Positions 1 to 64,000 of a stretch of 64,000 nt of DNA are shown here, one piece after another. The notes under the pieces were generated by a model that saw only the letters and a list, made by a program, of their open reading frames with translations, made no database searches and was not told the origin of the DNA. Source of the stretch: Camellia lanceoleosa (taxonomy: Eukaryota; Streptophyta; Magnoliopsida; Ericales; Theaceae); NCBI GenBank assembly GCA_025200525.1, contig CM045761.1, positions 139,440,223-139,504,222 on the forward strand, read 5' to 3'. Made by a program: the position numbers and the translations under genes. Each line of letters opens with the position of its first letter. Positions within the stretch are counted from its first letter, which is position 1.

Positions 1-2006
1 ATCAATCCATACATAACACATTATCATCTTTTCATTATCCAAGTGATCGAATACCCAATACCACCCCAATTAAGGTTTCCATTGAGTTAGATGTCTTAAA
101 ATAAAGTTAGAACAACTTACAAGATAGTAATATCCACATAAACATGAACATCATCAATTGAAGAAGATAATGAACATAATCATAACACATGCAATATCAC
201 GCTTTAATGCCCCAAAATTTACATAATAAAAATGCACCAACAACCAATCCTTACGGTAAACATAAGTAATTTCCAATATCCACTTCGACCCCAAAATCTC
301 TAACATTTCATTCATAATCATAAGAGGTTTACAAAAGGAGGTCCCATATGCGAATGTACATTCAACTACCTTAGTACATGAATCTATAGCATGTGAAATA
401 ACCAATCAAGAGCAAATAAATGCCCTCAAGGGGCTACAAAGTCCAAGGCTTAAGCCCGGTAACACAAAATGGTTGCTCGAACCCACACATATATAGCCCT
501 TGGCTTACAAAAATAATCACAACAAAAACAAGAGTTGTGCTCTCAAGATACACTCCACGCCCTTAATTTGGCAGAATCACCACATCTTTTCCTGCACAAA
601 ATCCCAGAGAGTGAGTATAAAACCCAGTAGGAAATTCTTAACAAAGTATATACATTTTATACAATTCTCATAAGGTGAAATGCATATGCCATGCTATGCC
701 TTTAAAAGAAATTCGCATCTCCATCCTTTTAAAAACCATCATGCACAATGAGATCTTGAAAATTTAACAATCCAATAATCTTAAATCAAGTTCAAGGGGC
801 GGTAAATACAACTCAGGTAATCCCTAGGTTGGTGTCTGCAAGTAGGCATAACTAGCATTACCAAATCCTCACTTTACCAGTAGCTAATCAGAAGGCACGT
901 AGTACCTACTCCCTGCGTGTTTTCGGTCTTTCACCTTGGACACTTAGGCCAACTTAATCAATTTCATCGACAACCCCTGTCTGGACTTATTAACGTATTT
1001 ACCCCAACAACAAATCAATGAGATCTTGTTTAACAAATATTTTCTTTCTCAATGCAAAAGTTTTTAAATCCCAATTCAAATTTGTAACAACCAAAAGAAT
1101 TTGAAATGCCAATGCAACATATATAAATGCGATATAATATTCTTCCATTTTCAACTCTTTCACACATTTTTTCCATTGTGATCAAAATTCTCATTTCTCT
1201 TTCCAACGTAATTTCACAAGATAAACACATATTCATTTACATCTATCAAAAGAGTAGTACATTTCTACATTTCATGCATTCTCAACAATTTAGTCATTTC
1301 ATGACTATGCCCACATTTTGAACAATAAACTTCAAAACCAACTATTTTTCATATTCCATGGAATTTCTCATTTATATACAACAATATGAAATTCTCAATC
1401 ATTTATTCATTTTAACACTATAATAGGTAAACACCCATGAATTCTCAACATCTTTTCCAAAAATCTCAAAGTTCTAGGTTTTCACCAAAACTAGACATTT
1501 CCTCATCTTTTTGAAAGAATCTCTCCAAAGCATTTTTTCCTCACAATATAGTTCAAACTCTCAAGAAATTTTTGAAAACAAGGTGTAAACCCGCTTTTAA
1601 AATCATCAACACAATTGAGCCAAAAATCAAATTTCAATAACACCAAAGAGAGCTCCAAAATCAACATAATCTTGTAAATATATATATATATATATATAAC
1701 TTCAAGAAAATCCCTACCTCAAGTCCTAGAAGGAAAGAGAGAAAGAGATGCCCCAAAATCAACGGTGCCGAAACTCGATCTCCACCGCACAAAACGTAGC
1801 CCTCGAAGGGTTTTCCAACTTTGATGAAGGAGCTATGATCAAAACTCTAATGGATTTGAAGAAATCAAAGATTTGATCTAATTTGGTGTAGGTAAATGTA
1901 GAGAGAAGGAAGAGAAATGGGTTTTTAGAGAGAGAGATATACAAAAAGTGAGATACACTCATCCCAAAGTGAAGAAAAAGCAGAAATTTCAGACTTAGCG
2001 CTTTCC

Positions 2007-2222
2007 CGCACGTGCATGCCTATCCCTGCACGTGTAGCACACCTTCACCGCACGTGCAGCCTCTATCCCTACACGTGTGGCCCTCCTTCCCCGCACCTGC
2101 AATTTCATGTGCAATAATTTTAGTGTTGCACCCTGTCAACCCCTTCTTTCCATACGTGTGGCCTCACTTCCCGTACGTGCGACCCCTCTTTCGCACGTGT
2201 GGCCCAAGTCTCCGCACATGTG
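2007..2222. repeat. Phased CACGTG (G-box) palindrome array in LTR
   Basis: Near-palindromic 10-mers related to CGCACGTGCG start at 2007, 2027, 2049, 2070, 2092, 2151, 2172, 2192 and 2213. Steps inside the two runs are 20, 22, 21, 22 and 21, 20, 21. The cores are CACGTG or one change away (TACGTG, CACATG, CACCTG). The array occupies the same place, after a GA-rich stretch, as the CTCGAG arrays in the other LTRs of the window. CACGTG is the classic plant G-box bound by bHLH and bZIP factors; binding here is inference. Confidence 0.85.
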
Positions 2223-2299
2223 GCTCTACCTTCCAGCTAGAAATTTCACCAGCTAGACTAAGATCTCCCAAATCCAACCGCATGCCTCTCGAAACATGT

Positions 2300-4140
2300 G
2301 AAACACGACACTAAAAAAAATAAGAACGAGAATTTTGAGAAAAGTTTTCAAAAACAATAAACCCAAACGGTTGACAAGGCCTCAAGTTAAAACCGACACT
2401 CTAACAAGAGTAATCCCAACACAAAACAAAAAAGAACAAGATAGGTTACGTACCCAGTCATCATAATACCAATATATGATCATGTACAAATAAGCATATT
2501 CATGAACACAAGAGCATAAAACACTCATGCAAAACTAAATTTCCAGATTCAGTACCATTTAAAGATTAAAATCCAAAGGGCTATTTCAAATTTTTCTCGA
2601 ACTCGGCCTTCCTATGGTTTGTAGAGAATTTAATCTAGTTTTCATAACATATTTCGGAAATGGAATAGCTTTTCTAGATTTTTAGTTATTTAAGAAACAC
2701 GCCAGCGCTGGCCAGATTCGTCGACCCTTACGAAAATTGGATTTTCTTACAAACCGCTCACTCTTTTTCAATGAAACCAATTTTCCTTGAAAGCTAACTC
2801 CTTATTTTAATGTAAAAATGAGGTCCAGAAGATTTTTCTAATTTTTCTAAAAGTTTCGAAAGTTGGCTGTAAAACAGTTTTTTCATGCACAATACTCAAA
2901 ATAAGAAGATTGGTCAGAAAAGAGGCCAACTAAGAGAAAATTTTCACTTCTTTTGTGATGAAAACATACTAAATAATGTATCAATAACTCATGTCTTTAA
3001 GGTGATGGTATGCCTTTGGAAATAATATGAGATATGGGAAGAAAAAGGTAGTTTTGCATTTGTTAAGAGGAAATATGAGAAGAAGAAGGATCGAAGCCCA
3101 ATTCATCAACTTTGAATACATGAACACCATTATAACACATCTGAAAATATGATTTAAACCTTTGATAACATGCATTTGACAAAAGGAAATAGAAGGAGAG
3201 ATTGTGATGTGGCTTACTTTGTGCGTAGATAGGTTGATTGCACAATTATTTCTCATCTTATACCAAGCTCTCTCCCTCTTTCTTTTTATTCTCTCCACCG
3301 CAGGTTGAGTGTGTGAGTGTGTATGTCTGTTCAAAAAGTGGAGATGAGTGGTATATTTATAGAGAAAAAAAATGATAAAAAGCCTATTTTGCCCATGGTT
3401 CCAATTCAATTGAATAGTTCTTAATTTAGCTTCAATGTACTGGAATGAGGGGTGATTAGGAACTTAATTATGTACTTAAATATGATCTAGTTAGGCTTAG
3501 GTCTAATTTAATTTAATCTAGTCGCAAGTACAAATCTTATATGTACAAATTGGTACCAAAGTCAAAGAAATATCCCATGATTGTAGCAATTTATCCCTTT
3601 TAGTACATTACATATATGTAGCTTCTGGGGTGGCTGGCCATGTGGGTGATTTGAGGGACTTTTCTCATCTATTTATGTATATACATACTGTAGATATTTT
3701 GAAAAAAAAAAAACAAGATTATAATATTAGGGGTGTGCCGTTATATGTATAAAGAATGATTTGGGCTCAAAATGAAATTAAAATAGAATGTGTGGGTTTG
3801 GAATTGATTAGAATATCTATTTCAAGTGTAGTATTAATTAAAATAATGTTAGGAAAAATAATTTGATTCGAATGATTTTGCTTTGAATTAAAAGGCACAC
3901 AACCGAATGACAATGATAAAAATGATACTAATCTAAAATTTGAGAATTAAATAATTAATACTAGAGCATTAGAAATTATTTTTAAGTTACTGGGATCGAT
4001 TAGGGTTTGTACGGGTTCATCCATGATATGTTTTTAGTTCTAAGGTTAATTTTGCGAATAAACGGGGAACTAAGGGTTTTTATTATAGTAATTCAAAAGT
4101 AAGGGTCTAACTAGGATTTACAAAATTTAGGAGTCTCACA
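2300..4140. other. Non-coding LTR-like stretch
   Basis: No open frame here resembles a known protein. A 142-codon frame on the minus strand (2981-3409) is low-complexity and lies over the putative promoter, so it is not called. The stretch holds a palindrome gccagcgctggc near 2702, a CT-rich leader-like tract near 3270-3300 and a TATA-like box on the minus strand. Confidence 0.5.
3352..3362 (-). promoter_or_regulatory. Candidate LTR TATA box
   Basis: The minus strand reads CTATAAATATA, a textbook plant TATA box. A GA-rich stretch (CT on the plus strand) lies about 60-90 bases downstream in the minus direction. Orientation agrees with the minus-strand gypsy elements. No transcript evidence is available. 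Confidence 0.45.
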
Positions 4141-4602
4141 AAAAATCTTCTTCTTAAACTAATATATGCACAGACCGCTCAAGAGTCCAAAATACCGCTC
4201 GAGTGACAGATACAATAAGTGACACTGCTCGAGCGACCAAAACCCCCTCTTGAGCGCACAAAGACCCCCTTTCAGAAGTTCAGACCTTCAAACGACTGCT
4301 CGAGCGTAAGAAGGACTGCTCGAGTGAAGATATCAAATTTCCAGTAGTTTTTGTAGACTGTAAAAGATCGCTCGACCGCAAGAAAGACCGCTCGAGCGAA
4401 CAAGAAAACATCTGGGCAATAACTCATTAAAATTTAACTTCCTTGCCTGTTTCAAATGCAACCAAAACTCCCAATAGTCAAACTCAATAAGCAACAAGAT
4501 GAAAATGAGATGGACAACAATTAAGTACATGGATTCTCGGATTCAAAAGAAAGAAATGGGTCGGGTCTAAGCCAGAATCGTTATAATCTCCCCTTCTTGA
4601 GG
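4141..4602 (-). mobile_element. Copy 1 3' LTR terminal part plus polypurine tract
   Basis: 4400-4585 aligns by eye with the right end of the copy 3 LTR (37785-37972), sharing caaa...accaaa, gccaaactcaa-like and gggtc(g/t)(g/c)gtctaa stretches. It is followed by tctccccttcttgagg, which on the minus strand is a purine-rich tract, the expected plus-strand primer just before a 3' LTR. The next bases, aattttgtccccaaaatt, form a palindrome also present after the copy 2 tract. Confidence 0.7.
4176..4398. repeat. CGCTCGAGCG palindrome array A
   Basis: Eight 10-mers lie in four pairs: 4176/4196, 4226/4247, 4297/4317 and 4369/4389. Start-to-start spacing is 20, 21, 20 and 20 bp. Pair starts are 50, 71 and 72 bp apart. 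The copy at 4389 is perfect CGCTCGAGCG. Most others differ by C-to-T or G-to-A at CpG positions; 4176, 4247 and 4369 have additional changes. Confidence 0.9.
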
Positions 4603-4789
4603 AATTTTGTCCCCAAAATTTAAAATCAACTAACATTCATTGAAAGTAAAACAAATCACATTTCATCTAGACTTGTAACAAGGATACACCGACTTTTTCA
4701 ACACCAACTATTATAGTTCAATTTTCCAAAACATACACAATGTTTATATATATTACAATATAAATAAAATTATCAACACAAGTCTCAAA

Positions 4790-6222
4790 TATCAATGAGT
4801 AGGTCCGGATAATTCTCATGAACTTCTGCCTTCTGCTCCCAAGTCGCCTCCTTAACCCCATGATGTCGCTACAATATCTTAACCAATGGAATAGTCTTGC
4901 CTCGCAAGACTTAGTCCCGAGAGACTACAACCTGTATCCGTCTCTTCTCATATGAGACATCCCCATCTACCTATAATTCGGTCCAATCTAATGCATGTAA
5001 AGGATCAGACTCATACTTCCCGAGCATATAGATATGGAACACGTCATGAATCCCGGAAAGTTAGGGCGGCAATGCCAAATGATAAGCTACCTCCCCAATT
5101 CGCTCTAGAATCTCAAAAGGCCCAATAAATCTAGGGGACAACTTTCCGCTTTTTCCAAATCTCATTAAACCTTATCTCAATGATATTTTCAGAAATACAT
5201 GATTTCCTACCTCAAAAGATAAAGGTCTCCTCCTACGGTTGGCATAGCTGAAACCAACCTTTTACGAATAAGCAAGACATTCTTTGTCATTTCCTGGACT
5301 AATTCAAGACCTAACATAGGTGCGTCACCCACCTCAACCTAACACACTGGAGATCTACACAATCGGCCATACAAGGCCTCAAACGGCGCATACCAATACT
5401 CACCTGAAAGCTGTTATTATAGGCAAACTCTACTAAAGGTAAATGCCTCTCCCACGATCCCTTAAAATCCGAAACACAACCCCGAAGCATATCCTCTAAG
5501 ATCTGAATGGTTCACTCGGACTACCCGTTAATTTGAGGATGATAAGTAGTGCTAAATGTCAATCTAGTGCCCAAGACATTCTGTAGGCTCTGCCACAACT
5601 GAGCCGTGAAACAAGGATCTATATTCGAAACGATAGTCACAAGGACCCCATGAAGTCGAACTATGTCCCTAATATAAAGATCGGCAAGATAATCTACTAG
5701 GTCATTCGTTTGCATATGTATAAAGTGTGCTGATTTAGTTAATCGATCGACTATCACCCACATGGCATCAATACCCCGTTGAGTCCTTGGAAGACCCACA
5801 ACAAAATCCATCGTGACATGCTCCCATTTCCACTCGGCTATAGGTAAGGGTTGTAACAAACCTCCTGGTCGCTGGTGCTCGACCTTTACTTGTTGACAAG
5901 TAAGGCACCTTGAGATAAACAAAGCTACGTCTCTCTTCATCCCCCTCCACCAAAACTGGCAACTAAGGTCATGGTACATCTTCGTGCCTTCCGGGTGTAC
6001 TGCAAGAAGTGAATGATGGAACTTTCAGAGTATCTCATCTCTACAAGATTCTAGCACAAAAAGACAGTCCAAATACCTCACACTTGAGTCAGAATACATG
6101 TTGAATCCCTTCTCCACCTTTCCATTAGCTATCTTTCCTATGATGACCTCTACTTCGTGATCGCCCATCTGTGCTTCTATGACTCGACTCACTAATGTAG
6201 GTTGTGTAACTACAGTGTACAA
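4790..6222 (-). pseudogene. Gypsy copy 1 integrase and chromodomain, broken
   Basis: On the minus strand the region begins (from 6222) with the linker between RNase H and integrase. The H2C2 zinc-binding segment follows (CLTC near 5900), then the catalytic core with the first Asp in MDFVVGLPRT and a second in a degenerate IVSNIDPCFT where family members usually read SDRDPRFT. A stop falls just after HPQING at 5521. Integrase C-terminal sequence runs on in shifted frames. The tail ends in a chromodomain-like stretch, KEATWE near 4840, followed by YPDLL. Chromodomains are typical of the Tekay/Del and related chromoviruses, where they guide integration. The stops and the mutated motif show it is inactive. 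Confidence 0.85.
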
Positions 6223-6228
6223 AACAAC

Positions 6229-7718
6229 TGTAACGACTCAGAAATAATTCCCTATGAACAATTTAAAACATACAACATGCATCCACATAACCCAATTCAA
6301 TTTCAAAGTTTCTCTTTCTCATTGAACTATAGGTTTTGAATTACATAATTACATATTACATCTCACAGTTCAATAAGTTAGAGAAAACGACAAAATACAT
6401 TGTGCCACTTAATACAAAAGATACGAGGTTTCGTAATAGTAAAAATAAAGAAATTCAACTATTATATTACAACTTCCAAGTTCACAAAAATTTAAAATCC
6501 AAAAAAAATAGTCATCATCTTCCTCATTGACGAGGTTGGTGCTCTTCTTGTCCTGAAATGTTAGTAAATAGGAATGAGCAATTCACTAGTAGAGAATATA
6601 TTTAACCAAGTATATGTATATTTAATTTACACTATGCATGATCTATACTAATACCCATGACTTTCATTATTTCATATTTTATAACACAACACACACAATT
6701 CAACATTTAATCTCCCCATTTTTCCGTCCTTACACAAATGGCCAGTAGACACCTCAAACCTTCCACTTTTGTCATCCTCACACGATCCGGCAAGTGAACA
6801 CCTCCTAACATTCCCACATTTGTTGTCCTCACAAGGACCGGGCAAGTGGGCACCTCAACACATTCCAAAAATAATACATCTTAAACATATCACAAGGAAT
6901 CACAATGAGCCTCAAATTTTACTTATCAATTACCCTTTAAATCAAAATCCAAAAACACTCTTTAGGGTTTCACATCATATTTTAGAGCTTCACCTTCCCC
7001 TTAATTCAAGTCTCTTTATGCAATTTTCCATGTTTGATTTCCCAATCCTTTATCAATTTCACACAAACCACATCACAAAATCCGTGTGTATATATATATA
7101 TATATCTATGTCATCCATCTCCATAATCACCCACACCTTAAGATTCACACAAACTTAAACTAAGATATAAATATACAAGGGTAAAGATATTCCTACCTCA
7201 ATAGTTGTAAGCGAAGGATGAAGATCTACGTGATAAACTTCTGAAAAAGCACGATCCAATCGGTTCAAAACGTAGCGTTTGGCAAAAGCAACAAATTTAA
7301 TGACGGCCCAAAGATAGATTCTTGCTCTTGCTAGATGAAATCTAGGGTTTTTAAGCTAGGGTTTTAGGAAAAGGCTATTAGAGAGAGAGAAAGGGTGTGA
7401 GCTGAAAATGTGTTTGGTTCGTATTTAACTCTGTTGTCTCGACCAAACCACTCGAGCGAACTTTCCATTGCTTGAGCGAAGTGCCAAAATACAAAGAGAC
7501 CGCTCAAGCGAACTTTCCATCGCTCAAGCGGTAAACACAAGGTCTTAGAAGTTTGCAGAGCTACAGTAAAAATATTGAGAACTCGAATTGTACGCTCGGG
7601 TAACCGATCAATTGCTCGAGCGGTCTCGCCTACAAACATGCAAGATATTGGAAGTTGCAAATCTCCGCTTGAGCGACCAAATGACCACTCGAGTGATCAC
7701 CCAAAAACATTTGTTACA
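6229..7718 (-). mobile_element. Solo LTR inside copy 1 pol
   Basis: Begins TGTAACGACT and ends TTGTTACA. Comparison with the uninterrupted copy 3 sequence at 29300-29335 shows that host pol sequence (aaaacaac | ggctgactcaacg) is split here. ACAAC at 6224-6228 recurs at 7716-7720, a probable 5-bp target duplication, though it overlaps the terminal ACA so the end is uncertain by 3 bp. The content follows the other LTRs: two degenerate repeat units with caagtg(a/g)(a/g)cacctc (6790-6860), cctacctc near 7193, a GA stretch near 7380, then a palindrome array close to the right end. No internal element sequence is present, so it is a recombined solo LTR. Confidence 0.8.
7449..7695. repeat. CGCTCGAGCG palindrome array B
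   Basis: Eight 10-mers in four pairs: 7449/7469, 7501/7521, 7593/7613 and 7666/7686, each pair exactly 20 bp apart. Pair starts are 52, 92 and 73 bp apart, almost the same as in array C (52, 93, 73). The intervening 10 bp in the first two pairs is aactttccat. Nearly all changes from CGCTCGAGCG are CpG transitions. Confidence 0.92.
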
Positions 7719-8997
7719 ACGGCTGACTCAACGAACTCACTAAGATGCAAGTCAAACTCGCCAATAACACCTAACATCTCCCATTCCCAAATAGCAATAC
7801 TAGCTACACTGCTTATAATTTTCTTACTCAAGGCGTTAGCCACTACATTGGCCTATCTCGGATGATAGTGCAACTTAAAATCATAATTCTCTATAAACTC
7901 CATCCAACTTCTCTGTCTCAAATTCAAATCTTTCTGTGAGATCAGATATTTCAAACTCTTGTGATCGGAAAACACTTTGAATCTTTCGCCATATAAATAT
8001 TACCTCCAGATTTTTAAGGCAAAAATCACCACCGCTAGCTCTAAGTCGTGAGTAATTTAAATTTCTCTCATGTGTTTTCAACTGTTGCGAACTATATGCT
8101 ACCACTTTCCTTTTTTACATCAATACACCACCTAACCCTTCTCGAGACACATCACAATAAATTGAATAACCCAAACCCTTATCTGGAATAATCAATACTG
8201 GAGTAGTGGTGAGTCTAACCTTAAGCTCTTAAAACGACTTTTCACAAGTCTTACTTCACACAAACTTCACCCCCTTCCTTGGTAATCTAGTCAATGGTGA
8301 GGCCAACCTAGGGAAGTCTCTCACACAACGTCGTTAATACCCGGCTAAGCCCAAGAAACTCCAAATCTCAAATGCATTCTTAGGTTGTTTCAAATCTTGC
8401 ACTACCTCTATCTTAGAAGAGTCTACCATCACCCCTTCCTCGGATAGTACATGGCCTAAGAACTTAACTTCTTTTAAATAGTGGGCTCTAAGCAACTCAA
8501 GTATAACATGCAAGTGTTCTTCGAGTTCCTCCTCAGAGGGTGAGTAGATCAAGATGTTATCAACAAAGACAACCATGAAACGATCTAAGAACTCATGGAA
8601 GATTTGATTCATCAAATCCATAATCGAAGTCAGTGCATTGGTCAGCCTAAAAGGCATCACTAAGAACTCATAGTTGCCATACCGAGTATGAAATGCCGAT
8701 TTTTGAATATCCACCTCTTTTACCCTCAACTGGTGATAACCTGATTTGAAGTCAATCTTAGAAAAGCAACAAGACCCCTTTAGTTGGTCAAACAAATCAT
8801 CTATACGATGTCATGGGTACTTGTTCTTATGATTACCGGTTCAACTTCCGTGTCGATGCACAGTTGTAAAGTGCCATCATTCTTCTTAGCAAAGAGAGTC
8901 GGTGCTCCCCAAGGTAATGTACTAGAGCAAATGAAGCCATTATCTAACAACTCTTGGAGTTGAATCTTCAACTTATACAACTCGGCAGTTGCAAATC
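7719..8997 (-). pseudogene. Gypsy copy 1 RT and RNase H, broken
   Basis: Minus-strand frames at 7881-8105 carry an RNase H segment with [16 protein letters not shown]. 8334-8795 carries the RT palm, with FDQLKGS, the [10 protein letters not shown] segment and the catalytic box reading FVDNILIYS. Family members have FVDD or YVDD, so the second catalytic Asp is changed to Asn. 8801-8997 carries the upstream RT segment with LDNGFI and [10 protein letters not shown] before copy 2 interrupts it. Reverse transcriptase and RNase H copy element RNA into DNA in virus-like particles; this copy lacks an intact catalytic pair and contains frameshifts. Confidence 0.85.
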
Positions 8998-9674
8998 TGT
9001 AACGCCCTGACAAATGAGCTTGTCTGTTTCCTCTTTTCATCTGTGCATTACCAATACAAGATTGACAACAAAAACGAAACAAAATAGTAATGATAGAACA
9101 TTAACAACATTCCTTCCCTTTTTAACTATTTCCAAGCTTTATAACATTGTCTCATTACATTTACAAACAAAATAAAATAGTTCAACAAGTAAGGTATGAT
9201 ACAACAAAATCAGATAGCGTTCATCTTTTCCTCAAAGTTTGTTCCTTGTTACATCAAAATACATGTCTACACATAGTCACCCAAAAACTGCCCTTGGCAT
9301 ACGCATAATATGATTTCAAACATTAGCTTTCACATCCCAAAAGTTTTCTTCAACTCAAAACATTTACTCAGGAGGCACTTTATCGTCATTTCCTAAAATT
9401 TGTTAGCTTTGCGGTGAGCGAAAGCTCAGTAGATAATGCACTTAACAAGTTATAACATTAATTGAAAAACACATGATCATGCAAAGCAACATTTGGTAAA
9501 TTTTATTATGTATGTATATGGATGCCTTATGCATGAGCATAGAATGACAAAGTAAAGATTTTTCATAGGCAGTAAATATACTATGACATCCCTAATAAGA
9601 GCTGCAATTCAAAATACATACATAGTTATAGATTTTGTATACTGAAAATAGTCCTACGATTCTTAGAATCCGAA

Positions 9675-9840
9675 ACTACGAGGTGATGGGCACCCAAAAA
9701 CATTTTTCCATTCCACATTTGCTGACTCTAGAAACGGTGGGGACATGGACACCCAAAACCATGTTTTTCCACATTTGTCGACTCTAGAAACGGCGGGCTC
9801 GTGGACACCCAAAAACATTTTCCCACATTCGTCCGACGAT
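9675..9840. repeat. Tandem repeat of about 55-60 bp in LTR
   Basis: Three diverged units with the pattern actc(t/c)agaaac-gg(t/c)gg-c-tggacacccaaaa-cat-tttccacatt. Two or more units are present at the equivalent place in the right LTR (18090-18220). Confidence 0.75.
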
Positions 9841-10682
9841 ATCTTGTGAGCAGTGCAATTAGGCACATTAACTCCCCGCGTGGGTACCAAATACAATACA
9901 CAACTCAAATCAACCCGACTCACTACCCGAACTCATAGACTATTTACCCCCTTTCAACTTTCCACGGTTCATACCATTATTATATCATAAAAGAAATTTA
10001 ACAATGCATGTGATGCATGAATTTGTAAATTCTCGTTTTCCCCTAAAATGATTCCAATGCACAAAATTCACTATTTCACTTTTCAATAATAACCATTGTT
10101 CATTTAACAATCATCACCAACACAAGATATATGTAGAAAAACATTTCAAATCATACATTTCAACCTCAAAGTTAAGTAATTACCTTCAATTTCATGTTTT
10201 TTAAATCAATTAAGAAAAATCCCTTTTTATTGAACAATTTTCAAAACTGGGGTTTATATAGAATTTATGGATTTTCCCCCTTTTCATGAAATTGAAGCTA
10301 GTGTTCATCACAAACAATATTAATGATCAATATTAAACACCAATCGTTCCAAAACCTTGAAACATTTCTCACTCTTCTCCAATCCCTTCACTAACACAAA
10401 GTAATATATATATATCCACCTATATATATACATATATATGATGAATATCTAATGAAATTATCACATAAGAGTTTCAAATTAAAGGTATAACAAGTTAAAG
10501 ACACCCCTACCTCAAAAGTGGAAGCTAAAGACGAGAATCCACGACAAACTTCGACGAAAAAGTGAAACAATCGGTAGATATCTTGGACTCGACTTACTTT
10601 TCAATTTTTTTGGAGGATCTAAGGTGGATTTAAGGCAAAAATTGAAGAAATGAAGTGTTTAGGGTGTTAGGGTTTCGAAATG

Positions 10683-10702
10683 GGCGTGTGTATGTGTGTG
10701 TA

Positions 10703-10739
<37 letters not shown>

Positions 10740-10746
10740 AAGAGAG
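10683..10746. repeat. TG/GA microsatellite
   Basis: Alternating tgtg with tatg interruptions passes into gagagagag. It lies just before the palindrome array, as GA stretches do in the other LTRs. Confidence 0.9.
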
Positions 10747-10812
10747 AGCAAGTGGATAAACTGAGAAGGAAATGAGTTAGACGGATTTTTAAGTGAGCTG
10801 TCCTGAACAGAT

Positions 10813-11060
10813 CGCTCGAGCGAACTTTTCTTCACTCAAGTAACCATTGAAATTTCAAAGAGATAGCTCGAGCGATACTTCTATCACTCGAGCGGTAAAT
10901 GCGAGGTCCCAAAAGTTTTGCAGAGCTACAGTGAAAATATTGAGAGCATGAAATCTACACTTGAGTGACCACTTCACCGCTCAAGTAGTCTCACCTGCAA
11001 CATGGCAAACTACTGAGAACTAAGAATCTTTGCTCGACTGACAAAATGACCGCTCGAGTG
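10813..11060. repeat. CGCTCGAGCG palindrome array C
   Basis: Eight 10-mers in four pairs: 10813/10833, 10865/10885, 10958/10978 and 11031/11051, every pair exactly 20 bp apart. Pair starts are 52, 93 and 73 bp apart. The site at 10813 is perfect CGCTCGAGCG. The array ends 23 bp before the LTR terminus, so on the minus strand it is at the very start of U3. Confidence 0.93.
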
Positions 11061-11083
11061 GTCTGCCAAAAACAACTATCACA

Positions 11084-11098
11084 ACCTACCCTCCTTAC
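11084..11098 (-). other. Polypurine tract of copy 2
   Basis: acctaccctccttac directly follows the LTR end. On the minus strand it is purine-rich and lies immediately upstream of the 3' LTR, as needed to prime plus-strand DNA synthesis. Confidence 0.7.
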
Positions 11099-11423
11099 AG
11101 AATTTCGTCCCCGAAATTATCATAATCCCTGTCCAAACAACTCCAACAATTCTCAAGTAAGATGATTACTCTGCTTACAACATCTCTATTCATCATAACA
11201 TCAACACAATATATAGATTCAAATTCTCAATGATCAAAATTCACATGTCGCTTATAATGACCACACATAACATTAACACAAGACTTGTTTATGTTCCACC
11301 AACCACAATATAATGTCACTTATATAAAAGGTAGCAAAATCGTACATCATTAAACAAATCAAGGTATTTATCACGAACTTCAACTTCTCTCTCCCAAGTG
11401 GCTTATTCTACTCCATGATGGTG

Positions 11424-12163
11424 GAGGGACTCTATTTGAACCCAAAATATATTTCAGTACGCCCAATTTAAATTCATAAATTTTAATTCCTAATATATCG
11501 TAATATGAATTTACTAATAAGGACAACACATATTAAACCCCAAAATAAATATTTTTTTCTTCTCATAGTACACCCTAATCAGTTATTCCTATTCTTATTC
11601 AAATCTGTGTATTTTTTTCCCCAAGTGATCAAAGTTTTTTCTTCTTCTTTTTCTTCTTCTTCTTCTTCATCCTCCCTCCAAAACTCCAATCCACCCCACC
11701 AAAACTCACCATCATCATCAACATCATGGTTTTTTTATTATTTTGAAACCCTAAACCCTAGAAGAAAGTTTGAACAAAATTAAATAATGGATGAGAGTAA
11801 TAATCAAAATAGTTTTTTTGAAACAACTCATCAAAAAGGAGATAAGTATTCATATAAAGGGGTTTCACAATTTTTGTAGAACACAATCAATTATTTTCTA
11901 TATTGTTTTTTTACAAAAATTAAAGGGCCTAGTAATTAAATTAACATATTATTAGAGTTGTTCTTATTTTATCATTTAAATAGTACATTATTTGAGAATT
12001 ACTCTTTCTTGTTAGAGCTGAATGCTTATATGCTTATAAGTTTGGTTTTTACTTTTCCACGAGCATTCTTGTGGATAATTTATAATGTAAAAGTTTTATA
12101 ATGCTTATGTAAAAGTTTTTTTTTTTTCCTGTACTTATAACGTTTATGTACTTATAAGATTGG

Positions 12164-12213
<50 letters not shown>

Positions 12214-12422
12214 TTGAGAATTATTTTTTTGTATTGAAAAGATCTAAAATGATTTAGTTTTTTTAGTTTGTTTATTATTTATTATTTGGGTTTACCTTGA
12301 GGGTAATTTGAGAAAAATAATAGGGTGTAATGAGAGTAAAATAATATTTTAAATAATTAAATAAGGTGTACTTAGAAATTGTGAGTACTTAATGATTTTT
12401 TTGGATGTAAATAGAATCCCCC
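11424..12422. mobile_element. Non-autonomous Mutator-like element (MULE), 999 bp
   Basis: A perfect 9-bp duplication ATGATGGTG flanks it (11415-11423 and 12423-12431). The termini are related inverted repeats: GAGGGACTCTATTT on the left and, as reverse complement, GGGGGATTCTATTT on the right. It splits the copy 2 chromodomain codons: HHHG lies on the right side and the ATWE-containing continuation on the left. Subterminal sequences match the Pack-MULE-like element at 40345-41562 (acattaaacc, acgccctaat/acaccctaat, and gggtaattt toward the right), so both belong to one family. No transposase is visible. It contains a CT microsatellite at 12164-12207. Confidence 0.9.
12164..12207. repeat. CT microsatellite
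   Basis: Nearly pure (CT)n of about 40 bp inside the MULE. Confidence 0.95.
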
Positions 12423-13854
12423 ATGATGGTGTCGTAGTACTTTGACTAGAGGTACAGTTTTACCTCTCAAGACTTGCTCTCGAGTATCTAGAATCTTCAT
12501 TGGTCTCTCCTCGTAGGACACACTTTTATTTATTCAAGATCCGTCAAGTCTAAGAAATGAGATAGGTCGGGCTCATACTTGTGAAGCATTGAGATATGAA
12601 ACACGTCATGTATCCCGAATAATTATGGGGGCAAAGCAAAGCGATAAGCAACTTCCCCCACTCGTTCAATGATATCAAAGGGACCGATGAACCTAGGTGA
12701 TAGCTTTCCGCTCTAGCCAAATCTCATCAAACCTTTTCTAGGTGATATCTTCAAAAACACATGGTCACCTACTTCAAAAGACAATGGATGTCTTCTCTTA
12801 TCTGCATAGCTTAGCGCCGTGATTAACCTCTTTCGAATGATAGCTACTTTTTTCGTGGTTTTACAAACCAAATCTGGTCCAAGCATGGGTGAATCTCCTA
12901 CCTCAGCCCAACACACCGATGACTTGCAAGGACACCCATATAGGGCTTCAAAAGGCACCATCCCAATACTAGCCTGAAAGCTATTACTGTAGGCAAACTC
13001 GGCTAGCAACAAATATTTCTCCCATGACCCTTTGAAATCCAATACACACGCTCTCAACATGTCTTCCAAAACTTGAATTGTGCACTTAGACTAATCATCA
13101 GTTTGAGGGTGGTAAGTAGTACTAAAAGTCAACTAAGTCCCCATAACGGTTTGTAAGCTCTGCCATAACTGCACGGTGAAGCAAGGGTCTCTATTTGAGA
13201 CAATGCTCACCAGAACCCCATGAAGCCAAACAATCTCCTTAACATAGAGTTCTGCTAGGTAATCCACTGTGTCGCCCATACTCATTGCCAGAAAATGTGT
13301 CGACTTAGTTAGTTGGTCTACTATGACCCAAACGGCATCATTACCTATATGTGTTCTAGGAAGACACAAACAAAATCCATTGTGATGTGTTCCCACTTTC
13401 ATTTGGCTACCAGTAAGGGTTAGAACAACCCGGCTGGCCTTTGATGCTCTACTTTGACTTGTTGACAAGTTAGGGATTTAGACACAAATAAGGCTACATC
13501 CTTCTTCATGCCCTTCCACTAGAATTGTTGGCTTAAATCATGATACATTTTCGTACCTCCTGGATGGATCGCAAGATAGGAGTGATGAAACTCTTGAAGT
13601 ACGTTATCTCTACAAGATTTTGGCACAAAAAGGCGATCTACATAATGGATACTCGAGTCAGAGTGTACCCTCAGCCCTTTCTTTTCTTTCCCTTGCAAGA
13701 TTTTCTTTCTAAGTGCTTCTACCTCCGAATCATTTTGTTGTGCTTCTAAAACTCGTGTGACTAGGGTTGGCTATGCTAAAATTGAAAACAAGGTAGCTTG
13801 ACTTGATAACTCACCAAGGTGCACATCAAACTCACTTAGATCACCCAATATCTT

Positions 13855-14343
13855 TCACTCCCTTATGGTAAGGTTGGCAACCGAACTCATCGACTTTCTA
13901 CTCAAGGCACCGGCCACCACATTGGCCTTCCCGGGATGATAATGCAATTTGAAATGATAATCTTCCATGTATTCCATCCACCTTCTTTGAGGCAAATTCA
14001 AATCTTTCTGGGAAAATAAATACTTGAGACTCTTATGGTCTGAGAATACATCAAAATTTTCTCCATAAAGGTAGTGTCTCCAAAGCTTTAAAGCAAAAAT
14101 GATTGCAACTAATTGAAGATCATGAGTGGGGTAGTTTCTCTCATGGGTTTTTAATTGACGTGAACCGTATGCCACAACTTTACCTTCTTCCATTAAGACA
14201 CATCCCAATCCCTCTCTAGAAGCATGGCAATAAACTGTATAATCCAACCCTCTATCTGGACTAATTAAGATTGGTGCTGAGGTCAATCTAGTCTTCAATT
14301 CTAAGAAAGAATTTTCACATGATTCATTCCAAATGAATCTCAC
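13855..14343 (-). pseudogene. Gypsy copy 2 RNase H domain
   Basis: An open 162-codon frame on the minus strand. It shows the RNase H opening (Asp in [13 protein letters not shown], where YCDAS is usual, so the first acidic residue is His here), then [18 protein letters not shown] with the catalytic Glu position replaced (ELA is usual), and [30 protein letters not shown] with the Asp of the DHKSL motif kept. The end, [16 protein letters not shown], has Gly where VADALSR is usual. Several catalytic acids are thus changed despite the open frame, so decay by point mutation is likely. Confidence 0.85.
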
Positions 14344-15160
14344 CCCTTTCTAGTCAACTTGGTTAGTGGTACCGCCAAGATGGAAAAATCCTTCACAAAC
14401 CGTCTATAATACCCAGCAAGACCCAAGAAGTTACGAATCTCGAAAACGTTCTTAGGTTGTTCCCACTTCAACACTGCTTTAATTTTTGAAGAATCTACCA
14501 TGGCTCCCTCTCTTAAGACAACATGGCCCAAAATCTTCACTTCCGAAAGCCAAAACTCACACTTTTCAAATTTAGCATACAATCGGTGTTCCCAAAGCAA
14601 TTATAAAACAACATAAAGATACTTCTTGTGTTCCTCTTCAGATGGTGAATAAATAAGTATATCGTCCACGAAGACTACCACGAGCTTATCAAGATAATCT
14701 TGGAAAACGTTATTCATTAAATCTATAAATGTGGCGGGAGCATTAGTTAGACCAAATGGCATCACCAGGAATTCATAGTGGCCATATTGTGTGCGAAATG
14801 TCGTTTTAGGGATATCCTCCTCCTTCACTCGCAACTGGTGATAACCCGATCTTAGATCTATTTTTGACAAACAGCGAGAACCCTTAAGTTGGTCAAAGAG
14901 ATCATCTATCCGAGGCAAGGGATATTTGTTTTTGATCGTGGCTCTATTTAACTTACGATAGTTGATACATAGTCGCAACAAAAAAAGTGCCGGTGCTCCC
15001 CATGGTGAGGTACTAGAGCGTATAAAGCCCTTGTCTAACAATTCTTGTAATTGCTTATTTAGGACAAGTAGCTCTACTGGGGCAAATTTATATGGCGACA
15101 TAGAGATGGGCGTCGTACCAGGCACTAGATCTAGAAAATTCTACCTCATGATGAGGTGGT
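14340..15160 (-). pseudogene. Gypsy copy 2 reverse transcriptase
   Basis: Two adjoining minus-strand frames (14601-15125 and 14340-14600) with an in-frame stop between them at 14600. RT motifs are complete: [27 protein letters not shown] (Asp of CIDYR changed to Asn), [26 protein letters not shown], and the active-site box [14 protein letters not shown] intact. Upstream, [12 protein letters not shown] is the usual pre-RT segment. A short deletion removes part of LFAKKKDG near 14980. Close to functional in layout but not intact. Confidence 0.88.
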
Positions 15161-15369
15161 AACTTGGTGAAATCCTCAGGAAAAACATCTGGATACTCAC
15201 AAACCACCTTAGGAAATATCCCCCGAACTGTACTACCTTCATCATTGGCAATAGTCACAAGAACAAAACTAAGTTTGCCTTGACTTCGCGGGTCATACAA
15301 TGGTGGAAACCCTCAATCGACTTTATCCCCTAGAAAATAAAAACAATCTCCACCAGAGGTACATATTGT

Positions 15370-15680
15370 AACCCTTCTCCGGTAACAATCTATAATGGCA
15401 CGATAAGAGGACAACCAATCCATACCAAGAATGGCATCAAACCTCCACATCCGCAATAGCACCAAATTAAAAGGGAGTTGACGTTCAGCTACCTCGATTA
15501 CACACCCTCAACACGCCTGATTTAGAATAGCCTAACCCTCGATTGGTGACTCAACCATGAGTGAAGACTCTAGTTATTCCACTTTTAAGCCCAACATGAA
15601 TGCAAATGCAGATGTGATAAATAAATGTGATGCTCTAGTGTCTATTAATACGTTGGCCCAAGTGTTGTAGATAAGATAAG
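15370..15680 (-). pseudogene. Gypsy copy 2 protease
   Basis: In broken minus-strand frames the retropepsin signature reads DTRASHLFI, where DTGASHSFI is normal. Downstream ILGMDWLSSYRA and the CFYFLG stretch match the copy 3 protease. Aspartic protease cleaves the Gag-Pol polyprotein. Gly-to-Arg in the active-site triad neighbourhood suggests inactivity. Confidence 0.7.
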
Positions 15681-15739
15681 TGCCTTTTATCACTGATGGT
15701 CCAGATGATTGCTCAAAAGTAGTGACTGCATAAACTTGC

Positions 15740-17012
15740 CCTTGGGGCCTCTATTCACCCCGATCTCCTCTCAAAATGTTGGCCGGTTGTGTTGACTATG
15801 CTAATGTGGCACCTTGTACTGCCCTTGATGTCTGTCTAAACTAAACCGATTGATAATTTTATCGTTGACCTTGGCCCACCTGATAACTCCCAGAATTTCA
15901 GGATCCAGAAGCACTCTCCATCCTGATTAGTTGTGGACAAGACCTCTTCATGTGCCCCGATTGCTTACAATGGTAACATGTAGGCAACTATTCCCTTCTT
16001 TGGTTTGGCTTTGAGAACGAGGTGGGTGTTAGTGACTAGGTTTATGTTTGCACTCGGTTGCTTTGTGACCCTACTGACCACATCTAAAACAAGTAACATT
16101 GATAGGACCAGTCCTTCTAGAACTTCTCATAGAAACGGACCCCGATGACTTAGCTTGTTGGGGCATAGATGGAAAAGAAGAAGAAGAACCCTAAGATTTC
16201 TTGAAAGATCCGTTATCACCCTTAGATTCGACATAACTCGGCCTCTTATGTCTCTGCCTAGCTTCCTCAGCCTCTAACATAATCTTCATATGGTCTGAGG
16301 CCTCCACAGTCTATCATACTCCCTATACATATTACCCATCGCCTTCATTAGAATCTTGGGTCTTAATCTCTTCACAAATTCTAAAAACCGACGCTCCTCG
16401 GTCGCCACAAGCTCAGGCACAAAACGTGCTAGACTAGTAAAAGTGGCCTCAAATTATGCCATGGGGGTGTCCAACTGCCTTAGCTCCTCAAATTTTTTCT
16501 CAACCTCTGCCTAGACGTGGGCAGCAAGAACTTCTCTTGGAAGGTGTAGGTGAAGGCCTCCCAAGTATGCTCTACACTATGTTTAACGAACTTCCACCAT
16601 TGACCGGCCTCCCCTTTAACTGATAAGCCACCAACATCACCCAAAGTTCTTCGTCACGGATGTCTAGGATCTCAAATGACCTAATAATCTATTTTAGCCA
16701 TTCATCCGCTTTCATTGGATCAGGTCCACCACTGAACTCGGCGGGGTTAGAACGGAAAAATTCCTTCTTCAAGAAGGAGACTCAAGTTTCCCCCTCAATT
16801 GTCCTCGCCGCTTGCTTGGCTCGGAGTATTTCCATGTCCTCACGAAGAGCCCCCACCTTCTCTTGGGCTAATGCCCCCATTGCATCTTGTGCTGGAGGAA
16901 CAGCCGTATCATTTTGTCCTATCCTTTCTTCTTGGAAAGGTAAATCTTGCTGAACCGGCATATCTTGACTACCTCTGTCTGGCCTGCCACGACCTCTACC
17001 GCGTCCAGACAT
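15740..17012 (-). pseudogene. Gypsy copy 2 gag, broken
   Basis: The start codon is at 17012 on the minus strand. The protein opens MSGRGRGRGRP, the arginine-glycine-rich start usual in this lineage. Capsid-like sequence follows in interrupted frames. Near 15900-16100 there are cysteine-rich stretches consistent with CCHC zinc knuckles that bind RNA. Stops occur several times. The distance from the primer-binding site (about 410 bases) is a normal leader. Confidence 0.75.
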
Positions 17013-17420
17013 CCTATATAGAGGTAGGAAGGAAAGATTTAACTCACAATCCATACATTACATGTTGACTCACATGTCACACATGAGTTAGACACACGCT
17101 TATACAGATACCTAGGTCATATAAAGCACACCACATAATCATAGAAACACATAGAGCACACACGAGTTACTCCCTCAAGATCATGACTAGTCCTATGGCA
17201 CTCAAGGACCTTCTAGTGAAAAAAGTATTGATTAGGTGCCTTTCCAAAAGGATTTCGTTGACTGCAATAGACACAAGTCATATCCCAAGAGATTAACTCC
17301 ATACCCACATAATCACACAAATAGGTAAAACTCTCAAAACAAACTAACATCCCTTGCTAACATGATAACCCTATGCGGTAAAGCCACTTCCCACGAGCTC
17401 CAGGTGTTCCAACTCGGTTT

Positions 17421-17432
17421 GCTCTGATACCA
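17421..17432 (-). other. Primer-binding site, initiator tRNA-Met
   Basis: The plus strand gctctgatacca is TGGTATCAGAGC on the minus strand, the standard plant iMet primer-binding sequence. It lies 3 bases inside the 5' LTR end (17436). Confidence 0.95.
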
Positions 17433-17435
17433 ATT

Positions 17436-18582
17436 TGTAACACCCTGACAAATGAGCCTCCTAGTTCCGCCTTTTCATCCGAGCATTACCAATACATGAT
17501 TGGCAACAAAAACAAAACAAAATAGTAATGCTATAACATTAACAGCATTCCTTCCCTTTTGAACTATTTCCAAGCTTTACAACATTGTCTCATTACGTTT
17601 ACAAACAAAATAAAATAGTTCAACAAGTAAGGAATGATACAACAAAATTAGCTACCGTTCATCTTTTCCTCAAAATTTGTTCCTTGTTACATCAAAATAC
17701 ATGTCTACACATAGTCACCCAAAAACTGCGCTTGGCATATGCATAATATGATTTCAAACATTAGCTTTCACATCTCAAAAGTTTTCTTCAACTCAAAACA
17801 TTTACTTATGAGGCACTTCATCGTCATTTCCTAAAATTGGTTAGCTTTGGGGTGAGCGAAAACTCATTAGGTAACGCATTTAACAAGTTATAACATTAAT
17901 TGAAAAACACATGATCATGTAATGCAACATTTTGTAAATTCTATCATGTATGTGTATGAATGCCTTGTGCATGAGTATGGAATGACAAAGTTAAGGTTTT
18001 TCATGGGCAGTAAATATACTATGACATCCCTAGTAAAAGCCACAATTCAAAATTCATACATAGTTGTAGATTTTGTATGCTGAAAATAATCCCACATTTG
18101 CTGACTCCAGAAACAACGGTGTGATAGGCACCCAAAAACATTTTTTCCTTTTACATTTGTCGACTCCAAAAACGGCGGGCTTGTGGACACCTAAAAATAT
18201 TTTTCCACATTCGTCCGGTGATATGCGCAGACAACGCAATTGGATACCTTGACTTCCCACGTGGGTACCAAATACAATACACAACTCAAATCAACCCAAT
18301 TCACTACCCGAACTCATAGACTATTTATCCCCTTTCAACTTTCTACGGTTCATACCATTATTGTATCATAAAAGAAATTTAGCAATGCATGTGATGCATG
18401 GATTTGTAAATGATTCCAATGCACACAAAATTCACTATTTCACTTTTCAATAATAACCAATGTTCATTTAACAATCATCACTAACCCAAGGTGTTTGTAG
18501 AAAAACGTTTCAAATCATACATTTCAACCTCAAAGTTAAGCAATTACCTTCAATTTCATGTTTTGTAAATCAATTACTTGTT
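17436..18582 (-). mobile_element. Copy 2 5' LTR, truncated
   Basis: Matches 8998-10210 of the left LTR up to tgtaaatcaatta near 18582. After that the sequences are unrelated. The missing half contains the GA stretch and palindrome array, so the element-start side of this LTR (promoter side) is lost. Confidence 0.9.
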
Positions 18583-19600
18583 CAAGATATCTAATACATA
18601 TAATTTTATTGACAAAACTAAGAAATCAGACTTTAATACTAATTTAAACACATAAAACATAAAATATTTTTTAAAGACAAAAAAAAATTAAGATTTTTCT
18701 CTAATAAAATTTTATTAATGTCTTTTATTAATTTGTAATACTTGTGGACATATATTTTATTTTTGTAATTTTTTCAGAGGCTAAATTTGTTTGAATTAAA
18801 TATTTTAGGGACTTAATAGATTCAATCAATAATTTAAAACTAAATGGATTTTAATTTATATACTTTAGGAACTTAGTAAATTCAATCGATAATTCAGAAA
18901 ACTATGTAAATAATTTTATGATAATTTAAGAGTAAAAAATGTAATAAACCCGTGTAACAATTACATCAAACTACAATTTCATCCCTTGTTAGGGATTAGC
19001 TAATTTACCGTGGCTTTTTTAGCTTTCTAACTATTTTAGCCTCGTTAAAAAAAATTGTTGTATTTGGGATAAATTTTAACTTTTTTGTAGCTAATTTAAT
19101 TATTGTGAGAGAAAAAAAATAAAATAATTATAATTTGATTGTGACATTTTGTCTTATGGGTTAAATTCACCTATTTTATTTTTAAGTGGATTTATGTGTA
19201 GATCTTAATAAGTGGACTTATTATCCAATAAATTCTATGATAGCTAACAACATTTTTCATCAAACACTATTAAAAATGTCATTAATTGTTATTTTTTAAC
19301 AATAGTTTGAAAAAATTATCACAAAAATGTCACTAATTATAAGTTTTAGCGACAATTTAAAAAATTCACGAAAAAAATATCACTAATTATAAATTTTAAT
19401 GACAATTAATAAAAATTATGACAAACAAATGTCACTAATTATTTATTTTTAATGACATATACAAAAAAATATTCACAAAAAATATTTTTAACGACAATTT
19501 TATTAAACTTTCAATACCTATTGAAACTCATCAGTAATTTGCCTTTATCTTCTTCATGGGCTAATTTAACCAAAGTAGCTCAAGCTCAACTAAATCAAAC
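18583..19600. other. AT-rich non-coding stretch with short tandem repeat
   Basis: No coding signal. About 19262-19480 holds four diverged units of about 60 bp sharing tgtca(c/t)taatta followed by a-tttt-a-(a/c/t)gacaa. Such subterminal (g)tcactaatt repeats are seen in some CACTA transposons, but no CACTA terminus was found. Confidence 0.5.
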
Positions 19601-19608
19601 ACCAGTCC

Positions 19609-19905
19609 TCACATTCTAAACTCACCCAAACACAAAACCTTCGTCTTAAATCTCCAAAATATTGTTTCACTCTCTTCAGTACACCCCACAAATCGATCGA
19701 TTAGAGCCACCAAAGCTCGGCGACGCAAGCGCGAGCGATGGAGGGATCGATGGGCTCTTCGTCCTCCTCGACGTGGATGGTTCCGGCGAAGATTAGGCGC
19801 TTGGCTTTGAGAGAGAGACAACGCAATGGGAGCCAGCGCTGCCGTACAAGCGAAGCCGGAGGGCGGCGAGATTGGAGGAGACCTCGGCGTTTGCACCTTT
19901 GGCTT
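19609..19905. other. GC-rich island of unknown origin
   Basis: A sharply GC- and CpG-rich block of about 250 bp in AT-rich surroundings. Both strands have short open frames: 95 codons on the minus strand (arginine/proline-rich) and 74 on the plus (from 19738). Neither resembles a known protein. It may be a captured gene fragment or the 5' end of a lost gene. Confidence 0.35.
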
Positions 19906-20065
19906 TGTTTGGTTATTTTTAGCCGAGCATTTGTAGAATTATTTTTTTCATATTTTAGCTAAATTTGTATTTAGATAAATACATCTAAAAAATAAATATA
20001 AAAAATTAATTAAAATATGAAAAAATTCACTAAAAATAAATGAAAATCTGAATAAAAATATTAAC

Positions 20066-20189
20066 AATGGTTGGTGGATATGTGGTTCGAATGGCTCGAA
20101 ACACCCAAAATGATGTGGCTTTGTAAAATGACCTCGTTTTGTCATTTTTGAGCCATTCGACGCCCCATATTTTCGGGCCACCAAACATT
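20066..20189. mobile_element. MITE-like inverted repeat
   Basis: Left end AATGGTTGGTGG and right end CCACCAAACATT are near inverted repeats. Inner inverted segments CGAATGGCTCGAAA and TTTTGAGCCATTCG match as well. The flanks contain taa/tta, but a duplication is not secure. Confidence 0.6.
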
Positions 20190-20904
20190 AATCTAAAAAT
20201 ATACACAAATTTTGTTCGAATCTTCGTTCATTTTTAATTTTTTTTAATATTTAAATCCATTTTTTTAACTTTTGAAGAAGTATAAACAAAAAAAAATTGA
20301 GTAAAATATGAATTTTTTTTTATTAAAAAAAAATGAAAACTCATCTAAAAGAAATTTTTAAAAAATGGATGTTTTCTTGGATTAGGGTTTTGATGGGGGA
20401 AGGGAGAGAAGGTCAAACGACATCGTGTAAAATGTTTTCGACCACTCTAGAAATACTTTAGGGATCCGAACGCTTTACTATTTTAACGCTGTACTATTTT
20501 AATTGAATAGCTTTGGTGATTATTAAATTATTTTTAAGATAATGTCAATGACTTTGTAGTACTGTAGGATCATATTAAATTATATGCTTTGTTTAAAATA
20601 AATGTTCAACAAGTAGAATTTTTCAATATAAGTACTATATTATTTTCATTTTGCAAATTCAGCAATTTCACATATGAACCAACCTATATGGAATTTATTT
20701 GGAGGAATGATTGAATTATTTATTTTTATGTCCTGAAAATGATTTTGGGTTAGTGTACATGTAACTAAAGTTTGTGACTTGGATAACCCACAAGCATAAG
20801 TTTAACTGATCATTTGACAAATGAAACTAATAGAATGGTGGGTGATAGTATTTCCCAAATTTGTGGGCTTTTGATCAATAATATAGAATACAGAAGATTT
20901 ACCA

Positions 20905-21345
20905 GCAGGAACAGAACCAGAATTTTATCATTTTAGGGGTCAAAAGACAAATAATATTTTTTCACCATATAGATAAACACACATGTATGTACAATACGAT
21001 ATATAAATCATATATATAATTCAAATATTTAAAAGAAGTGTATATAATTTAATTTGATAAACCAAATGACCTTTGATAGAGTCGAACGGTGAAGGATTCA
21101 AGTAACCGATCCTAGTTGATGGAACTTAAGTTTTGGTTTGGTTACAAAAAAAAAAAAATAATTATCATAGAAACAATCTCTACTAGGATGAAGAATTTTT
21201 TTGGTAGAAAATAAAAAAAGAATGTAAAATAGAAGAAGAATGAGAAATATATCATTTATACTAAGAAAGACCATTTTATTTATGAAATAATATATATATA
21301 TATATTTAGAAGTCCTAGTTCCATCCCTGCTTGCCGGGTCAACAA
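20905..21345. mobile_element. Possible MITE with AGCAGG-GGAAC termini
   Basis: agcaggaacagaaccagaa near 20911 is inversely matched by ctagttccatccctgct at 21315-21331. Between them is AT-rich sequence. A direct duplication overlaps its right side: about 41 bp starting gaatgagaaatatatc appear at 21239 and again at 21353. Confidence 0.45.
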
Positions 21346-21639
21346 CAGTTTGAATGAGAAATATATCATTTATACTAAGAAAGACCATTTTCTTATATTT
21401 TTCATTTTATTTTATTATTGTTTTTATTTTATATATATATATATATATTTTTTTTATTTATCTATTCTGTATGTTTGTTTTTTTGGCAGCAGAGTGTCTT
21501 ATTTTCAGGTGCTCTAAAATGTTGGCACCTTGCCAATAGCATACTCTGTTTTGTGCTCTGTATTTTTGCAGTGGAGGTGTTGGATACTTGTGCCATGTTA
21601 GTTGGGATGTATTTTATGGTTTTGCGAGATTAGTCATCC

Positions 21640-23338
21640 CTCTGGTAAAGGAATGATTTTAACCATGGGTGTCAAAAATTTCTTTATAAGGCATACAATG
21701 TGTGCTAAACATGCCAATGCAGTGCAAAACTTTTGTATCCATGGCATAACTGTCCTTGAAAAGTGGAAGAGCTAATAATAAACATGATAGAATGAATAAA
21801 ATTCTGAGAAATTCACATCAGAAATTGAGAAAATTCATGCTGCCTTTAGAATTGCTCTTACTGAATATTGGCCATCAGTAATTGCTTTCAAGACTCCGTT
21901 CAATTTGGGCTAGACAAACATCCATACCCGACTGGAATCCAAAGTCAGCTAGATTTTAAATCCACACATCATTACTTTTCCATCAAATGACTCAGTCAGC
22001 TATTGCAGCATCAATAACCAACGGTAATTGGAAGTTTTCTCTATCAAAATAAAGGGAAAGTAAGAAAAATAAATAAAGGAAAGAAAAAGGAAAGTTCTAG
22101 GTGAGTGTCTAGTAGTAGGTGACATCCTGAGAAGGAAAATAGTGAGCAGCTCAAAGAAAAGTGGCTATCTTGTGAAGGAAATAAGTAACTTTAGAAGAAC
22201 TAAAGCAGATTGCGAAGACATATACCTGTTTGTGAAAACCAATTATGGTTAATTTCCGTGGCAGTGACAGTGAAGTTTTGCTCTAGAAATGGGAACAAGT
22301 CAGATGTCTGCTAGCCTGTGGTCTTTTCTATCTTTTGCAAACCAGCTACAGACACCGGAGAAAATGATAACATCCTCCATGGGTGCGGATGCTGTATTTT
22401 TATTCGGTGAAATGACGTCTCTAATTTCTATATCTTCTTCTTTGTCATCTTTTGTAGTTTCTTGAATCTAAAAGACTCATTATTAATTGTTGTACGGTAT
22501 TGCAGAAAGTAATTAAAATTATAAGTCATTTCCTAAGTAAGAAAAGTAAGAGATTCTTAAATGTGTAGTCACAGAACCTCTGGATTCACAAGCATTCTAA
22601 GCCTATAAAGAGGAGTCAAAGTAAAGGATTAGGAAATTAAACAAGAGAGGGCAGCGAAGATAGTCTTGAAAATTAGTGAGAAAACCTAGCCCACTCCCAT
22701 CTTCCATTTATGCACCATCAGAACACCATCTTAAAACCTTCTCTACCATATTAGTCATTTACCGTTTTAAAAACCTCTATGTATCCTTCAAGAGAGTGCT
22801 CATCAAGAAGGCAAACCGAAGCAAATCCAAACATAACGGTTCAAAAAACAATAGCCAAGAAGAATGTTTTAAAGGTTTTTTCAAGGCAGACATCTATACT
22901 ATTCCATCTACCTAATTCTAGTGTTTGCATTGCATTGCGTGACATCTTCGAGTTTGATTGGTTTTGGCTGCATGCTCTCTACTATCATCTTTGGCTTGCT
23001 GGAAACATCGTTCTGTCATGAGTGCATATGATTGCCTTTTAAACGGAAGTTGTATGCTTTGGTTAAGAGTAGTTTAGAATGCAGGCTTAACATATAGTTT
23101 TATTTAGGCATGTTTTAGACACTTTTTTGATTTACTGGATTTTCTGCTATGGATATATGTTTTCGCTTATTAGAGTTGTTCTGTGTACATTTTTGTTTCA
23201 TATTTTCAATTCTTGTTTTCATTTACTTTGAAAATTTGGTAACAAAAGCTTATTTGGTTCGTATATTTTGGTTTTTATGAAGGTAGAATTGAATAGAGAG
23301 AAGCGTTTGCCAAGTAGCTAGAAAGAAGCAAGCAAGCC
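21640..23338 (+). other. Region upstream of the WAK-like gene
   Basis: No gene recognised. Short open frames at 22676-23021 have no recognisable product. The last 60 bases before the ATG at 23339 are purine-rich, as in a leader, with a weak TATA-like tatatttt near 23260. The promoter probably lies here, but no motif is decisive. Confidence 0.4.
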
Positions 23339-24798
23339 ATGGCTTCCTCACAAGGAATGCAATTGCAGCTACATCCCATCATCACCATGCTAGTACTAGT
23401 ACAAGTAGTAGTGGTGGTGGTATTGTCATTATCAGCAGCAACAATTGCAGCACCACCAACAGAGCAAGATTTGAAAAATCTTGGCTGCTTGAACCATTGC
23501 GGGAATGTAAAAATTTCATACCCATTTGGTGTGAAAGAGAAATGTTATATTAATGAACATTTTTTGATTAATTGCACAGACTCCAAACCATATTTACGGA
23601 AAAGTGACATCCCTGTTACAAATATTTCGCTTGAGGAGGGAGAGTTAGGCATTATGAATCCTGTAACTTGTGCTTGTTATAGCGGGTCTGTGTCAAATTG
23701 TTATCAACCACCAGAGCTTGGGTTAATTGCATTCTCCATATCTAATACCAAAAACAAGTTCACTGCTATTGGTTGTGACACCCGTGCAACTATCAAAGTA
23801 TCTGGAGAGAATTATTTCGTTGCAACTGGGTGTGAGTCCCAATGTAGCACGATCAATTACATTCCTGATGGACCTTGCTCTGGAATTGGCTGCTGCCAGA
23901 CCTCCATCCCTAAAGGAGTCGGCTATATGAACATTCTTCTGCAGAGCTACAGTAATCATGAAAACGTATCAAAATTCAATCCTTGCAGCTATGCTTTTGT
24001 TGTTGAAGAAGGTGCTTTTAGTTTCTCCAAAAGCTACCTGAGAAATTTTACAGAAGAAATGATGCCGATAGTGCTTGATTGGGCGGTAGGGAATAACAAG
24101 ACGTGCAGAGACTCTCAAAGAAATCTGGAAAGTTATGAATGTGGAGAGAATAGTGATTGTTATGATTCAAAAAATGGACGTGGGTATTTCTGCAAGTGCA
24201 GGATTGGTTACAAAGGGAACCCGTACCTCTTAGATGGTTGCCAAGGTTCGTATTCAATTAGTTTCATCATATTGGATTCATTTGCTTTTGTTATTAGATA
24301 TTGCTTATGATGTGATGCCTAATTTTCATATAGTCTTCTTCTCTGTTTTTTTATTTTTTTATTTTTATAATTGTTTTGCAGACATAAAGGAGTGTGAAGA
24401 TCCAAAGCTCAACATGTGTGAACACAAAAATAAATGTGTTGACATGCCACCTGGGAATTATACTTGTTCTTGCCCCAAAGGATACCACGGTGATGGAAGA
24501 ACAGATGGAACAGGTTGCATTGCTAATCAATTTCTAGCGATTCAGATTGCGGTTGGTAAGTGTATATACGTCTGTGCCAAAATATCCTCTTCACAAATTT
24601 TCCAACTTAACTTGAGGAAAAAGTTTAGGTGAAGAGAAGGTTTCAAACACAGAATGCATAGAATGTGACACATTTGTGCATTATGTGTTTGAAACCTTTT
24701 CTGCACATAGCACACTTGTAACTTGTTACTCTACTCTAAAAATTCGATCTATTTTTCAAACACAATAGTGTGACAGTATATTAGAATATCTAAAGCAA

Positions 24799-24829
<31 letters not shown>

Positions 24830-25332
24830 TCTCTCTCTAATTATCAATTAATTATCTCATTTACATATTATTGGGTTTACAAAAGTAAGCTTGTATATCG
24901 TTTTCCTTGAATAAAAGCTATGAAAAAGTCGCATCCTTGTGCAAAATCTCTTAATTTAGTTAATACAATATTCTTGATTAATTAATTTAGACTTTGTTTG
25001 AATCTTATATTTCTGAAAGAATTAGTGGAGAAAAAATAAAAAATTTATTGTACTTCATTACTCTTCCAGCACTTTTTTTTTTTCCTTTACAAATTCAAAT
25101 TCAAAATCTAAATATAGGGTTGATAGACAGTAACGATTTCTAGTGTACACTTAATTATAGTTGGAAATTTATGAAATATTTGGATTGTGTATAGCTTTAA
25201 TGTGTAAACAAATAATGTCATTGTCAGTTTGGATTATATATGCATATTTTGTGAACAGTGTAGCATCCCATACTTTATTCTCCTGCTGTCATGGGTGCAA
25301 TTTCTTGATTATCAATACTAGAAACACACCAA

Positions 25333-25390
<58 letters not shown>

Positions 25391-26894
25391 TAAATAAAGG
25401 GGCTTGGAAGTTAGCGCAAGAAATGTGGGGGGGAAAAAAAAGGCTCATTCAACTTGATATGTATTTCTACACTGATTCACAAGTCAGTTCTCAAGATAAA
25501 ATTATCAAATTGAATGTCTTATTGAGCTAAAAATTTGATCTTTAACATATAGATGCATTCCAATTCATCATACAATTGAGATGTTTCTATAACTAATTGT
25601 TGCTTTCCTCGAGTATAAAATTCTTTCTATGCTTAATTTTGAATCAATATGTTGGCAAGATGTTTATATTAGTTGTTACTTATGACTTATTTGAAATGCA
25701 GGTTTTGCCATTGGTGCTTTAGCTGTTTTGGTGAGTAGCTCCTGGTTGTACTGGATTCTCAAGAAAAGAAAGCTCATCGTGCTTAAAGAAAAGTTCTTTA
25801 GGCAGAATGGTGGATTAATGTTGAAACAACAACTCTCTAGACTAGAGAGATCAACTGAGGATTTGATCAAAATATTTGATTCAGAAGAGCTCAAGCGGGC
25901 TACCAATAACTATGATGAGAGTAGAATTATTGGCCGAGGAGGTTTTGGAACAGTTTACAAGGGAATTCTACCCGAGAACAAGATAGTGGCTATTAAGAAA
26001 TCCCAAATGGTGGATGAAAATCAAATAGAGCAATTCATCAACGAGGTGGTCGTGCTTTCACAGATCAATCATAGGAATGTGGTCAAACTCTTAGGTTGTT
26101 GTTTGGAAACTCAAGTCCCTTTACTTGTTTATGAATTCATCACCAATGGCACTCTCTTTGAGCATATAAATAACCAAAGTAAGGCATCTAATATATCATG
26201 GGAAAATCGTTTGCAAATAGCTGCTGAAACTGCTGGAGTGTTGTCATATTTGCACTCTGCAGCATCAATTCCTATCATCCATAGAGATGTTAAGTCTACA
26301 AATATACTCTTAGACGATAATTACATAGCAAAAGTGTCAGACTTTGGAGCATCAAGGTTTGTTCCCCTAGGCCAAAATCAATTAGCCACAGTGGTACAAG
26401 GAACTCTTGGATACTTAGATCTTGAATACATGTTCACAAGCCAGTTGACTGAGAAAAGTGATGTTTACAGCTTCGGAGTAGTCCTTGTAGAGTTAATCAC
26501 TGGAAAGAAGGCGTTGTCATTTGACAGGCCAGAAGAGGAGAGATGCCTGGCTATGTATTTTATTTCTTATATGAACAATGATTGCTTGAACCAAATTATT
26601 GATGAACACATGGTAATTGAAGGGAACATTGAGGAGCTCAAAGAAGTTGCTAATCTTGCAAAGAGATGCTTGAGAGTAAAAGGGGAGGAAAGGCCTTATA
26701 TGAAGGAAGTAGCGATGGAATTGGAGGGGTTGATCAGGAAAAAGACATCTAGAAATGATTTGAATTCTTCAGAGATTGAGTACTTGCTTGATAAGGCATC
26801 AACTGGATATGTAGTTGGAGGTTATAGAAGCAACACAACAACAGCTAGGGTTGATAGCATGGCGAAAGATATGTTATTGCATGGTGGGAGGTGA
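23339..26894 (+). CDS. Wall-associated receptor kinase-like protein, three exons
   Basis: Exons 23339-24245, 24382-24555 and 25702-26894 (GT-AG introns of 136 and 1146 bp, both phase 1) give 757 residues. The signal peptide is about residues 1-37. A cysteine-rich GUB_WAK-type pectin-binding region starts at GCLNHCG (49-55) with SYPFG at 60-64. An EGF-like repeat ends with exon 1 (about 266-302). A calcium-type EGF module (DIKEC at 303) fills exon 2. A membrane segment (about 353-380) crosses intron 2. The Ser/Thr kinase has the glycine loop [11 protein letters not shown] (438-448), Lys459, HRD (Asp556, RD type) and DFG (Asp574). WAK proteins sit in the plasma membrane, bind pectin or oligogalacturonides and signal in growth and defence. 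One oddity is LDLEY, where WAKs usually have LDPEY (residue 601). All splice sites fit and no stop interrupts the frame, so it is probably functional. Confidence 0.95.
24799..24838. repeat. CT microsatellite in WAK-like intron 2
   Basis: (CT)n with one gt interruption. Confidence 0.95.
25333..25388. repeat. AAT microsatellite in WAK-like intron 2
   Basis: About 18 units of aat, likely length-polymorphic. Confidence 0.95.
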
Positions 26895-27200
26895 TTTGAT
26901 TGTTTTGTGCTTGTCCATGATGGTAAAAACTTCATTGATGGATTGTTACACCTGCATACATGTGATTACTTCTTTTAAATTTCTTGTACTTTCTTATGTA
27001 ATAATTTGTTAGTGACTCGGTCACTTTTCATTAATCTTGTCTGTTCATATCATTTTGTATCATGTTTTTATTTTTGTATATCTAGACTTATCAAAATACT
27101 TATAAACAAATAAAATTTATAGAATTTGTTAGTGGGACTCGGTTATGAAATTCTTATCCATCCATATGAATTCAATATCATTTTGTGACATCAGTTTTGT
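26895..27200 (+). other. 3' flank of the WAK-like gene
   Basis: Probable 3' UTR and end-of-transcript region. aataaaa near 27108 is a possible polyadenylation signal. A short direct duplication is visible: aatttgttagtg(gg)actcgg at 27002 and 27123, each followed within 50 bases by atatcattttgt. Confidence 0.5.
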
Positions 27201-28567
27201 ATTTCTAAAAATCAATTATTCAGATAATTCATGATATGTAAGGAGAATTTCGTATATAAATGACAAATAGGAAAAGTAATTATAAATTCATATAATGGAA
27301 GTGAAAATTGTGCCTCCCAAAAAAAATTTAGGATTTAAAATAACATAAAACTATAGACCATTGATATTAAGTTTTAATGACATGTTGTAATCATATGCAT
27401 TGTAATGAGAATCTCCATTGTAATCATGCACAGGGAGGATCTAAATCCTTCATGAAAGTGTAAGTTTATCAGATTTAATGTGTAATATTTTTAGGCAATT
27501 TATAGATGGTGGTAGGAAATGATTGGTTGGTGCCCATATATGCTCCAACTTGGTCTTATATATATATATATATATATTATGGTAAGGTATTCTATATAAG
27601 GCAAGAATAACGAATTTACAATAAAATTAAGATGCAGCCACTTCTACCAGGAAAATATATATATCTATCTAATAAGGTAGGAGGGTTTATGAATTTTGTC
27701 TAATGTGGCAAATTTGTCCTACATGTCATTTACTATCAATGGCTGAGAAATATGGCCGAAGATTCAACAGTTCGAATTTGCTTCACCTAGACAAATTCCC
27801 TCCCACTACTTCTTCTCTCACTATCCTACTTCTAATCTCTCTCACCATTGGCACCAGACCTCCTCTCTTTAGTTTCTTCCTTCCTCTTAGATCTACTTTT
27901 CCTCTCTCTTAACCTCTCTCCCACCGTAGCTCACCTACGTCCTTCCCGACTTCGGTAGCTACAAGCCCTCTATCCCATTTCACCACCTTACCACCCATTC
28001 CTAATCGCCATAATTCTCTCCGCTGACTGATTCTAGGCACACCACCCATCTCCGATCGCCATAAGGGTTTCGTTCTCACTCTTGAAGTTAGATTTTAAAG
28101 AAGGTTAGTTTAGTTCTACTTTACATCTATCTCTCTTCTTTTTAATTTCATAACCCTAACATCTCTACCAACAACCTCTCTCTCTTCTCCACTTGTGGAA
28201 TTTTTAGAATTTGAGTTTAAAAGTTTTTGAATCTTTTTCATGCACAAATTTTCAATTCTTGATTTGGATATATTATCAAAACTCTGTATATGTGTCATAC
28301 AATCTGAAAATTCCAAAAGTGAAATATCTTTGTTCTTTTTTTAGTAGTCAATTATATTATAACAATCATTTTGTTGTTATAATGGAAGCTTTTACAAACA
28401 ATGTGTTGTCGGAGAGGGATGAGATCGGCAACAAAGCCCATAAGATCATTAATGAACCAAAGTGGTAATCGACGACAAACAGTGGCTTTGTTTTGGTGGT
28501 GGCAATAGTAGCACATACTAGAGATGGGTAGATTGGTAAAGAAACTACCTGATCGGTCATGTTTCAA
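27201..28567. other. Non-coding stretch between WAK-like gene and gypsy copy 3
   Basis: AT-rich to about 27690, then a CT-rich leader-like segment (27780-28200). A short plus-strand frame, 28382-28468 (28 codons from an ATG: MEAFTNNVL...NEPKW), is not recognised. No gene can be supported. Confidence 0.4.
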
Positions 28568-28599
28568 TCAAAAATAAAGAACTAAACAAAACACTAACC

Positions 28600-29050
28600 A
28601 GTCTCTCCTCAACACTTTTACCAACAGAATCGTATTACCTCGCAAGACTTGGTCTCGAATATCTAAAACTCTAATCGGTCTCTCCTCATACGAGGCATCC
28701 TCGTCTACCTCTAATTCCATCCAATCCAACACGTGTGATGGATCCATCTCATACTTCCGGAGCATACAGATATGGAACACGTCATGAACCCCAGAAAGCT
28801 GTGGCGGCAAGGCCAAATGATAAGCTACCTCCCCAATCTACTCTAGGATCTCAAAAAATGGCGTCATTATCCCGTTGAGTCCTCGGAAGACCCACAACAA
28901 AATCCCATCATGACATGCTCCCACTTCCACTTGGCTATAGGCAAGGGTTGCAACAAACCCGCTGGCCTCTGATGCTCGGCCCTCATTTATTGACAAAGAG
29001 GGCACTTCGATGCAAACACGGCTACGTCTTTCTTCATTTCCTTCCACCAA
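28600..29050 (-). pseudogene. Gypsy copy 3 integrase remnants
   Basis: 28600-28816 encodes the integrase C-terminus/chromodomain approach: VFHICMLRKYEMDPSHVLDW, then YEERPIRVLDIRDQVLR. 28838-29050 holds the zinc-binding end and the start of the core in broken frames. The catalytic core between them is deleted: tctaggatctcaaaa runs directly into core-start sequence near 28856. Confidence 0.8.
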
Positions 29051-29954
29051 AACTGACGACTAAGGTCGTGACACATCTTTGTGCCTCCTGGGTGCATCGC
29101 AAGGCGTGAATGGTGAAACTCTCAAAGTACCTCCTCTCGACAAAACTCCAACACGAAAGATGGTTAAGGTATCTAACACTCGAGTCAGAGTGCGCGTTCA
29201 AGCCTCTTTCTACCTTCCTACTGGAGATCTTCTCTCGAAGGGTTTCTACCTCGAGGTCATCCCTCTGTGCTTCTATAACTCGGCTCACAAGTGTAGGTTG
29301 TGTAACCACCGAAAACAAAGTTGCCGACTCAACGGACTCGCTAAGATGCAAGGCAAACTCACCAACAGTACCCAACATCTCCCATTCTCGGATGGCAATA
29401 CTCGCTATACTACTAAAGGACTTTCTACTCAAGGCATCAGCCACTACATTGGCTTTTCTTGGATGATAGTACAACTCAAAATCGTAATCCTCCATAAATT
29501 CCATCCACTTCCTTTGCCTCAAATTCAGGTCTTTCTGTGAGAATAGATATTTTAAATTCTTATGATCATAAAGCACCTCAAACTTCTCACCATAAAGGTA
29601 ATGCCTCCAAATTTTCAAAACGAAGATCACAACTGCTAATTCTAAATTATGGGTAGGGTAGTTCCTCTTATATGTTTTCAATTGACGTGAGTCATAAGCT
29701 ACTACATTTCCCTCTTGCATCAAAACACAACCCAAACCTCCCCGTGAAGCATCACAATAAACAGAATAGCCCAAACCCCTCTCCGAAATAATCAACACTA
29801 GAGCAATAGTAAGTCTAACCTTAAACTCTTGAAAAGACTTCTCACAAGTCTCATTCCACGTAAACTTGATTTCCTTTCTTGTTAGTCTAGTCAAAGGTGA
29901 GGCTAACTTAGAGAAATCCTTCACAAACTGACGATAATACCTAGCCAACCCCAA
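29034..29954 (-). pseudogene. Gypsy copy 3 RNase H and linker
   Basis: A 306-codon open frame on the minus strand, the longest in this element. It opens with the RT connection ([22 protein letters not shown]), then RNase H with [19 protein letters not shown] (Asp kept), [14 protein letters not shown] (Glu kept), [20 protein letters not shown] (Asp kept) and ADALSRK (Asp kept). All four RNase H acids can therefore be seen. The linker to integrase follows with [11 protein letters not shown], shared with copy 1. Confidence 0.88.
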
Positions 29955-30640
29955 GAAACTACGAATCTCAAAGGCATTCCTGGGTTGTTCCCAATATTAC
30001 ACTGCTTCTATCTTAGAAGAGTCTACAGTCAACCATTCCCTGGATACTACGTGGCCTAAGAACTTAACTTCTTTCAACCAGAATTCACACTTCCCAAACT
30101 TAGCATACAACTCGTGGGCTCTAAGCAACTCAAGCACAACTTGCAAGTGTTCTTCGTGCTTTGCCTCAGATGGTGAGCAAATCAAGATGTCGTCCACAAA
30201 GACGACTACAAAGCGGTCTAAGAACTCACGGAAGATTCGGTTCATCAAATCCATAAACATGGCCGGTGTGTTGGTTAACCCAAAAGGCATCACTAGAAAC
30301 TCATAATGGCCATACTGTGCACGGAATGTCGTCTTCTGGATATCTTCCTCCCTTACCCTCAACTAGTGATAACCCGACCTCAAGTCTATCTGAGAGAAAT
30401 AACAAGATCCTTTCAACTGGTCAAACAAATCATCTATACAAGGCATTGGGTATTTGTTCTTAACAGTTACCTGGTTTAATTTCTGATAATCTATACAAAG
30501 TCGCAATGTGTCATTCTTTTTCCTAGCAAAGAGAGCCGGTGTTCCCCAAGGCGATGTACTGGGGCGAATAAAACCCTCATCTAGCAATTCTTAGAATTGA
30601 ACCTTCAATTCACTCAACTCAGTAGGTGCAAATCTATACG
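29955..30640 (-). pseudogene. Gypsy copy 3 reverse transcriptase
   Basis: Two frames, 29997-30362 and 30363-30587, separated by an in-frame stop within SGYHQLR. Motifs present: [46 protein letters not shown] and the active site [12 protein letters not shown]. The catalytic Asp pair is intact. Single stop codons inactivate it. Confidence 0.88.
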
Positions 30641-30649
30641 GTGCTATAG

Positions 30650-31230
30650 AAATCGGTGTCGTGCCGGCACTAAGTCAATAGAGAACTCAATCTCACGATG
30701 AGGTGGTAAACTAATGAGATCCTTAGAAAAAACATCCGGATATTCACAAATTACCCTTGGCAAATCAACTCGAACTTCATCTCACTACCCAAGAACTTTT
30801 CAAGAAGACAACTAAGCTCACTCCGACCTTGCAGATCACATACTGGTGATGAAGCTGTATCGGTTCTGTCCCCAATGAAATAAAAACAATCACTGCTCAA
30901 GGTACATACAATAACCCTCTGATGGTAACAATATATGATAGCTCGATACGATGACAACCAGTCCATACCTAATATAACATCAAAACTCAACATGTCAATC
31001 AACACAAATGCAAAAGAAAATCGGGGACCGACAACCTCTATCTCACAACCCTAACACCCCTGTTCCAAAACGATCTCACTACCAATAGGTGACTTTACAC
31101 TGAGTGGAGATGCTAACCGAACCAATTCTAATCCCAATGCTGATGTAAATGCAAACAAAATAAAATAATGGGATACACCCGTATCAATCAACACATTGCA
31201 GTAGAATTGCATAACAAGAAAGTACCCTTC
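30650..31230 (-). pseudogene. Gypsy copy 3 protease
   Basis: The frame 30751-31005 has FDVILGMDWLSSYRAII and DCFYFIG, characteristic of the protease-to-RT region of this lineage. The active-site triad lies near 31190 (plus strand tgatac...atcaatcaacac), giving an IDTGVSH-like stretch in an interrupted frame. Confidence 0.7.
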
Positions 31231-32884
31231 ATAACTGAAGGCGTTGGCACTAAGTTTAGTGAGGTAACAACATACACACGCCTTATAGGTCTTTGTTCCA
31301 CCTGCTCACCCCTTAGAGCATAAGTCCGATGCACTGACTGAACCGAAGAGGCTCCCTAATTGGCCTTCGAGGCCTGTGCTGACTGTGCGAACTGGTGGTT
31401 TTGTGTCTGCCTCGAACCAGATGCACCAGGTGTGCTACCTGACTGAGGGTAAAACCTCCTCACATGCCCTGACTGGCCATACTGGTAACAGGTAAGCGGT
31501 TGCCCTCTCCACTGACTCTAGCTTTGAGAACGAGCCACTATCGGTGCGGACTATTGCCCTCCTCTCTGCAGGCAAGCTAGTGATTTGTCACCCAACTGGC
31601 CACATTTGAAACAATTATCTAGTATTTCACGGATAAAGTGTTCCAATTTTATTTTTATTGATTAAAATAATAAATTTATGTTTATTTTTGAGTGATCACA
31701 TGATAAATATAATGAAGTGAATGGTGTAAAATATATTAAATAATCTCTCGAAAAACATATTGGGGTTAGGGGTGAGCAACGGATATATCGATCCGCCCAA
31801 ACTGATCGAACCCAACTGATCCGTCCGCATTTTGGACGGATGCGTGATGACGAGCAGACGGTTACAGATTGATTTTTTCTAATATGCCTAGTTTTGGACG
31901 GATGGAGGATTTGAGTTCATTTGGCTACAACCAAACCGCCAAACCGTGAGCACCTCTAGTAATTTGTAAGACTTTATGTTTTCAAAGCGTCCATGATTAC
32001 CTCTCTCTGAACCCGAACTCGACATAGGAAAGGTGGATCTAGACTGTGCAGCCTGGGACTACTATAGAGCGGGACCTCCCTACCTCTTACTATTCCGACT
32101 CTCCCTCTGAACCTCCTGACTCCTTCTGGAGCCCCTCATCCACTCCTCCTTTGCCTGAACTAGGATCTCAAGATGAGACGCTGCCTCCACAAGGCGTCCG
32201 TAGTCTCTAATCATTGACCCAGCTACTTTGAAAAGAAGTCAGATCCTCAATCTCTTCTCGAACTCGATACAACAGCATTCCTTTGTCGCTATGAGTTTCG
32301 ATGCAAATCTAGAGAGGCTTGTGAAAGCTACTTTAAACTCAGCTACTGGCAAGCTAAGCTACTTGAGCTTCAGAAACTGATCTCTCAACTTCTCCCTAGT
32401 AGTGGAGGGTAAGAACTTATCTTGGAAGGCGTTGACAAAAGCCTCCCAAGTCACCTCAATGCTCCCATGTGCGTACTTCCACTATTAATCCGCATCTCCT
32501 ATCAGTTGGAAGGATGCCAAGGTCACTCTCAGCCCATTGTTTTTTATGTCAAGTATCTCAAACGTTTTCACCATTAGTTCTAACCACTCATCTGCTTTCA
32601 GTGGCTTCTTAAGATCACCCAAAAACTTGTCCAAATTAGACTGGAGGAATTCCCTCTTCAAGAATGACGGCCCTGCCTCAACTACTTGGGCCGGGACTTA
32701 ATTCTCAGCTTGAGAATGTCCATGGATTCCTGCTAGGCTTTGGCCATCTCATAGGCCAAAGCGCCCATGGCTTGCTGACCAACTGGTTCAGCCACATTTG
32801 CCTAACCAACTCCTTTCTCTTGTCTCGGAATTTCATCCGGTAATGGCACCTCATGCTGTCTAAGCCTACCACACCTACCACCAC
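31231..32884 (-). pseudogene. Gypsy copy 3 gag, main part
   Basis: Degenerate gag with capsid-like sequence (32100-32700) and cysteine-rich remnants near 31480-31610, interrupted by stops. Its first codons lie on the far side of the solo LTR, at 35545-35580, where the minus strand opens MSGCRRRRGHGG from an ATG at 35580. Confidence 0.7.
31625..31990. mobile_element. Insertion in copy 3 gag, includes hAT-like ends
   Basis: gag homology breaks near 31625 and resumes after about 31990. Within it, 31767-31958 starts TAGGGGTGAGCAACGG and ends CCGTGAGCACCTCTA, near inverted repeats typical of hAT MITEs. The ccgatccg(c)cc/gatccgtccg words inside resemble the element at 62789-63619. No 8-bp duplication was found, so exact ends are uncertain. 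31626-31760 is AT-rich and unidentified. Confidence 0.5.
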
Positions 32885-33483
32885 TGTCACGACCTGAACC
32901 CGCCCCCGTGGACTAAGGACATGACCGGCCAGTAATCATGAGATTACCTACGGCCTCAAACCAAACCAAACGTATTTTAACAGAGTTCATGGGGGACAAA
33001 CGGAAGTAATTGAAACTTTGTCCATAGAGCCATGCTTATATGCACATCATTACATACATATGTTAATAACTCACATCAGAAAATGCAATAACATAAAATT
33101 CTGTACAAACAGGATCACTCAAATCTAAGTCAGCTAAACAAAACTACATACAAACACATTCAAAGACTTCGCCAACCTGACAAAATATAAATACATAACA
33201 AAAGGGGCGAAGACGTGTCTCGTGCGTGAGACGCAAGGGCTGACTCCTCAAAACCTTCGTTGTTCCAAACTGACTTCTCTGAGGCTGGGTCTGGACCTCT
33301 CTTGGCTCACCTACAAACACATGAATGAGCGTGAGCGAAAGCCCAGTGAATAATATCAAATAAAGAATACACATTGGAACAATATACATCAAACGGCCTT
33401 GGGCCCAATTTGCATTTCTAACTAATACATACATACATAGACATATGTAAGTTAAGTAACTGAGGTTCCAAACATATCATACG

Positions 33484-33712
33484 GCCTCGGGCCCAATTCA
33501 TTCATGTCCATCGGCCTTTGGCCCAATCGTCTATGTCAATCGGCCTTCGGCCCACATTTATATCAAACGGCCTCCGGCCCACATTTTATCAATCGGCCTT
33601 CGGCCCATAGTTTATCAAACGGCCTCCAGCCCACATTTTATCAAATGGCCTCCGGCCCACATTTTATCAAACGGCCCACATTTTATCAAACGGCCTTCGG
33701 CCCATATACACT
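33484..33712. repeat. Tandem repeat with GGCCTTCGGCC palindromes
   Basis: About nine units of 26-30 bp with consensus atcaaacGGCCTCCGGCCCa followed by catttt. Each unit carries a near-perfect inverted repeat GGCC-NNN-GGCC. One unit (33669-33680) lost half its palindrome. Confidence 0.92.
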
Positions 33713-33962
33713 TTCGTGTCAAACTGGTCTTTCGACCTTTCAAACTTTCATTTCAAACTGGCATTTAAGCCTTTCAAACTTGTTATATCAAACCGGTATT
33801 TAAGCCTTTCAAACTGGCATTTAAGCCTTTCAAACTTGTTATATCAAACCGGCATTTAAGCCTTTCAAACTGGCATTTAAGCCTTTCGAACTTTCATTTC
33901 AAACTGGCTCATAGGCCTTTCATATCAAACTGGCTCATAGGCCTTTTATATCAAACTGTGTC
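33713..33962. repeat. Tandem repeat with GGCATTTAAGCC units
   Basis: About nine units of 24-30 bp with core caaactGGCATTTAAGCCtttc, changing at the right end to GGCTCATAGGCC. It follows the previous array without a break and also has a GGC...GCC inverted frame. Confidence 0.9.
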
Positions 33963-34273
33963 CACCATTCAAGTTAATGAACTTTATAAAACTTACATAG
34001 AAGTAGCAATTGGACAATAACATATGTCAGATATTATTCACAGTGATCGGCTTGTGGATTTGCCCTGGAGTTTGACCCTACATATCACATAACACATATG
34101 GGTCACAATTAATTCAATCCGTTCTTTAGTTCACATATTCTTCTTTAGGCTTCATTCTTATCTCTTTAATTCAATTACAATGCTCAATGCATGCCTAAGA
34201 GTGCTTGGAAGTGAAAGGGAACGAAAAACAGAACACATAATGCATAAACAAAATTTCAGCAAAACAGGGTCCC

Positions 34274-34497
34274 CGCTCGAGCGTGGACTTCCCCACTCGA
34301 GCGAACCCTTAAGGCCTGCTAAAGTGCTAGTTGCGTCAAAAATACGCTCAAGCGTGAAATAGGGAGCTCGAGCGGAAGTCCTGTCTAAAAGGTTCCCCGC
34401 TCGAGTGTGAAATTACCCACTCGAGCGGACATCCAAGTCTGCAAAAATGCTGGGAGCACAAAAATCACGCTCGAGCGGCAGGTTCCCCGCTCGAGCG
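34274..34497. repeat. CGCTCGAGCG palindrome array D
   Basis: Eight 10-mers in four pairs: 34274/34294, 34345/34365, 34398/34418 and 34468/34488, each exactly 20 bp apart. Pair starts are 71, 53 and 70 bp apart. 34274, 34468 and 34488 are perfect CGCTCGAGCG; the others mostly differ by one CpG transition. The intervening 10 bases often contain ttcccc, unlike arrays A-C. Confidence 0.95.
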
Positions 34498-35973
34498 GAC
34501 ATAAAATTTCTGGGTTTTCCAGATTGAGTTCTTGGGTTCCCTTCAACATTCAAACCATCATTTCTTGCCTTTAATGGCTCCAATTTCATATATACTTGTA
34601 CTAACATGGTATAAACACCAAAACACATCTTCATGGAGCCCAATTTCATAAATCAAATACATGCATGGCTCAATTTAGTTCAAACTCAATTCTATCATAC
34701 ACATTCATGCATTCAAAACTCCTATCGTTAATTATTCAAACATGCATGCTAATCTTGACTTCATTTCTATTCCAAATAATGCAAATGGTGTTCATTCTCA
34801 TGGAGCTCAACAAAAACATGTTTGCATGTATGATTCAACACTCACATTTCCATATTCAACTTAATACATGCTTGATTATGCAAAATCATGGTGATCCTAC
34901 ACATGCATGTGCACATTAGCTTCAAATTCATCAATTGTAGCACAACTCTTGTTCTTGATCACCAATTAATCTTTAATTCACAAAATTACAAGTTCAATCT
35001 CATGAATTTACTCACCTAGGAGTTTAATCTTCCAAACCCCAGTCGATTCTTGGACTTAATCTTCAAGATTCCCAAGCCTTAAGCCAAAACCACACAACTC
35101 TCCCCCTTCTTTCTCTAAGGCCGACCCTCTCTCTCTCTCTATTCTTGAGTTCAAAATCAGCCAAAGTGTTATAAAGGGGAAGAATTGAAGTGTAATGGCC
35201 CTTATGTATAAGCCCACTAATCAAGTTTAATAATAATAAATAATATGGCACTAATTCATTAATTAAATCAATTTAATCTGGCCTGAATCAGTTTTTCAAT
35301 TAAATTTCACCGTAGGCTCTAAAAATTATGCCAATTACAATGGCGTAACCAATTTCAGGTTCTGTGGCCAATAAGGCCTCCAATTTAATTTCCGAAGCGG
35401 TAAAATCAAACAGATATTCCTACGGTGAACAGATAGAAATTCAAAACCACATATTTTCACACAATGGCATACAAAACCATAACAAACACATAATCATATA
35501 CAAATTAAGGACCAATTAGCATAATACGGAACAAGGGTATCACAACCACCATGTCCACGTCTACGTCTACATCCTGACATCCTAATGAATATAACAAATG
35601 AGATTAGAACATTTACAAATGTGCCGAAGCTAACTCACTCGCGTCCTAAAGCGATAGACAACAATTAATTCACTCCACATAAGCACATAATCACATAAAC
35701 ACATATGAATTTTCTTTCTAGATAATTATCGTCCCGCGACATTATCAGAGTTCGAATTAGAAATAGCAATGATCAAATGCTCTTCTAATAGGACTTCTAG
35801 AAACCCGTAGACCCAATCGATATCTTGAAAATTAAATCCCATACCCATATAGCCACATAAGCTTATTATCACATAGCATACCATACCATACATGCAAATA
35901 TCTTTATCAAGAAAGACAAACCCATTGTGCTAATAATGACTTCCCACGTATTGAAAGTACTCAAACCCGGTAC

Positions 35974-35985
35974 ACTCTAATACCC
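35974..35985 (-). other. Degenerate primer-binding site of copy 3
   Basis: actctaatacccaag stands where gctctgataccaatt stands in copy 2, directly before the LTR start at 35990. It is an iMet site with several substitutions. Confidence 0.6.
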
Positions 35986-37344
35986 AAGTTGTAACGCCCT
36001 GAAATAATAGGCAATAGACCATCCATTATATACATTAAATAACTGAACTGACATGAGTAATTATCTTTCATTAATTTTAGTTGAGTTTACAAAAGAGTGA
36101 CATATGCAGATATACATTCATAAGCATATTCCTGAATCTATAGCATACGTTACAACAAGGGATAAGATATGAAAACAAAATAGATAATAAATGCCCTAAA
36201 GGCTTACAACTTTCCAAGACAGAGTTTGGTTACAGCAAAAGTGGACTTAAGCCCAATACAGTTAAAATCCTTGGCTTGTACAAAAACAAATATAGTAAAT
36301 ACACAAAAGAAACTTTTGCTCCAAGTCCTCCCAAGTTATTGCCTTGGCGGAAGCATATCATCAGTACTAGAAATGTTTTTCCCACATAGGGTGAGTCAAA
36401 ACCTAGTAAAACTAAACCAACACGGTGTATAAATCTCAACAAAGCTATAAGGTGGATGCATATGCAATTCACGTACCGAAAACATTTTATATCTCTTTCA
36501 AAATCATGCAATGCTGGGATAATATCATGATTCATAAAACACTCTTCTTTCAATGGAAACACAGGGCAGTTAGTCATATCTCAAGGAATCTCTAAAGTAA
36601 GGATCACATTTCACGGAAATTTCGTCCGCGGGAAACCGTAAACCAGCACCCATATAAACGTAGGCTATACAAGCACTACTATTGCCATTTTACAGATATT
36701 TCATCCGCATGATTAGCATCCAGGTATACGCGCGGTTTTCGAGACTTTCACCCTGGATACACAAGCCAACGTATTTGATGTAACAACCACTCCTTTCTAG
36801 ATTCACCCATTTCTTTAAAACAATATACAATTACAATGTATAATTATAAAATAATAGCCAATGCAAATGAATAAGAAATAGTTTCAATTCCCCTAATTCT
36901 CATGCAATTTCTACAACAATCATAACTATCCTTCACCGATAGCCCAAAACCGATATTTCTAAACAGATAATTAATATTCCATAAAAATAAACTTTCCAAA
37001 TTTCAAGAGGTGGATGATGATACATATCTAACTCTACCATCATCATCAATACCAATCCAATTTCATAATTTCAACCTCAATTTCATTATTTATACAAGAT
37101 CAATATTTGAGGCATTTATGATAAAATTCCTTTTCTTTCCAAAATCAATCCTAAGTATTAAAATCAACCATTTCTTCCCAACTCAATATTATTTCCAACA
37201 TCAAAATCATTTCCAAGAATCCATGTGAAAAACTCCTCTTTTGTTTTTTCCCTAAAACCCTAGATTTGTTCTAAATCTTTCAAAATCTCAATATTGATTA
37301 GAAATAACAAATAGCCAAGTTAAAACTCATAAAAAGAGTAGGAC

Positions 37345-37346
<2 letters not shown>

Positions 37347-37381
<35 letters not shown>
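37347..37381. repeat. GA microsatellite
   Basis: (GA)n of about 35 bp, just before array E. Confidence 0.95.
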
Positions 37382-37383
<2 letters not shown>

Positions 37384-37488
37384 TGAGTCTTAGAGAGAGG
37401 GTCTCAACTTAAGGTTTTGAAATATTTAGAGAGAGAGATGAAAAAGTGATATAAAAAATGACTTTTACGGACTGATAAACGCGTAGAC

Positions 37489-37778
37489 CGCTCGAGCGCA
37501 AGAAGTGATGTTTGAGCGTATAGACACAAAAGATGTGACCACTCAAGCGCAAGAAGTCTTTGTTCAAGCGTGAAATATAAACTCCTAGTAGTTTTACAGA
37601 CAGAAAGCCAACTCTCGAGTGCAATAAGGGCCGCTCGAGCCAAGATCGCTCAAGTGTAAGAAGTTTCGCTCAAGCGAAGAATACCACTTCCTAGTAGTTT
37701 TACAAACTTGTAAAAGTATTAAGAGTTCACAAAGATCGCTTGAGCGCCAGCTTGAACGCAAGAAGTGACGCTTGAGCG
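37489..37778. repeat. CGCTCGAGCG palindrome array E
   Basis: Eleven sites. Pairs 37489/37509, 37540/37561, 37612/37632, 37647/37667 and 37749/37769 are spaced 20, 21, 20, 20 and 20 bp, with one extra site at 37737. The first three pair starts are 51 and 72 bp apart, as in array A (50, 71). The site at 37489 is perfect. The spacer often reads caagaag, shared with array A. Confidence 0.92.
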
Positions 37779-37972
37779 TAGGAGCAAAATTCTAGGCAAC
37801 GACAGTTTGAAAAAAAAAAAAGCTACTAACTTGTTCCAAACACGACCAACACAACCCAAAAGCCAAACTCAAAGGGGTATAAGAGGGAACAAGACATGAA
37901 TAACTATATAAGACAATGAAATCCTGATCCAAAATGTACAATGGGTCTCGTCTAAATCAGAGACACTATAGA

Positions 37973-40335
37973 CACACATCCATGCAAACAACACTACACT
38001 GGATTCCAAAGTTAGCAAGATATCTTTAACTGTCCACATCAATAATAATTTCACATCAACTCAAATAAACTCAGTCATCCAAACCAACTCAAAAATAAAA
38101 TAAAAAATAAAAATAAATAGCTATCATGGAAGATGATTTTGCCAACATACTCATTAGTGTGTGATTCGTCCCAATAAAATAAACTAAAATTCTAATGTGT
38201 ATTGTCTCTATTCAAATTCATGAACCAATTACTTTGGACATTATAATTTTAAATTTTGTAAGGTGTATGAACAAAATTTCACTTGCTATCTTTGCGAAAG
38301 AATTAGGAAGTATGCAAAAAAAACCAAAGAACAGCCACAACAATTCACCAACAATTGACGACAATATGTGATTTAAGCAAAACAAAAGTATGACAAAGTT
38401 TAAATTAAACAAAAATTAACAAAATTATTGCCAAAAAAAATTAGATAAAAAATTAGGACACTAAAATTAGATTTAAAGTACAAGTCAAAATTAAACAATG
38501 CCTTCAAATCAAAAAAGAGCAATGAATTCGAAAATATATAAAGAAATAATAATAAATAAATAAATAAACAAGGAATTTTAAAATGTAATTAGAGCACAAA
38601 AAATAGATTTAGGGCAGAGAGAGAGGACTCACCGTCGGTGATACAATACCGCACCATTACTTCGTCGCGGGTAGAATTGAACTCGCCGCCCGCTCCTTTT
38701 GCTTTCCAGCTAAGAGTTGTATTTGTAATTTGGAATAGATAAGGGGAAAATACAAGTCAGTGGGATTTTTCAAAATTAATTACATATTAATGATAAACTT
38801 TATAAATATTAATAATTAATATTATAAATTTTTCAATATATTTGAATTATTATTATTGTTATTTTAAAACCTACCGGACTGTAGATTCCCTGATAGATGA
38901 TGCACTGGAAATAAAATTGATAGGATTTTATTATTTACAAACTTCACCCATTATATTTTATAATTAAATTTGTACCCCTAAATTTTTTTGGGCCTTTTGT
39001 GTTGTGTGTTAAAACTAAAGAATATTGGGCTGGACTTCAATTTGGGAAACTTACTGATAAGTTTCATACACAAAGTTCATAATCAATTTAGTCCCAAAAT
39101 AAAATATTTGTACCAATTAGTCTTACATATTTTTAATTGTTACAAAAAAAGTTCTTTTTTGAAAAAAAAAAAATTTAAAGACGCTTGCATCCCACCACCA
39201 TCGGATTTCCGTTAGACGATCATCGGAGACTTGCCAACATCACTCGGAAGTCACTGGAATATCACCGAAAATTTGCCAGAGTATCGATGAAATGTTCTGA
39301 ATATCACCGGAAGTCGTCTGAATATCTAGAATATTTGCTGGACGTCAAGAATATCGCTGGAGACTCACCAGAATGTCTAGAATATTGCCAAAAAATAAAT
39401 AAACTGACAAATTAAAGGGAAAAAACATAGCAAAATATGCTAAATATTGATAAACTGAAAAAAGAAAAAAAATCTAAGAACAACAAGCAACAATAATGGA
39501 AAAATATATATGTCATTTTCAATTTTTGTAAGGTTCAAGCAAATAATCTCCAATATTGATCAAATTGAAAAGTAAGTTTTGAAATTGTAAAATGTTACAA
39601 TTTCAAAGCATGATTCAATTTAACATTTATTCTTATTAATCAAACTGAAAAATATGTTATGAAACTGTAAAATTTTATAGTTTTAAAGAATGATTCATTT
39701 CAGCACCAAAAAAATTGAAACTGTAAAATTTTACAGTTTTTACTGCCTGTAACTAAAATTTGAAAATAACTTGTTCAAAACATAAATATTTTCTCTATTA
39801 TAACAGAAAAATAGAAGTGTGTAGTACAGAAAAAGTAAAAAAATTGAGAGATCAAATGAAAGAGACATATATAGAAAGATGTTTTTACTCTGGCAACCAA
39901 TTTTTAGTTTAGATATAGCCGGATCTAATGTAGATCTACTCAGATATGATGTAGATCTGAGTAGATCTACATTAGACTTGAGTAGATCTACTCATCTTCT
40001 TCGGAAACTCATCTCTTTTGCCGTCAGTGAATGCAAAGTAAAGAGTTGATACTCGATGGTTGTCGATGAATCCCAATCAATGATGGTTGCCTCAATGACT
40101 GTAGATTAGAAAGAGAAAGAAAATAAGGAAAGTGTGGTCATGGTCGTGGTCGTGGTTGTCATCGATACCAAAGAAATAGAGATAAAGAGAAGAAGGAGTA
40201 ATGTGTAGGGAAAGATGAGAAGATAAATGAACATAAGACTTTTGGATCTATCCAAAAGATTTTTGGGATTAAGTAGAATATACACTTTTTAAAAAGGACT
40301 TATGGGTAATTTGCCCTTTCAATTTTAGGCTACTA
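37973..40335. other. AT-rich stretch between copy 3 and the Pack-MULE
   Basis: No gene apart from a possible orphan first exon (38633-38657). 39185-39415 contains irregular repeats of (t/c)c(a/g)gaatatc and ctggaatatcac with no matching protein family. 39530-39770 holds three inverted or direct copies of aaactgtaaaatttta(c/t)ag. 39905-39990 has a palindromic run of gatctac words. Confidence 0.4.
38633..38657 (-). pseudogene. Possible orphan first exon
   Basis: On the minus strand a GC-rich leader (38658-38720) is followed by ATG at 38657, nine codons' worth of sequence (MVRYCITD plus one base) and a strong donor GTGAGT (38627-38632). The layout is that of a 5' UTR plus short coding exon 1. 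Downstream sequence to the copy 3 LTR (37972) shows no second exon, so the remainder of the gene may have been separated or lost. Product not recognised. Confidence 0.3.
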
Positions 40336-40648
40336 ATATTACATGGGTAATTCTATTTGTACTCAACTATTAAGTCAGTACGTCCAACAAAAATTTTAAA
40401 ATTTTACTTCTTATTATATCCTAATGTAAATTTATTAATAAAAACAATACACATTAAACCTTAAAATAAAAATATTTTTTTTCTCATGATACGCCCTAAT
40501 TACTTATATATATTTTTTATATTCAAATCTCTTCATCTTCTTTTCAAAATTTTAATTATTATTTTGTTTTTTTTTTTTTGGTTGATAAATCAAAGTTTTA
40601 ATTATTTTTTATTCATCTTCGTCCTCACCATTATCATCAAGTAATGTC

Positions 40649-40771
40649 AGGGATCCCAAATGTTTTACCAACATTTTTACCAAATGTCTCACATGGGTGT
40701 GAGACCTACATGGAACCCACATGGTATGGGTTCCACTTGGTAGAAATGTTGATAAAACATTTGGGATCCCT
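40649..40771. mobile_element. MITE nested in the Pack-MULE
   Basis: Ends AGGGATCCCAAATGTTTTAC and, reversed, AGGGATCCCAAATGTTTTAT. The centre contains accaaatgtctcacatgggt, which also occurs in the MITE at 43751-43880. A target duplication is not obvious. Confidence 0.75.
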
Positions 40772-41022
40772 AAACTTTCTCTGTTTCTGATTGTGTTTTT
40801 ATTTACAAATAGAATAAAATTTAAATAAAATCAAACAATGAATGTGAATAATAATAATTTTTTTTAAGCAATTCATCACTCAATTATGTGTGTAATCAAC
40901 ACTTTATATCACCCGAAACAAAGTGTGATCGAATTTTATGTTCCTAAACACAGACATTCACTTGAACATCTCTTCTCTGCTCAAATTTTCATTTACAGCC
41001 ATTTGCAATATCAAGTCTAACA

Positions 41023-41341
41023 CCCCCTAGAAATTAGTGTTCATCCACAATTCCATACGCCTTACAACCTCAAATCTTCGATATCAAATCGTCTCCTTCG
41101 ACTATATAAAGCTTTGGATTTTTGCTAAATGTAATGAGTTTCCCTTTCCATGGCTCTTCACTTGGTACTGAAACCAACGCACCAAGAGCAACAGAGACCT
41201 CTATTAGAATGTCTTCCATACTACTCAATACATCACAGCCAGCTAGATAATTTTTTAACTTCCCCTTGTTGAATATATCATCCACCATTCTCTTCCACTG
41301 AAGCTCTGCAACTTGCCCTACATCATCAAACATGGAAGATA
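41023..41341 (-). pseudogene. DUF2828 (vWA-like) gene fragment, broken
   Basis: The minus-strand frame 41070-41333 reads QVAELQWKRMVDDIF, then KGKLKNYLAGCDV, then ALGALVSV, EEPWKGKLITFSKNPKL and EGDDLISK, the order found in plant DUF2828 proteins. A frame-shifted continuation VRRMELWMNTNF reaches a stop near 41023. In intact family members the CDVSGSM segment looks like a vWA metal-binding motif; here it reads CDVLSSM, so a key Ser is Leu. Both ends are truncated. The family's function is poorly known. It lies wholly within the Pack-MULE-like element, so it is a captured copy. Confidence 0.8.
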
Positions 41342-41571
41342 TTGTTTAAGAAATCTGTTTAAGAGTTTTTAAATGGTGGAATTTAATATTTTTGATTTAT
41401 TTATTATTTTGGTATATTATAAATTATTATTTTATCTTGAAGGGTAATTTGTAAAACGACATAGAATATATTGAGAATAAATTATAATTCTAAATAATTT
41501 AATAGAGAACACTAAGAAATTAAGCGTATTGAATAATTTTTTAAGTGCAAATAGAATCACCCATATTACAT

Positions 41572-41923
41572 TAGATTAAAAATATTTCGAGACCTAATTT
41601 TTGTAAGAATTTGCGGGCCCAAGATGGCCAGCCTTGAATGCTTCAAACGTAGGTTACCCTGATTGCTAGAGCAAACTAATGGCTCCAATGAGCCCAAAAA
41701 ATTCCAACAGTGATGTAATGATTATCTTTCATTCAAGCTTTAATTTCCTGCCCCACCTCCCAAAAAAGAAATCTATAATTTGAATCCATTTTTATTTGGT
41801 GTAAAAGAAAAAAAAATGACATGTTGAATAAATTGCTTAAGAAATGTTCAATATTGCATAAAAAGAAAGGTGTCGTAGTACGCTTTGACTTTCATATCAT
41901 TATTATGCCATTTCCATCATAAT
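41572..41923. repeat. Inverted duplication, left arm part 1
   Basis: Reverse complement of 63620-63940 and 62715-62788 (for example ctgattgctagagcaaact here against agtttgctctagcaatcag at 63828). The 9-bp Pack-MULE target sits at its left edge. No gene seen in it. Confidence 0.88.
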
Positions 41924-42939
41924 CCTATCGTGTTTAGGAAAAATATTTTCGGTAAAATCAATTTAATATAAATAAATAATAAAATAAAATATAAGAAATT
42001 TCTTATGAAAATTTTATAAATTTAATATAGATTGTGACCGACGCCTGTGTTTAAACACTATATTTTTAAGATTGAATTTTGCCCTCACCTCTAGTGCTTG
42101 CAATTACTGGACATCTTACCTTTAGGATACAACGATCACCCCACACAGAAATTGCACAACTTGTTGTGTATACAGCGAACCAATTTGTGTCATGCACTCT
42201 CTCTTATATACTCGACTAGACATAATGTATAAATCCTAAACAAACCTTAACTTATTCATCAAAGTTATAGGATGTGATGGTATTTATAGAAGTACTCGTG
42301 ACCTTTAAAACGGTTATGTCTCTTGGGTTCATATCCTTTCATACGAATAGACACCATGAAGGATTGCATCCTTTCATTCAAATGGAGTCAATTCTCATTT
42401 ACTTCCAAAATTTTCCAATAATCCCCCACATGAATAAAATTGACGACACAATGAAAATGAAATGCAAATACTAACAAAAAGAGTACAAAATGGAAATTTC
42501 CAACATTAGGATAGGTAATTTTTGGCTTTAAACCTTCCTTAGTGAAAGGCTATCGGACTTATTAACTAACTAGTGGACGTGATGCTTTGAACTGTTCAGT
42601 CGTTTATGTAAACCAAGACAATAGAATTCATACAAAATATCTCCAAACATAGCTTGGTTCATTTGGTTGTGCCCATTTTGGCCTTAGGTAATTCCTGATT
42701 TTCATGAGTGCTTTAGAGAATTCAATCTTATCAATTCTCCTAGAAGTGGCCACTTCACACTCAAATAGGTGATTCTTATTTCGAGTCTCTTAAATACTCC
42801 GCTTGAAAGATACCTCTCTAGTTTTTTCAAGATATAAGTAATCATAAAAGCATAACTTATCCTAATTCTCCTGCATACAACACATGTTGCAGATATCACT
42901 CTCATCATAGGAATGGATAGGAGATAGACTCCCTTATGC

Positions 42940-43092
42940 TGTGTTTGGTTGGTGGATTTAGAAATAGATTTGGAAAGAGACAGGGAAAAGATATGTGAAA
43001 CTAGGTGAAATTTAGGTATATTTTATTCACATTTCACCTATCTTTTCCATTTCCCTTTCCAAATTCCTCCTCAAATCCCCCAACCAAACACA
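42940..43092. mobile_element. MITE (TGTGTTTGGTTGG termini)
   Basis: A 153-bp near-palindrome: TGTGTTTGGTTGGTGGATTT on the left, AAATCCCCCAACCAAACACA on the right. The inner halves also pair (gatttggaaag / ctttccaaat, and ggtgaaattt / cacatttcacc). Confidence 0.8.
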
Positions 43093-43362
43093 ACGTTTGT
43101 GATTTCTAGTGAGTCATCAATAATTTGGTTGTCTCTTTGAACCTAGATCTTGGGATCTCTAGTTAGGTAAGTTGGGTTGCCATTATGGCGACTCAAAATT
43201 AACAAGTTTCAATCACATACCCTTCAACGAACTTTCTCTCATTTATTCTCTGGTCAAACAACCTTTTATTTAGCGGCCACTATTTTCTGTTTGACCTTCT
43301 TCTTTGTATATCATTGAGTAAGTTAGTGGATCCACTTATATTGTTTTCAAACAATACTCTAA

Positions 43363-43573
43363 GGCCATGTTTGTTTGGGCGGACTGGATTAACATTCCCA
43401 TGACTAATAGTCTTAGGACTACGAATTCGTTGGATTATGTATCCTATCTTAACTAATAATCAAGTTAAAAATAATTAATCCATACTTTAATTGTTTAACC
43501 AAACATCGGATTAACAATTTTATTGGACTATTAGTCCAATCCCAAACTCATGTCCACCCAAACAAACATGACC
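43363..43573. mobile_element. Tourist-like (PIF/Harbinger) MITE
   Basis: A 211-bp element with ends GGCCATGTTTGTTTGGGCGGA and, reversed, GGTCATGTTTGTTTGGGTGGA, flanked by TAA on both sides (43360-43362, 43574-43576). A 3-bp TWA duplication is the mark of PIF/Harbinger elements. Confidence 0.88.
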
Positions 43574-43750
43574 TAAGAGAAAATGTCTTACAATATTAAG
43601 TCTTTGAATACATCAAGACTTATCGTTATTCTATGCAACTCTCATAGTTAAAATTAATTAATGGACATAGAGATGTTCCCTAAGAGTTAACAAAGTCATT
43701 TTTGTTTTAACTCTAGCTTTGTCCTATAGAAAGAATTAGGATGGGTAATA

Positions 43751-43880
43751 CTAGAGATACCAAATTTTCTACCAAATAAATGACCAAATGTCTCACATGG
43801 GTGTTGGGTCCACAATTTGGTGGATCCCACACTCATGTGAGACATTTGGTCATTTATTTGGTAAAAAATTTGCGATCTAT
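43751..43880. mobile_element. MITE related to 40649-40771
   Basis: Inverted repeats with taccaaattttctacc at the left and ggtaaaaaatttgcgatct at the right. The inner portion accaaatgtctcacatgggtg is identical to the MITE in the Pack-MULE. Confidence 0.75.
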
Positions 43881-44432
43881 ATCATTTTCCAATTAGGATT
43901 CTTTGTGGACCTACCATTGGAACCATTACTTTAGTAAAATCCTCCAAGCACCGCCACATTTCAAGTACTCTAAGGAAAATTAATTTCCTTGATCGGATAT
44001 TACCACACGAAAATATCAATACACTTCCATAATTCTGATATAAATCAAAACATAATATCCATGACTTATTCACTATGATGTGCTCGAATAATAAAATTCT
44101 AAATCAAAATTTATGAACTAGAAAACCCAGAATAATTATGAAGTCAGAATTAATGCTTAAACAAAATCATATTCTCATAAAGATTTTGCTCAAGAACCAA
44201 ACAATTCAAAAACTTCATTTGATTGTATAAATCCCTACAATGTATTTAAGAAAAAATATTTGTACAATGCATTCACGAAAAAATACTTGTACCTCCAAAT
44301 TAATATTCAAACTCTTAATTTTGAGTACTTCTTATTCGAGTTTCTATGGCTAACTTGTCATAAATCTTGATTAGCAGATAATTTTGCTTCTCTTCCCCAC
44401 ATTTGTGATAATACGAAAATTAACACAAAAAA

Positions 44433-44907
44433 TAGCGGTGTAAATTTGGCTTGGCCTGGCCTATGTCGGGCCTCGCGGGCTCTCGCCAAAATTTGAGCCG
44501 GGCTGGGCCGGCCCACAGGCTAGAAAATTAGGCTCAAGCCTAGGCCCAAGGGGTATTCGAGCCTTGGGTGGGCCGGGTCGGTGGGCTCGGGCTTAGGCTG
44601 GGCTAGAACTTTTTTTTAAAATTTTTTTCTATTCTTTTCACCAAAATTTATTTTTTTTCCACTAAAAATAACACTGGGCCTCAGGTGGGCCTTGAGCCGG
44701 GCTTTGAGTGAGCCATGAGCGGGTCGATGGGTCGGGCCACAGGCCGGCCTAGGTGGGTTCGGCCGAGCTTCAAAATGATGGCCCAGGCTCAGGCCTAGGG
44801 TCTTGGGTTGGGCTTGGGCCTAACCGAGCCTAATCGGGGTAGGCCCACTCCGGGCCGCAGGCAGGCTTCAAGCCGCCCACAGATCGCGAGCCATTTTTAC
44901 ACTCCTA
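44433..44907. mobile_element. hAT-type MITE, GC-rich, 475 bp
   Basis: Ends TAGCGGTGTAAATTTGGCTT and, reversed, TAGGAGTGTAAAAATGGCTC. A perfect 8-bp duplication ACAAAAAA flanks it (44425-44432, 44908-44915), as expected for hAT elements. The interior is packed with gggc(c/t)(g/c)ggcc words in both orientations and has a central AT tract. No transposase. Confidence 0.92.
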
Positions 44908-47291
44908 ACAAAAAACATAACTAATTTTCAAACAAGTATCACTGTTACAACTATCAACACACACTCATGACAAATGTGTATTTGACGCAAGACATATATC
45001 TTACATCATTCCATCAGTTTTATCACGCATAAATAAACCCCACGAAGACTAACTACTCACTCTTAAATTACGGGTTTATACTAAACACAATATGCACTTT
45101 TTATGCTGTCAAAACAATTGGATACCTATTAAAGCATATAAAAGTAATTTTCAAATTGATTATTAACAAAATAATAATCAAAAACAAAAGTTTCATCAAT
45201 CCACTTCTGATTAAATGGAATGGCATCACTATTTAAACCATCATGTTTAAACTTTTCTAGTGTCAATGATCACTTTGACGTTGCAAGAATACAATTACCA
45301 CAAGCAAACGAAAGGTTATTTATAAAGGAAATATACTTTTCCATATAAAACCCTAAAGAAAACTCAACGGTAATGTCATCTTCACAATCACAAATTAATT
45401 AAAAATTTCATAAACTTTTAAATAAGATTTTATTTAAATCCCAAACATAGCATTGAAAAATTGGTCATATTTTTTTTTTTTTAAATTTTAAAAATGCCAT
45501 AGCAACATGATGTCATAAAAACTAATTCCAAATTAATTGAAAATACTCAAATTAATACACGCTCATTTACAGAGTCCACATATCAATTTATCATTTCCAA
45601 TAATATGAAGTTAATTTAACAAAAATAACATGAATTCACATCTGGACATACATATAATATGCATCATACAAAAGAACGGGTCGCATGAATAGATTAACAT
45701 ATATAAATTTATCACGCACAATACCACAAATTAAGATAAAAAAGTTCTCAAACCACAAACAAATTTGAGTGTAACTAAAATAACACAATTGTTTTTAATT
45801 TAAAACCAAAGAAGACAAGACACCATGAAATGGATTTAAAAGAAATTCGAAATTTGAAATTCCAAACACCACGAACAAAAAAGTCACTTCCTCGTGTGTA
45901 TTAACCATTGCCTACTGTTCGTAAAAGCATTACTTGTGACTTTATACTTTGTTCATAGTTGCAAATCAACAATACTCAAATCGATTACAGCAAATCATCT
46001 AATCAGAAAACAGCTAGATCAACACACAATTAGAATTTTTGGTTCAAAGAAAACTGTTTTTATAATATAAAATAATTCGAAATTTGTATAACAAATTACA
46101 CAGATGAAAACCAAATAAATTATACCCATTCATTCTAAAATTGTTCACAACTGATTAACAAAAATACAGAATACAAAGCCTGTTTCGCTCTCTCATGTAA
46201 GTGAACAATTGAACACAAACATTAGAAGATATCAGGATATCACAATTAAAAACCTGTATAAAACTTTATACAGACATACTAAATAAATAAACAGTTTTAG
46301 ACACAAACGGATTTAAACATAATATCGCAAGACGAAATAAAATGATGCATAAAGCAGAAAATCAATGTCTTAAAAGACAAGAAATTGATTCGGAAAGAAT
46401 GACAACCGAATTACTTCTATAGATTTTCCTTTTGGCCTATTGGTCTCTTAGTAAGGAAAAGAAAGAACAAGGTCCTATCTACAGCACATAATATGAAAGA
46501 AGAGTATCATACACACAATAGATATAAATTCTATTTCGAATAAATACTAGTAATCTTTAAAAATATGAAGAATATAAACACAGATTTAGTATTAATCATA
46601 ACACTGATAAAGAAACAAAGTCCATAAAATAATACCATATCAAGAGAACCAATATCCAGAGAACCAGAAATACTGACAAACAAATTATATAAATCTAGAA
46701 ACGAAAACAAATTTGATCGAGATTTGTGTTAGACACAATTTCAGATAAAAACCATCAACATTTATGGATTCTATTACTAGTGAATAAAATCAGACAATAC
46801 TGAAAGTTTTACTCTAAACAAGAAACATATTATGCAGAAAAACGATTTGCAAAAAATTAATTTAACCAAAAGAATTAATCGGTATCACTACATATAGGGA
46901 AAATTATGTCTTAAAATTGTAGGAAAAAATATTTTCGGTAAAATCAATTTAATGCAAATAAATAATCAAATAAAACAAAAGAAATTTCTTACAAAAATTT
47001 TATAAATTTAATATACATTGTGACTGAGGCTAATGTTTGAACTCTGTGTCTTGAAGACAGAATTTCGCCCTCGCCTCTGGTGCTTGCAATTAATGGACAT
47101 CCTGCTTCCAGGATACAACGATCAATTCACACAGAAATTACACAACTTTCTATGTATACAGCGAATCAATTTGTGCCATGCACTCTTTCTTATATACTCG
47201 ACTAGACATAATGTATGAATCCTAAAACAAATCTTAATTTATGCATCAAAGCCATGGAATGAGATGGTATTTATAGAAGTACTTTCCAACA

Positions 47292-47532
47292 CCTATATTC
47301 CAAATGTTTATCCAAATCAACCTAAAACAAAAGAATCTATTATTTTTTTAGAAATATTTAAAGTTTCAAAAAAAAAAAATTTTAAAAAAAAAATCATAAA
47401 ACTAGCAGAATTTTTTAATATAATTTTTTTTAAAATACTTTTTGCAAATTTAGTCTTACAATGTTTTTGTTCAAATTCATCAACTTCACATTTAAACCAA
47501 CTTCAAACCAATGTGTTGAGATGGAAAATGGA
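47292..47532. repeat. Inverted duplication, left arm part 2
   Basis: Reverse complement of about 62497-62712, for example ttcatcaacttcacatttaa against ttaaatgtgaagttgatgaa at 62533. It is cut by the assembly gap. Confidence 0.88.
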
Positions 47533-47632
47533 NNNNNNNNNNNNNNNNNNNNNNNNNNNNNNNNNNNNNNNNNNNNNNNNNNNNNNNNNNNNNNNNNNNN
47601 NNNNNNNNNNNNNNNNNNNNNNNNNNNNNNNN
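47533..47632. other. Assembly gap, 100 N
   Basis: Exactly 100 Ns, a conventional placeholder, so the true length is unknown. It coincides with the place where the 3' LTR of the Tat element is expected but not seen. Confidence 1.
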
Positions 47633-48241
47633 TAGCTCAAACTCTTTGTGATTTTGGCCATATGGAAACATACATTAGCACTTGAAACCTTATTGAGGGG
47701 CTTGGCTTGAACATAATTTGTTGAACTTTATCACCGAAAAGTAGGAATATAACTTGTTGACTAGTATTTGAGCTCCATTTTTGACATAGAGAGAGAGAGA
47801 GAGAGAGAAAATCTGGGCTTATGAATATGGACTTTAGAAAGGACATTCCCTGTAATTTGCATAACGACCCATTGAATCTTGCTCGGATGAGAAATATAAA
47901 ATGCTTGATCTTGGGCCTAAAATTTGCTATTGAACTTCACTCATTCAAATTTTGAGCCCTGCATAAATTGGACCTTTAATATGGAACATAGTGACTTTGA
48001 GAAATTGACCAAGTTGAACTTTATCACAAAACTACCTATGATATTGCACCTCTTATCGGCGATAGAAAGAAAATCAGTATGTTGTTGATACACATATTGT
48101 CTTGTAATTTGTTGAGCTTGAAAAATACCCGAGAAAATGAATTGTTGACAACAAAATTTCATTCAATGTGTTGCTTTAATTCCAATATTCTGAATTTTAA
48201 TACGGTCAACTCCTTGTTATTTATACCTGTTATTTCAGCCA
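47633..48241 (+). other. Region upstream of the antisense ORF
   Basis: AT-rich, with a GA repeat (47789-47808). ttgaactttatcac occurs at 47722 and 48014. It may hold the promoter and leader of the antisense ORF; tatttcag occurs just before its ATG. No gene seen. Confidence 0.4.
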
Positions 48242-51200
48242 TATGTCTTCTCGAAAGAAACCCATTGTCCCGGGGTCATCAGAACCGGCTCTCATGAAAG
48301 AGGGATGTACCTCCATGTCTGAGTGGAAAATCTCATTATTTTGATCTGAAAGACCCTTCAAGCGGCTACCTCCACCACTTCTCTTCTATCTCTGAGGGCT
48401 CCATTATGTCTCAATCGAGGACACCGACTCTGGACATGAGGCCCTTATTTCTCCTCCTCGGTGCTACGCTTGAATTGAGCGAGGACTTTCCATAATGTTA
48501 TCCTCAGTTCAAGGCCTTCTCAAACCTCCTTTCGTTGGTAGGAGTGGGTTGATGATGTCCTCTGCACAGAGCCTCTGTCGGCGGCTTCCAGAGGCCAGGC
48601 TATTGATCCTAGTGAAAATATCTCGATCCTTATCCATGCGTAACAATACTAGCCTTGAGGCCCTTCGCTCTTCGGTGGAGCACCAGACACACACCTTTAT
48701 ACTTGGCCACGAAATGGGGCCCACCATTGAGGATGTGTTCATGTTGCTGCGTCTGGAAGTGACCGACCCTGATGCCTTCGACCCTGAGCAGACACCCCCC
48801 GAGGATGACTCTTTGATCCAATCTCTGAAGCTAAATCTTCAAGCTTGTGGCCAATGGAGTTCTGTTTTTGATGGTTCAGCGAGGAGGACTAGTCAAGTAA
48901 AGACGGACCGTGCCTCTTATACTGCATGGATCCGCCACTTCTTCAAGGATCTTCAGCCCTTGGCCAGAGATGCTGACCTTGACTCTTGGGAGTATGAGGC
49001 CGGTCCGATGTATGGCTCCAGGCTCTATTTCTTGGGATTTATGGCTTGCTTCCTTTCATTCTTCATTCTTCGAGCACACCTCTGGATTCCTTAATCCTTC
49101 GTCTTCCCTTGGCGTCGGGCTCTTGAGAGGAGATCGGATCCTTTGGCTCCACTATTTCTTGGGAATCTCTACTATTTGGATCTATTACATCGAGATATGG
49201 TTCACTCGTGGGTCGATATGGCCAGTTTTCTTCATTCACGACCGATTCTGCTTTGTTTCTTCTTCGAGGTTCCCAAAATTTGCCCTACTCGATTGTATTC
49301 GATGCAGAGGTTCTTCGGGAGATAGTGGATAAGCATGGCATCCCCGTGCTCGATACTGATGGGTCTCGGACATTTGAGAAAGCGAAGTCTTGCCAGCCGT
49401 TGATTACACATTGGTCACGTACCATTTCCACCTCATCCTTGAATACTCTGGTGGATGATCCTCGGCGCTTTGTGGCATAGCCGTATGTATGCCCACCGGT
49501 GGGTGTGGCCATACCGCTTATCTATCATGGTTCCTCCCGCTCAGTGTCCTTTCGTTTGCCGAAGAACATTCCTGCACCTTTGTTGATATGCTGATCATGA
49601 TCCGTCCGAGTTCATTACCGGTATGGCATGAGGAAGGCGTTGATAGTGCCATTTATAGACTGACCGTAGCATGTCGGTTCGGGTTTTGACCAATGTGCCG
49701 GGGCGGCCTCCTTCATTATCTTTCTCGGAGAGTTACGGGCACTTTACCCGCGGACTCGTACATACCGTGCTTCCTATATCTGGGTCTTTGACGATGCCAG
49801 GCTTGAGCCGAGTAGGGGGCTTCACCCCTTCTTTCAGGCGATATTGGCGGTAGAATATCGATGCGTTTATTCCATTTGTCCAGAGTAGACCGACCACATG
49901 TTTGTCTCCGCCGATCTATAAGAAGGACTCTTCTCTTCATTTGAGGCCAAATCGATCACATGTCACGAGTTTCTTTACCTTATCTTGCTCCAATCGACCC
50001 TTCTCGGGCGTCTGCTTCTAGTTTGGCAATTGCTTCTCCAGAGCCAGTCCCTTTGAACAGGGCCTCTGGTCCTTGGACGACCCGCCTTAAGAAGGTGGCT
50101 CACAAGAGGGCTTCTGATGCCGGTCCTTTCGCTCCTCGCCTTTCCAAAAGGCTCCATAAGGTATCTGAAATTTTTTGATTTGAATTTACTTTCTTTCTTG
50201 CGATCATACCTTCTTAAATGAACACTTTTATTTGCCCATGTTGTGTAGGACCAGGTTGTTGGCGTTCTCGATCTCCGTAGCTCTGGCCATCTTTGCCTCC
50301 CCAGTCGGACTCAGACTTGGACGACACCCTACCTTTGTCTGCAAGACTTGTGAAGATGTGCACCCCTCGTATAGCAGTTATAGATGACGATGATGATGAG
50401 GTTGAGTCCTCCGATCATTTTTGTGACCTTATTCCACGCATGCGTCGTCACCGCCCTACCGTAGCTGAGGAGGAGCACTATCTTGGTGACGAGGTTATTG
50501 GGCCTCACCGTTCTGATGTTGAGATTACTGGAGGGACTGATGCCACAGAAATTGATGCCGCAGGCCATGCTTCTAGAAGCAATACAGAGATGAGGTGTGC
50601 TTCTGGGAATGGTGCGGAGGTGGATGTGCTAGAGATCTTTGAGACTCGCTCTGGCACTTATGGTGATTCTCATCCTCCGGCCCTTCTTCCTTCTTTAGGG
50701 ATGACTGCTACTGTTCAGGCTTCATCAGACATTGAGATCGATCAGGTGCTCCCTACACGGCCCAGTGACTTTGTTGATGCTAGGAGTCCTTCAGTTGCTC
50801 CGGCTTTGCATATTGATTCTCCCTCTGGTAATCTTTCTTTCTGAAGTTTGTCATTTACTTCTACCTGTGAGAAATCTTTAATCAAATGGCTTTACTGTTC
50901 CCTACCCCTAATAAGATTTCCTTATATTTTCTTCAGTGTTAGCTGCTACCGGGGTCCTGCCTTCACCTGCCTCAGACTCTGCTCCGGTGTTGGCTGCTAC
51001 CGGGGTCCTGCCTTCACCTGACTCGGACTCTACTCCTACTCTCTTTATGACTCCTCATAGTTCTCCTTCTCAAGGGGGGACACCTGCCTTTGAGACGACT
51101 GCTAGAGGTTCTTCATCGCCAGTGCCTTCGAATGTTTTAGACTTGAATCTCAGTGATTTCCACTTTGATAGCGATGCTTTTGGTCTTTCCCCTTATCGCT

Positions 51201-51801
51201 CCGCATTCTCAGGCTCAGGGCCTCTGCCGGGAGTTACTCCTCCGGGTGGTTCATCTAACCTTATAGACATTAGGGAGATTCCTGAGACTAGCAGCTTTCC
51301 GGCCCCAACTCCTCCTTCGGCTTCTGGCAAAGTATCATTTCTCCATTATTGGGTAGCTCTTGAGTTTACTTCAGCTCTACAGCTTGTGCATTCGAGTTAC
51401 CCGGAGACCTTTGCTTCATTTGCTTGCCAGTGTCCACTCATTCAGACTGCTCTTCTCGAGTCTTTTGTCACTATCTTATATAGCTTGGACAGGCAACGGT
51501 TATGTGACCTTAATGGGAAAGTAGTCGAGACGGTGTATCAGGGGATCTCTGACATGGAGCGTCACCAAGTGGACTTATCATGGCTTGAAGCGCTGATATA
51601 AGCCGACGCCAGTCATCGGGTGGAACTTATGTCTGTGCTTGCCTCTTATCGGACCTCTATAGATGAGACAAAGGCAACTTTTCGTGAACTTGAGTCAGGT
51701 TATGCTCGGGCCTTGGAGACTTTAGAGGCACACTCTACTGTTTGTCCTCCGAATGTAGATGTGACGGGCAGCTTCTTCGAGCGTGTCTTTAGGAGAGATT
51801 G
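48242..51801 (+). pseudogene. Antisense plant-mobile-domain (PMD) ORF of the Tat element, spliced
   Basis: Likely start is ATG at 48242 (MSSRKKPIVP). The PMD-like segment reads SSVEHQTHTFILGHEMGPTIEDVFMLLRL (48660-48757), matching the hallmark in which a THTF...GEM-PTLEDV stretch precedes a leucine-rich helix. Later frames follow with shifts to 49853. Two introns are plain: 50161-50248 (GT...AG) and 50828-50936; the second restores a Val codon in phase (CTG|V LAATGV). The downstream part is Ser/Pro-rich and ends in a coiled-coil-like region with a stop at 51799-51801. PMD proteins act in gene silencing and meristem maintenance in plants, and PMD ORFs in Tat elements are documented. Frameshifts here break it. 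Splice sites show it was once expressed from the plus strand. Confidence 0.7.
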
Positions 51802-52158
51802 AGTTTTTTTTTTATTATTATTTTCTTGCCCCTTTCGATAAAAATGTTTTATCTAGGACAATGCAATGAAATGACAAAATCTTTGCTGTTTGGATATGTT
51901 AGCATTGTTTTCTCATTCTACTTGATAAAATATTTATTTGAATGATACAATGGAAAGAACAATCATATGCACATGTTTATAAAATGAAATATTCTCATTA
52001 ATTCTTCAACTTTCTTGACAAAAGTATAATAGATTCACTGCAAGTGATGGGATTGAACATACACCATAGAGAAAACCAGCTTCTTCATAATGTAAGGGAA
52101 ATACAACTTTTAGACAAAGTAAGAAAATGAAAATGAATTTCAACATAGATGAATCTAA
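51802..52158. other. Convergent 3' region between PMD ORF and integrase
   Basis: AT-rich 357 bp between two convergent coding regions. Several aataaa/aaatga-like words suit transcript ends from both sides. No other feature. Confidence 0.6.
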
Positions 52159-53664
52159 TTATGGGTAGTAATGCTTGATAAACTTTGCATTGAGCGGGTC
52201 AGTTCGGAAGCCATCTTCAACCCTTACAAGCTTGTAGTACCCGCTTGAGCTCGCCTGAACCACCCTGTAAGGCCCTTCTCATTTTGAAGAAAACTTGGGC
52301 AAAGGTTGTCCTCGCATGATTGGGTCTACAATCTTCCATACTAGATCACCTTCTTCAAATTTTCTTGGTACCACAGTCTGGTTATAGGTTCGGGCAATAG
52401 ACGCATGATATCTTTCCATGACTTTAGTAGCTCTGTCATGCTTTTCCTCTAATGCTTCCAATCCAGTGGTTCGAGGCTCCAATACCATCCCCGAGGCGAG
52501 AGCCATCCGAGCAGATGGTGTTTCTAACTCTATGGGTAACACTGCCTCGGACCGATACACAAGGGAGTAAGGAGTTGCTTGAGTTGGCTTTCTCTTTGAA
52601 GTGCGATATGCCCATAAGGCTACTATCAACTGTTCGGACCAAGTCCCCCCAAATTCATCCATCATCTTGCTCAGAATCCTTATCAGTGTCTTGTTTGTGG
52701 CCTCCGCTTTTTGTTCCTTTGGATAGTAGGGTATGGATTTGTGATGCTTCACTCGATAAGTCTCTAGGAGGCTCTTCACATATTTGTTTATGAAAGGAGT
52801 GCCGTTATCCGAGAGGATGGTGTTTGGTACTCCAAACCGGCAAATTATATTCTCCTTGATGAAGTTAGCGACTGCAGGCCCCGTAGCGTTCTTTAGAGGA
52901 ATTGCTTTGACCCACTTTGTGCTCAATTCTATGGCTGCGAGAATCCACTTGTACCCCTTAGAAGGTGTGGAGATGGGCCCTATCAGATCAAAAGCCCAGG
53001 TATGGAAAGGCCATGGCGTTCGGATGCTATGCAAGTCTACGGCTGGAGCATGGATCAAATTTCCGTGCTTCTGACAAGTCTGGCACCTCTTTACGTGATG
53101 GGATGCATCTGACTCCATGGTAGGCCAATAATACCCAAGGTGTATAAGTTGTTCGAACAGTCGAGCCCCTCCTTGATGCTCAATTTCGTGGGCTCTTCTG
53201 AGGACTAGATCTGATTCTTCCTTGGAGAGACACCTCAAGGGAGTGCCCTCAATGCTTCTTCTATAAAGCTTGTTCTGATCAAGAAAGTACCGCCTTGCTC
53301 TCCTCTTAAGGTGTGCAATGTCCCTCGGGCTCTCAGGTAGTGTCCCCTCTTTGAGATAGTCAATGTAGACTTGTCTCCAGTCAGGGGTATCAATTTCAAA
53401 GCAACTCTCATCCTCCTAGATGTACGACTGACACTTGGGGCATCCTTTCTGTAGTTGATTCGAGGCCTTCTCCATCTCGGGCCAATAATAGCCTTGTCTT
53501 TGGGTCCTACTATATAGGTGATATCCCCATCCCGCAGGATTTTTCATGAATCTGTTGTAGTCGGAGCTTGCTTCTTGTTGGCCAACACACCGGGCTAGGA
53601 GTCCAGTACCTCCTCGGAAGTAAAGTTCACCTTGAATTATCATGAATTGGGCAAGCTTGGCCAT
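52159..53664 (-). pseudogene. Tat integrase
   Basis: The minus-strand frame 52279-53238 (319 codons), preceded by shifted frame 53416-53664, ends with KHYYP and a stop at 52159 after a frame break near 52279. The zinc-binding H2C2 ends in CQTCQKHG. The core holds the three catalytic acids: Asp in FDLIGPIST, Asp in ILSDNGTPF and Glu in KAEATNKTL. The usual YYPQGNGQAEA reads YYPKEQKAEA. Integrase joins element DNA to the host chromosome. Upstream there is a second, partial zinc-region repeat (CPKCQ at 53430). Nearly intact but for frameshifts. Confidence 0.9.
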
Positions 53665-53744
53665 AGTCAGTTTTCCAACTTTGCTTCTGAGTTATTCGAG
53701 AACTTCTCCTCTCCAATCCTCCGGAAGGTCTTTGTCTTCGGGTA

Positions 53745-54405
53745 TTATTGAAGGTTCTGTTCTCTTTTGATAATAATTTTCGCCTCCTCCTCTGGAATGT
53801 CAACTCTTGTCCCTAATGTTGCGAGGGCATCTGAAAACTTGTTGTCGGAGCGAGGCACATGCTTTATTTCGACCTTCTGAAATTTTTCAAGAAGCCTTTG
53901 GACTGTTGTTCGATACGTGGCCAAGGCAGGCTCCTTTAAGACGAACTGTCCTGAAACTTGCTTCACTATTAGTTTTGAGTCCCCCCGAATTCGAATCTTC
54001 TTGATATTGTGCTTCTCAGTTGCTATCAAGCCCAAAATAAGAGCCTCATACTCGGCTTCATTATTCGAGCAATGAAAATCCAATTTATAAGACAAATATA
54101 ACTTTTCCCCACTTTTGCTTGTAAGGACTATCCCGGTTCCTCCTTTCCTCTCGGGTCAAAGCTCAAAGCTCAATGTCCAAACGCTTTCCTTAGAAGCCAT
54201 AGCTGCATGCACCTCTCCTCTTAATTCTTCATTCATTGGTTCATAGTCACCATTTGGAAATTGAGCGAAGAGATCAGCTAAGGCTTGGCTTTTGATTGCC
54301 TTGGGAGCTACACATGTGATCTCAAATTCACCTAGTGCTAACAACCATCTTGCCACCTTCCCGGTTAGAGCAGGCTTGCTGAGGAGGTATCGGATTGGAT
54401 CACTT
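53745..54405 (-). pseudogene. Tat second (archaeal-like) RNase H and connection
   Basis: The frame 53745-54095 has CSNNEAEYEALILGL (Glu), RGDSKLIVKQVSGQF (Asp) and VPRSDNKFSDALATLG (Asp), the signature of the archaeal-type RNase H that Tat elements gained in addition to the ordinary gypsy one. 54156-54356 is the end of the first RNase H (ARWLLALGEFEI and SQALADLFAQFP). The two frames are separated by stops. Confidence 0.88.
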
Positions 54406-55530
54406 CTAGTAACAATCTGAATCTAATGTGCTAAGAAGTAATGTCTGAGCTTTTGGGCGGTGAATACCAAAGCTAAGCAATGTCTCTCTATCGGAGTATA
54501 TTGGACTTCTGCTCCTCAAATCTTCCGGCTGATGTAATACACCGGGCGTTCCGCTCCGTCTACATCTTGGACCAATAATGCCCCTGTGGACTTGGGGATT
54601 GAAGTTAGGTACAACATTAGAGGCACCCCGGGCTGCGGGGCTATCATGGTCTAAGGCGAGGTCAAGGCTGCCTTGATTCTCTCGAAGGCCTTTTGGTGCT
54701 CTTGGTTCCACTCGAACTTGGCATCTCCTTTTAATAATGAGCCGAATGGCACAGAGATCTCTGCCGATCTTTGGGATAAACCTCCGAATATAAGACACCT
54801 TCCCCAGGAACTTCTTTAACTCCTTCTGAGAATGTGGGGGAGGCATTGCTTTGATAGACTTGACCTTGTCTTCATCCGCCTTGATACCATGTCTATGTAC
54901 AAGAAACCCGAGGAACTTTCCGACTGTTACCCCGAAAGCACATTTGAGAGGATTTATCCTCATTTTGAATTTCTGGCACCTCTTGAATACTTTCTCAAGG
55001 TCTTGGAGATGGTCCTCTTCTTTCTTGGATTTCCCCACTAGATCATCAACATAATCTTCCACCTCATGATGGATCATGTCATGAAAGATTGTAGTCATAG
55101 CCCTTTGGTAAGTTGCTCCGGCATTCTTGAGTCCGAAAGGCATGACTGTATTGAAGAAGTTTCCTAGCGGTCTTCTAAAGCGTCTTTTCTTCTCGTCCTC
55201 TTCAGCCATCTTAATCTGGTTGTATCCACTGAATCCATCCATGAATGAGAACATCTGGTGTCCTGAGGTGGCATCCACGAGGGTGTCGATGTGAGGAAGA
55301 GGGAATTCATCATTCGGGCAAGATTTGTTCAAATCTCGAAAGTCTACACATACTTTGATTTGGCCATTCTTCTTCTTTACGGGCATGATGTTTGCTAACA
55401 ACGTGGGGTACTGTATTGGCCGGATGAAACCAGCCTGTTGAAGTTTTTCAATCTCCTCTTTAATCTTCTCTTCGAGATCTGGATGATATTTTCGAGCAGC
55501 TTGCTTAATTGGCTTGGAGTTTGGGAACAC
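54406..55530 (-). pseudogene. Tat reverse transcriptase and first RNase H start
   Basis: An open 374-codon frame. RT motifs: KKKNGQIKVCVDFRDLNKSC, PLPHIDTLVDATSGH, FMDGFSGYNQIKM, PFGLKNAGATYQRAM and the active site DYVDDLVGKS intact. The thumb region KCAFGV...FLGFLVHRHGI is present. From about residue 270 the frame leaves the expected RNase H sequence, so a frameshift lies near 54720. RT makes cDNA from element RNA. Confidence 0.92.
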
Positions 55531-55839
55531 ATCAAGATAGTGGGAGACTAGGTCGGGGATCTAGTCCGCATTTCCTTATATGACCAAGCAAACACATCAT
55601 CTGAGTACCTTATCAATTTTAACAACTGTTCCCGCTTCTCTAGGCTAAGGCTCGAACTTACGAAAATCGGCCTCGGTGCATCTTGTCCATCACTCAGATC
55701 TATTTCAATAAGTTGTTAAGACTCTGACGGCCCATCTTGCATGCGTTCGAACCACTTTCGGCTTTATTACTATGTCATTGTCAGGAGGCTCTTCTTTTGA
55801 CTCAGAGTCGGTGGCTAAAGAAACCGACTCCCCATACCT

Positions 55840-56559
55840 TTACAAATAATACACCATCTTGCCCCCTTCTCGGACTTTTATCACCTTCCGAGGAATAGGC
55901 GGACTTTCTGGTCTAGACATCGCCCGTTTACTTGATTCTGCCCTTAGCTCCTTATCATTTTTAATATCCTCCCAACGGGGAATTTTAACCCCCTGAGGCT
56001 TAAAGGTGGCGGGAATTTCTTTGATAGTCAATTCGGTGAAGTAGATGGCATCAGAATAATGAACTTTATGGATCTCGAAAGGCCTTTCTGTAGCCTGAAT
56101 TGTCACCGTTTTCTTTCCACATTTAGCCTTAACACACTGATGATAACTTAACGGTACAGCCCCATATCTATGCATCCAGGTTCTCCCTAGAATGATGTGA
56201 TAATTTGCCTCGGAATCAATAATATGGAACTTGGTGGCTGAGTGAATCTCTCCGATGGCTAAATCAATTGTTACGCATCCGATAGTAACTCTCATTTCTC
56301 CACCAAAGCCAGTGATGACTATCGGCTGCTTCACAATGCGTTCTTCAGAGATTTCGGCCTTTTCTAGAGTAGCGCGAGTCATAATGTTGATAGAGGCTCC
56401 ACTATCTAGAAAGGCCCTTTTGAACTCAACCCCGTTAATAAAAGCAGTCACATAAAGCGGGCGATTGTGAGAAAAAGGATACTTCCGATCAGCCTCGGAG
56501 AAAGTAATGGCACTAGATTGCTCTTTTGCCTTCCTCGGAATAGATCCCTCGGTCGACAT
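55840..56559 (-). pseudogene. Tat protease
   Basis: A 239-codon frame with FLDSGASINIM (active-site Asp-Ser-Gly), then LGRTWMHRYGAVPLSYHQCVK, the flap-side consensus of Tat proteases. The first residues ITFSEADRKYPFSHNRPLYV precede the domain. The domain itself appears intact. A stop separates it from RT (gap 55531-55839 carries the linker in broken frames). Confidence 0.9.
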
Positions 56560-57003
56560 GCATTCCTCATGGTGTGCCTCAGCTATATTGATGATAAACT
56601 TGGTGATTTCTGTTCTTGCCTCCCTGGAAAGTCCAAGCTAGTCGAAGTATTGCTTAAACTTTACACAATCTTGCAGGGTTTTGGCATAGTGATCTGGATC
56701 TTTTTCCACTCTTGGAGGCTCGTAGTTAACCATCTCCTCGGTCTCTTCAAAATAAGATGCCACATAAACATGGTGTCCTCCTCTTCCATAGCACTCTTCT
56801 CCTCCTTCTGGATCAAAGGGATCTTCGCCATAAGTCATAAACGTTCTGCCCTCTGGATCGAGAGCACTTCCATAGTAAACTTGATCACCCTCTGGCTCGA
56901 GGATGTTGTCCAGATAATAATCATCGTCATCAAGATTGGCAATAGCCTCAATCATCGGGCCTTCATAAGCTATCATAGCAACATTCTTGCCCTTGTCTCG
57001 GTG

Positions 57004-58811
57004 CTAAGGATACAGTTGTTTTCGGATGTCTTGAGTCCCTTGCTTTTTGAACCTCAATTCATCTGCCTCGACTTTATCTCTGAAGATTTTCCTGAGAGTC
57101 CAACACTTCTCTGTCGGATGTTTCAATGTACGATGGAAGACACAAAATTCAGGGCTCTCACGATCATTTTTTGATGGTATTTCTTCAACATAAGGCAATT
57201 TTAGCTCTTCGTCGGCCACCCATTCCTTAACCAGAGCTTTTACTTCCTCGATTCCACATGGATAAGAGACATTTCCCTTTTCACCATTATATTGCTTTCT
57301 CTTCTGGCCTCTATGACCTCCTTCTTGTGACTTTCGGGTATCTGGGGCAGGGGCAGCAGCAACAATAGGGCCATGAGACGATTTGGAGCTAGTCTTATGG
57401 CGCCTTAAATCCGGACTCCTGAGATTGAGGAATGCTAATGTTCCGAGCTGCTTCTATTAGTGCCGAGAATGTGGGTAGCTTGTGATTAACTAGAAACATT
57501 TTGTACCTACTCAATGCCCCCTCTAGACAGATTTGAACCAGAAAACTCTCTTCTACTACTTCATGGCAATCCACAGCCTTGTCCTGAAACCTTTTGACGT
57601 AGTCAAGGATGTCTTCACTTTCTTGCTGCTTTTCTTTACACAATGTAAGTGTGGTCACCTTCTCCGCCACTTGAAAGAACTTAGAGTGGAATTTGTTAAC
57701 CATTTCCTCCCAACTTCGGACAGAGTTTGGGGCCAAATTGACGTACCAACTATATGCTCGGTCAGTGAGGGACTTAGAGAATTCTCTCAGCCGGAAGACA
57801 TGGTTTGGACCATGAATACCCAGAGTCTTGATGAATCGCACAACATGTTCTCGGGCATTTCCTTGTTTGCCATCGAATTTAATGAACTTCGGCATGGTAT
57901 ACCCCTCGGGGTATGGATAACTCAGCACCTCAATAGGGTAAGGCGGCTTGACATCTGGATCAGGCAAAGAGGGTAAAGTCCTCTTGCCTCGTTCGAGATC
58001 GAACATGGCTTGCACATCGGCGAGAGTGAGAAACTGTTGCGGGAGAGAGTTTGATGGTGGTATTCCTGGAACTTGGCTTATGGATCCGAAGACTGAGCTA
58101 GGGGCGACTTGGCCATTTTGGTGCTGCGAATTCATCATTGGTGAGGACATTTGACGATATTGGCCATCAGCGCCTATAGACAAGCCAGTTGGTGATGGGA
58201 CATTGGATTGAGGCCCGTAAAGTCCACCGCACGGCGCCGCTATACCGGGTTGTGCTTGCAAATTTGTTGTTGGTACCAAAGGAGGCCCGCTTGGTGTTTG
58301 AGTAACATTCATTGGTGGCGTAACAAGATTAGGTGCGGCGAGCTCCTTTTGCCATCATCATGCCCCTTGTATTTGCCTGGACACCAACAGTCGCCGGAGC
58401 CCCATTCATTACACCAGAACCTCCTCTAGTCACCATTGGATCTTGGCTTGGCACGCCATAGAGCCCGGGCGTAGGCAAACTGCTGCCGCCTACTACGGTT
58501 TGAGCATGTGTTACTGTGGCCATGTTGCCATGAGCCATGGGCTGATTGGTGCCTACTTCTCCTTGGATTTGATTTTGCACTCCGGCAGGAATGACGCCAC
58601 CACCAGCTTGATTTCCGTTTGGTGCCGGTGCAAAATTAGAACTCATCACCAACATGGTGTGAGTGAGATTCTGAAGAGTGGTGAGAATCTCTTGCTGAGT
58701 ATTTTGAAGTCCTTGAATGGCTTCAAGCAAAAGTGGTTGATCTGGAGCTATGGTCCTGTCATCACCACCATTAGAGGATCCTTGCTGGTGAACTTTATCT
58801 TCTCCCGCCAT
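57004..58811 (-). pseudogene. Tat gag
   Basis: Start ATG at 58811 (MAGEDKVHQQ), 73 bases from the LTR edge. The N-terminal part is Gln/Gly-rich and ends in a frameshift near 58320. 57395-58312 holds the capsid-like core: MPKFIKFDGKQGNAREHVVRF, then FSKSLTDRAYSWYVNL and FQDKAVDC. 57004-57219 carries CVFHRTLKHPTEKCWTLRKIF, a Cys-His zinc-type motif usual at this place. 56638-56976 is an acidic gag-to-protease spacer. Gag forms the virus-like particle. Confidence 0.85.
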
Positions 58812-58866
58812 CCTTGTTGGAGTTGTGTGGATTCCAGATCTCGTTGAGACCTTTAACCAATCCGCC

Positions 58867-58884
58867 TCCCCAGCAGAGTCGCCA
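58867..58884 (-). other. Primer-binding site of the Tat element
   Basis: The plus strand tccccagcagagtcgcca ends in CCA, that is, it equals the 3' end of a tRNA. The minus strand reads TGGCGACTCTGCTGGGGA. The exact tRNA (an arginine tRNA is a guess) cannot be named with certainty. It is 2 bases from the LTR start TGTATG at 58887. Confidence 0.8.
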
Positions 58885-58886
58885 AA

Positions 58887-59900
58887 TGTATGAAAGGGTT
58901 CAAGAAAGGAGTTGGAAAATTCGAAAATCTTCGAAGATCCTTGAAGAACAACTTCGAATTCACTAGAATATGATGAGAGGCTTAGATTCTTCAATAATCT
59001 CAACTTAGGAACACAAAAATAAAGGAGATGATGGAGATAAGAGATTGGGTGAAGAAGAAGGCAAAATGGCTAGAGAGAGAATAATGGCAAGGCTCTCCCA
59101 TGGATCTCCCACTTTCACTCTCAAGGTTGATAATGGAGAGGGAAAATTAGTTCTTTCCCAAGAGTTGAAAAATCTCCAAAATCCATCCCTTGTAAAGCTA
59201 TGGGTGGGTGCTATTTATAGGCACCTCATGATGTAGGATGGAACCCATGTGCAAGGCACATGGGGAATATTCTCTCTAACCACCTTATCCGAGGAGGTGA
59301 CCTCTCCGAGGATGAGGAAAATCTCGAAGAGGAGATCAACTTCTCGGCGAACCCTTCTTCTTAGCCACACCTAACCAATGATCCCCAATCATCCCAAAGG
59401 GTCAGGGGTAGTCCCAGAGGACGTCCTGCCGCATAAGGGTCAGGGGTAGTTCAAGAGAAAGCCCTGCTGCAAATATTGCCGAGTCTCAGGGACCCCCTAA
59501 ATCGTGCCACCTCGACCCGGGTATAGACTAGTTTAACCGAAGAGTGAATTTATCTCCACTCACCGTCCTCGGGATCGGGTCCTTTGTTCGAACTCCATTA
59601 CGCCCATGGTTCTGGTGTGTAGATCCCGGAAAGCTCCGAGCCCGCAAGTGTTTTGGGACTCATTAACGGAGTGACTTCTAGATTGTGTCTGAATCCGTTC
59701 GAAGTCAAGTGCTTCGGACCTCTAGGTTCGTGGATCCGAACCCTTTCGAGTCCGAGTGCCTCGGATCTCTAGGCTTGCTTAATACCCTTTCGAGTCCGGG
59801 CCCGAGTAAGTCTCTAGGTTCGTGGATCCGAACCCTTTCGAGGCTTAGAGCCATTCAGCCCGTTTGACGGCGATAAATCCGGGCCCACCAATTTTGGATT
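58887..59900 (-). mobile_element. Tat 5' LTR, right edge uncertain
   Basis: Starts TGTATGAAAGGG next to the primer-binding site. The right edge cannot be fixed because the other LTR is not in view; repeats of gataaat-(c/t)-g-gcccaccaat at 59870-59925 lie near it. Confidence 0.6.
59395..59860. repeat. Short direct repeats in the Tat LTR
   Basis: aagggtcaggggtagt occurs at 59396 and 59436. tctaggttcgtggatccgaa with ccctttcgag occurs at 59721 and 59812, with a diverged third unit between them (59765-59800). Confidence 0.85.
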
Positions 59901-62496
59901 TGTGATAAATTTGCGCCCACCAATCTTGGACTGTTGGGCCTAATTAATTTAATGAGCTCAAATTAGTTCCTCTTACATATACTAATTGGACTTTTTTTAT
60001 TTTTTATTTTTAGTTATGTCCTTGGACCTTCATGAGAGGGCCACTTTCTTTGAATTAGTCATCATATTTTCCTTCTCATCTACTAGACATTCACACCATG
60101 AACGAACTGATGTTTGGTTTTTCTTTTGGGCTAAATAAGTACAAAAGGACAAAAAAAAAAAATCAAAAAATCACAAAATCACAAAATAAGCAAAAAAAAA
60201 AAAAAAAACAAAACACAAAAAAAAGATACACCGTTCCAAAGCTATAAAGCCCAACCACGCTACCAAATGCACAAAAAAGTCTCAAACTGAAAAAGTCAAA
60301 AAAATTAAAAAATCAACTAAAAGTCATTAGCAAACGAAGGCTTAATTTATTTTTATTCTCTTCTCTTTCATTTTTTAAGTTTTACTTGGAAATTCTTATC
60401 ACCTGACACAAAAATATGAGTTCCCCACTTGTATTTATTATTGATCCCACTATTTTTGTGTCTAGTGATCAAAATTTTGTTTATTCAAGCATTATTTATT
60501 TATTTATTTTATTTTATTTTAAAATTTCCAGTTAACATTTGTCTCCTCGGCCACCCATGGGCCAATAGCTGAATGAGTCATTTGAATTCATGGAAAAGTA
60601 TTGATGTGTAGAGCTTTAAAATTTTGCTGTCTTTGGATAAGGATTTGTATTTTTTGCACAAGGATAACGATTTTTCCAAGCAAAAATGGTTTAAAAGACT
60701 TGGATAAGAATTTTCCGCCATAATATTTCTCCAGGCTCCATTTGATTTGAAAGAAAATTTAGTAAACATTGAAAAAACAGAAATAAAAAAATATATATTT
60801 ATTTTCTTGCAAGTATTTGAGTAAGATGAAAATTTTATAATGAAGAAATTTAAAAGTTTAGTTATAAATAATTAACAAATTTTCTTGCTCTTTCTTTTAT
60901 TTTTCGTAAGAAATTCAAAATTAGTTACAATTGGCGAAGCCACATGGGGTCCGAGGGTCACGTGCCCCTTTGGATTTTTGAAATTTTTTTTTTTCAAACA
61001 TAAAGAAAATATTTTAAATAAAAAATATATAAAAATATTATTTAAAGTGAAATGTCAATGACATCTTTAAAATTATGAGGATAATAATAGTTGTTTTGAT
61101 TGAAAGTAAAGAGATTATGATAAATTAAATTATTATTTATGAAAATTTCAATACAATGGTGACTATCATTATTGATATACGAACTTAATTAATCTCAATG
61201 AAGATATGAAATTTATTGGATTGTTAGTTGCATTTGACACGTAGAGTTTATCCTTCATGTGTTTCTTTCCATTCATAACTAAATGACCACTATATAAATC
61301 ATAATCAAGCAACACAATTTCAATTATAAAAATAAAAAAATAAAAAAATTACAATAGGTCATAACCAATATCAAAATGAGTCATAACTAACTATTACTTG
61401 ATATAGTCATAACCAAAATAGCAACCGCAAGAAGTTATAACTAAATTATATCTAACACTATAATGTGTCATAACTAAAGACCACGAAGATCATAATTGCG
61501 ACATATGATAGACATTTTTTTTTTGTGGTATGCTTTATATAATTTCTCTACTAAAATATATTATTTCTATCTCAACTTATCTTCTTTTTTAATTTTCCAA
61601 TCTACCTATAAAATAGTTAATCTCCAATATTTATATAAAATTTAATCTCAAATCCTTTAATTAAAATTCACATTTATCCAAATGGACTCTTAATATTTAA
61701 GTTTAGTAATATCTTATTGTTATTTATTACAGGAAAAAAATCAATGTTGTCATTAATTTGTGCTCTCTCTTCATTGAATTCCTAGTTACATACTTGGTTA
61801 TAATGCTAATATGGATTTTATCTGAAAATTAATTTTCTTCTACTTTCTACCACTTTCAAGCTAAACAAATTTATAAAAGTTAAAATTTTTACATCATTAA
61901 ATGGACTACTAGTCCACAATAACAAGAAAGTCAATAAAGCCTAACGCAACCAATATATACCAAGACCAAGCCCAAGTCCAACAACCAAATAAATTATCAC
62001 TACAAAGGGTATCAAACTCTTCTCCATACGAGTTGAACCTGATACTTCACACTACAAAGGGTATTACACAACTATTAGGCCAAATGTCCCAATTATCTTG
62101 TTATGCCTTTACTAGACGGAAACTTGTCACCAAATCGTATAATTCAACCATTCAAGTTTAAAACACAATCGTGTATTACCCATGATTCTAAGTTTTGAAA
62201 TGGTGTATTACCCACGGAGGAATTATCTTGTCTTTCAAAAATTCCAATTAAGTTGTGTACTCTTGGTTATTTTATGTAATATATAGGAGAAAAAATAAGA
62301 AATAATAGATATATAACTAATAAAATTGTAAGAACATACCATATAAGATATGTGATGAACCTATGTAATAATTTTTCATTACCCATGATTTTTAGTTTCA
62401 TTTGTCACACTCGTTCTTGTCGACGCTCTAGTCCAAGAAACAATCTATGCTGCTTACTAACCCAAAAATCATTTTCTGGACATTAATACAAACAAC
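59901..62496. other. AT-rich non-coding stretch
   Basis: No gene or RNA recognised. 60150-60215 is poly-A-rich. 60936-60990 has the words ggcgaagccacatggggtc...cccctttggattttt, like the end of a common plant non-autonomous repeat, but its other end is not found. 61340-61500 has several gtcataacta words in loose array. Confidence 0.45.
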
Positions 62497-62788
62497 TCCA
62501 TTTTCCATCTCAATACATTGCATTGAAGTTGGTTTAAATGTGAAGTTGATGAATTTGAACAAAAGCATTGTAAGACTAAATTTGCAAAAGTATTTTAAAA
62601 ATTAAAAAAAAAAAATTCAGAAATTCTACTAGTTTTATGTTTTTTTGAAAATTTTAAAATATTTCTAAAAAAAATATTAACTTGATTTGAATAAACATTT
62701 AGAATATGCAAACACGATGAGATTATGATAGAAATGGCTTAATTATGATATGAAAGTTCAAAGCCCACCACGACACATTTCATTTTAG
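62497..62788. repeat. Inverted duplication, right arm part 1
   Basis: Reverse complement of 47292-47532 (left portion) and of about 41880-41930 (right portion). The two are contiguous here, with only a short tgtttgcat link, so this arm lacks the 5.4-kb LARD. Confidence 0.88.
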
Positions 62789-63619
62789 TAGAGATGGGCA
62801 ACAGTTTATCCGATCTGCAAAAACCGCCCAACCCGCCCAACCTGCATACAAATGGGTTGTTTCGCAAACACAATGCGAGCGGATGCAGTTTGAAATATAG
62901 CATGTTTGCAGGTTGCGGGCGGATTGCAGGTTTAACTCGCACCCACAAGAACCCGCCCGCACTTATTTTATTTTTATATTTATATTTATATTTATATTTT
63001 TTTTTTATCTTAACTATTGATTTCATTCATATATCCCACCTACATATTTTTGCCTAAACCAAAACACCATTTATTCTTTGAACTTACTCTAGCATACATT
63101 TGCTAATAGTATTATATCAATTGAAACTTAATAAATACTGATCATATTATTATTGTTACATAACTGAACTTGTCCCAAATGAAGTGTGATTTGGAATTTT
63201 AAATTCCTTAATGAATATGGAGTTCTAGTTTAAGATTTTGAAATATATGCTTGTGTTAGTTTATGATTTGATTTAAAATTTTGAATGATTTGTTTGTGTT
63301 ACAAATTGATTTTGTTGTATTTTTAATTTTATAAGTTTTAATTAATTAATTATTAATGTTGGAGCATTTTAGAAAATGGAGAAAATGGCTCAAAATAAAT
63401 ATTTACAAAATGGAAAAAAAAATAAGATTCAAAATAAATTTTTGAAGAAAAAAGTCCAATCCATAAACCGCCCCAACCACCGCATCCATGAACCCTATCT
63501 ATACAAACCGCAAACCGCCTATGAGCGGTTGCCGGTTGTCTTTTTCCCAAACCACATAGATGTGGGCGGATCCAAACCGATCCGTAAACCGTCCCAAATC
63601 TGAACCGCGAATAGCCTTA
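62789..63619. mobile_element. hAT-like non-autonomous element, 831 bp
   Basis: Starts TAGAGATGGGCAACAG and, reversed, TAAGGCTATTCGCGG. Flanks cattttag (62781-62788) and gtttttag (63620-63627) match at six of eight bases, a decayed 8-bp duplication. Its two ends are rich in ccgc/gcggtt words, while the middle is AT-rich. The inverted left arm is uninterrupted at this point, confirming the insertion. Confidence 0.75.
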
Positions 63620-63960
63620 GTTTTTAGGCAATTTTGGAACGTTTCTTAAGCAATTTATTCAACATGTCATTTTTTTTTCCTTACAAAATAAAAATGGATT
63701 CAAATTATAAACTTCAGGGTCGGAAATTAAAGAGTGGAATTTGAATCCATTTTTTAGAAAGACTTGTCCACACACTCGTGACTGTAGGAATTTTTTGGGT
63801 TCATCTTTCTTTGATTGGAGCCATCAGTTTGCTCTAGCAATCAGGTTGACCTACGTCTGAAAGCATTTAAGACTGGCCCTGGCCCAAGACGAGCAAGGTT
63901 CTTTCTTGGGCCTAGGCCCCAAAATATTTAAGTCGTTGTAATATTAGGGGATTTTGTTTG
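63620..63960. repeat. Inverted duplication, right arm part 2
   Basis: Reverse complement of 41572-41860, and beyond the Pack-MULE target of the sequence near 40325-40344 (aatattac shared). No gene seen. It may continue past the window. Confidence 0.85.
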
Positions 63961-64000
63961 AATAAAAAATATGTGTTAGTATGCTTAATTTAAATTTATA

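Follow-up and report, generated by a model that had tools for sequence, protein, structure and literature searches.

The window, i.e. the complete stretch of 64,000 nucleotides from Camellia lanceoleosa which was analysed, contains five arrays of CTCGAG sites, A to E, all located on the minus strand in LTRs of Ty3/gypsy elements. A preliminary description of this DNA had assigned them to five different LTRs and had counted 21 pairs of sites; a script re-found the arrays at identical coordinates and both statements proved correct, 19 pairs being spaced by 20 bp and two by 21 bp. The pair-to-pair steps listed there (50-53, 70-73 and 92-93, one of 35 and a larger last step in E) were confirmed as well. 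The palindrome is the 10-bp CGCTCGAGCG with the core GCTCGAGC.

Array A (4176..4398) lies in U3 of the 3' LTR of element X, which starts at about 4585 next to a preceding polypurine tract. Its four pairs (4176/4196, 4226/4247, 4297/4317, 4369/4389) are spaced by 20, 21, 20 and 20 bp. Array B (7449..7695; pairs 7449/7469, 7501/7521, 7593/7613, 7666/7686, all 20 bp) belongs to a solo LTR (6229..7718, minus strand) nested in X, where it is inserted in pol between RNase H and integrase. Array C (10813..11060; 10813/10833, 10865/10885, 10958/10978, 11031/11051, all 20 bp) contains several decayed members and is part of the 3' LTR of element Y (8998..11083, minus strand); the upper edge of this LTR is approximate, as given by the B-C homology and a polypurine tract, and the LTR matches 17432-18576 by the primer-binding site at 17421. 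Array D (34274..34497; 34274/34294, 34345/34365, 34398/34418, 34468/34488, all 20 bp) is found in the middle of a solo LTR of a second class (32885..35600, minus strand, upper edge approximate), which is inserted in element Z and has its TGTCACGACC end at 32885. This LTR is 68% identical to the LTR L018 over 2.5 kb and partially matches other second-class LTRs. Array E (37489..37778) in the 5' LTR of Z has five pairs (37489/37509, 37540/37561, 37612/37632, 37647/37667, 37749/37769) with spacings of 20, 21, 20, 20 and 20 bp and one additional site at 37737. The LTR (35990..37970, minus strand) has an approximate upper edge, up to which it is homologous to the LTR of X; its end TGTAACGCCC adjoins a degenerate primer-binding site.

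The exact palindrome occurs at only 6 sites of the window, and 34468/34488 is the only pair with both members exact; some pair members carry 3-4 mismatches (four in the case of 10833). If at most one mismatch was allowed, all 27 sites of the window were located inside the arrays, which cover 1,232 bp, compared with 0.4 after base shuffling of the window. With at most two mismatches, the arrays contained 35 of 39 sites, the expectation for the whole window being 5.75; all 31 matches of YRCTYRAGYR were inside arrays.

The LTRs of B and C are homologous (69-71% identity); between those of A and E the homology is weak (61-70%, in pieces). Judged by sequence comparison, the five arrays are relatives which have neither five independent origins nor a common origin in one recent tandem expansion. 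A recent expansion with conserved spacers, which the preliminary description had considered, also disagrees with the diversity of the spacers. Wherever an element was resolved, the array was found in its LTR. Array-bearing elements have twin LTRs and, in some cases, a primer-binding site or a polypurine tract; in several of them the Pfam domains RVT_1, RT_RNaseH, Integrase_H2C2, RVP_2 and Retrotrans_gag were found, which identifies them as Ty3/gypsy elements, the domain models being of Ty3 type. With regard to chromoviruses, the Ty3/gypsy clade which has a chromodomain where integrase ends, matches to Chromo (E-values 7.6e-5, 0.0016 and 0.0071) were all below the curated cut-off, and SH3_Tf2-1 passed its own. 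In one element, elem1, seven internal ORFs reach 120 aa or more and look like gag-pol. Five of these were scanned whole; four gave Pfam matches to gag, protease with zinc knuckle, reverse transcriptase and integrase, and the fifth had no match. A sixth, scanned in part, contains a sub-threshold chromodomain, and the RNase H ORF was judged by eye only. In this set, with five of the seven ORFs scanned whole and one in part, no additional DNA-binding gene, VANC-like genes included, was seen; a reader of the sites which stems from the host is therefore somewhat more probable than one encoded by the element.

Abundance and grammar of the 20-bp pair

In the 3.0-Gb genome of C. lanceoleosa, 169,618 CTCGAG pairs (approximately 170,000) are spaced by 20 bp; pairs at 19 bp number only 2,402 and are about 70 times rarer. 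Reversed-pattern controls gave 246 (at 20 bp) and 862 matches genome-wide. When spacings of 15-25 bp were admitted, a hand count among the first 100 matches listed gave 85 at 20 bp and one at 21 bp. The spacing preference proposed for the window thus extends to the genome, where 20 bp is kept across diverse spacers. Of 29 predicted proteins, 28 show frame signatures of 20-bp pairs whose spacers are different; one of the two named entries from Camellia sinensis is among them. In a viral collection, six stretches matched the paired pattern; given their G+C content of 61-75% and the 10-58 CTCGAG in each of them, they were taken as chance matches.

Spacers and linkers were analysed in this one genome. 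Among 100 matches listed, which are the first on C1 and stem in some cases from twin LTRs, 89 spacers are distinct, and their mean pairwise identity is 4.1 of 10; in 93 of the 100, S5 is A or S6 is T, where independence of the two sides would give 76. The pair unit therefore looks like an asymmetric 30-bp composite, as far as can be read from these spacers: two copies of CGCTCGAGCG flank a spacer of 10 bp in which an A lies off centre (roughly nnRRAAnnCn). Linker lengths group around 31, 51 and 72 bp, and they are kept less tightly than the distances within pairs: 20 bp accounts for 39 of 47 pair distances of 15-25, 31 bp for 9 of 26 linker distances of 26-36 (Fisher p = 7e-5). It had been proposed that spacer bases differ and that the spacing itself is selected. 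The constancy of the 20 bp stands, but the spacer is not free, as the A near its centre is almost fixed and its orientation is tied to the class of the LTR. Helical phasing of the pair-to-pair steps, likewise proposed, was weakly supported by a resultant of 0.48 at 9.8 bp and 0.38 at 10.4 bp, but 8.8 bp also gave 0.43 (58 linkers, without shuffle control).

Promoter context and decay of the sites

TATA-like boxes accompany four of the five arrays, each on the minus strand: TATATT (4161..4166) at +9 bp from the last site of array A, TTAAAT (7423..7428) at +20 bp from that of B, TTAAAA (10787..10792) at +20 bp from that of C, and TTTATC (37474..37479) at +9 bp from that of E. Beside array D there is no TATA-like match. 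Array C is not part of the following tallies, as two of its sites are separated by more than 160 bp under the mismatch limit applied. Eight of 15 non-redundant arrays have a TATA-like match 5-25 bp past one end, never past both, with about 3 expected; TATAW at +8 or +9 occurs in five of the 15, compared with 0.2 expected. In about half of the arrays, such a box is present just downstream, in agreement with a regulatory site.

Two classes of LTRs can be distinguished. In the first, the array is located directly upstream of the TATA-like box, often at +9 bp, and the spacers are oriented one way in 44 cases and the other way in 5, with 7 ambiguous. In the second, the array is found mid-LTR and the spacer orientation is flipped (0, 17 and 10 in the same categories). 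Arrays of the second class have no TATA-like match within 25 bp, and the same applies to L014, which is of the first class by similarity. Because the second class combines this lack with inverted spacers, not all arrays can be accounted for by a plain upstream activator.

After insertion, the sites decay faster than their surroundings: between twin LTRs, site columns differ at 11.5% and the remaining columns at 5.5%. The ten arrays analysed have a CpG observed/expected ratio of 1.0-1.5 versus 0.27-0.69 in the flanks, and sites are lost mainly via CpG transitions (120 of 165 changes). Non-CpG site columns are kept no better than the rest (6.8% versus 4.6%), and thus there is no indication that individual copies are under selection once inserted. 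CpGs inside sites differ at 15.6% between twin LTRs and those elsewhere at 26.2%, a comparison which is biased since badly decayed sites go unrecognised. Yet the arrays are retained across elements which share 67-80% identity in pol. This combination of fast decay and persistence across lineages points to selection which would act in active elements.

A candidate enhancer and its alternatives

The explanation which we consider probable is that the arrays serve a large Ty3/gypsy group in Camellia as promoter-proximal enhancers, bound by paired dimers of a putative, probably host, factor. We infer that each palindrome would be occupied by a dimer of a sequence-specific protein, most likely a host transcription factor or a domesticated transposase-like protein; the dimers of a pair, separated by two helical turns, would touch each other and the A-rich centre, and units separated by about three, five or seven turns would load many copies of the factor next to the TATA box, which would drive transcription of the LTR. 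The sites could also serve silencing escape or recombination instead of activation, and the shared spacing is partly due to common descent of the LTR families.

Escape from silencing would mean that a protein, either captured or encoded by the element, targets the arrays and removes or blocks methylation there, in analogy to VANC of the VANDAL elements. We judge this unlikely, although a short, repeated, non-coding and CpG-rich motif which is lost chiefly by CpG transitions would suit such a protein, and so would the smaller, but biased, difference of within-site CpGs between twin LTRs. The ORFs of elem1 are gag-pol-like to the extent scanned, the tight placement of the TATA-like box points to the promoter itself, and VANC motifs are described in tandem repeats, the words "spacing" and "palindrom" being absent from the main text of the respective report (PMC5735166). 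Descent without current selection, i.e. inheritance of the 20 bp from an ancestral LTR with a tandemly duplicated pair unit, agrees with the homology of B with C and of A with E and with the recurrence of similar linkers among families. We regard it as very unlikely: spacers have diverged down to 4.1 of 10 identity while their length was kept, linker lengths of the same arrays vary more, and, since the sites decay faster than the rest after insertion, without selection they would have vanished first.

An explanation at the RNA level is quite unlikely in our view. In transcripts of the LTR, identical palindromes 20 nt apart would pair to a hairpin of 10 bp, with 10 nt in the loop, serving as an RNA element or as a source of small RNAs, as proposed for maize Sireviruses, whose palindrome regions are, in the available text, reported hotspots of small RNAs (PMC5311732, PMC10760457). 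Predicted folds were indeed more stable than those of 60 dinucleotide shuffles in all ten arrays tested (z from -2.4 to -7.8), but palindromes fold regardless of purpose. A loop of 9 or 11 nt should work equally well, which is at odds with the rarity of the 19-bp pairs, and where a TATA-like box follows, the array is upstream of the likely start. In 89 pairs, 5 compensatory changes between hairpin arms compare with 6.8 in shuffles and with 145 one-sided changes. RNA or cruciform pairing was therefore rejected as the cause of the pairs, as it shows no compensatory excess and does not account for the sharp drop at 19 bp. Hardly credible, finally, is that the arrays represent translated repeats. 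Some of them are indeed crossed by open frames of 127-168 aa, and such frames were deposited as predicted proteins. A distance of 20 bp, however, changes the frame between the two sites of a pair, pairs occur in differing frames, and both strands are open in L012; this candidate was dropped on account of the frame shifts.

The enhancer explanation can be extended, tentatively and as a possibility, to one new candidate DNA-binding factor. It would read the 30-bp composite of palindrome, A-core and palindrome, and several long-separated Ty3/gypsy lineages of Camellia would depend on it, with their approximately 170,000 intact pairs being of the forward type by the promoter and flipped inside the LTR. 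If so, a single factor would gate the spread of array-bearing elements in a genome of 3 Gb. Ty3/gypsy elements make up a large share of big plant genomes, and to our knowledge the switches turning them on are known for few. A strict and abundant target site offers a direct handle, as the 30-bp unit can be used as bait for the factor, which would allow one to address the question of why these elements have filled the genomes of camellias. Moreover, about 10^5 copies with natural variation constitute a ready data set for learning the spacing rules of cooperative binding.

Known counterparts

Tnt1 and Tto1 are examples of plant copia elements with tandem activator boxes, the sequences of which differ from the Camellia palindrome. 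In LTRs of plant copia elements, cis-acting boxes occur as arrays of two or three repeats, according to the introduction of PMC2829016. Like the Camellia sites, they are repeated in the LTR, and that introduction describes them as often being recognition sites of host stress-related factors. In contrast to the Camellia arrays, they are few in copy number and belong to another superfamily.

VANDALs are Mutator-like DNA transposons. The VANC targets of Arabidopsis VANDAL elements contain the motifs YAGTATTAY or AGTTGTCC/AGTTGTAC (Hosaka et al. 2017, PMC5735166). According to the available text, they resemble the Camellia sites in that a short motif recurs in the non-coding parts of numerous related mobile elements, with differences from family to family. 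VANDAL elements encode their own VANC gene, as described there, whereas none was seen in the scanned ORFs of elem1.

Repeated motif (RM) boxes of Sireviruses, which are Ty1/copia elements, are short CpG palindromes numbering 3-14 per 3' LTR (Table 3 of Bousios et al. 2010, PMC2829016). As described in the available text, they are mostly found in the upper half of the LTR, form CpG islands a short distance upstream of a conserved TATA box and are kept while the LTRs diverge. The first class of Camellia arrays likewise consists of many CpG palindromes just upstream of a TATA-like box, with CpG enrichment expressed as the observed/expected ratio and without a formal island call. In contrast to the RM boxes, however, the resolved array-bearing elements of Camellia are Ty3/gypsy; the core is GCTCGAGC instead of the CGG-CCG found in 12 of 13 Sirevirus motifs (Tnd-1 lacks it); the pair spacing is strict, and the available text of PMC2829016 describes none; and a second, mid-LTR class with inverted spacer orientation exists.

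No report of the Camellia pair array was found in searches of the open-licence literature. There, among the matches listed, neither the 10-mer CGCTCGAGCG (LTRs or plant retrotransposons) nor the CTCGAG motif (LTRs) gave a relevant title, and the only match for CTCGAG together with LTR, palindrome and retrotransposon concerns retroviral integration. The main text of a paper on Retand elements contains no CTCGAG, TATA or spacing and mentions palindromes only in a reference; the main text of a tea-plant paper contains no CTCGAG. The nearest known counterpart of the Camellia arrays is the palindromic repeated motif of Sirevirus LTRs, on which, judged from these searches, the strict pair grammar in Ty3/gypsy elements is a new variation. 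This suggests that the palindromic LTR boxes of Sireviruses have an equivalent in the other superfamily, where the grammar is tighter.

Spacing of the paired sites

The source genome comprises 2,999,249,670 bases, and the window corresponds to C4:139440223-139504222. The 21 pairs listed in the preliminary description, 19 with starts 20 bp apart and two with starts 21 bp apart, are all present. The window contains six exact copies of the 10-bp site and 27 sites with no more than a single mismatch. Every one of the 27 falls inside the five arrays A-E (1,232 bp in total), whereas a base shuffle yields 0.4. With at most two mismatches, 35 of 39 sites are found inside the arrays, the expectation for the whole window being 5.75.

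Genome-wide, 197,934 CTCGAG pairs are spaced 15-25 bp, compared with 4,735 for a control pattern with the site sequence reversed. At exactly 20 bp the numbers are 169,618 and 246, at 19 bp 2,402 and 862. Of the first 100 places listed for spacings of 15-25 bp, 85 have a spacing of 20 bp and a single one has 21 bp. Additionally, 18 stretches of 10 kb were picked regardless of content. At most one mismatch being allowed, these contain 58 sites versus one for the reversed consensus, and the distance to the next site (up to 60 bp) is exactly 20 bp in 19 of 37 cases and 19 or 21 bp in none. With two mismatches allowed, there are 84 sites versus 41, and the next site follows at 20 bp in 26 of 50 cases and at 19 bp in one. 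Eight of the 18 stretches have at least one pair; seven arrays were found there.

Open frames running across two arrays served as protein queries and gave 29 matches: two named Camellia sinensis proteins and 27 ENA records whose contigs measure roughly 0.5-1.3 kb. In 28 of these 29 proteins the translation shows signatures of 20-bp pairs, 82 in total, compared with two for 19 bp, three for 21 bp and 13 for 22-25 bp together. Among the named proteins, P0123 has the 20-bp signature and P0124 lacks it. Since the matches were retrieved through their resemblance to a 20-bp array, they confirm the presence of arrays in tea more than they test the spacing.

Spacers and linkers

The pair is an asymmetric unit. 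When 89 non-redundant pairs were oriented according to their purine content, 82 had an A at spacer position 5; the orienting rule favours purines over the first six spacer positions and not position 5 alone. In the first 100 listed 20-bp places, some of which are twin LTRs of one element, A at position 5 or the mirror T at position 6 occurs in 93 cases versus 76 expected under independent sides. The preliminary description had stated that spacer bases vary while the spacing is kept. Diversity is borne out, as 89 of these 100 oriented spacers are distinct; the bases are, however, constrained rather than free, given the 93 cases with A or T at the two positions.

Length is kept more strictly in spacers than in linkers: 20 bp accounts for 39 of 47 distances between 15 and 25 bp, 31 bp for nine of 26 between 26 and 36 bp. 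Among 58 non-redundant linker gaps, 19 measure 30-33 bp, 15 measure 49-53 bp and six 69-74 bp; the other 18 are scattered. A periodicity of the linkers is suggestive at most, since a scan without shuffle control gave resultants of 0.48 at 9.8 bp and 0.38 at 10.4 bp, but also 0.43 at 8.8 bp. Many longer linkers contain a second recurrent motif, roughly CCAGTACTTTTGCAG, for example at L009:4489-4503 and L018:850-866, two stretches outside the window, and at window 34439-34454 (minus strand). According to a rough pattern count, this motif is mostly oriented differently in the two LTR classes described below; it may be the site of a second factor.

Placement in the LTR and sequence decay

TATA-like boxes were tallied for 29 rows, or 15 once relatives were removed (L005, L006 and L007 are one place three times); array C is absent owing to the clustering rule. 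A TATA-like match lies 5-25 bp past one array end in 15 of 29 rows (8 of 15 non-redundant) and past both ends in none, the broad expression matching 20% of arrays by chance. For this reason the exact position near +9 is the stronger evidence: 8 of 29 rows (5 of 15 non-redundant) have TATAW at +8 or +9, compared with 1.4% per array in random stretches. In a second class (elem1, L013, L018, L005, one array of L015, L022, and D), no TATA-like match was found within 25 bp of the array. The array occupies positions 1,079-1,280 of 2,364 bp in the LTR of elem1 and 1,033-1,349 of 1,775 bp in that of L013; this mid-LTR place was measured in elem1, L013 and D and assumed from flank similarity for the rest.

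Read along transcription, the spacers of 14 first-class arrays point 44 times one way and five times the other (C, L016 and L023 contribute one exception each, B two), with seven ambiguous, whereas those of seven second-class arrays point the opposite way (0 versus 17, 10 ambiguous). For A, C, E, elem1, elem2, L012 and L013, the element's own pol, primer-binding site or polypurine tract gave the sense; the remaining arrays were oriented by the side bearing the TATA, by LTR ends or by similarity of the flanks, which makes the class division partly dependent on TATA. By eye, the second-class LTR at L009:3900-5260 (LTR about 585-1945) has a donor-like AG/GTAAGG upstream and an acceptor-like TATGTAG/GT downstream of its array, which might lie inside a leader intron.

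Comparing the twin LTRs of five elements shows differences at 54 of 471 site columns (11.5%) versus 443 of 8,083 remaining columns (5.5%). The excess stems from CpG, which accounts for half of the site bases; outside CpG, columns differ at 6.8% in sites and 4.6% elsewhere. CpG transitions make up 120 of 165 site changes in the 89 pairs. As sequence decaying so fast could not otherwise persist across diverged lineages, this small set suggests that active copies need the sites. CpGs differ between twin LTRs in 39 of 250 cases within recognised sites versus 85 of 324 elsewhere; either the sites may truly be protected, or the figure may be biased by which sites were recognised.

The grammar and position of the arrays are established here, and we infer a factor, its binding and activation: on the best reading, the array would be an enhancer adjoining the promoter of the LTR, where this putative factor would bind as dimers in pairs. 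The readings weighed against this one are an RNA hairpin, anti-silencing, descent alone and a coding repeat. Sirevirus LTRs have many palindromic repeated motifs giving CpG islands upstream of a TATA box (PMC2829016); the authors of that study propose regulation and call promoter-reporter tests required. The Camellia arrays are alike in their palindromic motifs, CpG richness and, in the first class, place upstream of a TATA-like box, but differ in two defining features, superfamily and CGG-CCG core, and add the strict pair rule.

Other features of the window

A gypsy-like element with gag, protease, RT and integrase occupies window 52279-58354 (minus strand); no CGCTCGAGCG array was found within its span. 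Pieces of a wall-associated receptor kinase gene, with galacturonan-binding and kinase domains, lie at 23318-24310 and 25695-26894, the kinase part having up to 94% identity to Camellia sinensis proteins. An inverted repeat with 72-nt arms at 43742-43891, with a related copy 3 kb off (40641-40709), resembles a small hairpin element. Two direct copies (41935-42296 and 46920-47283) share 86% identity over 364 bp, and an open frame at 48474-49094 has a weak, below-cut-off match to a plant mobile domain. The stretches 11431-12424 and 40352-41564, each roughly 1 kb long, are related and similar at both ends (73-76%); one of them sits between the integrase and the 3' LTR of Y, an element inside the window.
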